NCBI RefSeq assembly: GCF_022539665.2
Contig: NC_081331.1
Location: 13,982,638 to 14,046,637, forward strand
Direction of reading: 5' to 3'
DNA from: Daphnia carinata
Lineage: Eukaryota; Arthropoda; Branchiopoda; Diplostraca; Daphniidae
Length of the DNA: 64,000 nucleotides
Numbering within the stretch: position 1 is the first letter of the stretch; the number at the start of each line of letters is the position of its first letter. The position numbers and the translations under genes are program-made. The notes under the pieces are model-generated. The model had not been told where the DNA came from and did not search any database. It saw nothing but the letters and a program-made list of their open reading frames with translations. Positions 1 to 64,000 of this stretch are shown in pieces.

Positions 1-1038
1 CTGATACTTTTTCTGAAATATGCCTGTGCTTTTATAGCAAGGGAAGGGCGTGCATCGTACCTGTGTACACACAGGTGCGGTAACTTCCTTGCAATCGGAC
101 CGTGACCTAATTCTTGAATAGTTTAGTTTCGTTTTGTGAGGTTTGCGAGCGAACCATTCACTTTACCTGCACTGTCTAACACGTGAATTGCCTAATGTCC
201 ATGAACATATCTAGTTCTTCCGCATGCTGGAACACTGGTTTAGTAAGTCTTGGTTATGCAACCCTAAGTGTTGATTGTATTACAAGCCTTCTACTTAGAT
301 ATAAGACCCATTCTATATAGATATGAGCGATTTTTTTTCACAATTTTCAAATGAATAAAGAAAAATTCAGTAGCACTTTGCGTATTGATAAAACTGACCG
401 ACGTATTTTCGTAAAGGTGGGACGCCTTGAATTAGTCGCAGGGAGAAAATTATCTGCAATAAAACCCGTATATTTTGATTTGAAATTCTCCTTTTTATTC
501 CGAACGGAAATGCTAGAGACAAATTGCTCGTGGTAAGAATATTTCACTGCTTTTACAAGGCTATTCTGCCACAGATTTTATACAAAAACCGTATGGGAAC
601 CGGCCCTTTCAAGTATGGAAAATTACAAACTGAACAGTATCAGTATCGCTTTTCAAATCATGTAGGAACAACTGTTTTGAATGTAGTGTGTTCGCCACTC
701 GAATTCTCTCATAAAACTTTACGTATCTAAAGTTCCAAATTTGCTGACGTCTAGCATTTGATATGGGGGAATAATAAAAAAGTAAATTACAAACTTATAC
801 TGGACTTTATGTAAAAGAGGATTTTGCAGGTATTCTCTCTGCCAAATAGTAGCCTTTTAATTCAACGGGGCTTGTTGATTCATGCTTTGAGATAACATAA
901 CGGATAGCTTATGTCTTTTCATTAATAAGCGACAAAATACTGCGTAAACTTGGATGTTCTTTACGTATATTTACACCAGCATATTCAATGGCATAGCATT
1001 GAATATCTGGATAAGTGCTTCAGGCAAAAAATAATAAT
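1..1038. other. No gene seen
   Basis: AT-rich sequence downstream of CPm0. The short open frames on both strands have no signal peptide, recognisable domain or splice context. The last part should hold the 3' UTR of CPm0. Confidence 0.6.
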
Positions 1039-1739
1039 TTAATAGATTTTGTAGCCCTTTCCGTTGAATGGAATATGGACTGGGGCGACGGGGAGTTCGT
1101 ATTCGTGGACGGGGGCGACCGGGAGTTCGTACTCGTGGACGGGAGCAACTGGAAGTTCGTAAACGTGGACGGGAGCGACGGGCAAGTGATCGCCCTTGGG
1201 TTTGAATCCAGCATCATCAGCGACCCAGGTCAAAGTGAATTTCTCGCCTTCAGGTGAAACCCAGTAAGAAGATCCCTGGTTGGTGTTACCGTAGACTTCC
1301 TCTTTGGTTTCTTTGCCATAGTCATCGACTTTGGTGACGACGAATTTCTTCTGGGCCTGGGATTCAGCGCGGGTAGCGTAGTCGGATTGGGCGTAGCTGC
1401 ATCGGAAAACGTTGGGTTAGTCAAAATCCTTTTTTCTCCGGAAAATGAGCGAGCAAATGATTAGGTTGCAAACTTACTTCCATTGGCTGCTTCCATCGAG
1501 ATTGCGCTCATCAGATTGACCAGTGACAACGATCTCTGGGTATTTGTAGTCCTTCTCGTACTTCTTCTCGTACGATGGGTAGCCAGAAGGAACGGCGGCA
1601 GCAACGGCCAAGACAGTGGCAATGATAAACTATAGATATTGAAATGAATTGAATAAATTTTAATTTGTTTCTTGATTTGATTATAGAATTCAAGTGGACT
1701 GTTTGGCAATGGGACTACTGTAAAACTCACCAGTTTCAT
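1039..1739 (-). CDS. CPm0: RR-1-like cuticle protein with decapeptide repeat tail
   Basis: Three exons on the minus strand: 1731-1739 (MKL), 1478-1629 and 1039-1396, with GT-AG introns, giving 172 residues. Residues 1-15 are a signal peptide ending AVAAA before VPS. The chitin-binding core lies at about residues 95-126 (SSYWVSPEG, then LTWVADDAGF and GDHLP), the form that binds chitin in arthropod procuticle. Residues 125-164 are four copies of a ten-residue unit, LPVAPVHEYE and variants. The body (YEKKYEKDYKYPE) is Tyr/Lys-rich and unlike the main array, so this is a separate subfamily. It stands alone, 4.7 kb from the next gene and facing away from it. A TATA box lies at 1799-1806. The start is fixed by the intron inside the signal peptide, as in all its neighbours. 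Confidence 0.9.
1066..1185 (-). repeat. 30-bp coding tandem repeat, four copies
   Basis: Four consecutive 30-nt units encode LPVAPVHVYE, LPVAPVHEYE twice, and a last LPVAPVHIPF. The middle copies differ mostly at third positions, so the unit is older than a fresh slippage event. Confidence 0.9.
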
Positions 1740-1798
1740 GGTAGTATGAAGTCGGTTAGCTTGAAAGTAACTGATACCTTTTGCATTGTTCATCTCTT

Positions 1799-1806
1799 TA
1801 TTTATA
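1799..1806 (-). promoter_or_regulatory. TATA box of CPm0
   Basis: TATAAATA on the minus strand, 60 nt upstream of the ATG at 1739, which leaves a 5' UTR of about 30 nt. Confidence 0.7.
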
Positions 1807-1840
1807 CAACCGGCACGTAAAACGCACAACCTATTTTTGA

Positions 1841-3951
1841 CCTAGACTTCAGCTAGGCTTGCATTCAAATTCGAACAATCACGTGATTTGTTGATCAAAT
1901 GCACGTGCACAAAAATATGGGTGTTTCCTTGTGGTCATAACCCTCCTTCTTTTTCCGTTGCTTTTCCAAGTTTTTGACGACGCCAACTCTCCCGACTAAC
2001 TTTCCCTTTTTTCTTGTATTCGCGTTTGTCTTCTATTGTTTCATCTTGGCTGCAACGCTCATCTCCGTACCTCGACGTTCAGAACAAAAAGAAACTTGTC
2101 AGTCAGCATAAAGTGATCGATTCGATTCAATTATTTCAAGTTCTCCGGAGGCCCTTGCGCATGTTAGCCTAGTTCCATTCATCGCTCTTCTAACCTTGTT
2201 TGTGGTTTAAGGGTATTTAGATTTCTATTCCATGCCAACGAAGACTGTTAGAAGAAAAAAAAACGAGTTTAATAGATATGTACGTTCAATGCCACGGTCC
2301 TTTCACCTGGTAGATAACCTGTAGCTGGAAAAACAAAAAATGCGGTGATAATTTCTGAAAGGGACAAGGCCTTCGCGTGACAGTTTTTGAAATCACGTAC
2401 CTCTATAACTCATTCATGTTCAAAAACTACGTTTACGTTAAGGTGCAGTTTACGAATCGTGTCTGCAAGTCCCGTTGCCAATTCAAAGCAGTACGCGGAA
2501 TAGCCCGTTTTTAATTTGTTGCCATATTGCCATTTCCAGTGAAACAAATAACTTGATTTCAATTGCCCTAGAAGGGTTGTTGGTTTTCTATTAGAGAAAG
2601 AAAAGGTGTCGTTACAGGTGTACCCTATTTGACGGCTTGCTATGTACGGAAATGATATCGTTATCACGTCTTGTGAAAATCAAAATGTTCCGTTTTCGAT
2701 AGCGATCCGTTCGTCGTAAAATGCGGAGTCAACAAGAAAAACTGGGTTTGTTATAACCTCGTTGTTTCCCCCCTTAATCCAAACATTTCAGGACAACTTT
2801 CTGCGAATTTTTACCTTCCATTTAATGCCCATTGGGCGAGAAACTGTTTTCTTGCACAAAGAGAAATTCCATGTACCACATTCTTTAAAATCCATCTGGT
2901 TTAAGCAAATAGAAATTTTTCTATTGCTGCTACAAATCACCTGTGATTTATTTTAACCGTATTAAAAATTAATATCGTTACTACAACTCTACCGTAATAA
3001 TGAGAGCCATCCGAGCCATTCCCAACCTTGCCCAACGATCGTTCATTAATTCAAAACACGTCCGCAAGTCTTTAACCATATCAGTACTGGTGAACGAAGG
3101 TACATACGTTCGATTCTGGAATATAAGCTGACCCTATTGAGGATAACAAAAACTAATGGAAGTATCAACCCTCCATATTAGGGGCTATTACCTTGTCCCA
3201 ATATTTTCGTCACCACGTCGAAGACGAGGACGACGAAACTTGGCGTTTCTTGGGAATGTTTTATTCTGTGATAGGAGAGCAAAGAGGTTGCGCTGCAACA
3301 GGCATCCATACTCTCAAGAAAGGTAAACTTTCTCTTATTGTAAGAACATATCAAATACATATGCTCACTAGTTTCAATTGCACTAAAGGCGATGGAGAGA
3401 AAGTCGTTGAATTTAATTCGCCAATTAAGACGCAGCAGAACGGCGACGCATGTCATGAAGACTTCAGAGCAGATGATATCAACTATTTAAAATGATCTTT
3501 TAATATTAACTTTCATTTCTTTTTTTTTCCCCTAGCGTGTTGACTTGATTAACAGCAAGATGAAATTCATTGCGTTTCTTAATTGCTGTTCCTGGAGCGA
3601 TAGAAAAGCTGACAATGGAATATAAATCCTGGCGAACAGTAGCAAAATGTAGAAAGTATTGTTTTCGAAATGATGGATTTCGGTTTTTTAAAATTCAGGA
3701 TGATTTTTTGGGAAGATAATAGAAACGGGTTTGCGCCATCTTACATTCGGATTAACAACCTCCTCAGGTAAGAAAAAAACCCATCATACAGGTAACGAGA
3801 ATAGATCGTATCGTGTACTTACTTTCAATTCCTACTTAAATACGTATTTGATACGAAAAGAATAAAAAAAGCGAAAACTTATCTGTTTCTGTTATTGTGT
3901 ATGTTAATTTTATCGTAGCCTAATAGCGCAAAAAAGGGGAATTACATTGAA
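1841..3951. other. Gene-free stretch
   Basis: No recognisable gene. Overlapping open frames of 92-100 codons lie on opposite strands at 3178-3495, but neither resembles a known family or has convincing flanking exons. Confidence 0.55.
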
Positions 3952-5200
3952 ATAAGCCCGACTTTATGTACAAAAATTTAGGCATAACATTTTGATTCGA
4001 AATTCGATGACACCTAGCCTGCTGTAATCAAAAATACATGCTGATTCCGAATAAATATTAGTTTTTTAATTATATGCATTTCAGAATAAAGCGGAATAAA
4101 TGTGATTCTTAGCGCAATTACAAAAAATGAGAATGTCCCCATAAGTCATACATCCCAAGTGGGTGGTGCCTTAATTAATTTTTAAGCCCGACAAAATAAG
4201 CCCGATTTTCTGTTTTTTACGGTTAATTCAAAAAGCAGAAGCCTACTATAAAAATGTGCCCCATTTTCGTGATCAGCGATCAATTTCGAATCGGAATACT
4301 GTATTTTTAACGAAATCTAGAATTTGACGAAAATTGAAAAGGTGAGAAGGCTATAGCCTTCTCATTTTTACGAAAATCATCAAAAAGCGACATCTCTCAG
4401 AATTCGAAAAAAATACACACGCAAGGCTCAAAATTGAACGCCAATTCAAACTAGCACGTTAGTTTTTCCGTAATCTATAAGGCTATCGAATTATGCGCAG
4501 TCAAAATAGTTATCACGCAATACAGCGCTATCATAATAACTATTGCGCACCTTTATACTTTAGATTACTCAAAAACCCTAAATTTTACGTAAAAACTAAG
4601 TTCATTTTCGTGATCCTTGTTAAATTATGAATTTAAATCGTGTATATTATTGCTTATTGTGTATAAATTTTTTTTTTTTAAGTCGGACTTGTTTGGTCGG
4701 GCTTATTTTGTCGGGCTTAAAATTTTTTCCTATTAAAAAATATAGCATAACTATATCGATTTTGATTCAAAATTAAGCAAAGAAAACGAAAATGGAATTT
4801 GTTTTTACGTAGAGTTTATAGTTTTTCAATAATCTAAAATCTAAAATTTAGGCATAACATTTTGACTCGAAATTTGATAAAACCTAGCGTGTTGTAACCA
4901 AAAATAAAAACTGATTCCGAAGAAAATATTAGTTTCTTTTAAATTATATGCATTTCAAAATAAAGCGGAATAAATGTGATTCTTAGCGCAACCACAAAAA
5001 GTGTTAATGTCACCGTAAATCATAAATCCCGAATGGGTGGGGTCTTTTATTTACTGGAAGGTGAATTGTCAAGGAAGACAATGCAGAATCTTTGGAAATA
5101 ATAATCGAAATAAATGGTAAGCCAGAGAACAGGTGTTGTCTGTAAAAGGAAAGTGGGTCAAATTGCGTTTCATAATCACGTGTATTTGCGTCCAATTCCT
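3952..5200. repeat. Composite repeat block related to the class c-to-a spacer
   Basis: About 195 bases at 3973-4166 recur as an imperfect direct repeat at 4843-5040. Between them, TAAGCCCGAC units at 4183-4205 face inverted TCGGGCTTA units at 4682-4719, enclosing about 540 bases like a small inverted-repeat element. The same AAGCCCGAC units occur in the array spacers downstream of the class c genes with AAGCCCGAC spacers (CP4, CP12, CP15, CP20, CP23, CP28) and of the fusion gene CP29. Bases 5030-5160 also resemble the sequence upstream of CP5 at about 14100-14250 (a GGGTGG start, then GAGAACGGGT-like and GGGTCAAATTG motifs). No gene copy remains here. Confidence 0.65.
4183..4719. mobile_element. 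Putative small inverted-repeat (MITE-like) element
   Basis: The ends carry two or three TAAGCCCGA-type units in opposite orientation. The interior is AT-rich and non-coding. The termini match the AAGCCCGAC repeats in the array. No target-site duplication could be fixed by eye, so the exact ends are uncertain. Confidence 0.5.
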
Positions 5201-6433
5201 ACACGAATAACTGCTTGATGTGAAAAGTACAAAGAGAATGCGGAAACTTGCATTTTGCATGTCATTACGTATGATTAATTGTATCGCGTACCCTTATAGC
5301 GCAATAAAGGGGAAATTGCATTTTGCTGACGTGTTAAACTTGATGTCTAGAAACCAGTCATTCGATTCTCTCCTTTTGCGTTTCACCTGCCAGAAACACG
5401 CTACGATTCATCGTGGATTGCATCGACAGATTAATTTTCACGAAACCCGATATGTCATCCCAAAATGTCTGTAGGGTATGTGGGGTTTTTCTAACCTGCT
5501 GACTAAATATCGCGATTACAATCGCTGGCAAATAGACAAAAGATATTGGATCCGGTTTGAATAGTTGTTCGATTTACATCAGACGAAGACCAACAGGTAG
5601 GTGAACAACAGGTTCAGTAAGATGAAATGAATTTTCTCCGGCGCAAATTATTGCATCAGTTTCACCTTTACAAATTCACGCGGTTCGTAGAAACATCGTG
5701 CGGGGTACTCTTTCACGGTACCAGATGGCGTCAGGACGCAGAAGATGGGATTCTTGAAGAAGAGTTAACGCTTTAGGGCACGCCTCTAAGCAGGTGCATC
5801 TGCCTGGCATGAGCGCGAAACTCAAACGGGCAGCAAGTGTACGTTATGCCAACTCACGATAATGGTAATTATTAAATGTGTAGACTTTTAGCACTCGTTG
5901 GGTATAGAAAAACATCTGCACTTCTTTCGCATTATGAATTACGATCTGGATATACGTGTTTCTATTCTTATTTGCGCAATCACTTGTGATGGGGTCTTTG
6001 TTTTAAATCATTGCTTGACGATTGACGATTCAGCCTTCAAAGGACTCTGGTATGTGGCATAGCAATTTGTTGCTAAGGAGAACGTTACACAACTTAGTTA
6101 TAGAAGTTAGCCTTGCTTTTACTCTTCTATGGTCTCGCCGATGAGGCACGGCAATGAGAGAAGAGTAAAAGTGGTAGACGACCCTGACTGTTGTGTCATT
6201 TGCAATTACAAAAATTCTCGTTGTTAAACAGTCTCTTCCTATCAGAATAAAAACGTGATTTTTCTTTTTCTTTTTGTTGAGTTTTTTTTTATTAGATGGA
6301 ATTGCTATTACTGGTGCCCACTAGTTTTCTCCTTTCGCTCATCTCCATATACACCAACCCAAACGGCCCCGGGCTAAAGAAGAGAATGTTTGCTGTGAAA
6401 AGTCTCTCTCCACATCACTTTCATTCCACAAAA
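5201..6433. other. Gene-free stretch upstream of CP1
   Basis: No coding exon, RNA gene or clear repeat recognised. The right part is the upstream region of CP1, which lacks the class-specific boxes of the later array genes. Confidence 0.5.
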
Positions 6434-6441
6434 TATAAAAG
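6434..6441 (+). promoter_or_regulatory. TATA box of CP1
   Basis: TATAAAAG, followed about 27 nt later by TTCATCTTCACAC, a variant of the ATCATCACA motif at the probable start site of other array genes. Confidence 0.7.
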
Positions 6442-6525
6442 ATGCCCAATGTTGGGTTCATCTTCACACTTCTCTCTCAACTGTCTTTCGAACAGCAACA
6501 GAGTAACCCCAAACTTTGCTTAAGA

Positions 6526-7072
6526 ATGAAATTCGTAAGTCTCTATTATTTCTTTCAATTTTTGTTTACTCAATTTTGATTTATTTACATCTTGATTCCC
6601 TTCTCCTTGTTGGATATGTGTCATGCAGATCGTCGCTCTCGCTTTCTTGGCCGTGGCTTTGGCTGCACCGCAAGGAGACAAGAAGCCCATTGAGATTATT
6701 TCATCCAATAGCGAAACGAACGCTGATGGCAGCTACTCTTTCGAGTAAGTTCAACTACTCAATGCTGTTTTCATTTTACCCTAATAGAATGAATTGAATT
6801 CTCATTATGTTCACAGTTTCGAGAGCGCTGATGGCACTAAAGTGCAGGAAAGTGGCAGCCAGAAGCAAGTTGGACCTAAACCCGAAGACATCGGCACCGT
6901 CTCCAAGGGATCTTACTCCTACACCTCTCCCGATGGCGTCGTCATCACTGTCAACTGGGTTGCCGACGAGAACGGTTTCCAGGCTACCGGTGACCATTTG
7001 CCCACTCCTCCCCCGATGCCCGAGCACGTCGTCAAACTTTTGGCCGACTTGAAAGCCGCCGGTCTTTTGTAA
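6526..7072 (+). CDS. CP1: RR-1 cuticle protein, first gene of the array
   Basis: Exons 6526-6534, 6629-6744 and 6817-7072 give 126 residues. Layout shared by the array: signal peptide 1-15 (here MKFIVALAFLAVALA, cut before APQ); a short mature N-terminus (GDKKPIEIISSN, ending NADGSYSF); then the extended RR domain at about 38-104 with its core at 73-104. Core residues visible here are Y75, Y77, P80-D81-G82, W89, A91-D92-E93-N94-G95-F96 and G100-D101-H102-L103-P104. RR-1 domains bind chitin through such aromatic residues and are typical of flexible cuticle. The tail (PTPPPMPEHVVKLLADLKAAG) holds a short probable helix. Intron 2 resembles class a, but the promoter does not. The start is set by the intron after codon 3. 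Confidence 0.94.
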
Positions 7073-9816
7073 ACGGCTCAACCATATGCAATTTTGCGAC
7101 TTTTGCTTTTATATATGTACATAACGTTCACGATGCTTTACGACCGCCTGTAACGTTGAAAGCAGAGAAAATGTGCTTGTATTACGATTTCCGTTAGCAA
7201 GTTACATAATACATTTTTGTACGTTATTCAAATAGTGCATTTCAATGGTTTGTTTCAGTCAACTTCAGTTTTAAACCAAATCCATTAAATCATTTACTTT
7301 AGTGCTAAACAGAGACAAGTTTTGAATTAAATATATTTAAAAAAGGATGCCTTTGGACATCACGATGTCGTGTCAAACTAGCCTTGAGTACTGCATGTGA
7401 ACCATTGCGATTTCTCGGAACACGTTTCGCATCCCCCTTAATAAGCAACAATTAATAAATGCCAAAGGTTGTAAAACGTTAGGCGACAAGGATATAGCCA
7501 TACAAGGTGCTGCGATATTCCCCACAATAGATAGGTAATAAACTTCAGCCCTCCCCGTGTTTGTGACAACTATAAGCATCGCAGTATTACTTCCGGCTCT
7601 TCTCATAAAATCAAATTTGCAATTGTGTTATATGGTTCACATCCCGATACGGAAAGCTATACAATCGGGGGCCGCTTCTTTGATGCATCGTTTTGTACTG
7701 ATGACTCGCCGAACCAAACGTATAACATGAACTACCTTAAGTGTTAGGCCGTTCAAAATACATAGTTTTCATCCTTGGTAAAAGAAACACTCGTTAACCA
7801 GCATTCACCGCGTTAGTTCGTGTTGCCACCAGCGAAAGAAGGTCAGTTGTAACCGTGCGATGTTTGGTCAACAAGGCTGCGTGACCACGACGTAAGTACG
7901 AATATTTACAATCTACATGAATATTATTCTGTTTTAACGATGAAACTCGTGTCTGAAATAGTTCCGAGAAACACATGCAGCCAAGCTGGAAGCAATGCGA
8001 AAGAGATAGTTATCTGCCGCCAGAAGCAATTCAGAAAAGAAAGAGAAGGCTCTCGCTGAAACCATCATCGTAATAGTGTTTTATTATCATTCGTACACTT
8101 TTCGTTGAATCCTCGTGTTGGTGTGGAACTCTGCCCTTCACTCTCAAAAAAGTAGGTTGGCACATGAGAAAGGGATTTCAAGATATGCCTAGCGCTTCTT
8201 CTGGCGTATTAGGCCATCCAATTTCGTGTCTCAATTGAGCTTCTTTCATTCGCTGCAAAGAGTTTTGATGGTCACGAAGTTTGTTGAATGAAACGCGGCA
8301 GACTTTACTTAACAACTTAACGCCTCTTCGTGCAACACGCTGTCTATTATCACTACCCACCGGGCGATTTCTTGTGGCGGAATTCGGATCAACATGTCAA
8401 TTTCATTTGGACAAATCTATGCGTGTCTTTCTGCATAGCTTTGCTATTCATCGTCTAGACACGTATACGTGCAAGCAAGTTATAAATTATTCACGAGGAA
8501 AAACTTCTGTTTGCATATACAAGCCCACGCTTGTGGCATCAATGAACAAGTTCATTCTAAATCAATGGTCATTGTTTGCGTGAATCACCTACGACTTTCC
8601 CGGCCGTCTTCCATCGCTCGTATAATAATTGCTTTTGCCATGCATTTTTAAGGGATGAGCAGCATGAATTTCAAGACTTCCGCCTGGTTTTTTTTGTGCT
8701 GAGATATAATTCTATAGAACTAAGAGGAGAAAAAGAAGTGAAGAGAAATCCATAAATTCAGGTCATAAGAGAACACAAATCCGACACTTTCTTGCCATAC
8801 AAATCTCGCATTCAAATTGTGTGTGTCTCCAAATTCACACATTTTTGTCACTTCATGCTATTTAAACGCAGCAGCCTTTTCACGTTTCCTTTCGCACTCT
8901 CTGTTGAAATGTAGGATACCTTAAAAGATATGTACAGTGCGCATAATCAGACGTGGGTGCATAGTAAAAACCGAGTCTCGTGATTATTATTATTTTTTTT
9001 TTATTCAACTAAAAGCTACCGCTGACGCGTTCCTCCGTGAAGGCTGCATCAAAGAAGCGAAAGGAAGACCAAGATACAATTCGTCTGCCATTCCCAAATG
9101 ACCTGGAATTCACGGTGAATGAGCAACGTATCACGTTGAAGTAAACCTAATCACACACCAAATGATGTGGGAGTCTGATAGCCTTGAAATTGGGTAACCC
9201 ATCTCGTTTTCCCCATCTCTGCTTCCACAGTGTGTATGGCCTATCTCTTATGCTTCAGCAATTAGTGGTGACTAGTGTGGCCTTCAGCATTATAGAATGT
9301 TCGGCTCCACATTCATCTCGATTTACGTGGGAAAAAGAGACGAATTTCATCTGTATCTTTTTTTTTGTGCATTGAAGATGAAAGAAGACGTTTTTAAAGG
9401 CCAATGAAAATAGAAAGTTCCGTCTTGTGTTATTGTTTTCCGGTTTAGTACACTGAATGAAAAACTATCGCCTTGTCGATGGTGCAAGAAACTGAGAGTT
9501 CGTACACAGCTAACCGAAACTTACAGCACTTCAGTTCCACCGGTTATACAAATGGCTGTTGGGTGACAGAAGTGACGGTGACATCCGTCGCGTTGGAACT
9601 CTAACGACAGCAAATGATTCTTCGCCTTTCAAAAGGGATTTTATTGGGTGCCGTTGATGCGTCTATACGAACATACCCGTTTTCAGCACTTTCACTTATC
9701 TCCATACAGCACGTAGTCATAGGGTACGTTCGGCCTCCAGCAGGGAAAAAGAAGATGGCTCAGTCGGGAGTTGCTTTCAAAGGTCATGTACAATCTCCTT
9801 TTGGATGAAAGGCAGC
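7073..9816. other. 2.7-kb spacer, no gene seen
   Basis: This is the longest spacer inside the array. Open frames are short and lack the exon signature of the family. The first 200 bases are the 3' flank of CP1. No tRNA-like or transposon-like structure was recognised. Confidence 0.5.
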
Positions 9817-9824
9817 TATAAAAA
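9817..9824 (+). promoter_or_regulatory. TATA box of CP2
   Basis: TATAAAAA, 89 nt upstream of the ATG. No class a, b or c proximal box is evident upstream. Confidence 0.65.
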
Positions 9825-9905
9825 GGCCAGGTAGATGAGCGAATACCATCACAAACTTTTCTGCTGTCTTCTCAAGCACAAAGAAACTCTCAAACTCAAT
9901 CAAAA

Positions 9906-10437
9906 ATGAAATTGGTAAGTTTTTAGTTAACTGTTCGTATTCTTCTAATGCGATACCAACGCTAATTTGATTTTAGATCATCGCTCTCGCATTCTTGGCT
10001 GTGGCTTTGGCTGCTCCTCAAGGCGATAAGAAGCCGATTGAAATTATTTCATCCAACAGCGAAATGAACGCCGATGGAAGCTACTCGTTTGCGTAAGTTA
10101 ATTCGATTTTCGCCAAACGTTCTACTCGCAATTTAGTTTGATACAACACCTACAGTGAATCGTAACTGATTTTTTTAACAGCTTCGAATCCGAGGATGGC
10201 ACCAAGGTTGAGGAAAGCGGATCCCAGAAGCAAGTTGGACCTAAACCCGAGGATATCGGCACCGTTTCCCGCGGATCTTACTCTTACACCAGCCCCGATG
10301 GCGTCGTCCTCACCGTCAACTGGGTTGCTGATGAGAACGGTTTCCAGGCCACCGGTGATCATTTGCCCACTCCTCCCCCGAAGCCCGAACACGTCGTCAA
10401 GCTCCTTGCTGACTTGAAAGCTGCCGGTCTTCTGTAA
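9906..10437 (+). CDS. CP2: RR-1 cuticle protein, class b-like front and class a tail
   Basis: Exons 9906-9914, 9977-10092 and 10182-10437 give 126 residues. It begins MKL like class b but lacks the extra Ser of that class. The third exon opens FESEDGTKVEESGSQ and has SRGSYSYTSPDGVVLT. The tail reads PPPKPEHVV, with Lys at position 109 where nearly all others have Met. The 3' flank (AACATGTAACCACAC, then TTTTTCTGGGATCAAAATAC) matches class a genes such as CP10, so the gene may be a fusion or an early intermediate. Confidence 0.94.
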
Positions 10438-11198
10438 ACTCGTGCACATATTACTTACCAACATGTAACCACACCGCAATCAAATCAAATTGCTCCGATC
10501 GCTTTGTACAACTTCAATGGCAACGGTCCCAACTTTTTCTGGGATCAAAATACAAAACAAACGTTTAGTTCCGTAAAACCGATTCTCGTTATTGCGTGAT
10601 TCACCATATCATTGCCCACTTCTAAATTATAAAATCGAAAGCGTACAACATTTGATTAACGGCAATAGACCTATAGTCCATCTTGCACGGAATCTTTTCG
10701 GGGCTGATCGAGCATCCACCTTTCACTTTTCATTAATGGCATTACTTCCACCTTTCATATCGATATCGTGATGAATGAAAGAATGACGTATATACTTCCA
10801 TTTATGGTTTATAATATCATATTAAAGCTCACTGGGTCCAATTAAAGAATAAATGGACAGCATTAGCACCGTTTTCATAGCCGTCTTATTTTTCATAGTG
10901 TTCTAGTTAACCAAAAATATGGATGGAATGGCAAATAGTTTCTATGTTTATAAAAATGAGTATATATGGAAAATGAAAGGAATTTCTGACCTTACTTTTA
11001 CTCTTCATAATGGAACCTTCTGTCTTCCGTTCGTAGGCATTTTGCGGGGGCTCTGAATCGACCGCACAGGTGTATCTATGGCTACTCGCCAACTTTTATT
11101 TCACTGCTGGGCCACCAACTCTCCTCTGTATTTGAATCTCTGCACTTTCATCTGCGGGGGATTCTTGCGTGGAATCACCGAAATCTATACAGCCCATT
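10438..11198. other. Class a-to-b spacer
   Basis: Begins with a class a-type 3' flank. At 11044-11053 it carries GCGGGGGCTC followed by a GACCGCACAGG-like stretch; the same module lies upstream of CP9, CP11 and the other class b genes. No coding sequence. Confidence 0.6.
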
Positions 11199-11247
11199 CA
11201 GAAAGTGGGAAGGCCCTTGAATTTCAGTCCGTGTAGGAATATAAAAA
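11199..11247 (+). promoter_or_regulatory. Class b promoter of CP3
   Basis: Proximal box 11199-11227 (GTGGGAAGGCCCTTGA and flanks), then TATAAAAA at 11240-11247. The complement of CCTTGA is TCAAGG, an FTZ-F1-type half-site. Confidence 0.7.
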
Positions 11248-11328
11248 GATGGCTAGTGTTGGAATGATCATCACACTTCTCTCTCAACTGCCCTCAGAAG
11301 AGCAACAGAATTCCAACACTTGTCAAAA

Positions 11329-11849
11329 ATGAAATTGGTACGAGTAAAATCTCAAGCAATCTTTAATTCTTTTTCATTTCATTTATTTATACCCTTCGTT
11401 CTATGGCAGTCGATCGTCGCCCTCGCTTTCTTGGCTGTCGCTTTTGCTGCACCTCAAGGAGACAAGAAGCCCATTGAGATTATTTCATCCAACAGCGAAG
11501 CAAATGCTGATGGAAGCTATTCTTTTGCGTAAGTTAGTTCTCCATGTCTGATCTGTGTATTTAATCCAAAATGGATATCAATTTCATCGACAGATTCGAG
11601 AGTGCCGATGGTACGAAAGTGTCCGAGAGCGGTAGCCAAAAGCAAGTTGGACCTAAACCCGAAGACATCGGCACCGTCTCCAAGGGATCTTACTCTTACA
11701 CTTCTCCCGATGGTGTCGTCATCACCGTCAACTGGGTTGCCGATGAGAACGGTTTTCAGGCTACCGGCGATCACCTGCCTACTCCTCCCCCGATGCCTGA
11801 GCACGTCGTGAAGATGCTGGCCGATTTGAAGGCAGCCGGTGTTCTGTAA
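11329..11849 (+). CDS. CP3: RR-1 cuticle protein, class b
   Basis: Exons 11329-11337, 11410-11528 and 11594-11849 give 127 residues. Exon 2 has the extra first codon (TCG, Ser) that marks class b, so the signal peptide is MKLSIVALAFLAVAFA. Intron 1 uses the donor GTACGA, as in CP9. The domain is standard (SYSYTSPDGVVITVNWVADENG) and the protein ends KMLADLKAAGVL. AATAAA lies at 11942-11947. First complete b-c-a triplet: CP3, CP4, CP5. Confidence 0.94.
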
Positions 11850-12700
11850 ACTATTGGCGTCTGGTCTACAGTCATGTGATCAAAACAAATTGCTCCGCTC
11901 GCTTTGTACAATTTCAAATGTCCCTCTCTTTTTTATTAGGAAATAAAGAAAAATTTACTTGCGTAAAAAGCAATTCTATTCTCTAGTTGCAATCAAAAGT
12001 GAATGGCAAACACGAAAGAAAACAGGAAACAACGACACAATTTTTAGAAAGATGAAAATGCTTTTTGTGTTGGCTATCTTACAACAAAAAGAAAATTCAT
12101 AATAGTTTTTTTTTTCTTTTCTGCTATCGGGACTGAAACGGTAAGCCATCACGTTAATAAAAAAAAACAGTTGCTCATAAAAAGAACAGTGTAGCTCTTA
12201 CTGTGTTGCATAAATTTGCTACAAAACATTGGAATGAAAAATTAAATCTCAATAATTTTATAGCGGAATAAATCCACCATTCCATGGAGAGATCCATGAT
12301 AGTCTGTTTCAAACCAGAATATTTCATCTCAATACAACCGATTCAATATGCCATTGCAATTATGAGCGAGCATGTTGCGATTTCCGGCTTTTATTTCTAA
12401 TGCTTTCCTTATGCTATATCAGTTTGATACCACAAAAAACGGAATGGCAACAACGATGTACGAGAGCTGGAAGCTACGCTAAAATGAAAATATGCCATTT
12501 AAAAAGCTGTTACCACCATCGATGAGACAAGACTGTGAGTGACCACATGTGGCTATGGGCTATATGCCAAACCCTTTTCGTGAAAGGACCACCCACTCAC
12601 GACATATTTCTGTACGCCTCCATACTACAGCGTCTTCTCCCGTATTCGAGATGGGAACTGGAAACCCCCCGGGGAAGCATTGGGATCCATATCATTTGCT
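11850..12700. other. Class b-to-c spacer, no gene seen
   Basis: Holds the 3' flank of CP3 and AT-rich sequence with poly-A and poly-T runs. No coding exon recognised. Confidence 0.5.
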
Positions 12701-12753
12701 GAGAAAGTGGGCAGACCCTTACGTTTACCACATCGTGCCGCTGAAGATAAAAG
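12701..12753 (+). promoter_or_regulatory. Promoter of CP4
   Basis: GAGAAAGTGGGCAGACCCTT at 12701-12720 resembles the class b box. A weak TATA (GATAAAAG) lies at 12746-12753, the only array TATA box starting with G. Confidence 0.5.
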
Positions 12754-12835
12754 ATGCTCAGCAGCACAACCATCAACGCACTTCTCTCGCAACTGTTTTC
12801 TGAACAACAACGCAGCATCACAATTTCTTGAGAAA

Positions 12836-13369
12836 ATGAAATTCGTAAGTTCCCATATAGAATTATGCATCAGAAAAATTTATATTTTCTTTATTTAATT
12901 ACTCTTACTTCATTGGTGGGATCACAGATTGTCGCTCTCGCTTTCTTGGCCGTGGCTTTGGCTGCACCACAAGGTGATAAGAAGCCCATTGAGATTATTT
13001 CATCCAACAGTGAAATGAACGCCGATGGCAGCTACTCTTTCAAGTAAGTCCGTTGTGTAATCGAGGTACAATTATAATTTTTGGATTGGGATTCAAATGT
13101 CAATAATCTTCAGCTTCGAGAGCGCTGATGGCACAAAAGTGTCAGAGAGTGGCAACCAGAAGAAAGTCGGACCCAAGGATGAAGATATTGGAACTGTCTC
13201 CAAAGGATCTTACTCTTACCTCTCTCCCGATGGTGTCACTCTCACCGTCAATTGGGTTGCCGATGAGAACGGATTCCAGGCCACCGGTGACCACTTGCCC
13301 ACTCCGCCACCGATGCCCGCTCACGTCGTCAAGCTCCTCGCCGACTTGAAAGCCGCCGGTGCTCTGTAA
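12836..13369 (+). CDS. CP4: RR-1 cuticle protein, class c position
   Basis: Exons 12836-12844, 12928-13043 and 13114-13369 give 126 residues. Class c marks are the SYSFN junction, the Lys pair in GNQKKVGPKDED, and the 3' flank with AATAAA at 13468-13473. The core is unusual: LSPDGVTLT replaces TSPDGVVIT and MPAHVV replaces MPEHVV. CP11, a class b gene 10 kb away, has the same core, which suggests a shared converted tract. It ends AAGAL, unique in the array. Confidence 0.94.
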
Positions 13370-14341
13370 ATCTGTGCATATATCCCCCATCAACTTGAAG
13401 CCACTCGAAAAAATGTTTAGAATATGTTGCCACTTTGTAAAGTCCAATGTAATTATTCCTTTTTTTAAATAAAGAAAAAAAATTTTCAATTTAAACTGTT
13501 TTCTTATTACTGCTAGAAGACAAATGATTCCTGGGCAATCGTTTTCAACTATTACTAGAATTAAGCTAAAGGAAATGAGTGCTATCCGCATTTTCTCATT
13601 TCTGTTTTATTTTTAAATAATCTTAATTAAGGAGATCATTTTATTATGAAATTAACATTTAGTGGGATCATAATGGGTTGGATTTCATCTAAATCTATGT
13701 GAAAATTTCAAGTCCGGTGTTTTTCACGAAAAATATGGGATTAAAAAATAAGCCCGACAAAATAAGCCAAACAAATTAAGCCCGACTTTTTCACATTTTT
13801 CATTGTTTTTTCAAAAATCGAAGTATAGTTATAAAAACACTTTACCTAGATAGAACATTTCACAAGAATCAAGAAAGTTGATTTCGTTTTTGAACAAGAC
13901 AGATAGTTTTTTAGTTATATGAATTCAAAATGGTTTTGGCGAAAGCACTTTGACCCGTTTTGTAAAAAAATATTCATAATTGACGCATAGCTAATTACAC
14001 ATCCTGAATTTCCATTTCATATTGGTTTTAGCAGCAGGTTTGATTGACTTCCAAACCAAAATTGTTGTCTGGCTTCTTTCGTTAATGGGAACGGGGACGG
14101 GGGTGGTTTCAAGCTCGGTTTCTAAGTGGGTGGTTTCCTAAGTAATAGAAGGTGGATTATCATTCACTGAATTGCCGTATCTCAATAAAAATTACTGAAT
14201 TCAATAGTAAATCAGAGAACGGGTATTTTCTATCCAAAAATTTGGGTCAAATTGGATCCTTATGTCATCGTCCGAAGTTTCTGATTGAAAATCGGCATCG
14301 CAGGGAGACGTTGGGAGAGTCAATTCTTACTCTTAAGAGAA
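13370..14341. other. Class c-to-a spacer with AAGCCCGAC element
   Basis: Holds the CP4 3' flank, TAAGCCCGAC repeats at 13749-13786 and about 300 AT-rich bases of the attached repeat body. This is the full-length form of the spacer later copied with the b-c-a triplets. Confidence 0.65.
13749..13786 (+). repeat. AAGCCCGAC subrepeats downstream of CP4
   Basis: Three units, the middle one decayed (AAGCCAAAC). This copy is closest to the inverted set at 4682-4719. Confidence 0.8.
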
Positions 14342-14384
14342 GGGAACGACCCTCAGCTTTCAGATCGAGTGGGGTACATATAAG
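14342..14384 (+). promoter_or_regulatory. Class a promoter of CP5
   Basis: GGGAACGACCCTCAG box and CTTTCAG at 14342-14363, then CATATAAG with TATAAG at 14379-14384. ATCAGCACA follows about 25 nt later, near the expected start site. Confidence 0.75.
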
Positions 14385-14465
14385 AAGAACCTGACGACAA
14401 CCATCAGCACAATCCTCTCACAGCCTTCTCCAGAAGAACAACAGGATAATCCAAAACTCGCAAAA

Positions 14466-14995
14466 ATGAAATTCGTAAGTCTTTCCTACAGCCGATTTTT
14501 GTTACATGTTCATACTTTTTAATCGCATTCATTCTGGCATTCAAATAGATCATCGCTCTCGCTTTCTTGGCTGTCGCCATTGCCGCACCGCAAGGAGACA
14601 AGAAACCTATTGAAATTATCTCATCCAATAGCGAAATGAATGCCGATGGAAGCTATTCCTTTGCGTAAGTTAATCCTTCAATTGCTGATAATTTACAATT
14701 TTTTATTACACCAAGAATGACCTCATCTTGGTGTCACAGCTTTGAGAGTGCTGATGGCACCAAGATCCAGGAGAGCGGATCCCAGAAGCAAGTTGGACCT
14801 AAACCCGAAGACATCGGCACCGTCTCCAAGGGATCTTACTCCTACACCTCTCCCGATGGCGTCGTCATCACTGTCAACTGGGTTGCTGATGAGAACGGTT
14901 TCCAGGCCACCGGTGATCATTTGCCCACTCCTCCCCCGATGCCCGAGCACGTCGTCAAGCTCCTCGCCGACTTGAAGGCCGCCGGTGTTCTGTAA
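14466..14995 (+). CDS. CP5: RR-1 cuticle protein, class a
   Basis: Exons 14466-14474, 14549-14664 and 14740-14995 give 126 residues. The signal peptide MKFIIALAFLAVAIA is the class a form, and exon 2 ends SYSFA. Exon 3 is almost base-identical to that of CP1 over the domain core (KIQESGSQ here, KVQESGSQ in CP1), although promoter and introns differ. It ends KLLADLKAAGVL and closes the first triplet. Confidence 0.95.
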
Positions 14996-15903
14996 ACTGA
15001 ACACATCATCCTTGCTCAAATGTTATTAAATGAAATGACTTGGTTCGCTTTGTATAATTTCAGTGACAAAATACTCCCCTCTTTTTCTTGTGATGACGAA
15101 ATACAAACAAATTTACTTCTGTAAAAAATAGTATTCATCTTCGTCCGTCGCGTTAAGTAAACTTTCCCTTTCCGAATGACAAAGGCCACAAAAGAATGAA
15201 AATACTTTTGCGTTTGGACTGCCCTTTTGAAAAACAAACAATTTCCCCAAGATATTCTGCAGACATACTTTAAGAATGGCATTTGAAAAAGATGCGCTAA
15301 TAAGCAGAAAATTAGACTCTTGAATGAAATGTGTTTATTCAGGTGAAGTTTCAAGCCAGAAATTGTTGTCTATACTGTAGGCGGTTATTAGCAATGCATG
15401 ACGATGAAATGCGGAAATTGTGTTTTCTAAATCTCCTAGTCAACTTCATCAGCCATCGCATAATTTAGGTAGCATTACAATAGACATACCTAACTACACT
15501 GACATATCAATCATATATAATGGATCCATCAACAACAGAATAAACTTTCCTCGTTCGTTAAAACGATTAAAAAATTGGAATAACTTCTATCTTGCGGGCA
15601 CAGATAACGAAGTTTTTGCTAAATACTCATCAAATGTTTTCCTGTAAATAAAGGGAAGGTGCCTTTTATCAGAAAGGACATTATTTTTTTCCCCGAATTT
15701 TCAGGTAACGATTTTGTGATGGGTGATAGTCTGCGGTGGCTTCGTGCCAACCACTTTCGTTGGCATGGGACTATTCACTCAAAAGAATCTTCTTTTGACT
15801 TTTTAAGGAATGCGAAACGTGGAAAAGATGCTCTCACTTCCTTTCGCTTTGAGATGGTTAGCAGAATGTTGCATGTAACCAACGCTATCCCAGTTTCTCA
15901 GTT
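14996..15903. other. Class a-to-b spacer, no gene seen
   Basis: Unlike the later a-to-b spacers it lacks the GCGGGGGCTC module. Short open frames at 15420-15913 have no family features. Confidence 0.5.
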
Positions 15904-15953
15904 CAGAAAGTGAGAAGACCTTCGACTTTCAAAGTACCCGAGGAATATAAAAG
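15904..15953 (+). promoter_or_regulatory. Class b-like promoter of CP6
   Basis: CAGAAAGTGAGAAGACCTTC box at 15904-15923 and TATAAAAG at 15946-15953. The half-site reads CCTTCGA rather than CCTTGA. Confidence 0.65.
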
Positions 15954-16034
15954 CCGCTTAAAGACGGCACTATCAACACACTTCTTTCTCAACTGTATTC
16001 AGAAGAGCAACAGAACAACTGAAACTCCCACAGA

Positions 16035-16559
16035 ATGAAATTCGTATGTTGTCATGTCTATTCGAGTCATTTTTCCCATTCTAATTTCTTAATCGCTTGT
16101 CTTCGCATGACGCTATCCAGATCATCGCTCTCGCTTTCTTGGCCGTCGCCATTGCCGCACCGCAAGGAGACAAGAAGCCAATTGAAATCATCTCATCCAA
16201 CAGTGAAATGAACGCCGATGGCAGTTACTCGTTTGCGTAAGTTAGAATGTCAAGCATTCATTCACGTTTTCTTACACTGAGAACAAACATTTTCATTCTA
16301 CAGTTTCGAGAGTGAGGACGGTACTAAAGTGCAGGAAAGCGGCAGCCAGAAACAAGTCGGACCTAAACCCGAAGACATTGGAACCGTCTCTAAAGGATCT
16401 TATTCTTACACCAGCCCCGACGGCGTCGTCATCACTGTCAACTGGGTTGCTGATGAGAACGGTTTCCAGGCTACCGGTGATCATTTGCCTACACCTCCTC
16501 CGATGCCCGCCCATGTCGTCAAACTATTGGCCGATCTGAAAGCTGCTGGTCTTCTGTAA
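16035..16559 (+). CDS. CP6: RR-1 cuticle protein, class b position with a-type signal peptide
   Basis: Exons 16035-16043, 16121-16236 and 16304-16559 give 126 residues. Promoter and 3' flank (GCTTTGTACAAGTTTCGC and onward) are class b, but exon 2 encodes MKFIIALAFLAVAIA without the extra Ser, as in class a. The intron 1 donor is GTATGT. Exon 3 opens FESEDGTKVQESG. A 90-base tract over the core and MPAHVV is identical to CP7. Read as a b gene that received an a-type exon 2. Confidence 0.94.
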
Positions 16560-17448
16560 ATTTGCTCCCGTATTGTCTACACACACGTGATACATGCTCT
16601 GTTCGCTTTGTACAAGTTTCGCGTTGTTGTTCCTCCTGCTCTTCTCGTGAAAAATACAGCCAATTGCGTAAAGTTCTCTCGTTAATTTCTAAGAGGTCAG
16701 GCAATTTTTACGTCTGGGAAAACAGAACGAGCACTAGTGAAAAATTTCATGCGGCTTTCCCCGAAAATTAAGTATAAATCCAACAAAATCATTTTCTCAT
16801 TCTTTTTTTTTTCTAAATAAAGATATTGACACAGAGGTTTCTGAGGGTGTTCCTCCAAAAATTTCCTTTTGTGATAAATCGGTAATTAAAGATATTGTGA
16901 TAATAGCATCTCTGAAAAGTTGCTCCTTTCGGGTTTCCATAAGCCAAAAACGTACGAAAAGAGGTAGAAGATGTAACTCCGCAACGAGCCGGAAACATTG
17001 ACGGTGGGATTTGCACTTCTTTCGTTTTAACCTTCACCAACTATACCGAATGATATTTTTAAAATCTCATTCCTGATTTACTCGATTATCAAGATCCATC
17101 CGATTTCGGTTGGAGCATTCAGAGGGTCTTTTAATTCCGTACATGATGTGTTTAGATAAGAAAAAGAATAGCAGCTGTCACTCCACAAACTCCAGATATG
17201 TGAAGCAATTATGTTCAATAAAGATTTCCAACCCAGACTCACGAAAGGCGGGTGAGGTTTGTTACGTCTTCGTAGATTTTTCGTCGGTGGAAAGCCCGTT
17301 TCCATGGAACCTCTCGTTTCAGATACGCAATAATCGTGTGCTGTCCCAGAGATTTTAAGAAAGGATACGAAAGGCTCTGTGAAAATATTTGCATCGACGT
17401 CAATAGTTCCCAAAAGAGCACACCCTGCGCATGGGAAGAAAGGACGGG
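16560..17448. other. Class b-to-c spacer, no gene seen
   Basis: Class b 3' flank on the left. On the right is the far upstream region of CP7, related to that of CP12 and CP15 (GGAACCTCTC, then ATACGCAATAATCGTG and AGGAAACGAAAGCCTC-like motifs). Confidence 0.5.
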
Positions 17449-17456
17449 TATAAAAG
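17449..17456 (+). promoter_or_regulatory. TATA box of CP7 (class c)
   Basis: TATAAAAG. Upstream, GCATCGACGTCAATAG is a diverged form of the GGCATCGATATCCA box of later class c genes. ATCATCACACATCC follows about 26 nt downstream. Confidence 0.7.
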
Positions 17457-17536
17457 ACGGCCAGCATGTCCGACTATCATCACACATCCTCCTCAACAGT
17501 CTTCAGACAAGGATCTAAACAACCAAATTTACCAGA

Positions 17537-18050
17537 ATGAAATTCGTGAGTGATTACTTGAATTTCAGTTTCCTTTCTCTTTTCATTCTTTAGTTTATTA
17601 CCTTTGTTATTTCATAACAGATTATCGCCCTCGCTTTCTTGGCCGTGGCTTTGGCTGCACCGCAAGGTGACAAGAAACCCATTGAAATTATTTCATCCAA
17701 CAGCGAAATGAATGCTGATGGCAGCTACTCCTTCAAGTAAGGTCATTTGCAGTACATTTTGTGACTGGATTTTAAATCTCGCAAACTCTTGCAGTTTCGA
17801 GAGCGCTGATGGCACAAAAGTGTCAGAGAGCGGCAACCAGAAGAAAGTCGGACCCAAGGCAGAGGATATTGGCACCGTTTCCAAGGGATCTTACTCGTAC
17901 ACTTCTCCGGACGGTGTCGTCATCACTGTCAACTGGGTTGCTGATGAGAACGGTTTCCAGGCTACCGGTGATCATTTGCCTACACCTCCTCCGATGCCCG
18001 CCCATGTCGTGAAGATGTTGGCCGACTTGAAGGCTGCCGGTCTTCTGTAA
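17537..18050 (+). CDS. CP7: RR-1 cuticle protein, class c
   Basis: Exons 17537-17545, 17621-17736 and 17795-18050 give 126 residues. Signal peptide MKFIIALAFLAVALA, junction SYSFN and GNQKKVGPKAED, with Ala where other class c genes have Asp. The core is encoded by TACTCGTACACTTCTCCGG, a codon choice found elsewhere only in CP15. It carries MPAHVVKMLADLKAAGLL. Middle gene of the second triplet (CP6, CP7, CP8). Confidence 0.95.
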
Positions 18051-19090
18051 GCCCGTGCATATATCACCCGTCAACTTGTAGCCATAGAACAAAAATTTTG
18101 AATCCGTTTACGCTTTGTAAAGTCCACTGTAATTATTCCTCTTTTTTTGTCATGAAAAAAATACAGAAACATATTTCCCATTTTATTGTTTTCCTGCGGC
18201 GATTGAAAGACAAATGACTTTTGGCTGGCTATTGGTTTCATGAGTGGCTACAGGTTGCCAAAGTTAAGGCATTCGGAAGGCCGTTATCCATTTGTCGGAC
18301 CAGATAGCCGAGTGTACTAATGCCTATTTCTGTACTGGATTCACGAGGATGTTTGAGCATTTAAAAAATTGATTGGAAAACTACTTGAAAAATTCCTTGT
18401 CGAAAGGAGCTAGACAGTACAGATTCACTGGTTCATAAACTTGAAAACCATCGAAAATGGAATAGTTAAACTTCTGTATACAATAAGTTCATGTAAATCT
18501 AGTTTCATCACTTACAGGCATTCCCTATTTCGCGTTGAATTACGAATTGTGTATCACAGGGAAGCGGAAACTTCTATTTGTTTTAAAGGGAACGTTTTGG
18601 CCGGCCAAAGGACCGAAAAGGCCCAACGTGGGTATCACAGGGAAGCGGAAACTTCTATTTGTTTTAAAGGGAACGTTTCCTATCAATACATCAGCATAAT
18701 CGATGCTTATCAAAAGAGTCACATACATCCGAAGGAAGTATTCGTCAAACGAATTTCTAGCATTCTGAATGGATATTCTAAAGTTAGAAAAATTTCTAAT
18801 ATGGTATGTAATAGCCCCTGGTTGCTATTACAAACTAGCAGAAAGTGGTAAACACAAAATATAAAAAAAAGGAAGCTGTAGTTTCCATTCCTAACATGTT
18901 CGTGAATTGGACAGTTGATGCCTGTTGCGCTTCTGCTTAGAACTTTCACCTGAAATGGCACTCGTTCAAAGCCATTCGTGTACCTTTCTGATTAGTAATC
19001 GCACAACAGTGAAATGCCATCGTCCGAGGGTTTCGAGTGGGAATCGGTATCGGGGGAGACTGCAGAACATCAATTCCTCCTCGTAAGAGA
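18051..19090. other. Class c-to-a spacer without the AAGCCCGAC element
   Basis: Class c 3' flank, then sequence that recurs in diverged form downstream of CP9, CP17 and CP25 (GAAAGACAAA, a GGCTGGC-like run, AAGGCATT). It contains the 47-bp direct repeat at 18551-18678. No gene recognised. Confidence 0.6.
18551..18678 (+). repeat. 47-bp perfect direct repeat
   Basis: Copies at 18551-18597 and 18632-18678 begin GTATCACAGGGAAGCGG and end GGGAACGTTT. They are separated by 34 bases containing GGCCGGCC. No other copy in the window. Confidence 0.9.
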
Positions 19091-19136
19091 AAGGAACGAC
19101 CCTCAGCTTTCAAATCGTGTGCGGTACATATAAAAA
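19091..19136 (+). promoter_or_regulatory. Class a promoter of CP8
   Basis: AAGGAACGACCCTCAG box at 19091-19106 and TATAAAAA at 19129-19136, where other class a genes have TATAAG. Confidence 0.7.
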
Positions 19137-19216
19137 GAACCTGCCGACAACAATGATCACAATCCTCCCTCAACCTTCTCCAGAAGAACAGCAGGATAAT
19201 CCAAAACTCGCAAAAA

Positions 19217-19740
19217 ATGAAATTCGTAAGTCTTTCCTACAGCTGATTTCTTTTACTTCTTCGTACTTTCCAACCTCATTCATTCTGGCGTTTAAATAGA
19301 TCATCGCTCTCGCTTTCTTGGCTGTCGCCATTGCCGCACCGCAGGGAGACAAGAAACCTATTGAGATTATTTCATCCAACAGTGAAATGAACGCTGATGG
19401 AAGCTACTCCTTCGAGTAAGTTAAACTACTCATTGTTGCACCTCTTTTTTGCTGGGAAAGATCAACTTTTATTTATTTACACAGTTTTGTGAGCGCTGAT
19501 GGCACAAAAGTGTCAGAGAGCGGCAACCAGAAACAAGTTGGACCTAAGCCCGAAGATATCGGAACTGTCTCGAAAGGATCTTACTCTTTCACTACACCCG
19601 ACGGTGTTGTCCTCACCGTCAACTGGGTTGCCGATGAGAACGGATTCCAGGCCACCGGTGATCACTTGCCCACTCCTCCTCCCATGCCGGAGCACGTCGT
19701 GAAGATGTTGGCTGATCTGAAGGCTGCCGGTCTCCTGTAA
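19217..19740 (+). CDS. CP8: RR-1 cuticle protein, class a
   Basis: Exons 19217-19225, 19300-19415 and 19485-19740 give 126 residues. Signal peptide MKFIIALAFLAVAIA. Exon 2 ends SYSFD and exon 3 opens FVSADG, so Val replaces the usual Glu at position 44, a mark shared by later class a genes. The core is the Phe version, YSFTTPDGVVLT. It ends KMLADLKAAGLL. The 3' flank is class a. Confidence 0.95.
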
Positions 19741-20590
19741 ACCCGTGCATGTATATTATCCGATCACATGTTGCCACTCAATCAAAATCAAATTGTTCCG
19801 GTCACTTTGTACATTTTAAACGGCAATGTTCCCTTTTCTTCTGGGAGTAAAATACATAACAAACGTCTAGTTCCGTAAAACCGATTTGCTTTTCGTTATT
19901 AAATCAACCAACATGTTACAGCTACTTGCAAATGAATCAATCAACAATACAAGTTTAATGTGCTGTAATAAATGCACAATCCATCTTCCGCAGACTGTTT
20001 GTTCGTGATTAATTTTCATTTTCAAGGTAATGTCCCCCAACTTCCGCTTTTTATGCAAACTCGAAGATAGATGATACAACGAGATGCACGTCTACTTTGG
20101 ATTAACGTTTTCATTTAAATAGTGTTATGGGCATAACTGAAGTACGCAAGTCAATTCGTTTACTAGCACTATTACAGAAAATATGCCCTGCACATCAAAT
20201 GTGTCGATTCTTATTAAGATTTCATGCTCTTAAACTTTCTATAAGGACATGCGTGACTGTAACCCCGTGACTGTAACCCCCCCTGTTAATTAAAGCTGCA
20301 GAATGAAATAATGAATGCGGTCTAATAAGAAAAACCTACTGCGAACGAAAACACATTTCTTTACTCACTTTTACTCCGTATACAAGCTTCCATCGACATT
20401 GCTGACATTTTGCGGGGGCTCTAAACTGACCGCAGAGAGGTGCGTCTAATGGCTCCGCGCCAACTTATTTCGGTGAACGTTCACCAACTCCCCGTTGCGC
20501 GGACTGAATTTCGGAACACTAGCCTTTTCTTTTTCCATTTCTATCAAAGGCGAATTCTTGTAGGGAATCACAGGAATCGATGCGTTCATC
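19741..20590. other. Class a-to-b spacer
   Basis: Class a 3' flank, a short 14-bp tandem duplication (CCCGTGACTGTAAC) at about 20256-20280, and the GCGGGGGCTC module near 20411. No gene. Confidence 0.55.
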
Positions 20591-20639
20591 CAGAAAGTGG
20601 AAAGGCCCTTGACTTTCAGAACGCGGACGAATATAAAAG
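20591..20639 (+). promoter_or_regulatory. Class b promoter of CP9
   Basis: GTGGAAAGGCCCTTGA box within 20591-20619 and TATAAAAG at 20632-20639. Confidence 0.7.
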
Positions 20640-20719
20640 ATTGCTGATGCTGGAAAGATCATCACATTTCTTTCTCAGCTGTCCTCAGAAGAGCAACAGA
20701 ATCCCAACACTTGTCAAAA

Positions 20720-21243
20720 ATGAAACTGGTACGAGTAAAGTCTCAAATAATCTTTAATTCTTTTACTTTCATTTGTGTATTCCCTTCGTTCTACGACAGT
20801 CGGTCGTCGCTTTCGCTTTCTTGGCCGTCGCTTTTGCTGCGCCTCAAGGAGACAAGAAGCCCATTGAGATTATTTCATCTAACAGCGAAGCAAATGCTGA
20901 TGGAAGCTATTCTTTTGCGTAAGTTATTTCTTCTCTATTTTGGGATTTGTGTATTTAATCCACAATGGATACCAATTACGTCTACAGATTCGAGAGTGCC
21001 GATGGCACGAAAGTGTCAGAGAGCGGCAGCCAAAAGCAAGTCGGACCTAAACCCGAAGATATCGGAACCGTCTCTAAAGGATCTTATTCTTTCACTACTC
21101 CCGATGGTGTCGTCCTCACGGTCAACTGGGTCGCTGATGAGAACGGATTCCAGGCCACTGGTGATCATTTGCCAACTCCTCCTCCCATGCCCGAGCATGT
21201 CGTGAAGATGTTGGCCGATCTCAAAGCTGCTGGTCTTCTGTAA
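20720..21243 (+). CDS. CP9: RR-1 cuticle protein, class b front on class c-like tail
   Basis: Exons 20720-20728, 20800-20918 and 20988-21243 give 127 residues. The signal peptide MKLSVVAFAFLAVAFA is unique (SVVAF for SIVAL). Exon 3 (KVSESGSQKQVG, YSFTTPDGVVLT, ending KMLADLKAAGLL) is identical in protein to CP17 and CP25. The 3' flank and downstream spacer resemble those of CP7 (class c), which explains why CP9 is followed directly by a class a gene. The left edge of the 12-kb duplication lies in its intron 2. Confidence 0.94.
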
Positions 21244-22087
21244 ATCTGTCTATACATTACTCATCATTTTGACGCCGTACAACCGAGATTTTGGATCCGT
21301 CTTCATTTTGTAAAAATTCAATTGTTTCCCCTTATTTCCGCCTAGACAAAATACAGAGAAATTTTTTCATTTAAAATGTTTTCGTATTATATTAACTGAA
21401 AGACAAACGATTCATACGTGCCAGGCCATTCTACGAGTGATTAGGCTGGCAACGTTAAAATTAAGGCATTTGGAGTGCCGCCTGCCATTCGTCAAAGAAA
21501 ATAGCTGAAAATACTATATTGTGCGTTTCTATACTGTGTTATAATGAGGATAAGGTATCATTTATAAAGGGAATATTGGATGCCCCTCTTTCCGAGAGAC
21601 GTACAACAATACGCTTTTTTTTCAGTTCAAAAACTTGAGTCGAGTAAAGAGTTAAACAGCTTTATTGCCACAAGGAAATCTTGCTGAACAAACACCGCCC
21701 TGAGAAGTTTTAATAAATGAAATGTCGTCCATTTCAAATAAATCTTTCCAAGTTTGAAACATTTCCAACGCGTCCCCGGTTGTCGTTGCAAAGTAGTAGA
21801 ATCAGTATCATTTTCTTCGGAATTATAATACGATATTATAAGTGATGAAAATAAAATGTTACAATGCTGCACTTCACTCGTTTCAAACATTACCATGATT
21901 GGGACCGTTGGTGGCTATCGTGCTTTTACTCAACTTTCACTCGAAGAGACATCCATTCGAAAGCATTCGCCTAGCTACCTTTCTGATGAGGAATCACAGA
22001 GTAATAGAATGCTACCGTCCGAAGTTTTTGAGTGGAAGTCGGATCGGGAGAAGACTTTGGGAGAGTCAATTCTTCCTCATAAGAGAA

Positions 22088-22129
22088 GGGAACGACCCTC
22101 AGGTTTCGGCTGTCTGGGGTACATATAAG
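22088..22129 (+). promoter_or_regulatory. Class a promoter of CP10
   Basis: GGGAACGACCCTCAGG box at 22088-22103 and TATAAG at 22124-22129. GGTTTC replaces GCTTTC, as in CP18 and CP26. Confidence 0.7.
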
Positions 22130-22210
22130 AAGAACCTACCGACAACCATCAGCACAATCCTCCCTCAACCTTCTCCAGAAGAACAACAGGATAATCCAAA
22201 ACTCGCAAAA

Positions 22211-22739
22211 ATGAAATTCGTAAGTCTTTCTTCAGCAGATTTCTATTACATGTTCATACTTTTAAGACGAATTCATTCTGGCATTCGAATAGATCATCGC
22301 TCTCGCTTTCTTGGCTGTTGCCATTGCTGCACCACAAGAAGACAAGAAGCCTATTGAAATTATCTCATCCAATAGCGAAATGAACGCCGATGGAAGCTAT
22401 TCTTTTTCGTAAGTTAACCCTTCAATAATAATAATTTACGACGACTTGTTACATTAGGAATGAATTTCATCTCCATGTCACAGTTTCGAGAGTGAGGATG
22501 GTACCAAGGTGTCGGAGAGCGGTAGCCAGAAGCAAGTCGGACCTAAGTCCGAAGACATTGGAACCGTCTCCAAAGGATCTTACTCTTACACTTCTCCCGA
22601 TGGTGTTGTCCTCACCGTCAATTGGGTCGCTGATGAAAATGGATTCCAAGCCACCGGTGATCATTTGCCTACTCCTCCACCCATGCCCGAGCACGTCGTG
22701 AAGATGTTGGCCGATCTGAAGGCTGCTGGTGTTCTGTAA
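22211..22739 (+). CDS. CP10: RR-1 cuticle protein, class a
   Basis: Exons 22211-22219, 22293-22408 and 22484-22739 give 126 residues. It reads PQEDKK at 17-22, the only gene without the Gly of PQGDKK, and otherwise matches CP18 and CP26 in protein. Exon 2 ends SYSFS, exon 3 opens FESEDG, and GPKSED replaces GPKPED. Core SYTSPDGVVLT, ending KMLADLKAAGVL. Confidence 0.95.
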
Positions 22740-23149
22740 ACCTGCACATATATTACTTATCAACATGTAAATCACACAACCAAAAACTAAATTGCTCCGA
22801 TCACTTTGTGCCACTCCAAAGGCTCCCAACTTTTTCTGGGAGTAAAATACATAATAAACGTCTAGTTCCGTAAAACCGATTCTCTTTTACTTATTACAAA
22901 AGCCAACAAATTGTTGCCATTTGTAAATGAAACAATAAAGACTTCTTACTTGCTGATTGATGTATGGCAATAAATCCAAGCCCATCATCCAAGGAATATG
23001 TTCTTTCGCGACCGACTTTCGCTTTGTGCGCAATGATACTATTTCCGCTTTTTACGCAGGCTTGATAGTGAACGAGATAATAAGGCAAACGTCCAATTGT
23101 GATTAACGTTTTCATTTTTGAATATGGCGTTGGTATGCAATAATAAAAC

Positions 23150-23172
23150 ATGCATATGCATATGCATAATAG
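23150..23172. repeat. TGCATA microsatellite
   Basis: A short CATGCATATGCAT run. The copies near 35181 and 47171 have one more 6-bp unit, so it changed length after the 12-kb duplication. Confidence 0.85.
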
Positions 23173-23576
23173 AATGCTGCTAGTTAGCTTTTTCTAAATT
23201 AAGTTCCTTCCCATCAAATCTCTTGGCTTTTATTAAAACATCGTATGTTGTAAGTTCTTGCAAAGGCTTGCTCGTTGACAGTAACCTAGTAGCCTAATGT
23301 TGCGGAACGAAACAGCGAATGCCGCCAATTAGGAAAAATTTACCGTAAAGAAAACCCACTTTTACTCCCATTTTTACTCTATTGCGCAATTGCTTCCATC
23401 GACACTGTTGACATTTTTGCGGGGGCTCCAAACTGACCGCAGAGGTGAGTCTAATGGCTTCTGTGAAAGGCCACCAACTCTCGGTTGCTTACTGAAGTTC
23501 GGAACATTGACGTTTCCTTCTCCACATCAGTTTGGAACGGATTCTTTGTGAAATGAACGGAATCCCTACACCCTTT

Positions 23577-23625
23577 CAGAAAGTGGAAAGGCCCTTGAAT
23601 TTCATACCGCCGACGAATATAAAAT
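23577..23625 (+). promoter_or_regulatory. Class b promoter of CP11
   Basis: GTGGAAAGGCCCTTGA box within 23577-23604, TATAAAAT at 23618-23625, then GCATCACACTTC at the probable start. Confidence 0.75.
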
Positions 23626-23705
23626 GATGGTTTCTACTGGAATAGCATCACACTTCATTCTCAGCTTTCCTCAGAAGAGCAACAGAATCCCAATACTTGC
23701 TAAAA

Positions 23706-24228
23706 ATGAAATTGGTAAGGTTTAATCAAATGAAAAACTTTAATTCATTTACTTCTTTGTGTTTTTCTCGTTGTTGTAAAACAGTCGATCGTAGCTCTCG
23801 CTTTCTTGGCTGTGGCTTTTGCTGCACCTCAAGGAGACAAGAAGCCCATTGAAATTATCTCGTCCAACATCGAAGCAAATGCTGATGGAAGCTATTCTTT
23901 TGCGTAAGTTACGTCTCTTCTCTGTGTGACCTGTGTATTTAATCCCCAAATGGATATCAATTACGTCTACAGATTCGAGAGCGCCGATGGCACGAAAGTT
24001 TCAGAAAGCGGCAGCCAGAAACAAGTTGGACCTAAACCCGAGGATATTGGCACCGTTTCCCGAGGATCTTACTCTTACCTCTCTCCCGATGGTGTCACTC
24101 TCACCGTCAACTGGGTTGCCGATGAGAACGGATTCCAGGCCACCGGTGATCATTTGCCCACTCCGCCACCGATGCCCGCGCACGTCGTCAAGATGCTGGC
24201 CGATTTGAAAGCTGCTGGTCTTCTGTAA
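23706..24228 (+). CDS. CP11: RR-1 cuticle protein, class b
   Basis: Exons 23706-23714, 23785-23903 and 23973-24228 give 127 residues. Signal peptide MKLSIVALAFLAVAFA. The mature N-terminus has SSNIEANADG, the later class b form. Its core SRGSYSYLSPDGVTLT and MPAHVV match CP4, while the syntenic copy CP19 has YSFTTPDGVVLT and MPEHVV. Introns and flanks of CP11 and CP19 are nearly identical, so the difference is confined to exon 3. Confidence 0.95.
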
Positions 24229-25199
24229 ACTGTTCCCATATTACCTGCACAAACATGATCCAATTAGTGTCCCAATCGCTTTGTACAAGTTTCGCAGTGT
24301 TGTCCATTTTTTTCTCTCGTGAAAATACATCCAATTTTACTTCCGTAAAACCCTTTCCTTAATTTCTCTTGCGAGGTGGCGAAAACAATTAATGATGAAA
24401 TAGAATAACGATTCTAGCAAAAACTTGATGTGTAATGTTTTTTTTTATTCAAAAGGCGGAACGCAGCGAAATAGTTTGTTGCCGTTTATAGAACGAAATT
24501 AATAAGGTAGCAATATGTATAGAAAAAATGGCCTGTCGACAAACCGACTTCGAATAACTTGTCATTAAAATCCCAATCATCCATAAATTGGTTATAAGGG
24601 ACGTCTTAAAAAATGTGACATTATAAAGAGCGGAATCTTGCTTCGTTTGAAATTCAAGTGCCGAATACACTTACGTCACAGAAACACGCTAGGGATGCAA
24701 CAGGTGTAACTTTATTTTCTACTAATGTGATAGGCTAGGATATATTTTTAGTCCCTGGTCAATGAAGAAATTATTCTCAAACTTTTTAATTCGTTTGTCA
24801 GCCTTGTTTGAAGGTACCCTTTTTAAACCTAAGTTTTTATTCATCCAATTATCGGTGATTTATGGGGTTTAAAACTTACATTTGTCGTTGACCGTTGTTT
24901 ATACTGTATTTTATATTTGATAATCAAAGATTTGAAAAAGAAAAAGCAGCTGCCATTGCCCAAATTTGAAATATGTGTGTATAGGCAGTCCGATTTCTTT
25001 GCCAATTAAGCTATCACGTTTAAGGAAGATTTCCCTCTTCCATTGCCAGACTCACGAGAGAGGGGTGAAGGTTTCATACCAAACACGTTTAGTCGGAAGG
25101 CAATCCGTTCTAAAAGGAATCTTGTAGTGTCTCAAAGATGCAATAATCGTGAGCCGTCCTACAATGTAAAGTAAGGAAACGAAAGCCTCTGTCTGTATT

Positions 25200-25267
25200 G
25201 GCATCGATATCCATAGTCTCTGAAGTGAGCACACCCTTCGTGTACAAGGAAAGGAGGGATATAAATG
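25200..25267 (+). promoter_or_regulatory. Class c promoter of CP12
   Basis: GGCATCGATATCCA box at 25200-25213 and TATAAATG at 25260-25267. ATCATCACACATCC follows about 25 nt later. Confidence 0.75.
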
Positions 25268-25347
25268 GCAGCCAGCACGTCCGACTATCATCACACATCC
25301 TCCTCAACAGTCTTCAGTCAAGGATCGAAACAACCAACCTTACCAGA

Positions 25348-25863
25348 ATGAAATTCGTAAGTGATTACTTGAATTTCAGTTTCCTTTCCCTTTTCATTCT
25401 TTAGTTTATTATCTTTGTTATTTCATAACAGATTATCGCCCTCGCTTTCTTGGCCGTGGCTTTGGCTGCACCACAAGGTGACAAGAAACCCATTGAAATT
25501 ATTTCATCCAACAGCGAAATGAACGCTGATGGCAGCTACTCTTTCAAGTAAGCTCATTTTCAATTACTTTTTCTGGACTGCATTAAAAATCTGATAAACT
25601 CTTGCAGTTTCGAGAGCGCCGATGGCACAAAAGTGTCAGAGAGCGGCAACCAGAAGAAAGTCGGACCCAAGGATGAAGATATCGGAACTGTCTCCAAAGG
25701 ATCTTACTCTTACACTTCTCCCGATGGTGTTGTAATCACGGTCAACTGGGTCGCTGATGAGAACGGATTCCAGGCCACTGGTGATCATTTGCCAACTCCT
25801 CCCCCCATGCCCGAGCATGTTGTGAAGATGTTGGCCGATTTGAAGGCTGCTGGTGTTCTGTGA
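25348..25863 (+). CDS. CP12: RR-1 cuticle protein, class c
   Basis: Exons 25348-25356, 25432-25547 and 25608-25863 give 126 residues. Signal peptide MKFIIALAFLAVALA, junction SYSFN, GNQKKVGPKDED, core SYTSPDGVVIT and end KMLADLKAAGVL. The stop is TGA, shared only with its duplicate CP20; the other array genes end in TAA. The predicted protein is identical to CP20. Confidence 0.95.
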
Positions 25864-26194
25864 GCCCGTGCATGCATCCCCTATCAACTTGAAGCCACTG
25901 GAAAAAAAATTTTGAATATGTTGCTACTTTGTAAAGTCCAATGTAATTAGTCCTTTTTTTTTAATAAAGAAAAATTCATTTCCAATTCACATTGTTTTTC
26001 TTCTAAACTGCTAGATGAGAGATGATTCCCTGGGCAATTGTTTGCGTTTTCAACGATTACTAGAAATAAGTTAAAGAATTTGGAATGTTGTCCGCGTTTT
26101 CTTATTTGTTTTATTTTGAATGGATCATAACGGGTAAGATTTCGTCAAAATTTTAAGTCCGATTTTGTTTTTAAAAAAGGTTGGTCTTAAAAAA

Positions 26195-26232
26195 TAAGCC
26201 CGACAAAATAAGCCCGACAAAATAAGCCCGAC
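26195..26232 (+). repeat. AAGCCCGAC subrepeats downstream of CP12
   Basis: Three perfect TAAGCCCGAC units spaced by AAAA. The attached repeat body is shortened here by about 190 bases relative to the CP15-CP16 spacer. Confidence 0.85.
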
Positions 26233-26511
26233 TTTTGAATTCGTTAAATTTTTTGTTTTCAAAAATCGAACTATAATTATTAAAATACATCACTGGGATG
26301 CAACATTTTATAAGAATAAAAAAAGTTAAATTCATCTGTTCGTAAGGCCCATAGTTTCTTCGATAATATAAACAGGGACGGGGGTAGTTTCAAGCTCGAT
26401 TTCTAAGTGTTACCCGATAAGTGGGTGCCTTATGTCATCGTTCGAAGTTTCTTTTTGAAAATGGGCATCGTAAGGAGGCTTTCAGAGAGTCCATTCATCT
26501 TTTTAAGAGAA

Positions 26512-26554
26512 GGGAACGACCCTCAGCTTTCAGTCCGAGTGGGGTACATATAAG
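26512..26554 (+). promoter_or_regulatory. Class a promoter of CP13
   Basis: GGGAACGACCCTCAG box within 26512-26533 and TATAAG at 26549-26554. Confidence 0.75.
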
Positions 26555-26635
26555 AAGAACCTGCCGACAACCATCATCACAATCCTCTCACAGCCTTCTC
26601 CAGAAGAACAACAGGATAATCCAAAATTCGCAAAA

Positions 26636-27158
26636 ATGAAATTCGTGAGTCTTTCTTTAGCAGATTTCTATTACAAATTCATACTTTTAAATCGTTTTCA
26701 TTCTGGGGTTTAAACAGATCATCGCTCTCGCTTTCTTGGCTGTTGCCATTGCCGCACCGCAAGGAGACAAGAAGCCCATTGAGATTATTTCATCCAATAG
26801 CGAAATGAACGCAGATGGAAGCTACGCTTTCGAGTAAGTTCAACTACTCATTGTTGTCCCTCTTTTTTGCTGAAAAAGATCAACTCCGATTTATTTACAA
26901 AGTTTTGTGAGCGCTGATGGCACTAAAGTGTCAGAGAGCGGCAACCAGAAGCAAGTCGGACCTAAGCCCGAGGATATTGGAACTGTATCCAAAGGATCTT
27001 ACTCTTACACCACCCCCGATGGCGTCGTCCTCACCGTCAACTGGGTTGCCGACGAGAACGGTTTTCAGGCTACCGGTGATCATTTGCCCACTCCTCCCCC
27101 GATGCCCGAGCACGTCGTGAAGATGTTGGCCGATTTGAAGGCTGCTGGTGTTCTCTAA
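26636..27158 (+). CDS. CP13: RR-1 cuticle protein, class a
   Basis: Exons 26636-26644, 26718-26833 and 26903-27158 give 126 residues. Exon 2 ends SYAFD (Ala for Ser) and exon 3 opens FVSADG. Core SYTTPDGVVLT, ending KMLADLKAAGVL with an unusual CTC before the stop. The duplicate CP21 differs mainly within about 60 bases of the core. The intron 1 donor is GTGAGT. Confidence 0.95.
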
Positions 27159-27987
27159 ACCTGTGCATATATTGCCCATCAACATGTAAATCACACAACC
27201 AAAAATGAAATTGATCTGATCACTTTGTATCACTCCAAAGGCTCCCAACTTTTTCTGGGAGTAGAATACATAATAAACGTCTAGTTCCGTAAAACCGATT
27301 CTCATTTACTTACTACAAAAACCAACAAATTGTTGCCAGTTATAAATGAAACGGTCAAGGCTTCATACTTGCTGATTTATGGCAATAAACCTAATCTCAT
27401 CATCTACGGAATATGTTTTTTCGCGATCAAATTTCACTTTTTACGCAATGATGCTATTTTCCGATTTTTACGCAGATTTCATTGTGAACAACATAATGAA
27501 ACAAACGTCTAGTTGTGATTAATGTTTTCATATTAAACTATAGCGTTGGCATGCCATTAAAGCATACGAAATGCTGCTAGTTAGTTTTTCCGGAATAAAG
27601 TCCCTTCCCATCAGATTTGTTGGCTTTTATTAAAACATCGTATTCTGAAATTTCCTATGAAGGCTTGCTCGTTGACAGTAATCTAGTAACCTAATGTTGT
27701 GGAACGAAACAGTGAATGCAACAAATTAGAAAAAATTTACTCTGAACGAAACTCGTTTCTTTCCTCAATTTTGCTAAACTCATACAAGCCTCCATCGACG
27801 TTTCCTGACATTTTTGCGGGGTCTCTTAGCTGACCGAAGAGATGCCTCTAATGGCTCCGTGCCAACTTTTATTTCAGTGAAAGGCCACCAACTCTCGGTT
27901 GCATACTGAAGTTCGGAACATTGACGTTTCTTTCCCCACTGTTTGGAACGGATTTTCTGCGGAATGAATGGAATCCCTACACCCATT

Positions 27988-28036
27988 CAGAATGTGGGAA
28001 GGCCCTTGAATTCTAGACCGCCGACGAATATAAAAT
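27988..28036 (+). promoter_or_regulatory. Class b promoter of CP14
   Basis: GTGGGAAGGCCCTTGA box within 27988-28013 and TATAAAAT at 28029-28036. Confidence 0.7.
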
Positions 28037-28116
28037 GATGGTTTCTACTGGAATAACATCACACTTCATTCTCAGCTATCCTCAGAAGAGCAACAGAATC
28101 CCAACACTTCTTAAAA

Positions 28117-28656
28117 ATGAAATTGGTAACCTTAAAATTTAAACCTAATGTTTAACTCATTTACTTCCTCGTGTTCTTGGTGTTTAATCTATTCTCGTTG
28201 TTGTACAACAGTCGATCATCGCTCTCGCTTTCTTTGCTGTGGCTTTTGCTGCACCTCAAGGAGACAAGAAGCCCATTGAGATTATTTCGTCCAACATCGA
28301 AACAAATGCTGATGGAAGCTATTCTTTTGCGTAAGTTATTTCTTCTCTATTGTTTGACCTGTGTATATAATCCACAAATGGATACCAATTTCGTCTACAG
28401 ATTCGAGAGCGCCGATGGCACGAAAGTTTCAGAAAGCGGCAACCAGAAACAAGTCGGATCTAAACCCGAAGACATTGGAACCGTCTCTAAAGGATCTTAC
28501 TCTTACACCAGCCCCGATGGCGTCGTCATCACCGTCAACTGGGTTGCTGATGAGAACGGTTTCCAGGCCACCGGTGATCATTTGCCAACTCCTCCCCCGA
28601 TGCCCGAGCACGTCGTCAAGCTCCTCGCCGACTTGAAAGCTGCTGGTCTTCTGTAA
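28117..28656 (+). CDS. CP14: RR-1 cuticle protein, class b
   Basis: Exons 28117-28125, 28212-28330 and 28401-28656 give 127 residues. Signal peptide MKLSIIALAFFAVAFA (Phe for Leu), then SSNIETNADG. GSKPED replaces GPKPED, shared with CP22. Core SYTSPDGVVIT, ending KLLADLKAAGLL. CP22 has a different core (FYSFTTPDGVVLT) and KMLADL, although the surrounding non-coding sequence is nearly the same. Confidence 0.95.
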
Positions 28657-29582
28657 ACTGTTCCCGTATTACCTGCACAAACATGATCCAATTAGTGTCC
28701 CAATCGCTTTGTACAAGTTTCGCAGTTTGTTGTCCATTTTATCCTCGTGAAAATACAGCCAATTTTTCTTCCGTCAAACCCTGTCCTTAATTACTCTTGC
28801 GAAGTGGCGAAAACCCTTGCTTTACAGAATAACGAATCTAGGAAAAACTTGATGTGTAATGTGTTTGTTTTAATTCAAAAGACGAAACGCAGCGGAATAG
28901 TTTGTTGCATTTTATAGAACGACATTCATAAGGTAATGTATAGAAAAAAAAATGGTCTGCCGACAAAGCGGCTTCGAATAACTTGTCATTCAAATCACAA
29001 TCATCCATAACTTGGTTATAAGGGATGTCTTAAAATGCGACATTATAAAGAACGGAATCTTGCTTCGTTTGAATTCGAAGTACCGAATACACTTCCGTCA
29101 CCGAAACAAGTTAGGGATGCAAAAGATGTAACTTTATTTTCAACCAATGGGATAGCCTAGTATACATTTAGTCCCTGGTCAACGAAAAAATTATTCTAAA
29201 CTCTTCAATTCGTTTGTCAGCTTTGTTAGAAGACGCCGTGTGATTTATGGGATATTTCAGAATTACATTTGTCATTGACCATTGTTTATATTTCGAATTT
29301 GATAATCAAAGATGTGAAAAAGAAAAAGCAGCAGTCGTTCCAGAAACTCTAAATATGTGTCTATAGACAGTTCGATTTCTTTGCCAATTAAGCATCACAT
29401 TCAACGCAGATTTCCCTACTCCTTTTCCAGATTCACGAGAGACGGGTGAAGGTTTCATACCAAACACCTTTAGTCGGAAGACACTCCGTTCTCAAGGAAT
29501 ATCGTAGTGTTTTGGATATGCAAAAATCGTGAGCCGTCCCACAAATTTTAAGAAAGGAAACGAAAGCCTCTCTGAAAATATT

Positions 29583-29649
29583 GGCATCGATATCCATTGT
29601 CTCGAAAGTAAGCACACCCTTCGTGTGCAAGGAGAGGAGGATATAAATG
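29583..29649 (+). promoter_or_regulatory. Class c promoter of CP15
   Basis: GGCATCGATATCCA box at 29583-29596 and TATAAATG at 29642-29649. Confidence 0.75.
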
Positions 29650-29729
29650 ACGGCCAGCATGTCCGACTATCATCACACATCCTCCTCAACAGTCTCCAAA
29701 CAAGGATCCAAACAACCAAACTTACCAGA

Positions 29730-30255
29730 ATGAAATTCGTAAGCGATTACTTGAATTTCAGTTTCCTTTCCCTTTTCAATTTTTTAGTTTACTGTCTTTG
29801 TTATGTCATAACAGATTATCGCTCTCGCTTTCTTGGCCCTGGCTTTGGCTGCACCACAAGGTGACAAGAAACCCATTGAAATTATTTCATCCAACAGCGA
29901 AATGAACGCTGATGGCAGCTACTCTTTCAAGTAAGCTCATTTGCAATTACCTTTTCTGGACTGCATTAAAAATCTGATAAACTCTTGCAGTTTCGAGAGC
30001 GCCGATGGCACAAAAATGTCAGAGAGCGGCAACCAGAAGAAAGTCGGACCCAAAGATGAAGATATTGGAACTGTTTCCAAAGGATCTTACTCGTACACTT
30101 CTCCGGACGGCGTTATCATCACTGCCAACTTGGTTGCTGATGAGAACGGTTTCCAGGCCACCGGTGATCATTTGCGGCATTTGCCCACTCCTCCCCCGAT
30201 GCCCGAACATGTCGTGAAGATGTTGGCCGATTTGAAGGCTGCTGGTGTTCTGTAA
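29730..30255 (+). CDS. CP15: RR-1 cuticle protein, class c, with altered domain core
   Basis: Exons 29730-29738, 29815-29930 and 29991-30255 give 129 residues. Exon 3 is 265 nt, against 256 in 28 of the array genes. A 9-base duplication inserts Arg-His-Leu at the end of the domain (GDHLRHLPTPPP). The core reads DGVIITANLVADENG: the Trp present at position 89 in every other array gene is Leu, and Val87 is Ala. Codons just before match CP7, suggesting a CP7-like tract that then took two missense changes. The signal peptide has LALALA. The reading frame is intact, so it may be expressed with reduced or altered chitin binding. CP23 is normal at these sites. Confidence 0.93.
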
Positions 30256-30598
30256 GCCCGCGCATATATCACCCATCAACATGAAGCCACTCGAAAAATG
30301 TTTGAATATGTTGCCACTTTGTAAAGCCCAATGTAATTAGTCCTTTTTTTTTTTAAATAAAGAAAATTCATTTTCATTCAAACTGTTTTTCCTTCTTAAC
30401 TGCTGGATGAAAGATGATTCCCTGGGTAATTGTTTGTGTTTTGAACGATTACTAGAATTAAGTTAAAGAATTTGGAATGCTGTCCGCGTTTTCTTATTTG
30501 TTTTAGTTTGAATGAATCATAACTGGTAAGATTTCGTCGAAATCCCAGTCAAAATTTTAAGTCCGATTTTGTTTTTAAAAAAAGTTGGTCTTAAAAAA

Positions 30599-30622
30599 TA
30601 AGCCCGACAAAATAAGCCCGAC
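30599..30622 (+). repeat. AAGCCCGAC subrepeats downstream of CP15
   Basis: Two units, followed by the longer repeat body up to about 30960. Confidence 0.85.
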
Positions 30623-31130
30623 TTTTTCGTTTGTTTAATTTTTTTCAAAAATCAAAATATAATTATTAAAATACATCACTGGGATAGAACATTTTATAAG
30701 AATAAAAAAATTGAATTCGTCTGTTCGTGAGACGCATAGTTTCTGAGTTATATGAATTCTAAATGGTTTTAGCGAAACCATTGTGATCCCGTTTTGTGTT
30801 ATAATATCCATAATTAAGGTAAAACTAATTACATATCCAGAATTTACGCGTCATATCGGATTTAGTAATGGGTTTTTATCGACTTCCAAATCAAAATTGT
30901 TATTCGGTTTATTTCGATAATATGAACGGGGACGGGGGTAGTTTCAAGTTCGATTTCTAAGTGTTTCTCAACAGAAGTGCCGTACCTCTAAATAAATAAA
31001 CGGTAAAACTGGAGAACGGGTATTGTTATAAAAAAAAAGTGTTTCCCTTATGTCATCGAACGAATTTTTATTATTGAAAATCGGCATCGTAAGGAGACTT
31101 TGGGAGAGTCCATTCTTCTTTTTAAGAGAA

Positions 31131-31173
31131 GGGAATGACCCTCAGCTTTCAGCCCGAGTGGGGTACATATAAG
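31131..31173 (+). promoter_or_regulatory. Class a promoter of CP16
   Basis: GGGAATGACCCTCAG box (ATGACC for ACGACC, shared with CP24) at 31131-31145 and TATAAG at 31168-31173. Confidence 0.7.
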
Positions 31174-31254
31174 AAGAATCTGCTGACAACCATCATCACA
31201 ATCCTCTCTCAGCCTTCTTCAGAAGAACAACAGGACAATCCAAAATTCGCAAAA

Positions 31255-31777
31255 ATGAAATTTGTAAGTCGATCCTCCAACCGATTTCTTTAACTGCATC
31301 ATACTTTTTAATCGTTTTCATTCTGGCGTTTAAACAGATCATCGCTCTCGCTTTCTTGGCTATTGCCATCGCCGCACCGCAAGGAGACAAGAAGCCCATT
31401 GAGATTATTTCATCCAACAGCGAGATGAACGCCGATGGAAGTTACACTTTCGAGTAAGTTCAACTACTCATTTTTGTACCTCTTTTTTGCTGGAAAAGAT
31501 CAACTTCTATTTATTTACACAGTTTTTGAGCGCTGATGGCACAAAAGTATCAGAAAGCGGTAGCCAAAAGCAAGTTGGACCTAAACCCGAAGACATCGGC
31601 ACCGTCTCCAAGGGATCTTACTCTTTCACTACCCCCGATGGTGTTGTCATCACTGTAAACTGGGTTGCTGATGAAAACGGTTTCCAAGCTACTGGAGATC
31701 ATTTGCCCACTCCTCCTCCGATGCCCGAGCACGTCGTGAAGATGTTGGCCGATCTGAAAGCTGCCGGTGTTCTGTAA
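31255..31777 (+). CDS. CP16: RR-1 cuticle protein, class a, one-base deletion at start of exon 3
   Basis: Exons 31255-31263, 31338-31453 and a third ending at 31777. With the family acceptor, exon 3 starts at 31523 and is 255 nt: the frame then reads Asp-Phe and a TGA. The duplicate CP24 has TTTTGTGAGC where CP16 has TTTTTGAGC, so one base is missing. An AG at 31529-31530 would give exon 3 from 31531, restore the frame and drop three residues (Phe-Val-Ser), for a 123-residue protein beginning exon 3 with ADGTKVSESGSQ. The rest of the domain is intact (YSFTTPDGVVIT, VNWVADENG, ending AAGVL). It is either a recent null, a gene rescued by splicing, or a sequencing error. Confidence 0.8.
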
Positions 31778-32606
31778 ACCTGTGCATATATTACCCATCA
31801 ACATGTATATTAAACAACCAAAAATGAAATTGCTGTGATCCCTTTGTACCACTCTAAAGTCTCCCAACTTTTCTGGGAGAAGAATACATAATAAACGTCT
31901 AGTTCCGTAAAACCGATTCTCTTTTACTTATTACAAAAGCCGACAAATTGCAGCCGTTTGTAAATGAAACAGTTAAGACTTCATGCTTACTTTTGTATGG
32001 CAATTAACCCAACCTCATCATCCACAGAATATGTTTGTCGCGACTGATTTTCACTTTTTACGCAATGATGCTACTTCCGCTTTTTACGCAGACTTCATAG
32101 TGAACAACATAATGAAACAAACGTCTAGTTGTGGTTAACGTTTTTATATTAAACTATACCGTTGTCATGCAATTGAAGCATATGAAATGCTGCTAGTTTG
32201 TTATTCCGGAATAAAGTCCCTTCCCATCAGATCTGTTGGCTTTTATTAAAACATCGTATTCTGAAATTTCCTATGAAGGCTTGCTCGTTGACAGTAATCT
32301 AGTAACCTAATGTTGTGGAACGAAACTGTGAATGCCACAAATAAGAAAAAATTTACTCTGAACAAAACTCGTTTCTTTCCTCAATTTTTCTAAACTCATA
32401 CAAGCCTCCATCGACGTTTGCTGACATTTTTGTGGAGTCTCTAGCTTGACCGCAGAGATGCCTCTAATGGCTCCATGCCAACTTTTATTTCAGTGAAAGG
32501 CCACCAACTCTCGGTTGCATACTGAAGTTCGGAACATTGACGTTTCTTTCTCCGTTTCTGTTTGGCACGGATTTTCTGCGGAATGAACGGAATCCCTACA
32601 CTCATT

Positions 32607-32655
32607 CAGAAAGTGGAAAGAACCTTGAATTTCATACCGCCGACGAATATAAAAT
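32607..32655 (+). promoter_or_regulatory. Class b promoter of CP17
   Basis: GTGGAAAGAACCTTGA box within 32607-32634 and TATAAAAT at 32648-32655. Here the complement reads TCAAGGTTC. Confidence 0.7.
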
Positions 32656-32735
32656 GATGGTTTCTACTGGAATAACATCACACTTCATTCTCAGCTTTCC
32701 TCAGAAGAGCAACAGAATCCCACCACTTGTTGAAA

Positions 32736-33274
32736 ATGCAATTGGTAACGTTAAAATTTAAACACAATCTGTAATCCATTTACTTCCTTGTGTTGTTAGT
32801 GTTTAATCTATTCTCGTTGTTGCACAACAGTAGATCATCGCACTCGCTTTCTTGGCTGTGGCTTTTGCTGCACCTCAAGGAGACAAGAAGCCCATTGAAA
32901 TTATCTCGTCCAACATCGAAGCAAATGCTGATGGAAGCTATTCTTTTGCGTAAGTTATTTCTTCTCTATTGTCTGATTTGTGTATTTAATCCACAATGGA
33001 TACCAATTACGTCTACAGATTCGAGAGTGCCGATGGCACGAAAGTGTCAGAGAGCGGCAGCCAAAAGCAAGTCGGACCTAAACCCGAAGATATCGGAACC
33101 GTCTCTAAAGGATCTTATTCTTTCACTACTCCCGATGGTGTCGTCCTCACGGTCAACTGGGTCGCTGATGAGAACGGATTCCAGGCCACTGGTGATCATT
33201 TGCCAACTCCTCCTCCCATGCCCGAGCATGTCGTGAAGATGTTGGCCGATCTCAAAGCTGCTGGTCTTCTGTAA
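32736..33274 (+). CDS. CP17: RR-1 cuticle protein, recombinant gene using a tandem acceptor
   Basis: Exons 32736-32744, 32834-32949 and 33019-33274 give 126 residues. It starts Met-Gln-Leu, not Met-Lys. At the usual class b acceptor the sequence is CAGTAG: the Ser codon TCG has become TAG, a stop if exon 2 starts at 32831. Using the TAG trinucleotide itself as acceptor starts exon 2 at 32834 and gives MQLIIALAFLAVAFA, an intact signal peptide. Exon 3 is identical to that of CP9, because the 12-kb copy boundary falls in intron 2, so this gene joins one front to another gene's back. The protein is identical to CP25. Confidence 0.9.
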
Positions 33275-34118
33275 ATCTGTCTATACATTACTCATCATTT
33301 TGACGCCGTACAACCGAGATTTTGGATCCGTCTTCATTTTGTAAAAATTCAATTGTTTCCCCTTATTTCCGCCTAGACAAAATACAGAGAAATTTTTTCA
33401 TTTAAAATGTTTTCGTATTATATTAACTGAAAGACAAACGATTCATACGTGCCAGGCCATTCTACGAGTGATTAGGCTGGCAACGTTAAAATTAAGGCAT
33501 TTGGAGTGCCGCCTGCCATTCGTCAAAGAAAATAGCTGAAAATACTATATTGTGCGTTTCTATACTGTGTTATAATGAGGATAAGGTATCATTTATAAAG
33601 GGAATATTGGATGCCCCTCTTTCCGAGAGACGTACAACAATACGCTTTTTTTTCAGTTCAAAAACTTGAGTCGAGTAAAGAGTTAAACAGCTTTATTGCC
33701 ACAAGGAAATCTTGCTGAACAAACACCGCCCTGAGAAGTTTTAATAAATGAAATGTCGTCCATTTCAAATAAATCTTTCCAAGTTTGAAACATTTCCAAC
33801 GCGTCCCCGGTTGTCGTTGCAAAGTAGTAGAATCAGTATCATTTTCTTCGGAATTATAATACGATATTATAAGTGATGAAAATAAAATGTTACAATGCTG
33901 CACTTCACTCGTTTCAAACATTACCATGATTGGGACCGTTGGTGGCTATCGTGCTTTTACTCAACTTTCACTCGAAGAGACATCCATTCGAAAGCATTCG
34001 CCTAGCTACCTTTCTGATGAGGAATCACAGAGTAATAGAATGCTACCGTCCGAAGTTTTTGAGTGGAAGTCGGATCGGGAGAAGACTTTGGGAGAGTCAA
34101 TTCTTCCTCATAAGAGAA

Positions 34119-34160
34119 GGGAACGACCCTCAGGTTTCGGCTGTCTGGGGTACATATAAG
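34119..34160 (+). promoter_or_regulatory. Class a promoter of CP18
   Basis: GGGAACGACCCTCAGG box at 34119-34134 and TATAAG at 34155-34160; duplicate of the CP10 promoter. Confidence 0.7.
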
Positions 34161-34241
34161 AAGAACCTACCGACAACCATCAGCACAATCCTCCCTCAAC
34201 CTTCTCCAGAAGAACAACAGGATAATCCAAAACTCGCAAAA

Positions 34242-34770
34242 ATGAAATTCGTAAGTCTTTCTTCAGCAGATTTCTATTACATGTTCATACTTTTAAGACG
34301 AATTCATTCTGGCATTCGAATAGATCATCGCTCTCGCTTTCTTGGCTGTTGCCATTGCTGCACCACAAGGAGACAAGAAGCCTATTGAAATTATCTCATC
34401 CAATAGCGAAATGAACGCCGATGGAAGCTATTCTTTTTCGTAAGTTAACCCTTCAATAATAATAATTTACGACGACTTGTTACATTAGGAATGAATTTCA
34501 TCTCCATGTCACAGTTTCGAGAGTGAGGATGGTACCAAGGTGTCGGAGAGCGGTAGCCAGAAGCAAGTCGGACCTAAGTCCGAAGACATTGGAACCGTCT
34601 CCAAAGGATCTTACTCTTACACTTCTCCCGATGGTGTTGTCCTCACCGTCAATTGGGTCGCTGATGAAAATGGATTCCAAGCCACCGGTGATCATTTGCC
34701 TACTCCTCCACCCATGCCCGAGCACGTCGTGAAGATGTTGGCCGATCTGAAGGCTGCTGGTGTTCTGTAA
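34242..34770 (+). CDS. CP18: RR-1 cuticle protein, class a
   Basis: Exons 34242-34250, 34324-34439 and 34515-34770 give 126 residues. Duplicate of CP10 with the usual PQGDKK, and identical in predicted protein to CP26. Exon 3 shows no block of differences from CP10, unlike several other A/B pairs. Confidence 0.95.
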
Positions 34771-35613
34771 ACCTGCACATATATTACTTATCAACATGTA
34801 AATCACACAACCAAAAACTAAATTGCTCCGATCACTTTGTGCCACTCCAAAGGCTCCCAACTTTTTCTGGGAGTAAAATACATAATAAACGTCTAGTTCC
34901 GTAAAACCGATTCTCTTTTACTTATTACAAAAGCCAACAAATTGTTGCCATTTGTAAATGAAACAATAAAGACTTCTTACTTGCTGATTGATGTATGGCA
35001 ATAAATCCAAGCCCATCATCCAAGGAATATGTTCTTTCGCGACCGACTTTCGCTTTGTGCGCAATGATACTATTTCCGCTTTTTACGCAGGCTTGATAGT
35101 GAACGAGATAATAAGGCAAACGTCCAATTGTGATTAACGTTTTCATTTTTGAATATGGCGTTGGTATGCAATAATAAAACATGCATATGCATATGCATAT
35201 GCATAATAGAATGCTGCTAGTTAGTTTTTTCTAAATTAAGTTCCTTCCCATCAAATCTCTTGGCTTTTATTAAAACATCGTATGTTGTAAGTTCTTGCAA
35301 AGGCTTGCTCGTTGACAGTAACCTAGTAGCCTAATGTTGCGGAACGAAACAGCGAATGCCGCCAATTAGGAAAAATTTACCGTAAAGAAAACCCACTTTT
35401 ACTCCCATTTTTACTCTATTGCGCAATTGCTTCCATCGACACTGTTGACATTTTTGCGGGGGCTCCAAACTGACCGCAGAGGTGAGTCTAATGGCTTCTG
35501 TGAAAGGCCACCAACTCTCGGTTGCTTACTGAAGTTCGGAACATTGACGTTTCCTTCTCCACATCAGTTTGGAACGGATTCTTTGTGAAATGAACGGAAT
35601 CCCTACACCCTTT

Positions 35614-35662
35614 CAGAAAGTGGAAAGGCCCTTGAATTTCATACCGCCGACGAATATAAAAT
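35614..35662 (+). promoter_or_regulatory. Class b promoter of CP19
   Basis: GTGGAAAGGCCCTTGA box within 35614-35641 and TATAAAAT at 35655-35662. Confidence 0.75.
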
Positions 35663-35742
35663 GATGGTTTCTACTGGAATAGCATCACACTTCATTCTCA
35701 GCTTTCCTCAGAAGAGCAACAGAATCCCAATACTTGCTAAAA

Positions 35743-36264
35743 ATGAAATTGGTAAGGTTTAATCAAATGAAATCTTTAATTCATTTACTTCTTTGTGTTT
35801 TTCTCGTTGTTGTAAAACAGTCGATCGTAGCTCTCGCTTTCTTGGCTGTGGCTTTTGCTGCACCTCAAGGAGACAAGAAGCCCATTGAAATTATCTCGTC
35901 CAACATCGAAGCAAATGCTGATGGAAGCTATTCTTTTGCGTAAGTTACGTCTCTTCTCTGTGTGACCTGTGTATTTAATCCCCAAATGGATATCAATTAC
36001 GTCTACAGATTCGAGAGCGCCGATGGCACGAAAGTTTCAGAAAGCGGCAGCCAGAAACAAGTCGGACCTAAACCCGAGGACATTGGAACCGTCTCTAAAG
36101 GATCTTACTCTTTCACTACTCCCGATGGTGTCGTCCTCACCGTCAACTGGGTCGCCGATGAGAATGGATTCCAGGCCACCGGTGATCATTTGCCAACTCC
36201 TCCTCCCATGCCCGAACACGTCGTGAAGATGCTGGCCGATTTGAAAGCTGCTGGTCTTCTGTAA
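35743..36264 (+). CDS. CP19: RR-1 cuticle protein, class b
   Basis: Exons 35743-35751, 35821-35939 and 36009-36264 give 127 residues. Duplicate of CP11, but the core is YSFTTPDGVVLT with SKG and MPEHVV, where CP11 has SRGSYSYLSPDGVTLT and MPAHVV. The predicted protein equals CP27 in the third copy, so CP11 is the one that changed, or both CP19 and CP27 were converted. Confidence 0.95.
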
Positions 36265-37235
36265 ACTGTTCCCATATTACCTGCACAAACATGATCCAAT
36301 TAGTGTCCCAATCGCTTTGTACAAGTTTCGCAGTGTTGTCCATTTTTTTCTCTCGTGAAAATACATCCAATTTTACTTCCGTAAAACCCTTTCCTTAATT
36401 TCTCTTGCGAGGTGGCGAAAACAATTAATGATGAAATAGAATAACGATTCTAGCAAAAACTTGATGTGTAATGTTTTTTTTTATTCAAAAGGCGGAACGC
36501 AGCGAAATAGTTTGTTGCCGTTTATAGAACGAAATTAATAAGGTAGCAATATGTATAGAAAAAATGGCCTGTCGACAAACCGACTTCGAATAACTTGTCA
36601 TTAAAATCCCAATCATCCATAAATTGGTTATAAGGGACGTCTTAAAAAATGTGACATTATAAAGAGCGGAATCTTGCTTCGTTTGAAATTCAAGTGCCGA
36701 ATACACTTACGTCACAGAAACACGCTAGGGATGCAACAGGTGTAACTTTATTTTCTACTAATGTGATAGGCTAGGATATATTTTTAGTCCCTGGTCAATG
36801 AAGAAATTATTCTCAAACTTTTTAATTCGTTTGTCAGCCTTGTTTGAAGGTACCCTTTTTAAACCTAAGTTTTTATTCATCCAATTATCGGTGATTTATG
36901 GGGTTTAAAACTTACATTTGTCGTTGACCGTTGTTTATACTGTATTTTATATTTGATAATCAAAGATTTGAAAAAGAAAAAGCAGCTGCCATTGCCCAAA
37001 TTTGAAATATGTGTGTATAGGCAGTCCGATTTCTTTGCCAATTAAGCTATCACGTTTAAGGAAGATTTCCCTCTTCCATTGCCAGACTCACGAGAGAGGG
37101 GTGAAGGTTTCATACCAAACACGTTTAGTCGGAAGGCAATCCGTTCTAAAAGGAATCTTGTAGTGTCTCAAAGATGCAATAATCGTGAGCCGTCCTACAA
37201 TGTAAAGTAAGGAAACGAAAGCCTCTGTCTGTATT

Positions 37236-37303
37236 GGCATCGATATCCATAGTCTCTGAAGTGAGCACACCCTTCGTGTACAAGGAAAGGAGGGATATAA
37301 ATG
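37236..37303 (+). promoter_or_regulatory. Class c promoter of CP20
   Basis: GGCATCGATATCCA box at 37236-37249 and TATAAATG at 37296-37303. Confidence 0.75.
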
Positions 37304-37383
37304 GCGGCCAGCACGTCCGACTATCATCACACATCCTCCTCAACAGTCTTCAGTCAAGGATCGAAACAACCAACCTTACCAGA

Positions 37384-37899
37384 ATGAAATTCGTAAGTGA
37401 TTACTTGAATTTCAGTTTCCTTTCCCTTTTCATTCTTTAGTTTATTATCTTTGTTATTTCATAACAGATTATCGCCCTCGCTTTCTTGGCCGTGGCTTTG
37501 GCTGCACCACAAGGTGACAAGAAACCCATTGAAATTATTTCATCCAACAGCGAAATGAACGCTGATGGCAGCTACTCTTTCAAGTAAGCTCATTTTCAAT
37601 TACTTTTTCTGGACTGCATTAAAAATCTGATAAACTCTTGCAGTTTCGAGAGCGCCGATGGCACAAAAGTGTCAGAGAGCGGCAACCAGAAGAAAGTCGG
37701 ACCCAAGGATGAAGATATCGGAACTGTCTCCAAAGGATCTTACTCTTACACTTCTCCCGATGGTGTTGTAATCACGGTCAACTGGGTCGCTGATGAGAAC
37801 GGATTCCAGGCCACTGGTGATCATTTGCCAACTCCTCCCCCCATGCCCGAGCATGTTGTGAAGATGTTGGCCGATTTGAAGGCTGCTGGTGTTCTGTGA
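37384..37899 (+). CDS. CP20: RR-1 cuticle protein, class c
   Basis: Exons 37384-37392, 37468-37583 and 37644-37899 give 126 residues. The predicted protein is identical to CP12, including the TGA stop. Only scattered base changes separate the two gene regions. Confidence 0.95.
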
Positions 37900-38230
37900 G
37901 CCCGTGCATGCATCCCCTATCAACTTGAAGCCACTCGAAAAAAAGTTTTGAATATGTTGCTACTTTGTAAAGTCCAATGTAATTAGTCCTTTTTTTTTAA
38001 TAAAGAAAAATTCATTTCCAATTCACATTGTTTTTCTTCTAAACTGCTAGATGAGAGATGATTCCCTGGGCAATTGTTTGCGTTTTCAACGATTACTAGA
38101 AATAAGTTAAAGAATTTGGAATGTTGTCCGCGTTTTCTTATTTGTTTTATTTTGAATGGATCATAACGGGTAAGATTTCGTCAAAATTTTAAGTCCGATT
38201 TTGTTTTTAAAAAAGGTTGGTCTTAAAAAA

Positions 38231-38268
38231 TAAGCCCGACAAAATAAGCCCGACAAAATAAGCCCGAC
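38231..38268 (+). repeat. AAGCCCGAC subrepeats downstream of CP20
   Basis: Three units; copy B counterpart of 26195-26232. Confidence 0.85.
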
Positions 38269-38547
38269 TTTTGAATTCGTTAAATTTTTTGTTTTCAAAA
38301 ATCGAACTATAATTATTAAAATACATCACTGGGATACAACATTTTATAAGAATAAAAAAAGTTAAATTCGTCTGTTCGTAAGGCCCATAGTTTCTTCGAT
38401 AATATAAACAGGGACGGGGGTAGTTTCAAGCTCGATTTCTAAGTGTTACCCGATAAGTGGGTGCCTTATGTCATCGTTCGAAGTTTCTTTTTGAAAATGG
38501 GCATCGTAAGGAGGCTTTGAGAGAGTCCATTCATCTTTTTAAGAGAA

Positions 38548-38590
38548 GGGAACGACCCTCAGCTTTCAGTCCGAGTGGGGTACATATAAG
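38548..38590 (+). promoter_or_regulatory. Class a promoter of CP21
   Basis: GGGAACGACCCTCAG box within 38548-38569 and TATAAG at 38585-38590. Confidence 0.75.
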
Positions 38591-38671
38591 AAGAACCTGC
38601 CGACAACCATCATCACAATCCTCTCACAGCCTTCTCCAGAAGAACAACAGGATAATCCAAAATTCGCAAAA

Positions 38672-39194
38672 ATGAAATTCGTGAGTCTTTCTTTAGCAGA
38701 TTTCTATTACAAATTCATACTTTTAAATCGTTTTCATTCTGGGGTTTAAACAGATCATCGCTCTCGCTTTCTTGGCTGTTGCCATTGCCGCACCGCAAGG
38801 AGACAAGAAGCCCATTGAGATTATTTCATCCAATAGCGAAATGAACGCAGATGGAAGCTACGCTTTCGAGTAAGTTCAACTACTCATTGTTGTCCCTCTT
38901 TTTTGCTGAAAAAGATCAACTCCGATTTATTTACAAAGTTTTGTGAGCGCTGATGGCACTAAAGTGTCAGAGAGCGGCAACCAGAAGCAAGTCGGACCTA
39001 AGCCCGAGGATATTGGAACTGTATCCAAAGGGTCTTACTCTTACACCTCCTCCGATGGAGTCGTCATCGGTGTCAACTGGGTTGCCGATGAGAACGGTTT
39101 CCAGGCTACCGGTGATCATTTGCCCACTCCTCCCCCGATGCCCGAGCACGTCGTGAAGATGTTGGCCGATTTGAAGGCTGCTGGTGTTCTCTAA
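38672..39194 (+). CDS. CP21: RR-1 cuticle protein, class a, variant core
   Basis: Exons 38672-38680, 38754-38869 and 38939-39194 give 126 residues. The core reads SYTSSDGVVIGVNW: the Pro of the PDG turn at position 80 is Ser and Thr86 is Gly, both unique in the array. Its duplicate CP13 has SYTTPDGVVLTVNW. About nine base differences fall in this short block, while introns and flanks barely differ. Trp89 and ADENGF are kept. Confidence 0.95.
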
Positions 39195-40023
39195 ACCTGT
39201 GCATATATTGCCCATCAACATGTAAATCACACAACCAAAAATGAAATTGATCTGATCACTTTGTATCACTCCAAAGGCCCCCAACTTTTTTTGGGAGTAG
39301 AATACATAATAAACGTCTAGTTCCGTAAAACCAATTCTCATTTACTTACTACAAAAACCAACAAATTGTTGCCAGTTATAAATGAAACGGTCAAGGCTTC
39401 ATACTTGCTGATTTATGGCAATAAACCTAATCTCATCATCTACGGAATATGTTTTTTCGCGATCAAATTTCACTTTTTACGCAATGATGCTATTTTCCGA
39501 TTTTTACGCAGATTTCATTGTGAACAACATAATGAAACAAACGTCTAGTTGTGATTAATGTTTTCATATTAAACTATAGCGTTGGCATGCCATTAAAGCA
39601 TACGAAATGCTGCTAGTTAGTTTTTCCGGAATAAAGTCCCTTCCCATCAGATTTGTTGGCTTTTATTAAAACATCGTATTCTGAAATTTCCTATGAAGGC
39701 TTGCTCGTTGACAGTAATCTAGTAACCTAATGTTGTGGAACGAAACAGTGAATGCAACAAATTAGAAAAAATTTACTCTGAACGAAACTCGTTTCTTTCC
39801 TCAATTTTGCTAAACTCATACAAGCCTCCATCGACGTTTCCTGACATTTTTGCGGGGTCTCTTAGCTGACCGAAGAGATGCCTCTAATGGCTCCGTGCCA
39901 ACTTTTATTTCAGTGAAAGGCCACCAACTCTCGGTTGCATACTGAAGTTCGGAACATTGACGTGTCTTTCCCCACTGTTTGGAACGGATTTTCTGCGGAA
40001 TGAATGCAATCCCTACACCCATT

Positions 40024-40072
40024 CAGAATGTGGGAAGGCCCTTGAATTTTAGACCGCCGACGAATATAAAAT
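40024..40072 (+). promoter_or_regulatory. Class b promoter of CP22
   Basis: GTGGGAAGGCCCTTGA box within 40024-40050 and TATAAAAT at 40065-40072. Confidence 0.7.
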
Positions 40073-40152
40073 GATGGTTTCTACTGGAATAACATCACAC
40101 TTCATTCTCAGCTATCCTCAGAAGAGCAACAGAATCCCAACACTTCTTAAAA

Positions 40153-40692
40153 ATGAAATTGGTAACCTTAAAATTTAAACCTAATGTTTAACTCATTTAC
40201 TTCCTCGTGTTCTTGGTGTTTAATCTATTCTCGTTGTTGTACAACAGTCGATCATCGCTCTCGCTTTCTTTGCTGTGGCTTTTGCTGCACCTCAAGGAGA
40301 CAAGAAGCCCATTGAGATTATTTCGTCCAACATCGAAACAAATGCTGATGGAAGCTATTCTTTTGCGTAAGTTATTTCTTCTCTATTGTTTGACCTGTGT
40401 ATATAATCCACAAATGGATACCAATTTCGTCTACAGATTCGAGAGCGCCGATGGCACGAAAGTTTCAGAAAGCGGCAACCAGAAACAAGTCGGATCTAAA
40501 CCCGAAGACATTGGAACCGTCTCTAAAGGATTTTACTCTTTCACTACTCCCGATGGTGTTGTCCTCACCGTCAACTGGGTCGCTGATGAGAACGGATTCC
40601 AGGCCACCGGTGATCATTTGCCAACTCCTCCTCCCATGCCCGAACATGTCGTGAAGATGCTGGCCGATTTGAAAGCTGCTGGTCTTCTGTAA
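40153..40692 (+). CDS. CP22: RR-1 cuticle protein, class b
   Basis: Exons 40153-40161, 40248-40366 and 40437-40692 give 127 residues. Duplicate of CP14 (same AFFAVAFA signal peptide and GSKPED). From the core to the C-terminus it follows the CP19/CP27 type (FTTPDGVVLT, KMLADL). KGFYSF replaces KGSYSF: the Ser of the core GSY is Phe only here. Confidence 0.95.
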
Positions 40693-41623
40693 ACTGTTCC
40701 CGTATTACCTGCACAAACATGATCCAATTAGTGTCCCAATCGCTTTGTACAAGTTTCGCAGTTTGTTGTCCATTTTTTCCTCGTGAAAATACAGCCAATT
40801 TTTCTTCCGTCAAACCCTGTCCTTAATTACTCTTGCGAAGTGGCGAAAACCCTTGCTTTACAGAATAACGAATCTAGGAAAAACTTGATGTGCAATGTGT
40901 TTGTTTTAATTCAAAAGACGAAACGCAGCGGAATAGTTTGTTGCATTTTATAGAACGACATTCATAAGGTAATAATATGTATAGAAAAAAAAATGGTCTG
41001 CCGACAAAGCGGCTTCGAATAACTTGTCATTCAAATTACAATCATCCATAACTTGGTTATAAGGGATGTCTTAAAATGCGACATTATAAAGAACGGAATC
41101 TTGCTTCGTTTGAATTCGAAGTACCGAATACACTTCCGTCACCGAAACAAGTTAGGGATGCAAAAGATGTAACTTTATTTTCAACCAATGGGATAGCCTA
41201 GTATACATTTAGTCCCTGGTCAACGAAAAAATTATTCTAAACTCTTCAATTCGTTTGTCAGCTTTGTTAGAAGACGCCGTGTGATTTATGGGATATTTCA
41301 GAATTACATTTGTCATTGACCATTGTTTATATTTCGAATTTGATAATCAAAGATGTGAAAAAGAAAAAGCAGCAGTCGTTCCAGAAACTCTAAATATGTG
41401 TCTATAGACAGTTCGATTTCTTTGCCAATTAAGCATCACATTCAACGCAGATTTCCCTACTCCTTTTCCAGATTCACGAGAGACGGGTGAAGGTTTCATA
41501 CCAAACACCTTTAGTCGGAAGACACTCCGTTCTCAAGGAATATCGTAGTGTTTTGGATATGCAAAAATCGTGAGCCGTCCCACAAATTTTAAGAAAGGAA
41601 ACGAAAGCCTCTCTGAAAATATT

Positions 41624-41690
41624 GGCATCGATATCCATTGTCTCGAAAGTAAGCACACCCTTCGTGTGCAAGGAGAGGAGGATATAAATG
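41624..41690 (+). promoter_or_regulatory. Class c promoter of CP23
   Basis: GGCATCGATATCCA box at 41624-41637 and TATAAATG at 41683-41690. Confidence 0.75.
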
Positions 41691-41770
41691 ACGGCCAGCA
41701 TGTCCGACTATCATCACACATCCTCCTCAACAGTCTCCAAACAAGGATCCAAACAACCAAACTTACCAGA

Positions 41771-42287
41771 ATGAAATTCGTAAGCGATTACTTGAATTTC
41801 AGTTTCCTTTCCCTTTTCAATTTTTTAGTTTACTGTCTTTGTTATGTCATAACAGATTATCGCTCTCGCTTTCTTGGCCCTGGCTTTGGCTGCACCACAA
41901 GGTGACAAGAAACCCATTGAAATTATTTCATCCAACAGCGAAATGAACGCTGATGGCAGCTACTCTTTCAAGTAAGCTCATTTGCAATTACCTTTTCTGG
42001 ACTGCATTAAAAATCTGATAAACTCTTGCAGTTTCGAGAGCGCCGATGGCACAAAAGTGTCAGAGAGCGGCAACCAGAAGAAAGTCGGACCCAAAGATGA
42101 AGATATTGGAACTGTTTCCAAAGGATCTTACTCTTACATTTCGCCTGAAGGTATTACCATCACCGTCAACTGGGTTGCCGATGAGAACGGTTTCCAGGCC
42201 ACCGGTGATCATTTGCCCACTCCTCCCCCGATGCCCGAGCACGTCGTCAAACTCCTCGCCGATTTGAAGGCCGCTGGTGTTCTGTAA
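41771..42287 (+). CDS. CP23: RR-1 cuticle protein, class c, variant core
   Basis: Exons 41771-41779, 41856-41971 and 42032-42287 give 126 residues. Duplicate of CP15 but without the Trp loss and the three-residue insertion. Its core SYISPEGITITVNW (Ile78, Glu81, Ile83-Thr84) is found nowhere else in the window, so its source must be an array member outside it, or independent change. It ends KLLADLKAAGVL where CP15 has KMLADL. Confidence 0.95.
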
Positions 42288-42630
42288 ACCCGCGCATATA
42301 TCACCCATCAACATGAAGCCACTCGAAAAATGTTTGAATATGTTGCCACTTTGTAAAGCCCAATGTAATTAGTCCTTTTTTTTTTAAAATAAAGAAAATT
42401 CATTTTCATTCAAACTGTTTTTCCTTCTTAACTGCTGGATGAAAGATGATTCCCTGGGTAATTGTTTGTGTTTTGAACGATTACTAGAATTAAGTTAAAG
42501 AATTTGGAATGCTGTCCGCGTTTTCTTATTTGTTTTAGTTTGAATGAATCATAACTGGTAAGATTTCGTCGAAATCCCAGTCAAAATTTTAAGTCCGATT
42601 TTGTTTTTAAAAAAAGTTGGTCTTAAAAAA

Positions 42631-42654
42631 TAAGCCCGACAAAATAAGCCCGAC
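42631..42654 (+). repeat. AAGCCCGAC subrepeats downstream of CP23
   Basis: Two units; copy B counterpart of 30599-30622. Confidence 0.85.
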
Positions 42655-43161
42655 TTTTTCGTTTGTTAAATTTTTTTCAAAAATCAAATATAATTATTAA
42701 AATACATCACTGGGATAGAACATTTTATAAGAATAAAAAAATTGAATTCGTCTGTTCGTGAGACGCATAGTTTCTGAGTTATATGAATTCTAAATGGTTT
42801 TAGCGAAACCATTGTGATCCCGTTTTGTGTTATAATATCCATAATTAAGGTAAAACTAATTACATATCCAGAATTTACGCGTCATATCGGATTTAGTAAT
42901 GGGTTTTTATCGACTTCCAAATCAAAATTGTTATTCGGTTTATTTCGATAATATGAACGGGGACGGGGGTAGTTTCAAGTTCGATTTCTAAGTGTTTCTC
43001 AACAGAAGTGCCGTACCTCTAAATAAATAAACGGTAAAACTGGAGAACGGGTATTGTTATAAAAAAAAAGTGTTTCCCTTATGTCATCGAACGAATTTTT
43101 ATTATTGAAAATCGGCATCGTAAGGAGACTTTGGGAGAGTCCATTCTTCTTTTTAAGAGAA

Positions 43162-43204
43162 GGGAATGACCCTCAGCTTTCAGCCCGAGTGGGGTACATA
43201 TAAG
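43162..43204 (+). promoter_or_regulatory. Class a promoter of CP24
   Basis: GGGAATGACCCTCAG box within 43162-43183 and TATAAG at 43199-43204. Confidence 0.7.
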
Positions 43205-43285
43205 AAGAATCTGCTGACAACCATCATCACAATCCTCTCTCAGCCTTCTTCAGAAGAACAACAGGACAATCCAAAATTCGCAAAA

Positions 43286-43809
43286 ATGAAATTTGTAAGT
43301 CGATCCTCCAACCGATTTCTTTAACTGCATCATACTTTTTAATCGTTTTCATTCTGGCGTTTAAACAGATCATCGCTCTCGCTTTCTTGGCTATTGCCAT
43401 CGCCGCACCGCAAGGAGACAAGAAGCCCATTGAGATTATTTCATCCAACAGCGAGATGAACGCCGATGGAAGTTACACTTTCGAGTAAGTTCAACTACTC
43501 ATTTTTGTACCTCTTTTTTGCTGGAAAAGATCAACTTCTATTTATTTACACAGTTTTGTGAGCGCTGATGGCACAAAAGTATCAGAAAGCGGTAGCCAAA
43601 AGCAAGTTGGACCTAAACCCGAAGAAATTGGTCCCGTTTCTAAGGGATCTTACTCCTACACATCTCCGGAAGGCGTCGTCATCACTGTAAACTGGGTTGC
43701 TGATGAAAACGGTTTCCAAGCTACTGGAGATCATTTGCCCACTCCTCCTCCGATGCCCGAGCACGTCGTGAAGATGTTGGCCGATCTGAAAGCTGCCGGT
43801 GTTCTGTAA
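43286..43809 (+). CDS. CP24: RR-1 cuticle protein, class a, intact duplicate of CP16
   Basis: Exons 43286-43294, 43369-43484 and 43554-43809 give 126 residues. Signal peptide MKFIIALAFLAIAIA, junction SYTFD, then FVSADG. GPKPEEIGPVSKG (Glu66, Pro69) and TSPEGVVIT are private variants. The 3' half and all flanks match CP16. Confidence 0.95.
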
Positions 43810-44617
43810 ACCTGTGCATATATTACCCATCAACATGTATATTAAACAACCAAAAATGAAATTGCTGTGATCCCTTTGTACCACTCTAAAGTCTCCCAAC
43901 TTTTCTGGGAGAAGAATACATAATAAACGTCTAGTTCCGTAAAACCGATTCTCTTTTACTTATTACAAAAGCCGACAAATTGCAGCCGTTTGTAAATGAA
44001 ACAGTTAAGACTTCATGCTTACTTTTGTATGGCAATTAACCCAACCTCATCATCCACAGAATATGTTTGTCGCGACTGATTTTCACTTTTTACGCAATGA
44101 TACTACTTCCGCTTTTTACGCAGACTTCATAGTGAACAACATAATGAAACAAACGTCTAGTTGTGGTTAACGTTTTTATATTAAACTATACCGTTGTCAT
44201 GCAATTGAAGCATACGAAATGCTGCTAGTTTGTTATTCCGGAATAAAGTCCCTTCCCATCAGATCTGTTGGCTTTTATTAAAACATCGTATTTTGACATT
44301 TTCTATAATCTAGTAACCTAATGTTGTGGAACGAAACTGTGAATGCCACACATAAGAAAAAATTTACTCTGAACGAAACTCGTTTCTTTCCTCAATTTTG
44401 CTAAACTCACACAAGCCTCCATCGACGTTTGCTGACATTTTTGTCGAGTCTCTAGCTTGACCGCAGAGATGCCTCTAATGGCTCCATGCCAACTTTTATT
44501 TCAGTGAAAGGCCACCAACTCTCGGTTGCATACTGAAGTTCGGAACATTGACGTTTCTTTCTCCGTTTCTGTTTGGCACGGATTTTCTGCGGAATGAACG
44601 GAATCCCTACACTCATT

Positions 44618-44666
44618 CAGAAAGTGGAAAGAACCTTGAATTTCATACCGCCGACGAATATAAAAT
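44618..44666 (+). promoter_or_regulatory. Class b promoter of CP25
   Basis: GTGGAAAGAACCTTGA box within 44618-44645 and TATAAAAT at 44659-44666; duplicate of the CP17 promoter. Confidence 0.7.
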
Positions 44667-44746
44667 GATGGTTTCTACTGGAATAACATCACACTTCATT
44701 CTCAGCTTTCCTCAGAAGAGCAACAGAATCCCAACACTTGTTGAAA

Positions 44747-45285
44747 ATGCAATTGGTAACGTTAAAATTTAAACACAATCTGTAATCCATTTACTTCCTT
44801 GTGTTGTTAGTGTTTAATCTATTCTCGTTGTTGCACAACAGTAGATCATCGCACTCGCTTTCTTGGCTGTGGCTTTTGCTGCACCTCAAGGAGACAAGAA
44901 GCCCATTGAGATTATTTCTTCCAACATCGAAGCAAATGCTGATGGAAGCTATTCTTTTGCGTAAGTTACGTCTCCGCTCTGTCTGACCTGTGTATTTAAT
45001 CCACAAATGGATACCAATTTCGTCTACAGATTTGAGAGCGCCGATGGCACGAAAGTTTCAGAAAGTGGCAGCCAGAAACAAGTCGGACCTAAACCCGAAG
45101 ACATAGGAACCGTCTCTAAAGGATCTTATTCTTTCACTACTCCCGATGGTGTCGTCCTCACGGTCAACTGGGTCGCTGATGAGAACGGATTCCAGGCCAC
45201 TGGTGATCATTTGCCAACTCCTCCTCCCATGCCCGAGCATGTCGTGAAGATGTTGGCCGATCTCAAAGCTGCTGGTCTTCTGTAA
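44747..45285 (+). CDS. CP25: RR-1 cuticle protein, duplicate of CP17
   Basis: Exons 44747-44755, 44845-44960 and 45030-45285 give 126 residues. It has the same Met-Gln-Leu start and CAGTAG tandem acceptor at 44839-44844, kept in both copies. The predicted protein equals CP17, though exon 2, intron 2 and early exon 3 carry several silent differences, and near-identity to copies A and B resumes only from about 45111. Confidence 0.9.
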
Positions 45286-46108
45286 ATCTGTCTATACATT
45301 ACTCATCATTTTGACGCCGTACAACCGAGATTTTGGATCCATCTTCATTTTGTAAAAATTCAATTGTTTCCCCTTATTTCCGCCTAGACAAAATACAGAG
45401 AAATTTTTTTCATGTACAATGTTTTCGTATTATATTAACTGAAAGACAAACGATTCGTACGTGCCAGGCCATTCTACGAGTGATTAGGCTGGCAACGTTA
45501 AAGTTAAGGCATTTGGAGTGCCGCCTGCCATTCGTCAAAGCAAATAGCTTAAAATACTATATTGTGCGTTTCTATACTGTGTTATAATGAGGATATGGTA
45601 TCATTTATAAAGGGTAGATTGGATGCCCAATACGCCTTTTTTTCAGTTCAAATACTTGAGTCGAGTAAAGAGTTAAACAGCTTTATTGCCACAAGGAAAT
45701 CTTGCTGAACAAACACCGCCCTGAGAAGTTTTAATAAATGAAATGTCGTCCATTTCAAATAAATTTTTCCAAGTTTGAAACATTTCCAACGCGTCCCCGG
45801 TTGTCGTTGCAAAGTAGTAGAATCAGTATCATTTTCTTCGGAATTATAATACGATATTATAAGTGATGAAAATAAAATGTTACAATGCTGCACTTCACTC
45901 GTTTCAAACATTACCATGATTGGGACCGTTGGTGGCTATCGTGCTTTTACTCAACTTTCACTCGAAGAGACATCCATTCGAAAGCATTCGCCTAGCCACC
46001 TTTCTGATGAGGAATCACAGAGTAATAGAATGCTACCGTCCGAAGTTTTTGAGTGGAAGTCGGATCGGGAGAAGACTTTGGGAGAGTCAATTCTTCCTCA
46101 TAAGAGAA

Positions 46109-46150
46109 GGGAACGACCCTCAGGTTTCGGCTGTCTGGGGTACATATAAG
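46109..46150 (+). promoter_or_regulatory. Class a promoter of CP26
   Basis: GGGAACGACCCTCAGG box at 46109-46124 and TATAAG at 46145-46150. Confidence 0.7.
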
Positions 46151-46231
46151 AAGAACCTACCGACAACCATCAGCACAATCCTCCCTCAACCTTCTCCAGA
46201 AGAACAACAGGATAATCCAAAACTCGCAAAA

Positions 46232-46760
46232 ATGAAATTCGTAAGTCTTTCTTCAGCAGATTTCTATTGCATGTTCATACTTTTAAGACGAATTCATTCT
46301 GGCATTCGAATAGATCATCGCTCTCGCTTTCTTGGCTGTTGCCATTGCTGCACCACAAGGAGACAAGAAGCCTATTGAAATTATCTCATCCAATAGCGAA
46401 ATGAACGCCGATGGAAGCTATTCTTTTTCGTAAGTTAACCCTTCAATAATAATAATTTACGACGACTTGTTACATTAGGAATGAATTTCATCTCCATGTC
46501 ACAGTTTCGAGAGTGAGGATGGTACCAAGGTGTCGGAGAGCGGTAGCCAGAAGCAAGTCGGACCTAAGTCCGAAGACATTGGAACCGTCTCCAAAGGATC
46601 TTACTCTTACACTTCTCCCGATGGTGTTGTCCTCACCGTCAATTGGGTCGCTGATGAAAATGGATTCCAAGCCACCGGTGATCATTTGCCTACTCCTCCA
46701 CCCATGCCCGAGCACGTCGTGAAGATGTTGGCCGATCTGAAGGCTGCTGGTGTTCTGTAA
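46232..46760 (+). CDS. CP26: RR-1 cuticle protein, class a
   Basis: Exons 46232-46240, 46314-46429 and 46505-46760 give 126 residues. Third copy of the CP10/CP18 gene and identical in predicted protein to CP18. A single change is visible in intron 1 (TTGCATG for TTACATG). Confidence 0.95.
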
Positions 46761-47603
46761 ACCTGCACATATATTACTTATCAACATGTAAATCACACAA
46801 CCAAAAACTAAATTGCTCCGATCACTTTGTGCCACTCCAAAGGCTCCCAACTTTTTCTGGGAGTAAAATACATAATAAACGTCTAGTTCCGTAAAACCGA
46901 TTCTCTTTTACTTATTACAAAAGCCAACAAATTGTTGCCATTTGTAAATGAAACAATAAAGACTTCTTACTTGCTGATTGATGTATGGCAATAAATCCAA
47001 GCCCATCATCCAAGGAATATGTTCTTTCGCGACCGACTTTCGCTTTGTGCGCAATGATACTATTTCCGCTTTTTACGCAGGCTTGATAGTGAACGAGATA
47101 ATAAGGCAAACGTCCAATTGTGATTAACGTTTTCATTTTTGAATATGGCGTTGGTATGCAATAATAAAACATGCATATGCATATGCATATGCATAATAGA
47201 ATGCTGCTAGTTAGTTTTTTCTAAATTAAGTTCCTTCCCATCAAATCTCTTGGCTTTTATTAAAGCATCGTATGTTGTAAGTTCTTGCAAAGGCTTGCTC
47301 GTTGACAGTAACCTAGTAGCCTAATGTTGCGGAACGAAACAGCGAATGCCGCCAATTAGGAAAAATTTACCGTAAAGAAAACCCACTTTTACTCCCATTT
47401 TTACTCTATTGCGCAATTGCTTCCATCGACACTGTTGACATTTTTGCGGGGGCTCCAAACTGACCGCAGAGGTGAGTCTAATGGCTTCTGTGAAAGGCCA
47501 CCAACTCTCGGTTGCTTACTGAAGTTCGGAACATTGACGTTTCCTTCTCCACATCAGTTTGGAACGGATTCTTTGTGAAATGAACGGAATCCCTACACCC
47601 TTT

Positions 47604-47652
47604 CAGAAAGTGGAAAGGCCCTTGAATTTCATACCGCCGACGAATATAAAAT
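47604..47652 (+). promoter_or_regulatory. Class b promoter of CP27
   Basis: GTGGAAAGGCCCTTGA box within 47604-47631 and TATAAAAT at 47645-47652. Confidence 0.75.
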
Positions 47653-47732
47653 GATGGTTTCTACTGGAATAGCATCACACTTCATTCTCAGCTTTCCTCA
47701 GAAGAGCAACAGAATCCCAATACTTGCTAAAA

Positions 47733-48254
47733 ATGAAATTGGTAAGGTTTAATCAAATGAAATCTTTAATTCATTTACTTCTTTGTGTTTTTCTCGTTGT
47801 TGTAAAACAGTCGATCGTAGCTCTCGCTTTCTTGGCTGTGGCTTTTGCTGCACCTCAAGGAGACAAGAAGCCCATTGAAATTATCTCGTCCAACATCGAA
47901 GCAAATGCTGATGGAAGCTATTCTTTTGCGTAAGTTACGTCTCTTCTCTGTGTGACCTGTGTATTTAATCCCCAAATGGATATCACTTACGTCTACAGAT
48001 TCGAGAGCGCCGATGGCACGAAAGTTTCAGAAAGCGGCAGCCAGAAACAAGTCGGACCTAAACCCGAGGATATTGGCACCGTCTCTAAAGGATCTTACTC
48101 TTTCACTACTCCCGATGGTGTCGTCCTCACCGTCAACTGGGTCGCTGATGAGAACGGATTCCAGGCCACTGGTGATCATTTGCCAACTCCTCCTCCCATG
48201 CCCGAACACGTCGTGAAGATGCTGGCCGATTTGAAAGCTGCTGGTCTTCTGTAA
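47733..48254 (+). CDS. CP27: RR-1 cuticle protein, class b
   Basis: Exons 47733-47741, 47811-47929 and 47999-48254 give 127 residues. Third copy of the CP11/CP19 gene, with the same predicted protein as CP19. Only a few silent differences lie in exon 3. Confidence 0.95.
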
Positions 48255-49194
48255 ACTGTTCCCATATTACCTGCACAAACATGATCCAATTAGTGTCCCA
48301 ATCGCTTTGTACAAGTTTCGCAGTGTTGTGCATTTTTTCCTCCTGAAAATACAGCCAATTTTACTTCCGTAAAGCCTGCCGCCTTATTATTCTTACGAGG
48401 TGGCGAAAACAATTGCCTTATGTGAATAACCATACTAGCAAAAACTTGATATGTAATGCGCTATTTGCATTCAAAAGGCGTAACGCAACGGAATAGTTTG
48501 TGGCATGTTATAGAACGATTTAAGCAAGGCAACAATATGTGTAGCAAAAATGGCCTATCCACAAAGAGGCTTCGAATAACTTGTCATTAAAATCCCGAGC
48601 ATCGATAAGTGGGTTATACGGAATTTCTTAAAATGCGACGTTATAAAGAACGAAATATTGCTTCGTTTGAATTTCAAGTACCGCATACACTTCCGTCACA
48701 GAAACATGTTAGGGATGCAAAAGGTGTAACTTTATTTTCTACCTATTGGTAGCCTAGTATATGCATTTGGTCCCTTGTCAATCAAGATATTATTCATAAA
48801 CTTTTTAATTCATTTTTCAGCTTTGTTAGAAGACACCTTTTTAGCCCAACTTTTTATTCATCCAATTATCGGTGATTTATATAGTTTGAAAAATTACTTT
48901 TTGTCATTGGCCATTGTTATTTGATAACCAAAGATTTGAAAAAGAAAAAGCAGCAGTCGTTCCACAAACTCGAAAATATGTGTGTATAGACAGTCCGATT
49001 TCTTTGCCAATTAAGCTATCACACTCAAGGAAGATTTCCCTCCATTCTCAGACTCACGAGAGACGGGTGAAGGTTTCATGCCGAAAACCTTTAGCCGGAA
49101 AGCAGTTCGTTCCCAAGGAATCTCGTTTCGAATATGCAATAATCGTGAGCCGCACAAATTTAAGGAAAGGACAGGAAAGCCTCTGTGAAAAATT

Positions 49195-49262
49195 GGCATC
49201 GATATCCACAGTATCCAAAGTGAGTACACCCTTCGTATGCAAGAAAAGGAGGGATATAAATG
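49195..49262 (+). promoter_or_regulatory. Class c promoter of CP28
   Basis: GGCATCGATATCCA box at 49195-49208 and TATAAATG at 49255-49262. Confidence 0.75.
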
Positions 49263-49342
49263 ACGGCCAGCATGCCCGACTATCATCACACATCTTTCTC
49301 AACTGTCTTCAGACAAGGAACACAACAACGAAACTTAACAAA

Positions 49343-49860
49343 ATGAAATTCGTGAGTGGCTACTTGGATTTCTGTTGTTTTCCTTTCCCTTTTCAATTTC
49401 TTAGTTTATTACCTTTGTTATTTCATAACAGATCATCGCTCTCGCTTTTTTGGCCGTGGCTTTGGCTGTGCCACAAGGCGATAAGAAGCCCATTGAGATT
49501 GTTTCATCCAACAGCGAAATGAACGCCGATGGCAGCTACTCTTTTAAGTAAGTTCATTTGCACTTACATTTTGTGGACCGCATTAAAAATATCAACTCTT
49601 GCAGTTTTGAGAGCGCCGATGGCACAAAAGTGTCAGAGAGTGGCAACCAGAAGAAAGTCGGACCCAAGGATGAGGATATTGGAACTGTCTCCAAAGGATC
49701 TTACTCTTACACCAGCCCCGATGGCGTCGTCCTCACTGTCAACTGGGTTGCTGATGAGAACGGTTTCCAGGCCACCGGTGATCATTTGCCCACTCCTCCC
49801 CCGATGCCCGAGCACGTCGTCAAGCTGTTGGCTGACTTAAAGGCTGCCCGTCTTCTGTAA
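49343..49860 (+). CDS. CP28: RR-1 cuticle protein, class c
   Basis: Exons 49343-49351, 49432-49547 and 49605-49860 give 126 residues. It is outside the near-identical block and has private changes: AVPQ at the signal-peptide cleavage site (Val for Ala), EIVSSN for EIISSN, and AARLL for AAGLL at the C-terminus. The core SYTSPDGVVLT is standard. Confidence 0.95.
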
Positions 49861-50190
49861 GCCTGTACATATATCCCCCATCAACTTGAAGCCACTCGGA
49901 AAAATGTTTGAATATGTTACTACCTTGTACAGTCCAATATAATTAGTCCTTTTTTTTAAATAAAGAAAATTTTGTTTTCAATTCAAACTGTTTTCCTTCT
50001 AAGCTGCTAGATTAGAGGTGATTCCCTCGGCAATCGTTGAAAACGCAAACAATTAAGTTAAAGAATTTGGAATGCTTTCTGTGTTTTCTTATTTGTATTA
50101 TTTTGAATGGATCATAATGAGTAAGATTTCGTCGAAATCCCAGTCAAAATTTTAAGCCCGATTTTGTTTTTTAAAAAAAGTCTTAAAAAA

Positions 50191-50228
50191 TAAGCCCGGT
50201 AAAATAAGCCCGGTAAAATAAACCAGAC
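50191..50228 (+). repeat. AAGCCCGAC subrepeats downstream of CP28
   Basis: Three diverged units (AAGCCCGGT twice, then AACCAGAC). Confidence 0.75.
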
Positions 50229-50775
50229 TTTTGCGTTCGTAAAATTTTTTTTCAAAAACCAAAATATAATTATCAAAATGCATCACTTAGATAGAACATT
50301 TTTACAAGAATAAAGAAAGTTTACTTCGTTTGTAAGTGAGACGCATAGTTTCTGAGTTTTTATGAATCCAAAATGGTTCTAGCAAATCACTTTGATTCCT
50401 TTTTGTAATAAAACATCCATAATTAACGCAAAGCTTATTACATATCCAGAATTTGCCTTTCATATTGGATTTAGCAGTAGGTTTTATCGATTTTGGAATA
50501 AAAACTTTTGTTCAATTTGGCTTATTTCTGTTAACAGGGAGAGGAATGGTTTCAAGTTCAGTTTCTGAGTGAGCGGTTTCCTACTAACTGAAAGGTGATT
50601 GCTGCTCGATAGAAGAGCCGTACCTCTGTAAAATTACAGAAATGAATGGTAAACCGAAGAACGAATATTGTCTATGAAAAAAAAGTGGATTCTTTATGTC
50701 ATCGTCCGAAGTTTCTGATTAAAAACCGGCATCACAGGGAGACTTTGAGAGAGTCAATTCTTCTTTTTAAGAGAA

Positions 50776-50821
50776 GGGAACGACCTCTCTCAGCTTTCAG
50801 ACCGAGTGGGGCACATATAAG
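50776..50821 (+). promoter_or_regulatory. Class a promoter of CP29
   Basis: GGGAACGACCTCTCTCAG box starting at 50776, with three extra bases in the CCCTCAG part; TATAAG at 50816-50821, preceded by GCACA instead of GTACA. Confidence 0.65.
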
Positions 50822-50902
50822 AAGGACCTGCTGACAACCATCATCACAATCCTCTCTCAGCCTTCTTTAGAAGAACAACAGGACAATCCAAAATTCGCAA
50901 AA

Positions 50903-51426
50903 ATGAAATTTGTAAGTCTTTCCTCCAACCGATTTCTTTAACTTCATCATACTTTTTAATCGTTTTCATTCTGGCGTTTAAACAGATCATCGCTCTCGCT
51001 TTCTTGGCTGTCACCATTGCTGCCCCACAAGGAGACAAAAAACCTATTGAAATCATCTCATCCAACAGCGAGATGAACGCCGATGGAAGCTACGCTTTTG
51101 AGTAAGTTCAACTACATATTGCTGTGCCTCTCCTTTTTTTGTTAGAAAAATCTTCTACTTATTTACACAGTTTCTTGAGCGCTGATGGCACTAAAGTGTC
51201 AGAGAGTGGCAACCAGAAGCATGTCGGACCTAAACCCGAGGACATTGGAACCGTCTCCAAAGGATCTTACTCTTTCACTACTCCCGATGGTGTTGTCCTC
51301 ACCGTCAACTGGGTCGCTGATGAAAACGGATTCCAGGCTACTGGTGATCATCTACCAACTCCTCCCCCCATGCCCGAGCATGTCGTGAAGATGTTGGCCG
51401 ATCTGAAGGCTGCTGGTGTTCTGTAA
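50903..51426 (+). CDS. CP29: RR-1 cuticle protein, class a front on class c tail
   Basis: Exons 50903-50911, 50986-51101 and 51171-51426 give 126 residues. Promoter, signal peptide (MKFIIALAFLAVTIA, Thr for Ala) and intron 2 are class a; exon 3 opens FLSADG and has GNQKHVGPK. The 3' flank (GCCCGTGCATG, CAACTTGAAGCCACTCG and AATAAAG) is class c, and a class c-type AAGCCCGAC spacer follows. This fits a deletion joining an a gene to a downstream c gene, with loss of the b gene between them. Confidence 0.94.
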
Positions 51427-51810
51427 GCCCGTGCATGTATTCCCCATCAACTTGAAGCCACTCGATAAAATGTTTGAATATGTTGCTACTTTGTAAAGTC
51501 CAATGTAATTAGTTCTTTTTTTTTAATAAAGAAAAATTTATTTCCAATTCAAACTGTTTTCTTTCTAAACTGCTAGATGAGAGATGATTCCCTAGGCAAC
51601 GGTTTGCATTTTCAACGATTACTAGAAATAAGTTAAAGGAAATGAATGCTGTCTGCGTTTTCTTATTCTTGTTTTATTTTAAAAAATCTACGTAATTCAC
51701 GGTGAACATTTGTTATGAAATGGCATACAAAATGGGTGATAATGCGTTCCATGTCATCGAAATCCAAATCACAAAGTACGATTTTTTCACGTTAAGTTGG
51801 GTATTAAAAA

Positions 51811-51847
51811 TAAGCCCGAAAAAATAAGCCCGAAAAATAAGCCCGAC
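51811..51847 (+). repeat. AAGCCCGAC subrepeats downstream of CP29
   Basis: Three units, two of them AAGCCCGAA. This is the only copy that follows a gene with a class a promoter. Confidence 0.8.
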
Positions 51848-52351
51848 TTTTGCGCTCGTTTAAATTTTTTTTGAAAACCGAAATACAACTCTAACAATAC
51901 ATCACTTAGACGGACCATTTTACAAGAACAGAGAAAGTTATTTTTGTATTTAAGCGAGACCCATTGCTTTTAAATTATATGAATTCAAAATTGATTTTGG
52001 CTCTTTGATTCCTTTTCGCAAAAATTACCCATAATTAAAGTAAAGTTAATCACATATCCAGAATTTGCGTTTCATATTGGATTTAGCAGTAGGTTTATCG
52101 ACTTCCAAATCAAAATTGTTCTTTGGTATATTTCGTTAATAGGAAGAGAAATGGTTTCCTAATTACTAGGAGGTGATTGTCACTCTACAGGAGGGCCGTA
52201 CCTCTTTAAAATTACTGAAATAAATGGTACATAGGAGAACGAGCATTCTAAGAAAAAAAAAGCGGCTTCTTATGCCATCGTCCAAAATTTCTGATTGAAA
52301 ATCGGCATCGTATGGAGGCTACGAGAGAGCCCCTTCTTATTTTTAGGAAAA

Positions 52352-52394
52352 GGGACCGACCCTCAGCTTTCAGATCGAGTGGGGTACATATAAG
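52352..52394 (+). promoter_or_regulatory. Class a promoter of CP30
   Basis: GGGACCGACCCTCAG box within 52352-52373 and TATAAG at 52389-52394. Confidence 0.7.
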
Positions 52395-52475
52395 AAGGGC
52401 CTGCCGACAACCATCATCACAATCCTTTCTCAACCTTCTCCAGAAGACCAACAGGAAAATCCAAAACTCGCAAAA

Positions 52476-52999
52476 ATGAAATTCGTAAGCCTTTCCTCCA
52501 GCAGATTTGTATTACATGTTTATAATTTTGGATCTCATTCATTCTGGCGTTTAAATAGATTATCGCTCTCGCTTTCTTGGCTGTTGCTATTGCTGCACCA
52601 CAAGGAGACAAGAAACCTATTGAAATCATCTCATCCAATAGCGAAATGAACGCAGATGGAAGCTACGCTTTCGAGTAAGTTCAACTACTCATTGTTGTCC
52701 CTCTTTTTTGCTGAAAAAGATCAACTCCGATTTATTTAAACAGTTTTGTGAGCGCTGATGGCACAAAAGTGTCAGAGAGCGGCAGCCAGAAGCAAGTCGG
52801 ACCCAAGCCCGAAGATATTGGCACCGTTTCCCGTGGATCTTACTCTTACACTACTCCCGATGGTGTTGTCCTCACTGTCAACTGGGTCGCTGATGAAAAT
52901 GGATTCCAAGCCACCGGTGATCATTTGCCTACTCCTCCCCCCATGCCCGAGCATGTCGTAAAGATGTTGGCCGACTTGAAAGCTGCTGGTCTTCTGTAA
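52476..52999 (+). CDS. CP30: RR-1 cuticle protein, class a, last gene of the array
   Basis: Exons 52476-52484, 52559-52674 and 52744-52999 give 126 residues. Signal peptide MKFIIALAFLAVAIA, junction SYAFD, FVSADG, core SRGSYSYTTPDGVVLT, ending KMLADLKAAGLL. Intron 2 is nearly identical to that of CP13 and CP21. The 3' flank differs from other class a genes, marking the right end of the homogeneous array. Confidence 0.95.
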
Positions 53000-53458
53000 A
53001 TGTGTCCATAATTTCCCTTCAGAATACTCCTACTGCCTTGTACAATTTGGATTGCACTGATCCCATTTTAAATGTCGGCATAATAAATACTTAGTTCTTT
53101 AACTACCATCTTCTTTCATTACCACAGTTTTGATGGGTGTTGGAAAAGAGGCCATTGTAAAGATTTCGTGAACCGAGCAGAGCGCAATAATGTCAGGACG
53201 GGGTTTTCTTCAAAATAAAACAAGGGAAATTGTTTAAAACTATTTTGTATTATGTCATACACGTGTACATTAAGGTTCAGGGACTTTTTGTTACAATCCA
53301 GCTAAAATTCAAAAGCATTTAACAAAACGTAAAGTCATTTGATACGATAATGATTTAAACATTTCTCGTGAAAACACGCATGTAGAATGAAAAGAGCATA
53401 GCGTTATAATGTCTCATAAGCTTCCATATGTTTTAAGGCTACAAAACTCCTTCGTTTT
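53000..53458. other. Convergent junction between CP30 and CPm31
   Basis: Holds the 3' flanks of two genes facing each other. AATAAA for CP30 lies near 53081. No further gene. Confidence 0.6.
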
Positions 53459-55902
53459 TTAATAGGCTGGCTGAACCCATCCAGTAGGAACTGCGTTTTC
53501 GCCCGTCTTCTCACTTGCCGAAAGGTGCGCAATCACGTGATGAATAGGAAACGAAGGTGGTGTAGGGATGTGGTCCCCAGTTGGCTGGAAGCCATTCTCA
53601 TCAGCTACCCAACTGACTGAAATTTTCACGCCATCCGGAGCGGTGTAGGAATATGATCCCTTTGCAACAGAGCCCCTACCTTCCGGATCAGCTCCGATTT
53701 CCTTTTGGTGCCCACTGGCTTCCACTTTGATCCCATTTTCCGTTTCGTAACTGAATAACGCGGTTAAAGTATTAATAATAACCATTAAACAATGCACGCA
53801 ATGTCCTTACTTGTAGGAAAAGCTTCCGTCTTCGTTGAGTACATTCTCGGACCTCAGGATGGCAACAGGGACCTTGTCGCTGATTGCAGAATGATGCCGG
53901 CCTAAAACATTCCCACCATTTGATGAGCTCCATCGATTAGCAGCTGCTTGAAAATGATTCAAATCCTCGACGGTCACAGTTTGATGTGATGTTTGATAAT
54001 GATTGTTGGATCCGGTGGTTGATTGCTGGCTAGATGGAAAGCCACCTTCATGCGGAGTTGTACGCGGTTGTTGAAAACCATAAGACGATTGCGGATGATT
54101 GGCTGGATGTGTTGGTTGTTGGTAGCTGCCTCCCAGGGTAGAGGATAGGGTATTAGAAGAGGTCGATTGAAAAGGTTCAGCGGAGTAGTAACCCCATTGT
54201 TGTTGTAACGCGAAATGGTCTGTGTTGTCCAACCGAACTGCTGGAACACCGTAACTTCCAACAGATTGTTGTGACGCTAGAATCGGCTGAGCTTCTTCTA
54301 CACCAAGTTGCGCAACACCGTAAGCTGAGCTAGCCAATTCCAATGGAGGTTCGGGCAAAACCAACGATGGATATGGTCCCAAAACGTACTTAGGAATTAC
54401 AGAATCATCGAAGGGAGGCACTGGAGCTGCGTGAGATGTTGAAGGCTCTTCGACGGGCCGTTGTTGAGCATCTTGTAGCGAATAACTGGGCTCGGATATT
54501 ATTGCCTCATTTGTTTGTGCGACTTGCGGTGCAATCTCCTCGATTGATTGCAAGTTAGTGGACGTTGTGTAAGCAGATTGTAGGGGGACTTCGGGAATCA
54601 ATTGTTGATCGTTTGCCTTGTAGATAGCCTCTTGACTTTCTCCAGCAAAGCTGCCATCGCTCATTACAGTGGCACTGTCAGTTGTTGGGTTAACCGATTG
54701 TGAGACATACTCGTCATTAGATTCCGAATTAACAGATTGCGCAGCGTGAACTGCATTTACTTCAGTCGGTACTACAGGAAGTTGATGAACTGCATCCATT
54801 TGAATTGGGAGGCTTTTATCTTCCAGGGCCAAATGGGGTACGTCTTCCTGATAGCTGTTGGTTACGGATGTTGAAGGCAAGTTGTCGGATAAAGTAAGTG
54901 GAACGTGAGCTGAAGGATTCTGATAACTAGGAGCGTCTGGTGTTGGCAACATGCTAGGATTTGTTGGTACGGTTTCAGTCACAGGTCGAAACGTTTGGGT
55001 CGGATAATCGTTGGCTACATTTGGATGCATTTCCGAAAGGATTGCTGGAACGTCTGGGGTTTGGTCCTTTGTTTTTACCTTTACTTCCTGGATGGGTTTT
55101 CTCGTAATCAAGACAGCAGTTTGTAACGGCATGTCGAGTGCACCTTCATTGGACACTTGTTTTTCATTTTTCATGGAGGATACATGCCCAGTCGGTTGTT
55201 TTGCCCGTTGTTCTTGATAACCTCCGGCAGCCGCTGAAGACCCAGTTGGGTAGGGTGGGTATCTGGCTGTCTTAGTATTACCAACGCCATATGAAGGGAT
55301 CCATCGCTGTGGTGGCACAGTTGTAATCAAACTGCTTGTACTCGGTCCATTTGATGCCTTTGCTGGAACGGGTTTTAGCGCTGGGTTGTATGCTGGACTA
55401 TATACCGGGACACGGCTTTCTGTTGCTGGACCGGCCGGATAGGACGTAGCGGCTGCAGGTTTTTCATGTTGTTTCGATGGCATTGATTTGATCATGGAAC
55501 TGATTTTAGGTGCAAAAGGAAGTTTGGCGTTGATGGTTCCTTGAGTTCCATGCTGGGCTTGTGGGACGCTCGTCGGGACTGGAACGTACGACGGCTTCGG
55601 AAAATAAGATCTGGCACCTGGTGTTTGATGAGTTGGTTGTCTTGGCGTGTATTGACGACGTGTTCCAGCCACGGGATGTGCGTTGACACCGCTGGAAACC
55701 CAGGATTGATGTCCACCGGTATTCAAATGAGGATGTGAAGCCATAGGGTAATGCACGACGGCTGGCCTAACTGGTTTTTGAAATGTGTAACCATCGGATG
55801 TCACGATCAACCACGTTGCAATAACCACCTGAATTCATTTAATCAATTAAATAACTGCGATTGCATAAAATGAAATGAAACATCACCTACCAGCAAGTAC
55901 AT
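53459..55902 (-). CDS. CPm31: 773-residue secreted protein with C-terminal RR-1 domain
   Basis: Exons 55891-55902 (MYLL), 53811-55828 and 53459-53750, with GT-AG introns, give 773 residues. Residues 1-17 or so are a signal peptide (MYLLVVIATWLIVTSDG). Residues 20-650 are low-complexity, rich in Pro, Ser, Gln, Thr and Tyr, with QSSYGFQQP-like and HYQTSHQTV segments typical of extended, cross-linkable cuticle matrix proteins. The domain follows PVAILRSENVLNEDGSFSY and has its core at about 708-742 (GSYSYTAPDGVKISVSWVADENG, GDHIP), then a short tail ending QPAY. It is six times the length of the array proteins. The last intron sits at the same place and phase as intron 2 of the array. No orthologue name is recognised. 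Confidence 0.92.
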
Positions 55903-55985
55903 GGCTAAATCAAAAGGGAGGATTATACTTCCAGTCGGTTGGAACAAGTGACGTGTTCTGACTTTGTTTCGACGCGGCTGCCTCC

Positions 55986-55993
55986 TTTTTATA
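55986..55993 (-). promoter_or_regulatory. TATA box of CPm31
   Basis: TATAAAAA on the minus strand, 84 nt upstream of the ATG. Confidence 0.7.
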
Positions 55994-56568
55994 CGTTGAT
56001 GACATGTTTTGTGCGACAGGGAAGTCGGTGTACAGGTCACTCCTACTGCAAGTGTTCGTTTTCTAAACCGCAACAGATTGTCGCATTGTCAGTGCTCATT
56101 CAAAGAAATTGAGATGTGATGGATCCCAGATTGAGATGCTTTTCTGTTGTTTCCCTAATTGGCAAAAAACTTTCCCCACTGTGTCGAGAAAAGCTCCTAC
56201 CTGAGCTCTTCTTTTTTAGTGCAGGTGTGTTTCCATATCCGCAGGACTTTCACGCGGCGGGCCTTAATTAGGCGACGAAACACACCTCATAACTCTCGAT
56301 TTCTTACTAAAAGTATTACACGTGTAACAGCAACTCAATTTAAAGAGTCATTTCTAGTTATGGGGCTATAAAATTAACGCAAGACCTGAACTGAAAAAAA
56401 ATCAGACAGCTATGTCTATAGAAAAGCAGTTGGATTCTTTATTGATTCCAACGTTATATGGTACATGTTGTGTACAATTGTTTTTCGAAATCTAAGGGTT
56501 TGGCAGGCTTTTGAAATTGTCGATGGCAGCAGTTGTCCTAACGATGGATGTCCATTAATAAATGAAGT
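55994..56568. other. Spacer between CPm31 and CPm32
   Basis: Upstream region of CPm31 and 3' flank of CPm32. No array-type proximal box and no other gene recognised. Confidence 0.55.
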
Positions 56569-57151
56569 TTAAAGACGGCCAGCAGCTCTCAGGTCGGCCA
56601 GCATCTTCACAACGTGTTCGGGCATCGGTGGGGCAACGGGCAAATGATCACCTTTAGCCTGGAAGCCGTTCTCATCGGCCGTCCAGTTAACGGTGAGCAC
56701 AACACCTTCGGGAGTGACGTAAGAATAAGATCCACGAGAAACGGCTCCAACGTCCTCGGGTTTCGGTCCGAGTCTCTTCTGGAACCCGCTGGCTTCTACC
56801 TGAATTCCATCCTCACTGGCAAAGCTGAAAGTAGGTAGACAATGTAGCTCAATAAATCATGACGGTAGGCTGTTTAAAAACACTTACCTGTGCCTCCAGC
56901 TTCCGTCCTCTTTAAGATCGTTGTTCGATCTTAGAATGGCGACGGGCTTAACTTCAGCATCGGCTTTGGTACCGCGAGTAACAACAGTAAAAGGCCAAGG
57001 ATTTTGCAAGACGTTGGCGGAAGCCGCAGCGAAGAGAGCAACAACAATCAACTGCAGCAAAACAACACACGAGATTCGAATTTCGTTTTGCAAATTTGCA
57101 ACACGCAAGATGTTTTAGACGGTGGACAAAAAATAGGCTTACCAATTTCAT
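56569..57151 (-). CDS. CPm32: RR-1 cuticle protein
   Basis: Exons 57143-57151 (MKL), 56888-57051 and 56569-56824 give 142 residues. Signal peptide MKLLIVVALFAAASA, then NVLQNPWPFTVV and VKPVAILRSNNDLKEDGSW before the domain. Exon 3 is 256 nt, the array length, and ends KMLADLRAAGRL, so this gene is close to the array ancestor. The core SYVTPEGVVLTVNWTADENG has Thr for Val before ADENG, and the domain ends GDHLPVAPPMPEHVV. The PVAILR motif is shared with CPm31. Confidence 0.94.
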
Positions 57152-57245
57152 GATGGATGTTTTTGGGGGGGGTTTGTTTGTAGAGCTGGATGTTTGCTGG
57201 AATGAAGCAGAAGATTGTCTGACTTTTGGTGGATCCTCCGTGGTG

Positions 57246-57253
57246 TTTTTATA
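57246..57253 (-). promoter_or_regulatory. TATA box of CPm32
   Basis: TATAAAAA on the minus strand, 95 nt upstream of the ATG. Confidence 0.7.
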
Positions 57254-58158
57254 CTGGATTTTATCAGTGAACGCGATCAGAAAGAGGATTTTTGTAGCTC
57301 TTTTCGAAGAGAGTCAACTATGTCCACACTTGGCAATTTAAAGACATCCAAAATAAAAACAGAGCTCACGGAAGGGGAACGAACACTTAACACATATACG
57401 GGTTTAAAAGTGTGTGCGAAAAAGAGAGAGGGTTGATGCTGTGCAAGAAGCATTACTTTCACTAAAAATCACTTAAAACGGTTGACACAAGGCTATTTTC
57501 TTCCATATCTGATTCTACACGTGTGCTTCTTCCAGTCCTATACCGACTGCTAGGCTTCTTCGGTATACGATCGCTATCGACCGTAGGTCATTCGTCAAAC
57601 GTCAATCATGTCGTCATAGATGTCCTGCAGAAGTTTAAAAACACCGGCTTGATGGATATCCGCATAAAATTGACAGTAAAAGAACCTGGATGATACATTT
57701 ATCTCGTTCGCAAAAATTTCCGAGAAAGAAGTTTGTCAGACTTTCTCTTTGTTTGGCGTTCGTGCGTGATGACGTGATGCTAGTGACATACTCTTGGTGA
57801 TGTACCACGATGTATTCTTTGTGTATCGATTCCAATTTCGTTGAAATGGGCGTTCGGTTTTAGCGAAAAGGTGTACTGTACATCAGACAACCATCAAAGG
57901 GATTGCGTTGATCCTACTGAGTATGTTTCCAGATCTTCAGGATTGAATAGCTGGGCTCTATCAGCGCACATTAAATTCATTTTTAGAATGGCATTTTCAA
58001 TCATAAACATAAAACCGTGTATTACGTTAGCAATTCGAAACAATGTAGACTACATGTGAGCGTTATGATACAAATAGACAATCAAGAGGCAAGCCGAGGC
58101 AGTTCCAGAAACTTGGCAAAACCCGTGGATATTCAATCAACGGAAGAGTTTCGTGTAT
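57254..58158. other. Spacer between CPm32 and CPm33
   Basis: No coding exon or RNA gene recognised. It should hold CPm32 upstream control sequence and the CPm33 3' UTR. Confidence 0.55.
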
Positions 58159-59012
58159 CTACAAGGCAGTTGCAGCTGATTCTACTGGAGCAGACGCAAC
58201 AGGAGTATCTTCAGCTGGAACAGAATCATCCAGAGAGTTTTGAACTGGAACAGTTTCGGCCGGACTGCTTATAGCTGGAGCAGCTTCTACTGGGGCAGCT
58301 TCAGCTGGAACAGCTGCATCAGCAGAAGGTTCAGCCGGAGCAGCATCAACCATAGAATCTTGAGCTGGAGAACTTGCAGCTGGAACAGGATCTTGGGAAG
58401 CTTCCACCAGATTTCCCTCGGCAACAACAACAGCACTGACAGGCTTCTCAGTGGCAATGGAAATGGCGTCCACAGCAGCCTCCATGTCTGCCAGCATCTT
58501 CACGACGTGTTCGGGAGTAGGTGGAGGAGTAGGCAAGTGATCACCGGTGGCCTGGAATCCGTTCTCATTAGCGATCCACGTAACGGTAATGACAGCTCCT
58601 TCCGGATTAGTAAACGAGAAAGAGCCACTAGACACCGTGCCACTACCTGTACCGATTTGCTTCTGATTGCCACTCTCATTGACGACGATGCCGTGTCCAG
58701 TCTCGAAGCTACACAATTTCATACGTTAAATCTGATATCATACAATTTACCATTAGTGACAAAAGTTGGTTTACTTGTTGACGAATGCTCCGTTCTCTAC
58801 AGACAGTTCTTGTTTCAAAATGGGGATCGGGGTAGTTGTGATGGGTTCGATCGATGGCGCATCGGCAGCAGTGGGATCAGAACTCGAACCCAATGGCGAA
58901 GCGCAAACGGCCGCAATAAGAGCAGTGAAAACAAGTGTCTATGCGAATGAATATGAACATCATTAGTTTTGAATTGTTTTCTTAACTAATCGGCATTACG
59001 TACGTATTTCAT
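58159..59012 (-). CDS. CPm33: RR-1 cuticle protein with Ala/Pro/Glu-rich tail
   Basis: Exons 59004-59012 (MKY), 58775-58938 and 58159-58708 give 240 residues. Signal peptide MKYTLVFTALIAAVCA, then SPLGSSSD and an acidic, Pro/Thr-rich stretch. The domain core at about 86-117 is diverged: SFSFTNPEGAVITVTWIANENG has Asn for the conserved Asp of ADENG and Phe for both core Tyr. The link before it is three residues short (GTGSGTV). The array-type helix PEHVVKMLADMEAA at 123-136 is followed by about 104 residues of Ala, Pro, Glu, Val and Ser in irregular PAEAAPVEAAP-like units. The tail suggests a disordered or matrix-binding extension. Confidence 0.93.
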
Positions 59013-59076
59013 TTTGATGTTGGGAACGTGGCAAAGTGCTGCGATTGAATGTGTCTATCCAACTGCCATTCGTTGT

Positions 59077-59084
59077 CTTATATA
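59077..59084 (-). promoter_or_regulatory. TATA box of CPm33
   Basis: TATATAAG on the minus strand, 65 nt upstream of the ATG. Confidence 0.65.
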
Positions 59085-62000
59085 CTACAAGTGAATTTCG
59101 AAATTTTTCGACGACGTGTTGGCGGTCGTGACCCATTTCCTGTTCAGGTTCGCACAAAATGTCAATCCAAGTAAGGTGCTCACTATGAACTAGAACATGT
59201 TGTGCAGGCGACGAAAAACAAGGAGGTTTTTTTTCGATTAGTCGCTATACTAAATCGAAGCACAAAGGCCAAATGAGAAGCTCTATAAGGAAAATATGAA
59301 CGAGATTATTTCCTCTTACGGATGTCCGAAAGCCAATTCAAACGAAATTCGGCTGGTTTTTTTTTCCAGCCATCACTGGCTAACAGGAAATCGCCTTACA
59401 CAGTAACTTTGACCTTATGCAATCTAAAAAAGGAAACTAGTCTGACCTCAATTTCAAAGTCAAAGCTTGTGTGTTTCAGATTTCCAGAAGAGGACACGGC
59501 CCTTACGCTGAATTGAATTTTTCTTTTTGGAAAAAAGTGCTGCGTAAAAAGGGGCGTAATGACGTTGTCATGGCCGTTGTTATTTAGCAGCGAGATAATA
59601 ACTACTCACTGTTCATAGCAATCGACAGCTGATACATCAAATGCCCTGCTGATTTTAGAGGGGTGTATAAAAAACAATCACCCGGCAGGCATCCGCGTGA
59701 TTGATAGCTTAAACCCCCCCAACACTGTTGTATGCTATTAAAAACTTTCTTTTTCATTTCGCATGCGCATGACGCACATGAAACGTAACATTTGTCATCG
59801 CCATGTCCCACGCGGTTCATCATTAACAAAAAACCCCGTGATTTTCAAGCCAATTTCTTTCGTTTTTTCGTACATTGCATCATGCAAAGTCTTATGACTG
59901 TTGAGGCTTTAAATCAAGGGTGGTAGACAACTCCCCCCACTTCAAATTCCCAAACCTAGTTTAGACTCGAAATACATTGAAATCAATTAGCTTTAGTGTG
60001 TATGTGTATATCTGTTCCAGCCATGCGGTGGGCGTATAATAGCTTCGCAATTACCATACGAGCAGGGACGGCTGGAATTGGCAAATGAGATCACGAATTT
60101 ATTGCACTACATAGCTAAGGTGCCATAACTGTTGTTTACGCAATGTCAATACAGGAAATGTGACAGTCAACGATAAGCATATTACCATAAACATGGAAAT
60201 AAGGGCATGCAATTGCACATAGTGGGGAAGGACCGGTACAGCTGCGCATTTTTTTTTTTTCCCGCAGCAAGGCCGCGTTATTTTGCACATTTGCAAGTTG
60301 CTATTTGTTACGTATTTTTAAGTGAAGGTAACAAAAATAGAATTGCGCTTGAGTGGGGATTGTTTTCCTGTGTGGTTAATACTCGTGAATTCCAAGAAGG
60401 AAGTATACGAAACGAAGGCTAACAGCAGAAAAAACTAGCGTTCCAAAATCCTTTCACGAAACAAAAGTCATCGAGTTCATTTATGTTTTTCGAAAAACTG
60501 AGACTATTTAAAGCTAAATTATGCTGGTAGATTGGGTAGTATTTCCAAATTGAGAGCCGAACGTAAGAAGGTCGACTGTTGTTGCGGCAGGGCACTCACG
60601 CACACACAACAGAGGGAAGCGGAAGATGGCAATTGGAAAGTCTGTTGCAAATCATTATTCTTCTGATTTGTCATTGACTCTAATATGAGCCTCCTCTCCA
60701 AGCCCAGGAAGCTAACGGAACATAATTATCCTGAGATGTATAATTGCTGGATTTCTCTCTTTGCCGAGTTTCTCCAACCCGAAACAGGTAACACGAAATG
60801 GAGCTTCTATTTGCGTATTATTATGGCGCAAATAGATAATCGTATACGTCTTGAAACTTTTTCTATCGGTGGATTCATATTTAGCATATTGAAAAAATGG
60901 GAGAGAAAGCATTTTGGAACAATCATACATGTCCTCTTTCCGTATGCTTATAGGATGCACTGCTGTAACTTATTGTTCGTAGGTTCAACTAAGGTGGTAT
61001 ACCTGCACATAAACTGTTGCCAACGTGCGCAACCTGTTTGCCTTGTGCGCTATGCAAGTTTCTAGGAATTCCAGGTATTGCATTGTGGGTAGCTCTGTTA
61101 GCGTTAGCTAAATTTGATTTTCTTAAAATAACATTTTCTTATTTCGTAGAAACGACAACAAGTGAAAGTAAGTCGATATAAAATCAACGTCCCTTTGTTT
61201 TTAATTGAAGTAGAAAAGTATGACGGCAATGTTTTTGTAAGGCAATTCTGTATGATTTGCCGTTTCTGTATAATCAAAACTACAATAAAAAAAATATATA
61301 TTTGTTTGTGCATTTCGCTGTGGTTCCAATGGCAGCTCGATCGCTATACATGCTCGTTTGTTTCTATACGCAATCATCGTTTCTAGAACGGTGAAAATAA
61401 TCCAGGTGAAGGTCGCGTTGCAAACCGCCGATACCGGCAACATTCAGCCATGAAACCAAACCAGTCATTCTCAAATCATAATCAGTGGGCGAACCCTTTC
61501 GACTACCTTGTGAACACGTTACCGAGAGCAAGCTCGATCAATTTTTTGTTGTTGTTGTTCATCATCAAATCCAACGCCGAAATGTATAACCATCAATCTC
61601 TAAATCAACGTAACATGTAGTCTTTAAATCCCACGGTGGTGTGCCGCTATGTACAGCAACACCATGTTCCTTTTGCCATTGAATATTAACGAGTGTGTGG
61701 GTTTCATTGGAGCGAATGTGATAGTCCGTCAATGTATTCAGTCAAGGTCTAAGCCGCTCGCCTATATACGTCGTTACACAGCCTATTTACCATAAAAGAA
61801 TAGCCTCCAAAAAAATCAAGTTTCTATCTAACAACTCAAATCTTTGTGCGACCTGCTTTGTTATGCACATGTAGGTGGGTTATCACTTGATGGAGCTTCC
61901 GGTGGCGTGCGGATAGTTGACAGAGGAGCCTCGTCATTGGGCGTAAACGTTGGCATACATTTCCACGAGTCATGCGGGATTGGCCGCTGCCGAAATTTGA

Positions 62001-62276
62001 AGTAGTGCGAATACCTGTACAAGCACCTGTTGATTAGCCGTCAGATATCATCATAAGGAATATGATTCGACACAAAAAAAAAAAATGAAATCCACATGAG
62101 GCGTATTGCGATTATTAGGACTATCAGGTTTGCAATGAATCAGCTGTTATTTTTTTGACAATAACGATTTCTGCGGGTCGATTTTCTCATCGTAAAAACC
62201 AATTGGCGTAACCGAATGCCAATTCTGTCGCCACACACACACACACAGACGTGTGCTGCGTGTAAAGGTTGACAAC
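59085..62276. other. 3.2-kb gene-free stretch
   Basis: No RR exon signature, tRNA or transposon seen on either strand. Contains poly-T runs and a short CA repeat at 62232-62246. The longest open frame (60685-61065) is 126 codons, without recognisable features. Confidence 0.5.
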
Positions 62277-62284
62277 TATAAAAG
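62277..62284 (+). promoter_or_regulatory. Orphan TATA box
   Basis: TATAAAAG with no coding exon in the next 1.7 kb. A GTTGGTAGGAG sequence at about 62359 could be a donor ending a non-coding first exon of a gene beyond the window. Weak evidence. Confidence 0.3.
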
Positions 62285-64000
62285 AGTGTTTAATTGGAAA
62301 CGACACTTTTAACAGGGCCGCCGTTTCTTCAATTCACCACCACGATTTGTAGAATCAGTTGGTAGGAGAAAATCAAGACATTTGTTCAATCCACCTGTCT
62401 CATTGCTGTGGGAAAGACGTCGCGCGTTATCCAGTCAGTGCTGGCTGTTTCCATTTATTTCTTTTTCGAAAGCCCTCGAATGAATTGTACGCATCGAGAA
62501 TATCGGATGTGCCGTAACCTAATTGGGCATGGCCGCATCCATGTTTTGTTTTTTTATATATGTCTGAGCTTGTTAGAAAATGAAATACACTTTCATTTTT
62601 ATTCCGTTACACCAATTTGGATAGCGAGAGTCGCCCATAGCGAACGAAGAATCAACGATCGTGACGGCCCGTTAAAAGAAAGAGAAAATGAAGACACGTA
62701 GATGGTAAAACATTTCATCCATCATGATAACAAGTTCTTGACAATAGAATATATATTTTTTTTTTTTTAATAAATTCTTTAAGCTTTAAGAAACGACCTG
62801 CTGTTTTGCAAAATATTTGGGGCATTTGCTTCTCATTTTGCGCCGACATTAACATGAATGAAACGTCATTTCCCTTCGCGGTGCTGTGCACAACTTCCCG
62901 TTCGGCTTTTTTTTTTTTTTTAATGAGCCGTTGGAAAGAAAGGAAAGTTCATGATGATTAGAATTCGCGAATTTTTGTTTGCGTGGCCGTTCGTCACCGA
63001 AACGAACATGCATCGCATTCCCAATTGAGATTTCCATGCGAATCGGGTCGCTTTCGTTTGTTGTCCTTTTTTTTTTTAAATCCCTCCGATCGTGCGAAAC
63101 GCGATTCGCAACAAGTGTTTGCTGTTGGGAAAAAAAAAAATCTCGCGATTGTTATGGCAGTGTTAATCAACTAAGCGTAAACCATATATATGTGTAAGGT
63201 GTATAATACTCTTTCACGCAATGATGTGATAAACCGAATCTCACCGGTGGTGACGATTGACCGTGGGAAGTAAACGAGTCCCACCTATGAGTATAGGCTT
63301 ACGTCTCGCATGATCTCATATACATCCCGACTATATTCCACTTAACGTTATATTTTTGCATGCGTTTTTTTCTTCGGGGCGGATGTCTAGACATATAACT
63401 ATAAACAAACTAGGAGAAAACAAATTATAATGTGCCGGCCGATTGGCTTATTGTTTATCGACATTTGATGCTGGACTTTTATAGAAGCGATCAAACGTTC
63501 TGATGTGTATCGGCATTTTGTAAAGGAATGACGTCATATCTTTGATGAGAGAAACCCAATTTCGAGGACATCTTTTTAGTTTCTATTTTTTTTTTTTTTA
63601 AATAGGATGTTTCTTGAAGGTACTTTTATTCCTTTTGGGGAGTGTACGCTGTTGAGGTATCAGCAAAAGTGCATCGATGCAAATCATTCGGTATACATCT
63701 TTTGCCGTTAACGTTGGTCGGCAGCGATACTCGAATTGTTGTCTGTTTGAAAAAAAAGGAAACAATAGCTATTGTGTAGGCAGCCATATACAAGAGGAGA
63801 TACGCAATCGGAGCTGATTAACCACCGAATTTTGCTTGAAAAAAGAAAGGGAAGAAAGAGAGAGTCCATTTCTGTGATTTGCCATGGAATGAACCCTTTT
63901 TGCATGCAAACTACTCGAGATAAGGCACGTCTTACTGGACGATCAAACAATTAATAGTTGGACAATTTGCGAGGAAACAGCAATTTTTTTGCGACGTCTT
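62285..64000. other. No gene seen
   Basis: AT-rich with many T runs of 9-14 bases. Open frames are short and featureless. It may be a first intron or distal promoter of a gene to the right. Confidence 0.4.

Follow-up and report, generated by a model that had tools for sequence, protein, structure and literature searches.

Gene conversion acting on the chitin-binding domain of cuticle proteins is known from Drosophila, and the Daphnia array described here is most likely a very clean example of it. Exchange confined to coding sequence is also reported from another gene family, a 1996 study by Benedict having reportedly found, to go by its title, that concerted evolution of mosquito Hsp82 is limited to ORFs. 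In Drosophila, interlocus gene conversion focused on the domain has been described for the CPR genes Ccp84Aa/Ccp84Ab and Ccp84Ad/Ccp84Ad' (Cornman 2009, PMC2793513), which belong to the same protein family as the Daphnia array. In the part of that account devoted to these genes, specific pairs grow alike and conversion is linked to coding repeats; in Daphnia, by contrast, the effect shows as divergence between fresh tandem duplicates, with several donors implied and one match 3.2 Mb off. The same source attributes extensive concerted evolution to the cuticle protein arrays of Anopheles gambiae, which resemble the present locus in their clusters of highly similar cuticle genes, tandem duplication and exchange, although its passages on the mosquito contain no base-level comparison of recent duplicates (PMC2793513). 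Conversion between fog-2 and ftr-1 of C. elegans offers a further likeness in its short paralogue tracts, moderate overall divergence and local stretches of identity, but involves two genes and, in the sections of the article that deal with it, polymorphism among isolates (PMC3966223). The opposite outcome is described for the duplicated exons of Dscam in Daphnia and Drosophila, which in Daphnia are likewise tandem and 130-160 bp long, and for which the GENECONV analysis given in PMC3236188 found no conversion.

A recently duplicated block in a cuticle protein array

The locus lies in one assembly of Daphnia carinata (NC_081331.1), in a window of 64,000 nucleotides, which is the whole stretch of DNA analysed and whose positions serve as coordinates throughout. 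Judged from its sequence, it is a tandem array of about 30 predicted cuticle protein genes of the R&R type (CPR). Against Chitin_bind_4 (PF00379; cut-off 25), the exons of the array, 30 in all, reach 55-74 bits, and the three-exon models have a hydrophobic start in 27 of the 30 genes, CP09, CP17 and CP25 being without a model and the CP16 model using a wrong acceptor. The following parts of the array are considered:

20974..32339, + strand: copy A, near-identical part, from CP09 exon 3 to CP16 and the next spacer
32340..44351, + strand: copy B, CP17 to CP24
44352..48254, + strand: copy C, a partial third copy, CP25 to CP27, B-like until just 3' of CP27 exon 3
32889..33019, + strand: approximate crossover junction in CP17, just 5' of exon 3

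The comparison of A with B starts at window base 20974, the 650 bp upstream of it being about 19% diverged, and outside exon 3 the two copies differ by 0.28%. CP17 is a hybrid gene, CP25-like in its upstream part and CP09-like from exon 3 onward. Unequal crossing over would recently have duplicated a 12-kb block within this array of some 30 genes. Between B and C, about 13 substitutions fall in the spacer, 300-1,000 bp past the start of CP17/25 exon 3, so that their difference goes beyond exons; CP19 and CP27 diverge from each other just 3' of exon 3. Because the 12-kb duplication has diverged so little, later exon exchanges stand out against it cleanly and can be followed per base, with their donors and, in some cases, with their direction.

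The two copies differ in exon 3

As the original prediction had proposed, the differences between A and B cluster in exon 3 and divergence is not uniform, with 90 substitutions in 2,048 bp (eight exons, CP09/17 included) vs 26 in the 9,286 bp outside it, where the flanks of the exon 3 tracts are unaffected (odds ratio 16, Fisher p ~1e-44, sites being taken as independent though they lie in blocks). The announced near-identity of paired introns, UTRs and spacers was also borne out: substitutions number 0/63 in exon 1, 1/818 in exon 2, 1/526 in intron 1, 0/471 in intron 2 and 24/7,408 in UTRs plus spacers. Blocks were found in the five of eight exon 3 pairs where they had been predicted, CP11/19, CP13/21, CP14/22, CP15/23 and CP16/24 (24, 10, 19, 22 and 15 substitutions, respectively), and CP10/18 and CP12/20, rightly listed as free of blocks, show 0 differences each, as does CP09/17. 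CP15/23 additionally differs by a 9-bp insertion in CP15, and CP16/24 by a 1-bp deletion in CP16 exon 3. The blocks lie mid-exon and span about 50 to 160 bp:

22484..22739, + strand: CP10 exon 3, identical to CP18
34515..34770, + strand: CP18 exon 3, identical to CP10
25608..25863, + strand: CP12 exon 3, identical to CP20
37644..37899, + strand: CP20 exon 3, identical to CP12
24027..24189, + strand: CP11 block with 24 differing sites, on the changed side of the pair; best donor CP04
36063..36225, + strand: CP19 segment opposite the CP11 block, in the older state, mostly common to CP27
26996..27065, + strand: CP13 segment opposite the CP21 block, differing at 10 sites
39032..39101, + strand: CP21 block, five alleles absent from the other 38 exons compared, no donor found
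28496..28632, + strand: CP14 block with 19 differing sites, on the changed side of the pair; best donor CP05
40532..40668, + strand: CP22 segment opposite the CP14 block, in the older subfamily state
30093..30240, + strand: CP15 block, 21 of 22 sites, 9-bp insertion, conserved residues altered
42134..42272, + strand: CP23 counterpart, ISPEGIT form, no donor found
31594..31645, + strand: CP16 block, 15 sites
43626..43677, + strand: CP24 block, 15 sites
43642..43748, + strand: CP24 tract of 107 bp, matching without difference a paralogue 3.2 Mb off (C1:10798616-10798871)

We regard ectopic gene conversion that is restricted to exon 3 and acts on a young tandem duplication as the best explanation of this pattern, with a probability of roughly 0.84. 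In five of the eight pairs, ectopic (interlocus) conversion would have replaced pieces of exon 3 in one copy or both. Points against it are the two pairs for which no donor was found, the substitutions seen in no other exon compared, the excess of differences in the core, the spacer differences between B and C, the lack of blocks in the equally similar exon 2 and in the introns, and the reliance on one assembly. The identical contrast would arise if the introns and spacers of A and B had recently become homogenised and exon 3 had retained old differences, a scenario that is scarcely credible: to even out 12 kb and yet leave five exon interiors untouched would take many separate tracts ending within exons, the CP19 state is also present in CP27 with CP11 as the odd copy, and three pairs have identical exons.

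A special role of the TSPDGVV motif was also considered and is weakly founded, because the motif occupies a roughly central position in exon 3 (256 bp). Simulated tracts all touch this core, five out of five, in 16-37% of draws; its share of the differences, 0.42, is reached in 1.4-4.3% of simulations (p 0.014-0.043) and is above the geometric expectation.

Donor tracts and direction of the probable exchange

Donors were sought by comparing ten exons with shuffled donors (1,000 shuffles). The predicted match of CP11 to CP04 proved to be an exact tract of 48 bp (0/1,000 shuffles); CP24 matches the gene at C1:10.7986 Mb (0/1,000), CP14 matches CP05 (2/1,000) and, more weakly, CP22 matches CP29 (20/1,000). 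No significant donor tract appeared in six of the ten exons tested, some of which are presumably unchanged partners. The tract of CP11 is present in CP04 as well. Direction can be read in two pairs. At 21 of the 24 CP11/19 sites CP27 has the same base as CP19, so CP11 is the changed copy; likewise, each of CP19, CP27, CP09 and CP25 sides with CP22 at 16 of the 19 CP14/22 sites, hence CP14 is the changed one. The resemblance of CP22 to CP19 that had been pointed out originally is thus real (96.9% identity), but more probably reflects the older state of the subfamily. The proposed link of CP15 with CP07 holds in a 29-bp exact match and in shared codons that are rare elsewhere, but the best tract of CP15 is not significant.

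A GENECONV-like scan of exon 3, the kind of test that had been suggested, gave five of 595 pairs significant at the global 5% level, CP24 with C1:10.7986 Mb among them, and two of 595 with third positions alone; these counts come from an uncorrected alignment in which the CP15 insertion is 3 bases off and CP16 is placed one base early, and neither gene is in any of the five pairs. Of these five tracts, three are found elsewhere than in A and B (CP06 with CP07, CP05 with CP28, and CP29 with a gene located outside the window). In agreement with exchange, six of six non-sister alignments show near-identity within part of exon 3 and a drop-off outside it, except in exon 2.

Tract exchange by gene conversion was upheld by the donor test in three of the five pairs, but for CP13/21 and CP15/23 this test found no donor. 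The core patterns of CP21 and CP23 (27 and 30 bases, at most 3 mismatches) matched only CP21 and CP23 themselves; among 130 proteins (the best 120 of 480 plus the best 120 of 378 matches), the SSDG and IGVNW of CP21 occurred in none and the EGIT of CP23 only in CP23 itself (P0003). Conversion is the best reading also for these two pairs.

An assembly or polishing artefact, in which reads of paralogous exons were misplaced or two haplotypes were set in tandem as A and B, is quite improbable. The block spans resemble short reads and mid-exon is the best place for mapping; the low divergence outside exon 3, the 1-bp deletion in CP16 and the fact that all evidence comes from one assembly point the same way. 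However, 13 alleles are absent from the other 38 exons compared, so they have no known read source, most of the significant tracts lie outside A and B, and CP16 and CP24 both carry part of the long-range tract. Moreover, a 1-kb spacer probe found two near-identical copies and four at 77-82%, with none on unplaced contigs, and the hybrid CP17 supplies a mechanistic junction for the duplication.

The 13 alleles just mentioned, out of 90 exon 3 substitutions, compare with 3.6 expected at the flank rate, an excess of 3.6 times, and several unmatched changes or indels lie beside or inside imported tracts, at conserved residues. The CP15 and CP21 copies look impaired as far as their predicted proteins go, some of the differing residues being conserved ones. 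It is conceivable, if unlikely, that conversion is itself mutagenic here, both shuffling and mutating the chitin-binding core and giving variants that are new and often damaged; exon 3 would then be a site where repair between imperfect homologues does both.

Silent sites and selection

Pooled over the five differing exon 3 pairs, pS reaches 0.186, which is about 63-fold the non-coding value, with a pN/pS of 0.19 (corrected alignment). Silent divergence of this size is beyond the reach of protein selection alone and therefore indicates that the tracts were imported: exon 3 differs because already diverged sequence was brought in. To call the pattern the reverse of normal constraint, as was done originally, is misleading, since a pN/pS of 0.19 means that the protein is still constrained. 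Diversifying selection driving fast amino-acid change in the chitin-binding core could draw on the 28 aligned residues that differ across the five pairs, with a slight core excess, and on a pN/pS above the 0.11 found between non-sister genes (uncorrected alignment); it is nevertheless very improbable, because it would still need imported tracts to explain the silent sites. As main cause it was rejected, being contradicted by these sites and by replacement that is not faster. Exon-only divergence thus calls for caution before positive selection is read from it, and the locus suggests that constraint on a domain can by its own effect direct recombination to it. Conversion is a possible standing source of protein diversity.

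Proposed mechanism and timing

Across 340 non-sister pairs (uncorrected alignment), exon 3 (256 bp) has an identity of 0.849 with 0.3% gaps, vs 0.70-0.72 with 13-19% gaps in introns and flanks. Exon 2 (115 bp), at 0.858, is as alike as exon 3, and towards the closest non-sister gene it reaches 0.966 vs 0.942 for exon 3, with introns at 0.91-0.92. What sets exon 3 apart is not similarity as such, since exon 2 and introns are alike yet carry no block. Exon 3 is probably the only long gap-poor stretch common to the subfamilies and, as the longest near-gapless one, it is where strand exchange between genes of different subfamilies would start and stop; such exchange would most often cover the exon middle, which is the chitin-binding core. 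We infer that homology length sets the tract limits, and we attribute the sparing of exon 2 to its 115-bp length. The tracts would be moved by repair-type conversion rather than by double crossover, and the events would be neutral or nearly so.

The conversion events would most simply postdate the duplication, whose age is about 0.16-0.57 million generations at the mutation rates quoted in PMC12926508. With at least five events in 16 copies, if all came after the duplication, this gives a rough rate of 0.5-2 in each generation per million gene copies. A real, though less than even, possibility is that A and B are older alleles joined by unequal crossing over of homologues, the blocks being standing polymorphism made by conversion. 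Their 0.28% outside exon 3 is less than the 1.2-1.7% quoted in PMC12926508 for synonymous diversity in D. obtusa populations and could be allelic; however, the same conversion is needed, merely earlier, and no data require older alleles. This timing fits with ectopic conversion as the explanation and only shifts its date.

Three further CPR duplicates that are also near-identical vary in this respect. The pair L053/L054 shows no block (0/195 substitutions in the domain, 3/2,296 outside), and in L051/L052 the domain end and coding tail carry a block, 10 substitutions plus a 3-bp gap, with near-identity around it. The inverted pair in L055 has the opposite pattern, with 1/225 in the domain and 22/552 outside.

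Differences between the copies

The window lies in a 14,382,998-base contig of the 108-Mb assembly and holds an array of 30 cuticle protein genes of the R&R kind, presumably of the RR-1 subtype, all on its + strand. They were numbered CP01-CP30 by exon 3 position, in agreement with the pairs of the original prediction, and three-exon models were obtained by script for 27 of the 30. The 12-kb copies A (CP09-CP16) and B (CP17-CP24) can be aligned over their full length. From base 20974 onward, exon 3 carries 90 substitutions in 2,048 bp against 26 in 9,286 bp of all other sequence, which bears out the predicted concentration of A/B differences in this exon. Blocks of differences were confirmed in CP11/19, 13/21, 14/22, 15/23 and 16/24; CP10/18 and CP12/20, in which none had been noticed before, have identical third exons, as does CP09/17. 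Between B and the partial third copy C (CP25-CP27), exon 3 differs at 9 positions in CP17/25, 0 in CP18/26 and 5 in CP19/27, and about 13 substitutions in the spacer following CP17/25 make this contrast less clean than A/B.

In the five differing exons, silent-site difference is 0.186 and replacement difference 0.035 (ratio 0.19), with A/B non-coding divergence of about 0.003; among non-sister array genes the replacement/silent ratio is 0.11 (421 pairs, in an uncorrected alignment with the CP15 insertion 3 bases off and CP16 read 1 base early). The blocks were most likely imported and are not the product of accelerated change, because protein selection cannot lift silent divergence some 60-fold with introns untouched. 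An assembly artefact is unlikely: unplaced contigs are absent from the best 40 matches of each of four exon 3 probe searches and from the 6 matches of a spacer probe, and the private alleles described below have no known read source. A study of Drosophila CPR genes (PMC2793513) describes gene conversion centred on the R&R region, a known process of which exon 3 conversion in this Daphnia array would be a further instance. Among the literature matches listed, up to 20 per search and in one case 20 of 79, no title or beginning of an abstract deals with the array itself.

Restriction to exon 3

Across 340 non-sister pairs, identity is 0.849 with 0.3% gaps in the 256 bp of exon 3 (uncorrected alignment), 0.858 in exon 2, which spans only about 115 bp, and 0.70-0.72 with 13-19% gaps in introns and flanks. 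In comparisons with the closest non-sister gene, exon 3 has a lower identity than exon 2, and introns attain 0.91-0.92, which counts against similarity as the explanation of the restriction. Recombination needs a minimum length of homology, and tracts may be limited by length and gap-freedom across subfamilies, not by similarity as such. The chitin-binding core (TSPDGVV) has a roughly central position in exon 3, in the zone of greatest overlap between exon-confined tracts, and 16-37% of simulations had all five tracts reaching it. A modest extra concentration of differences in the core remains beyond this geometry, since the observed core share was attained in only 1.4-4.3% of simulated draws.

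Donors and direction of change

Ten exons were searched for the exactly shared stretch holding most A/B difference sites in any of 32-33 distinct non-sister exons, against 1,000 shuffles of donor columns. CP11 shares 8 of 24 sites with CP04 (0/1,000 shuffles), CP14 9 of 19 with CP05 (2/1,000), and CP24 9 of 15 with a distant paralogue (0/1,000):

window 43642-43748 against L039:5617-5872 (C1:10798616-10798871): CP24 tract, 107 bases identical to a paralogue 3.2 Mb apart, flanks strongly diverged

The match of CP22 with CP29 (8/19 sites, 20/1,000) is weak given ten tests. No significant donor tract was found by this test for CP13, CP15, CP16, CP19, CP21 or CP23, some of which are probably the unchanged partner. 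The GENECONV-type test proposed earlier, run as a GENECONV-like scan, yielded 5 of 595 pairs significant at the global 5% level, of which three fall outside A and B (CP06 with CP07, CP05 with CP28, and CP29 with a gene outside the window); 2 of 595 pass on third positions alone (both on the uncorrected alignment). In six non-sister alignments, part of exon 3 is near-identical and similarity drops sharply outside it, except in exon 2.

CP27, the third copy of CP11/19, matches CP19 at 21 of 24 sites, and CP11 is therefore the changed copy; likewise, CP19, CP27, CP09 and CP25 each have the CP22 state at 16 of 19 sites, which makes CP14 the changed one. For 13/21, CP08 and CP29 share 7 of 10 sites with CP13 and 2 with CP21, suggesting that CP21 is the changed copy; for 15/23 the outgroups conflict. 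The long-range tract of CP24 probably predates the duplication, since CP16 has its downstream portion too, and by parsimony CP16 was probably overwritten later upstream of it.

Private alleles and indels

Alleles absent from all other exons among 39 number 5 in CP21, 3 in CP24, 2 each in CP15 and CP23 and 1 in CP22, that is, 13 against 3.6 expected at the flank rate (Poisson p ~1e-4). Pattern searches across the whole genome did not reveal where the CP21 or the CP23 core could have come from. Donors lying in other haplotypes or since overwritten are favoured for such alleles; the less favoured alternative is that conversion may itself be mutagenic in this array, by analogy with break repair in yeast, the subject of a review (PMC4052342). 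Two genes of copy A carry indels:

window 30160-30185, + strand: 9-bp insertion in CP15, adjoining a repeated CATTTG
window 31523-31530, + strand: 1-bp deletion in CP16 relative to CP24 by alignment, at the start of exon 3

Near its insertion, CP15 has replaced a conserved valine and a conserved tryptophan kept in the other 38 exons, and its PF00379 (Chitin_bind_4) score is the lowest of the 30 array exons (55 bits). CP16 is frameshifted with the usual acceptor; an alternative AG a few bases downstream, if used, would restore the reading frame for the remainder of the exon at the cost of about three residues.

Likely duplication junction and other CPR duplicates

One gene of copy B is a hybrid:

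window 32889-33274, + strand: CP17, resembling CP25 upstream and CP09 from exon 3 onward

CP17 is likely the junction of the unequal crossover behind the duplication. CP19 and CP27 are alike to just past exon 3 and diverge beyond. Elsewhere, near-identical CPR duplicates at 13.80 and 13.81 Mb of the contig (L051:1725-1791 and L052) differ by one cluster in coding sequence, made up of 10 substitutions plus a 3-bp gap. An inverted CPR pair (L055:751-1534 and 3128-3904) differs at 1 of 225 domain positions and 22 of 552 flanking ones, a pattern opposite to A/B that would resemble concerted evolution. The exon at L051:1483-1725 is a member of a larger CPR subfamily with dispersed copies: of its 40 best-scored matches, 38 lie elsewhere at 88-91% identity, including several that neighbour one another in opposite orientation and some located on small contigs.
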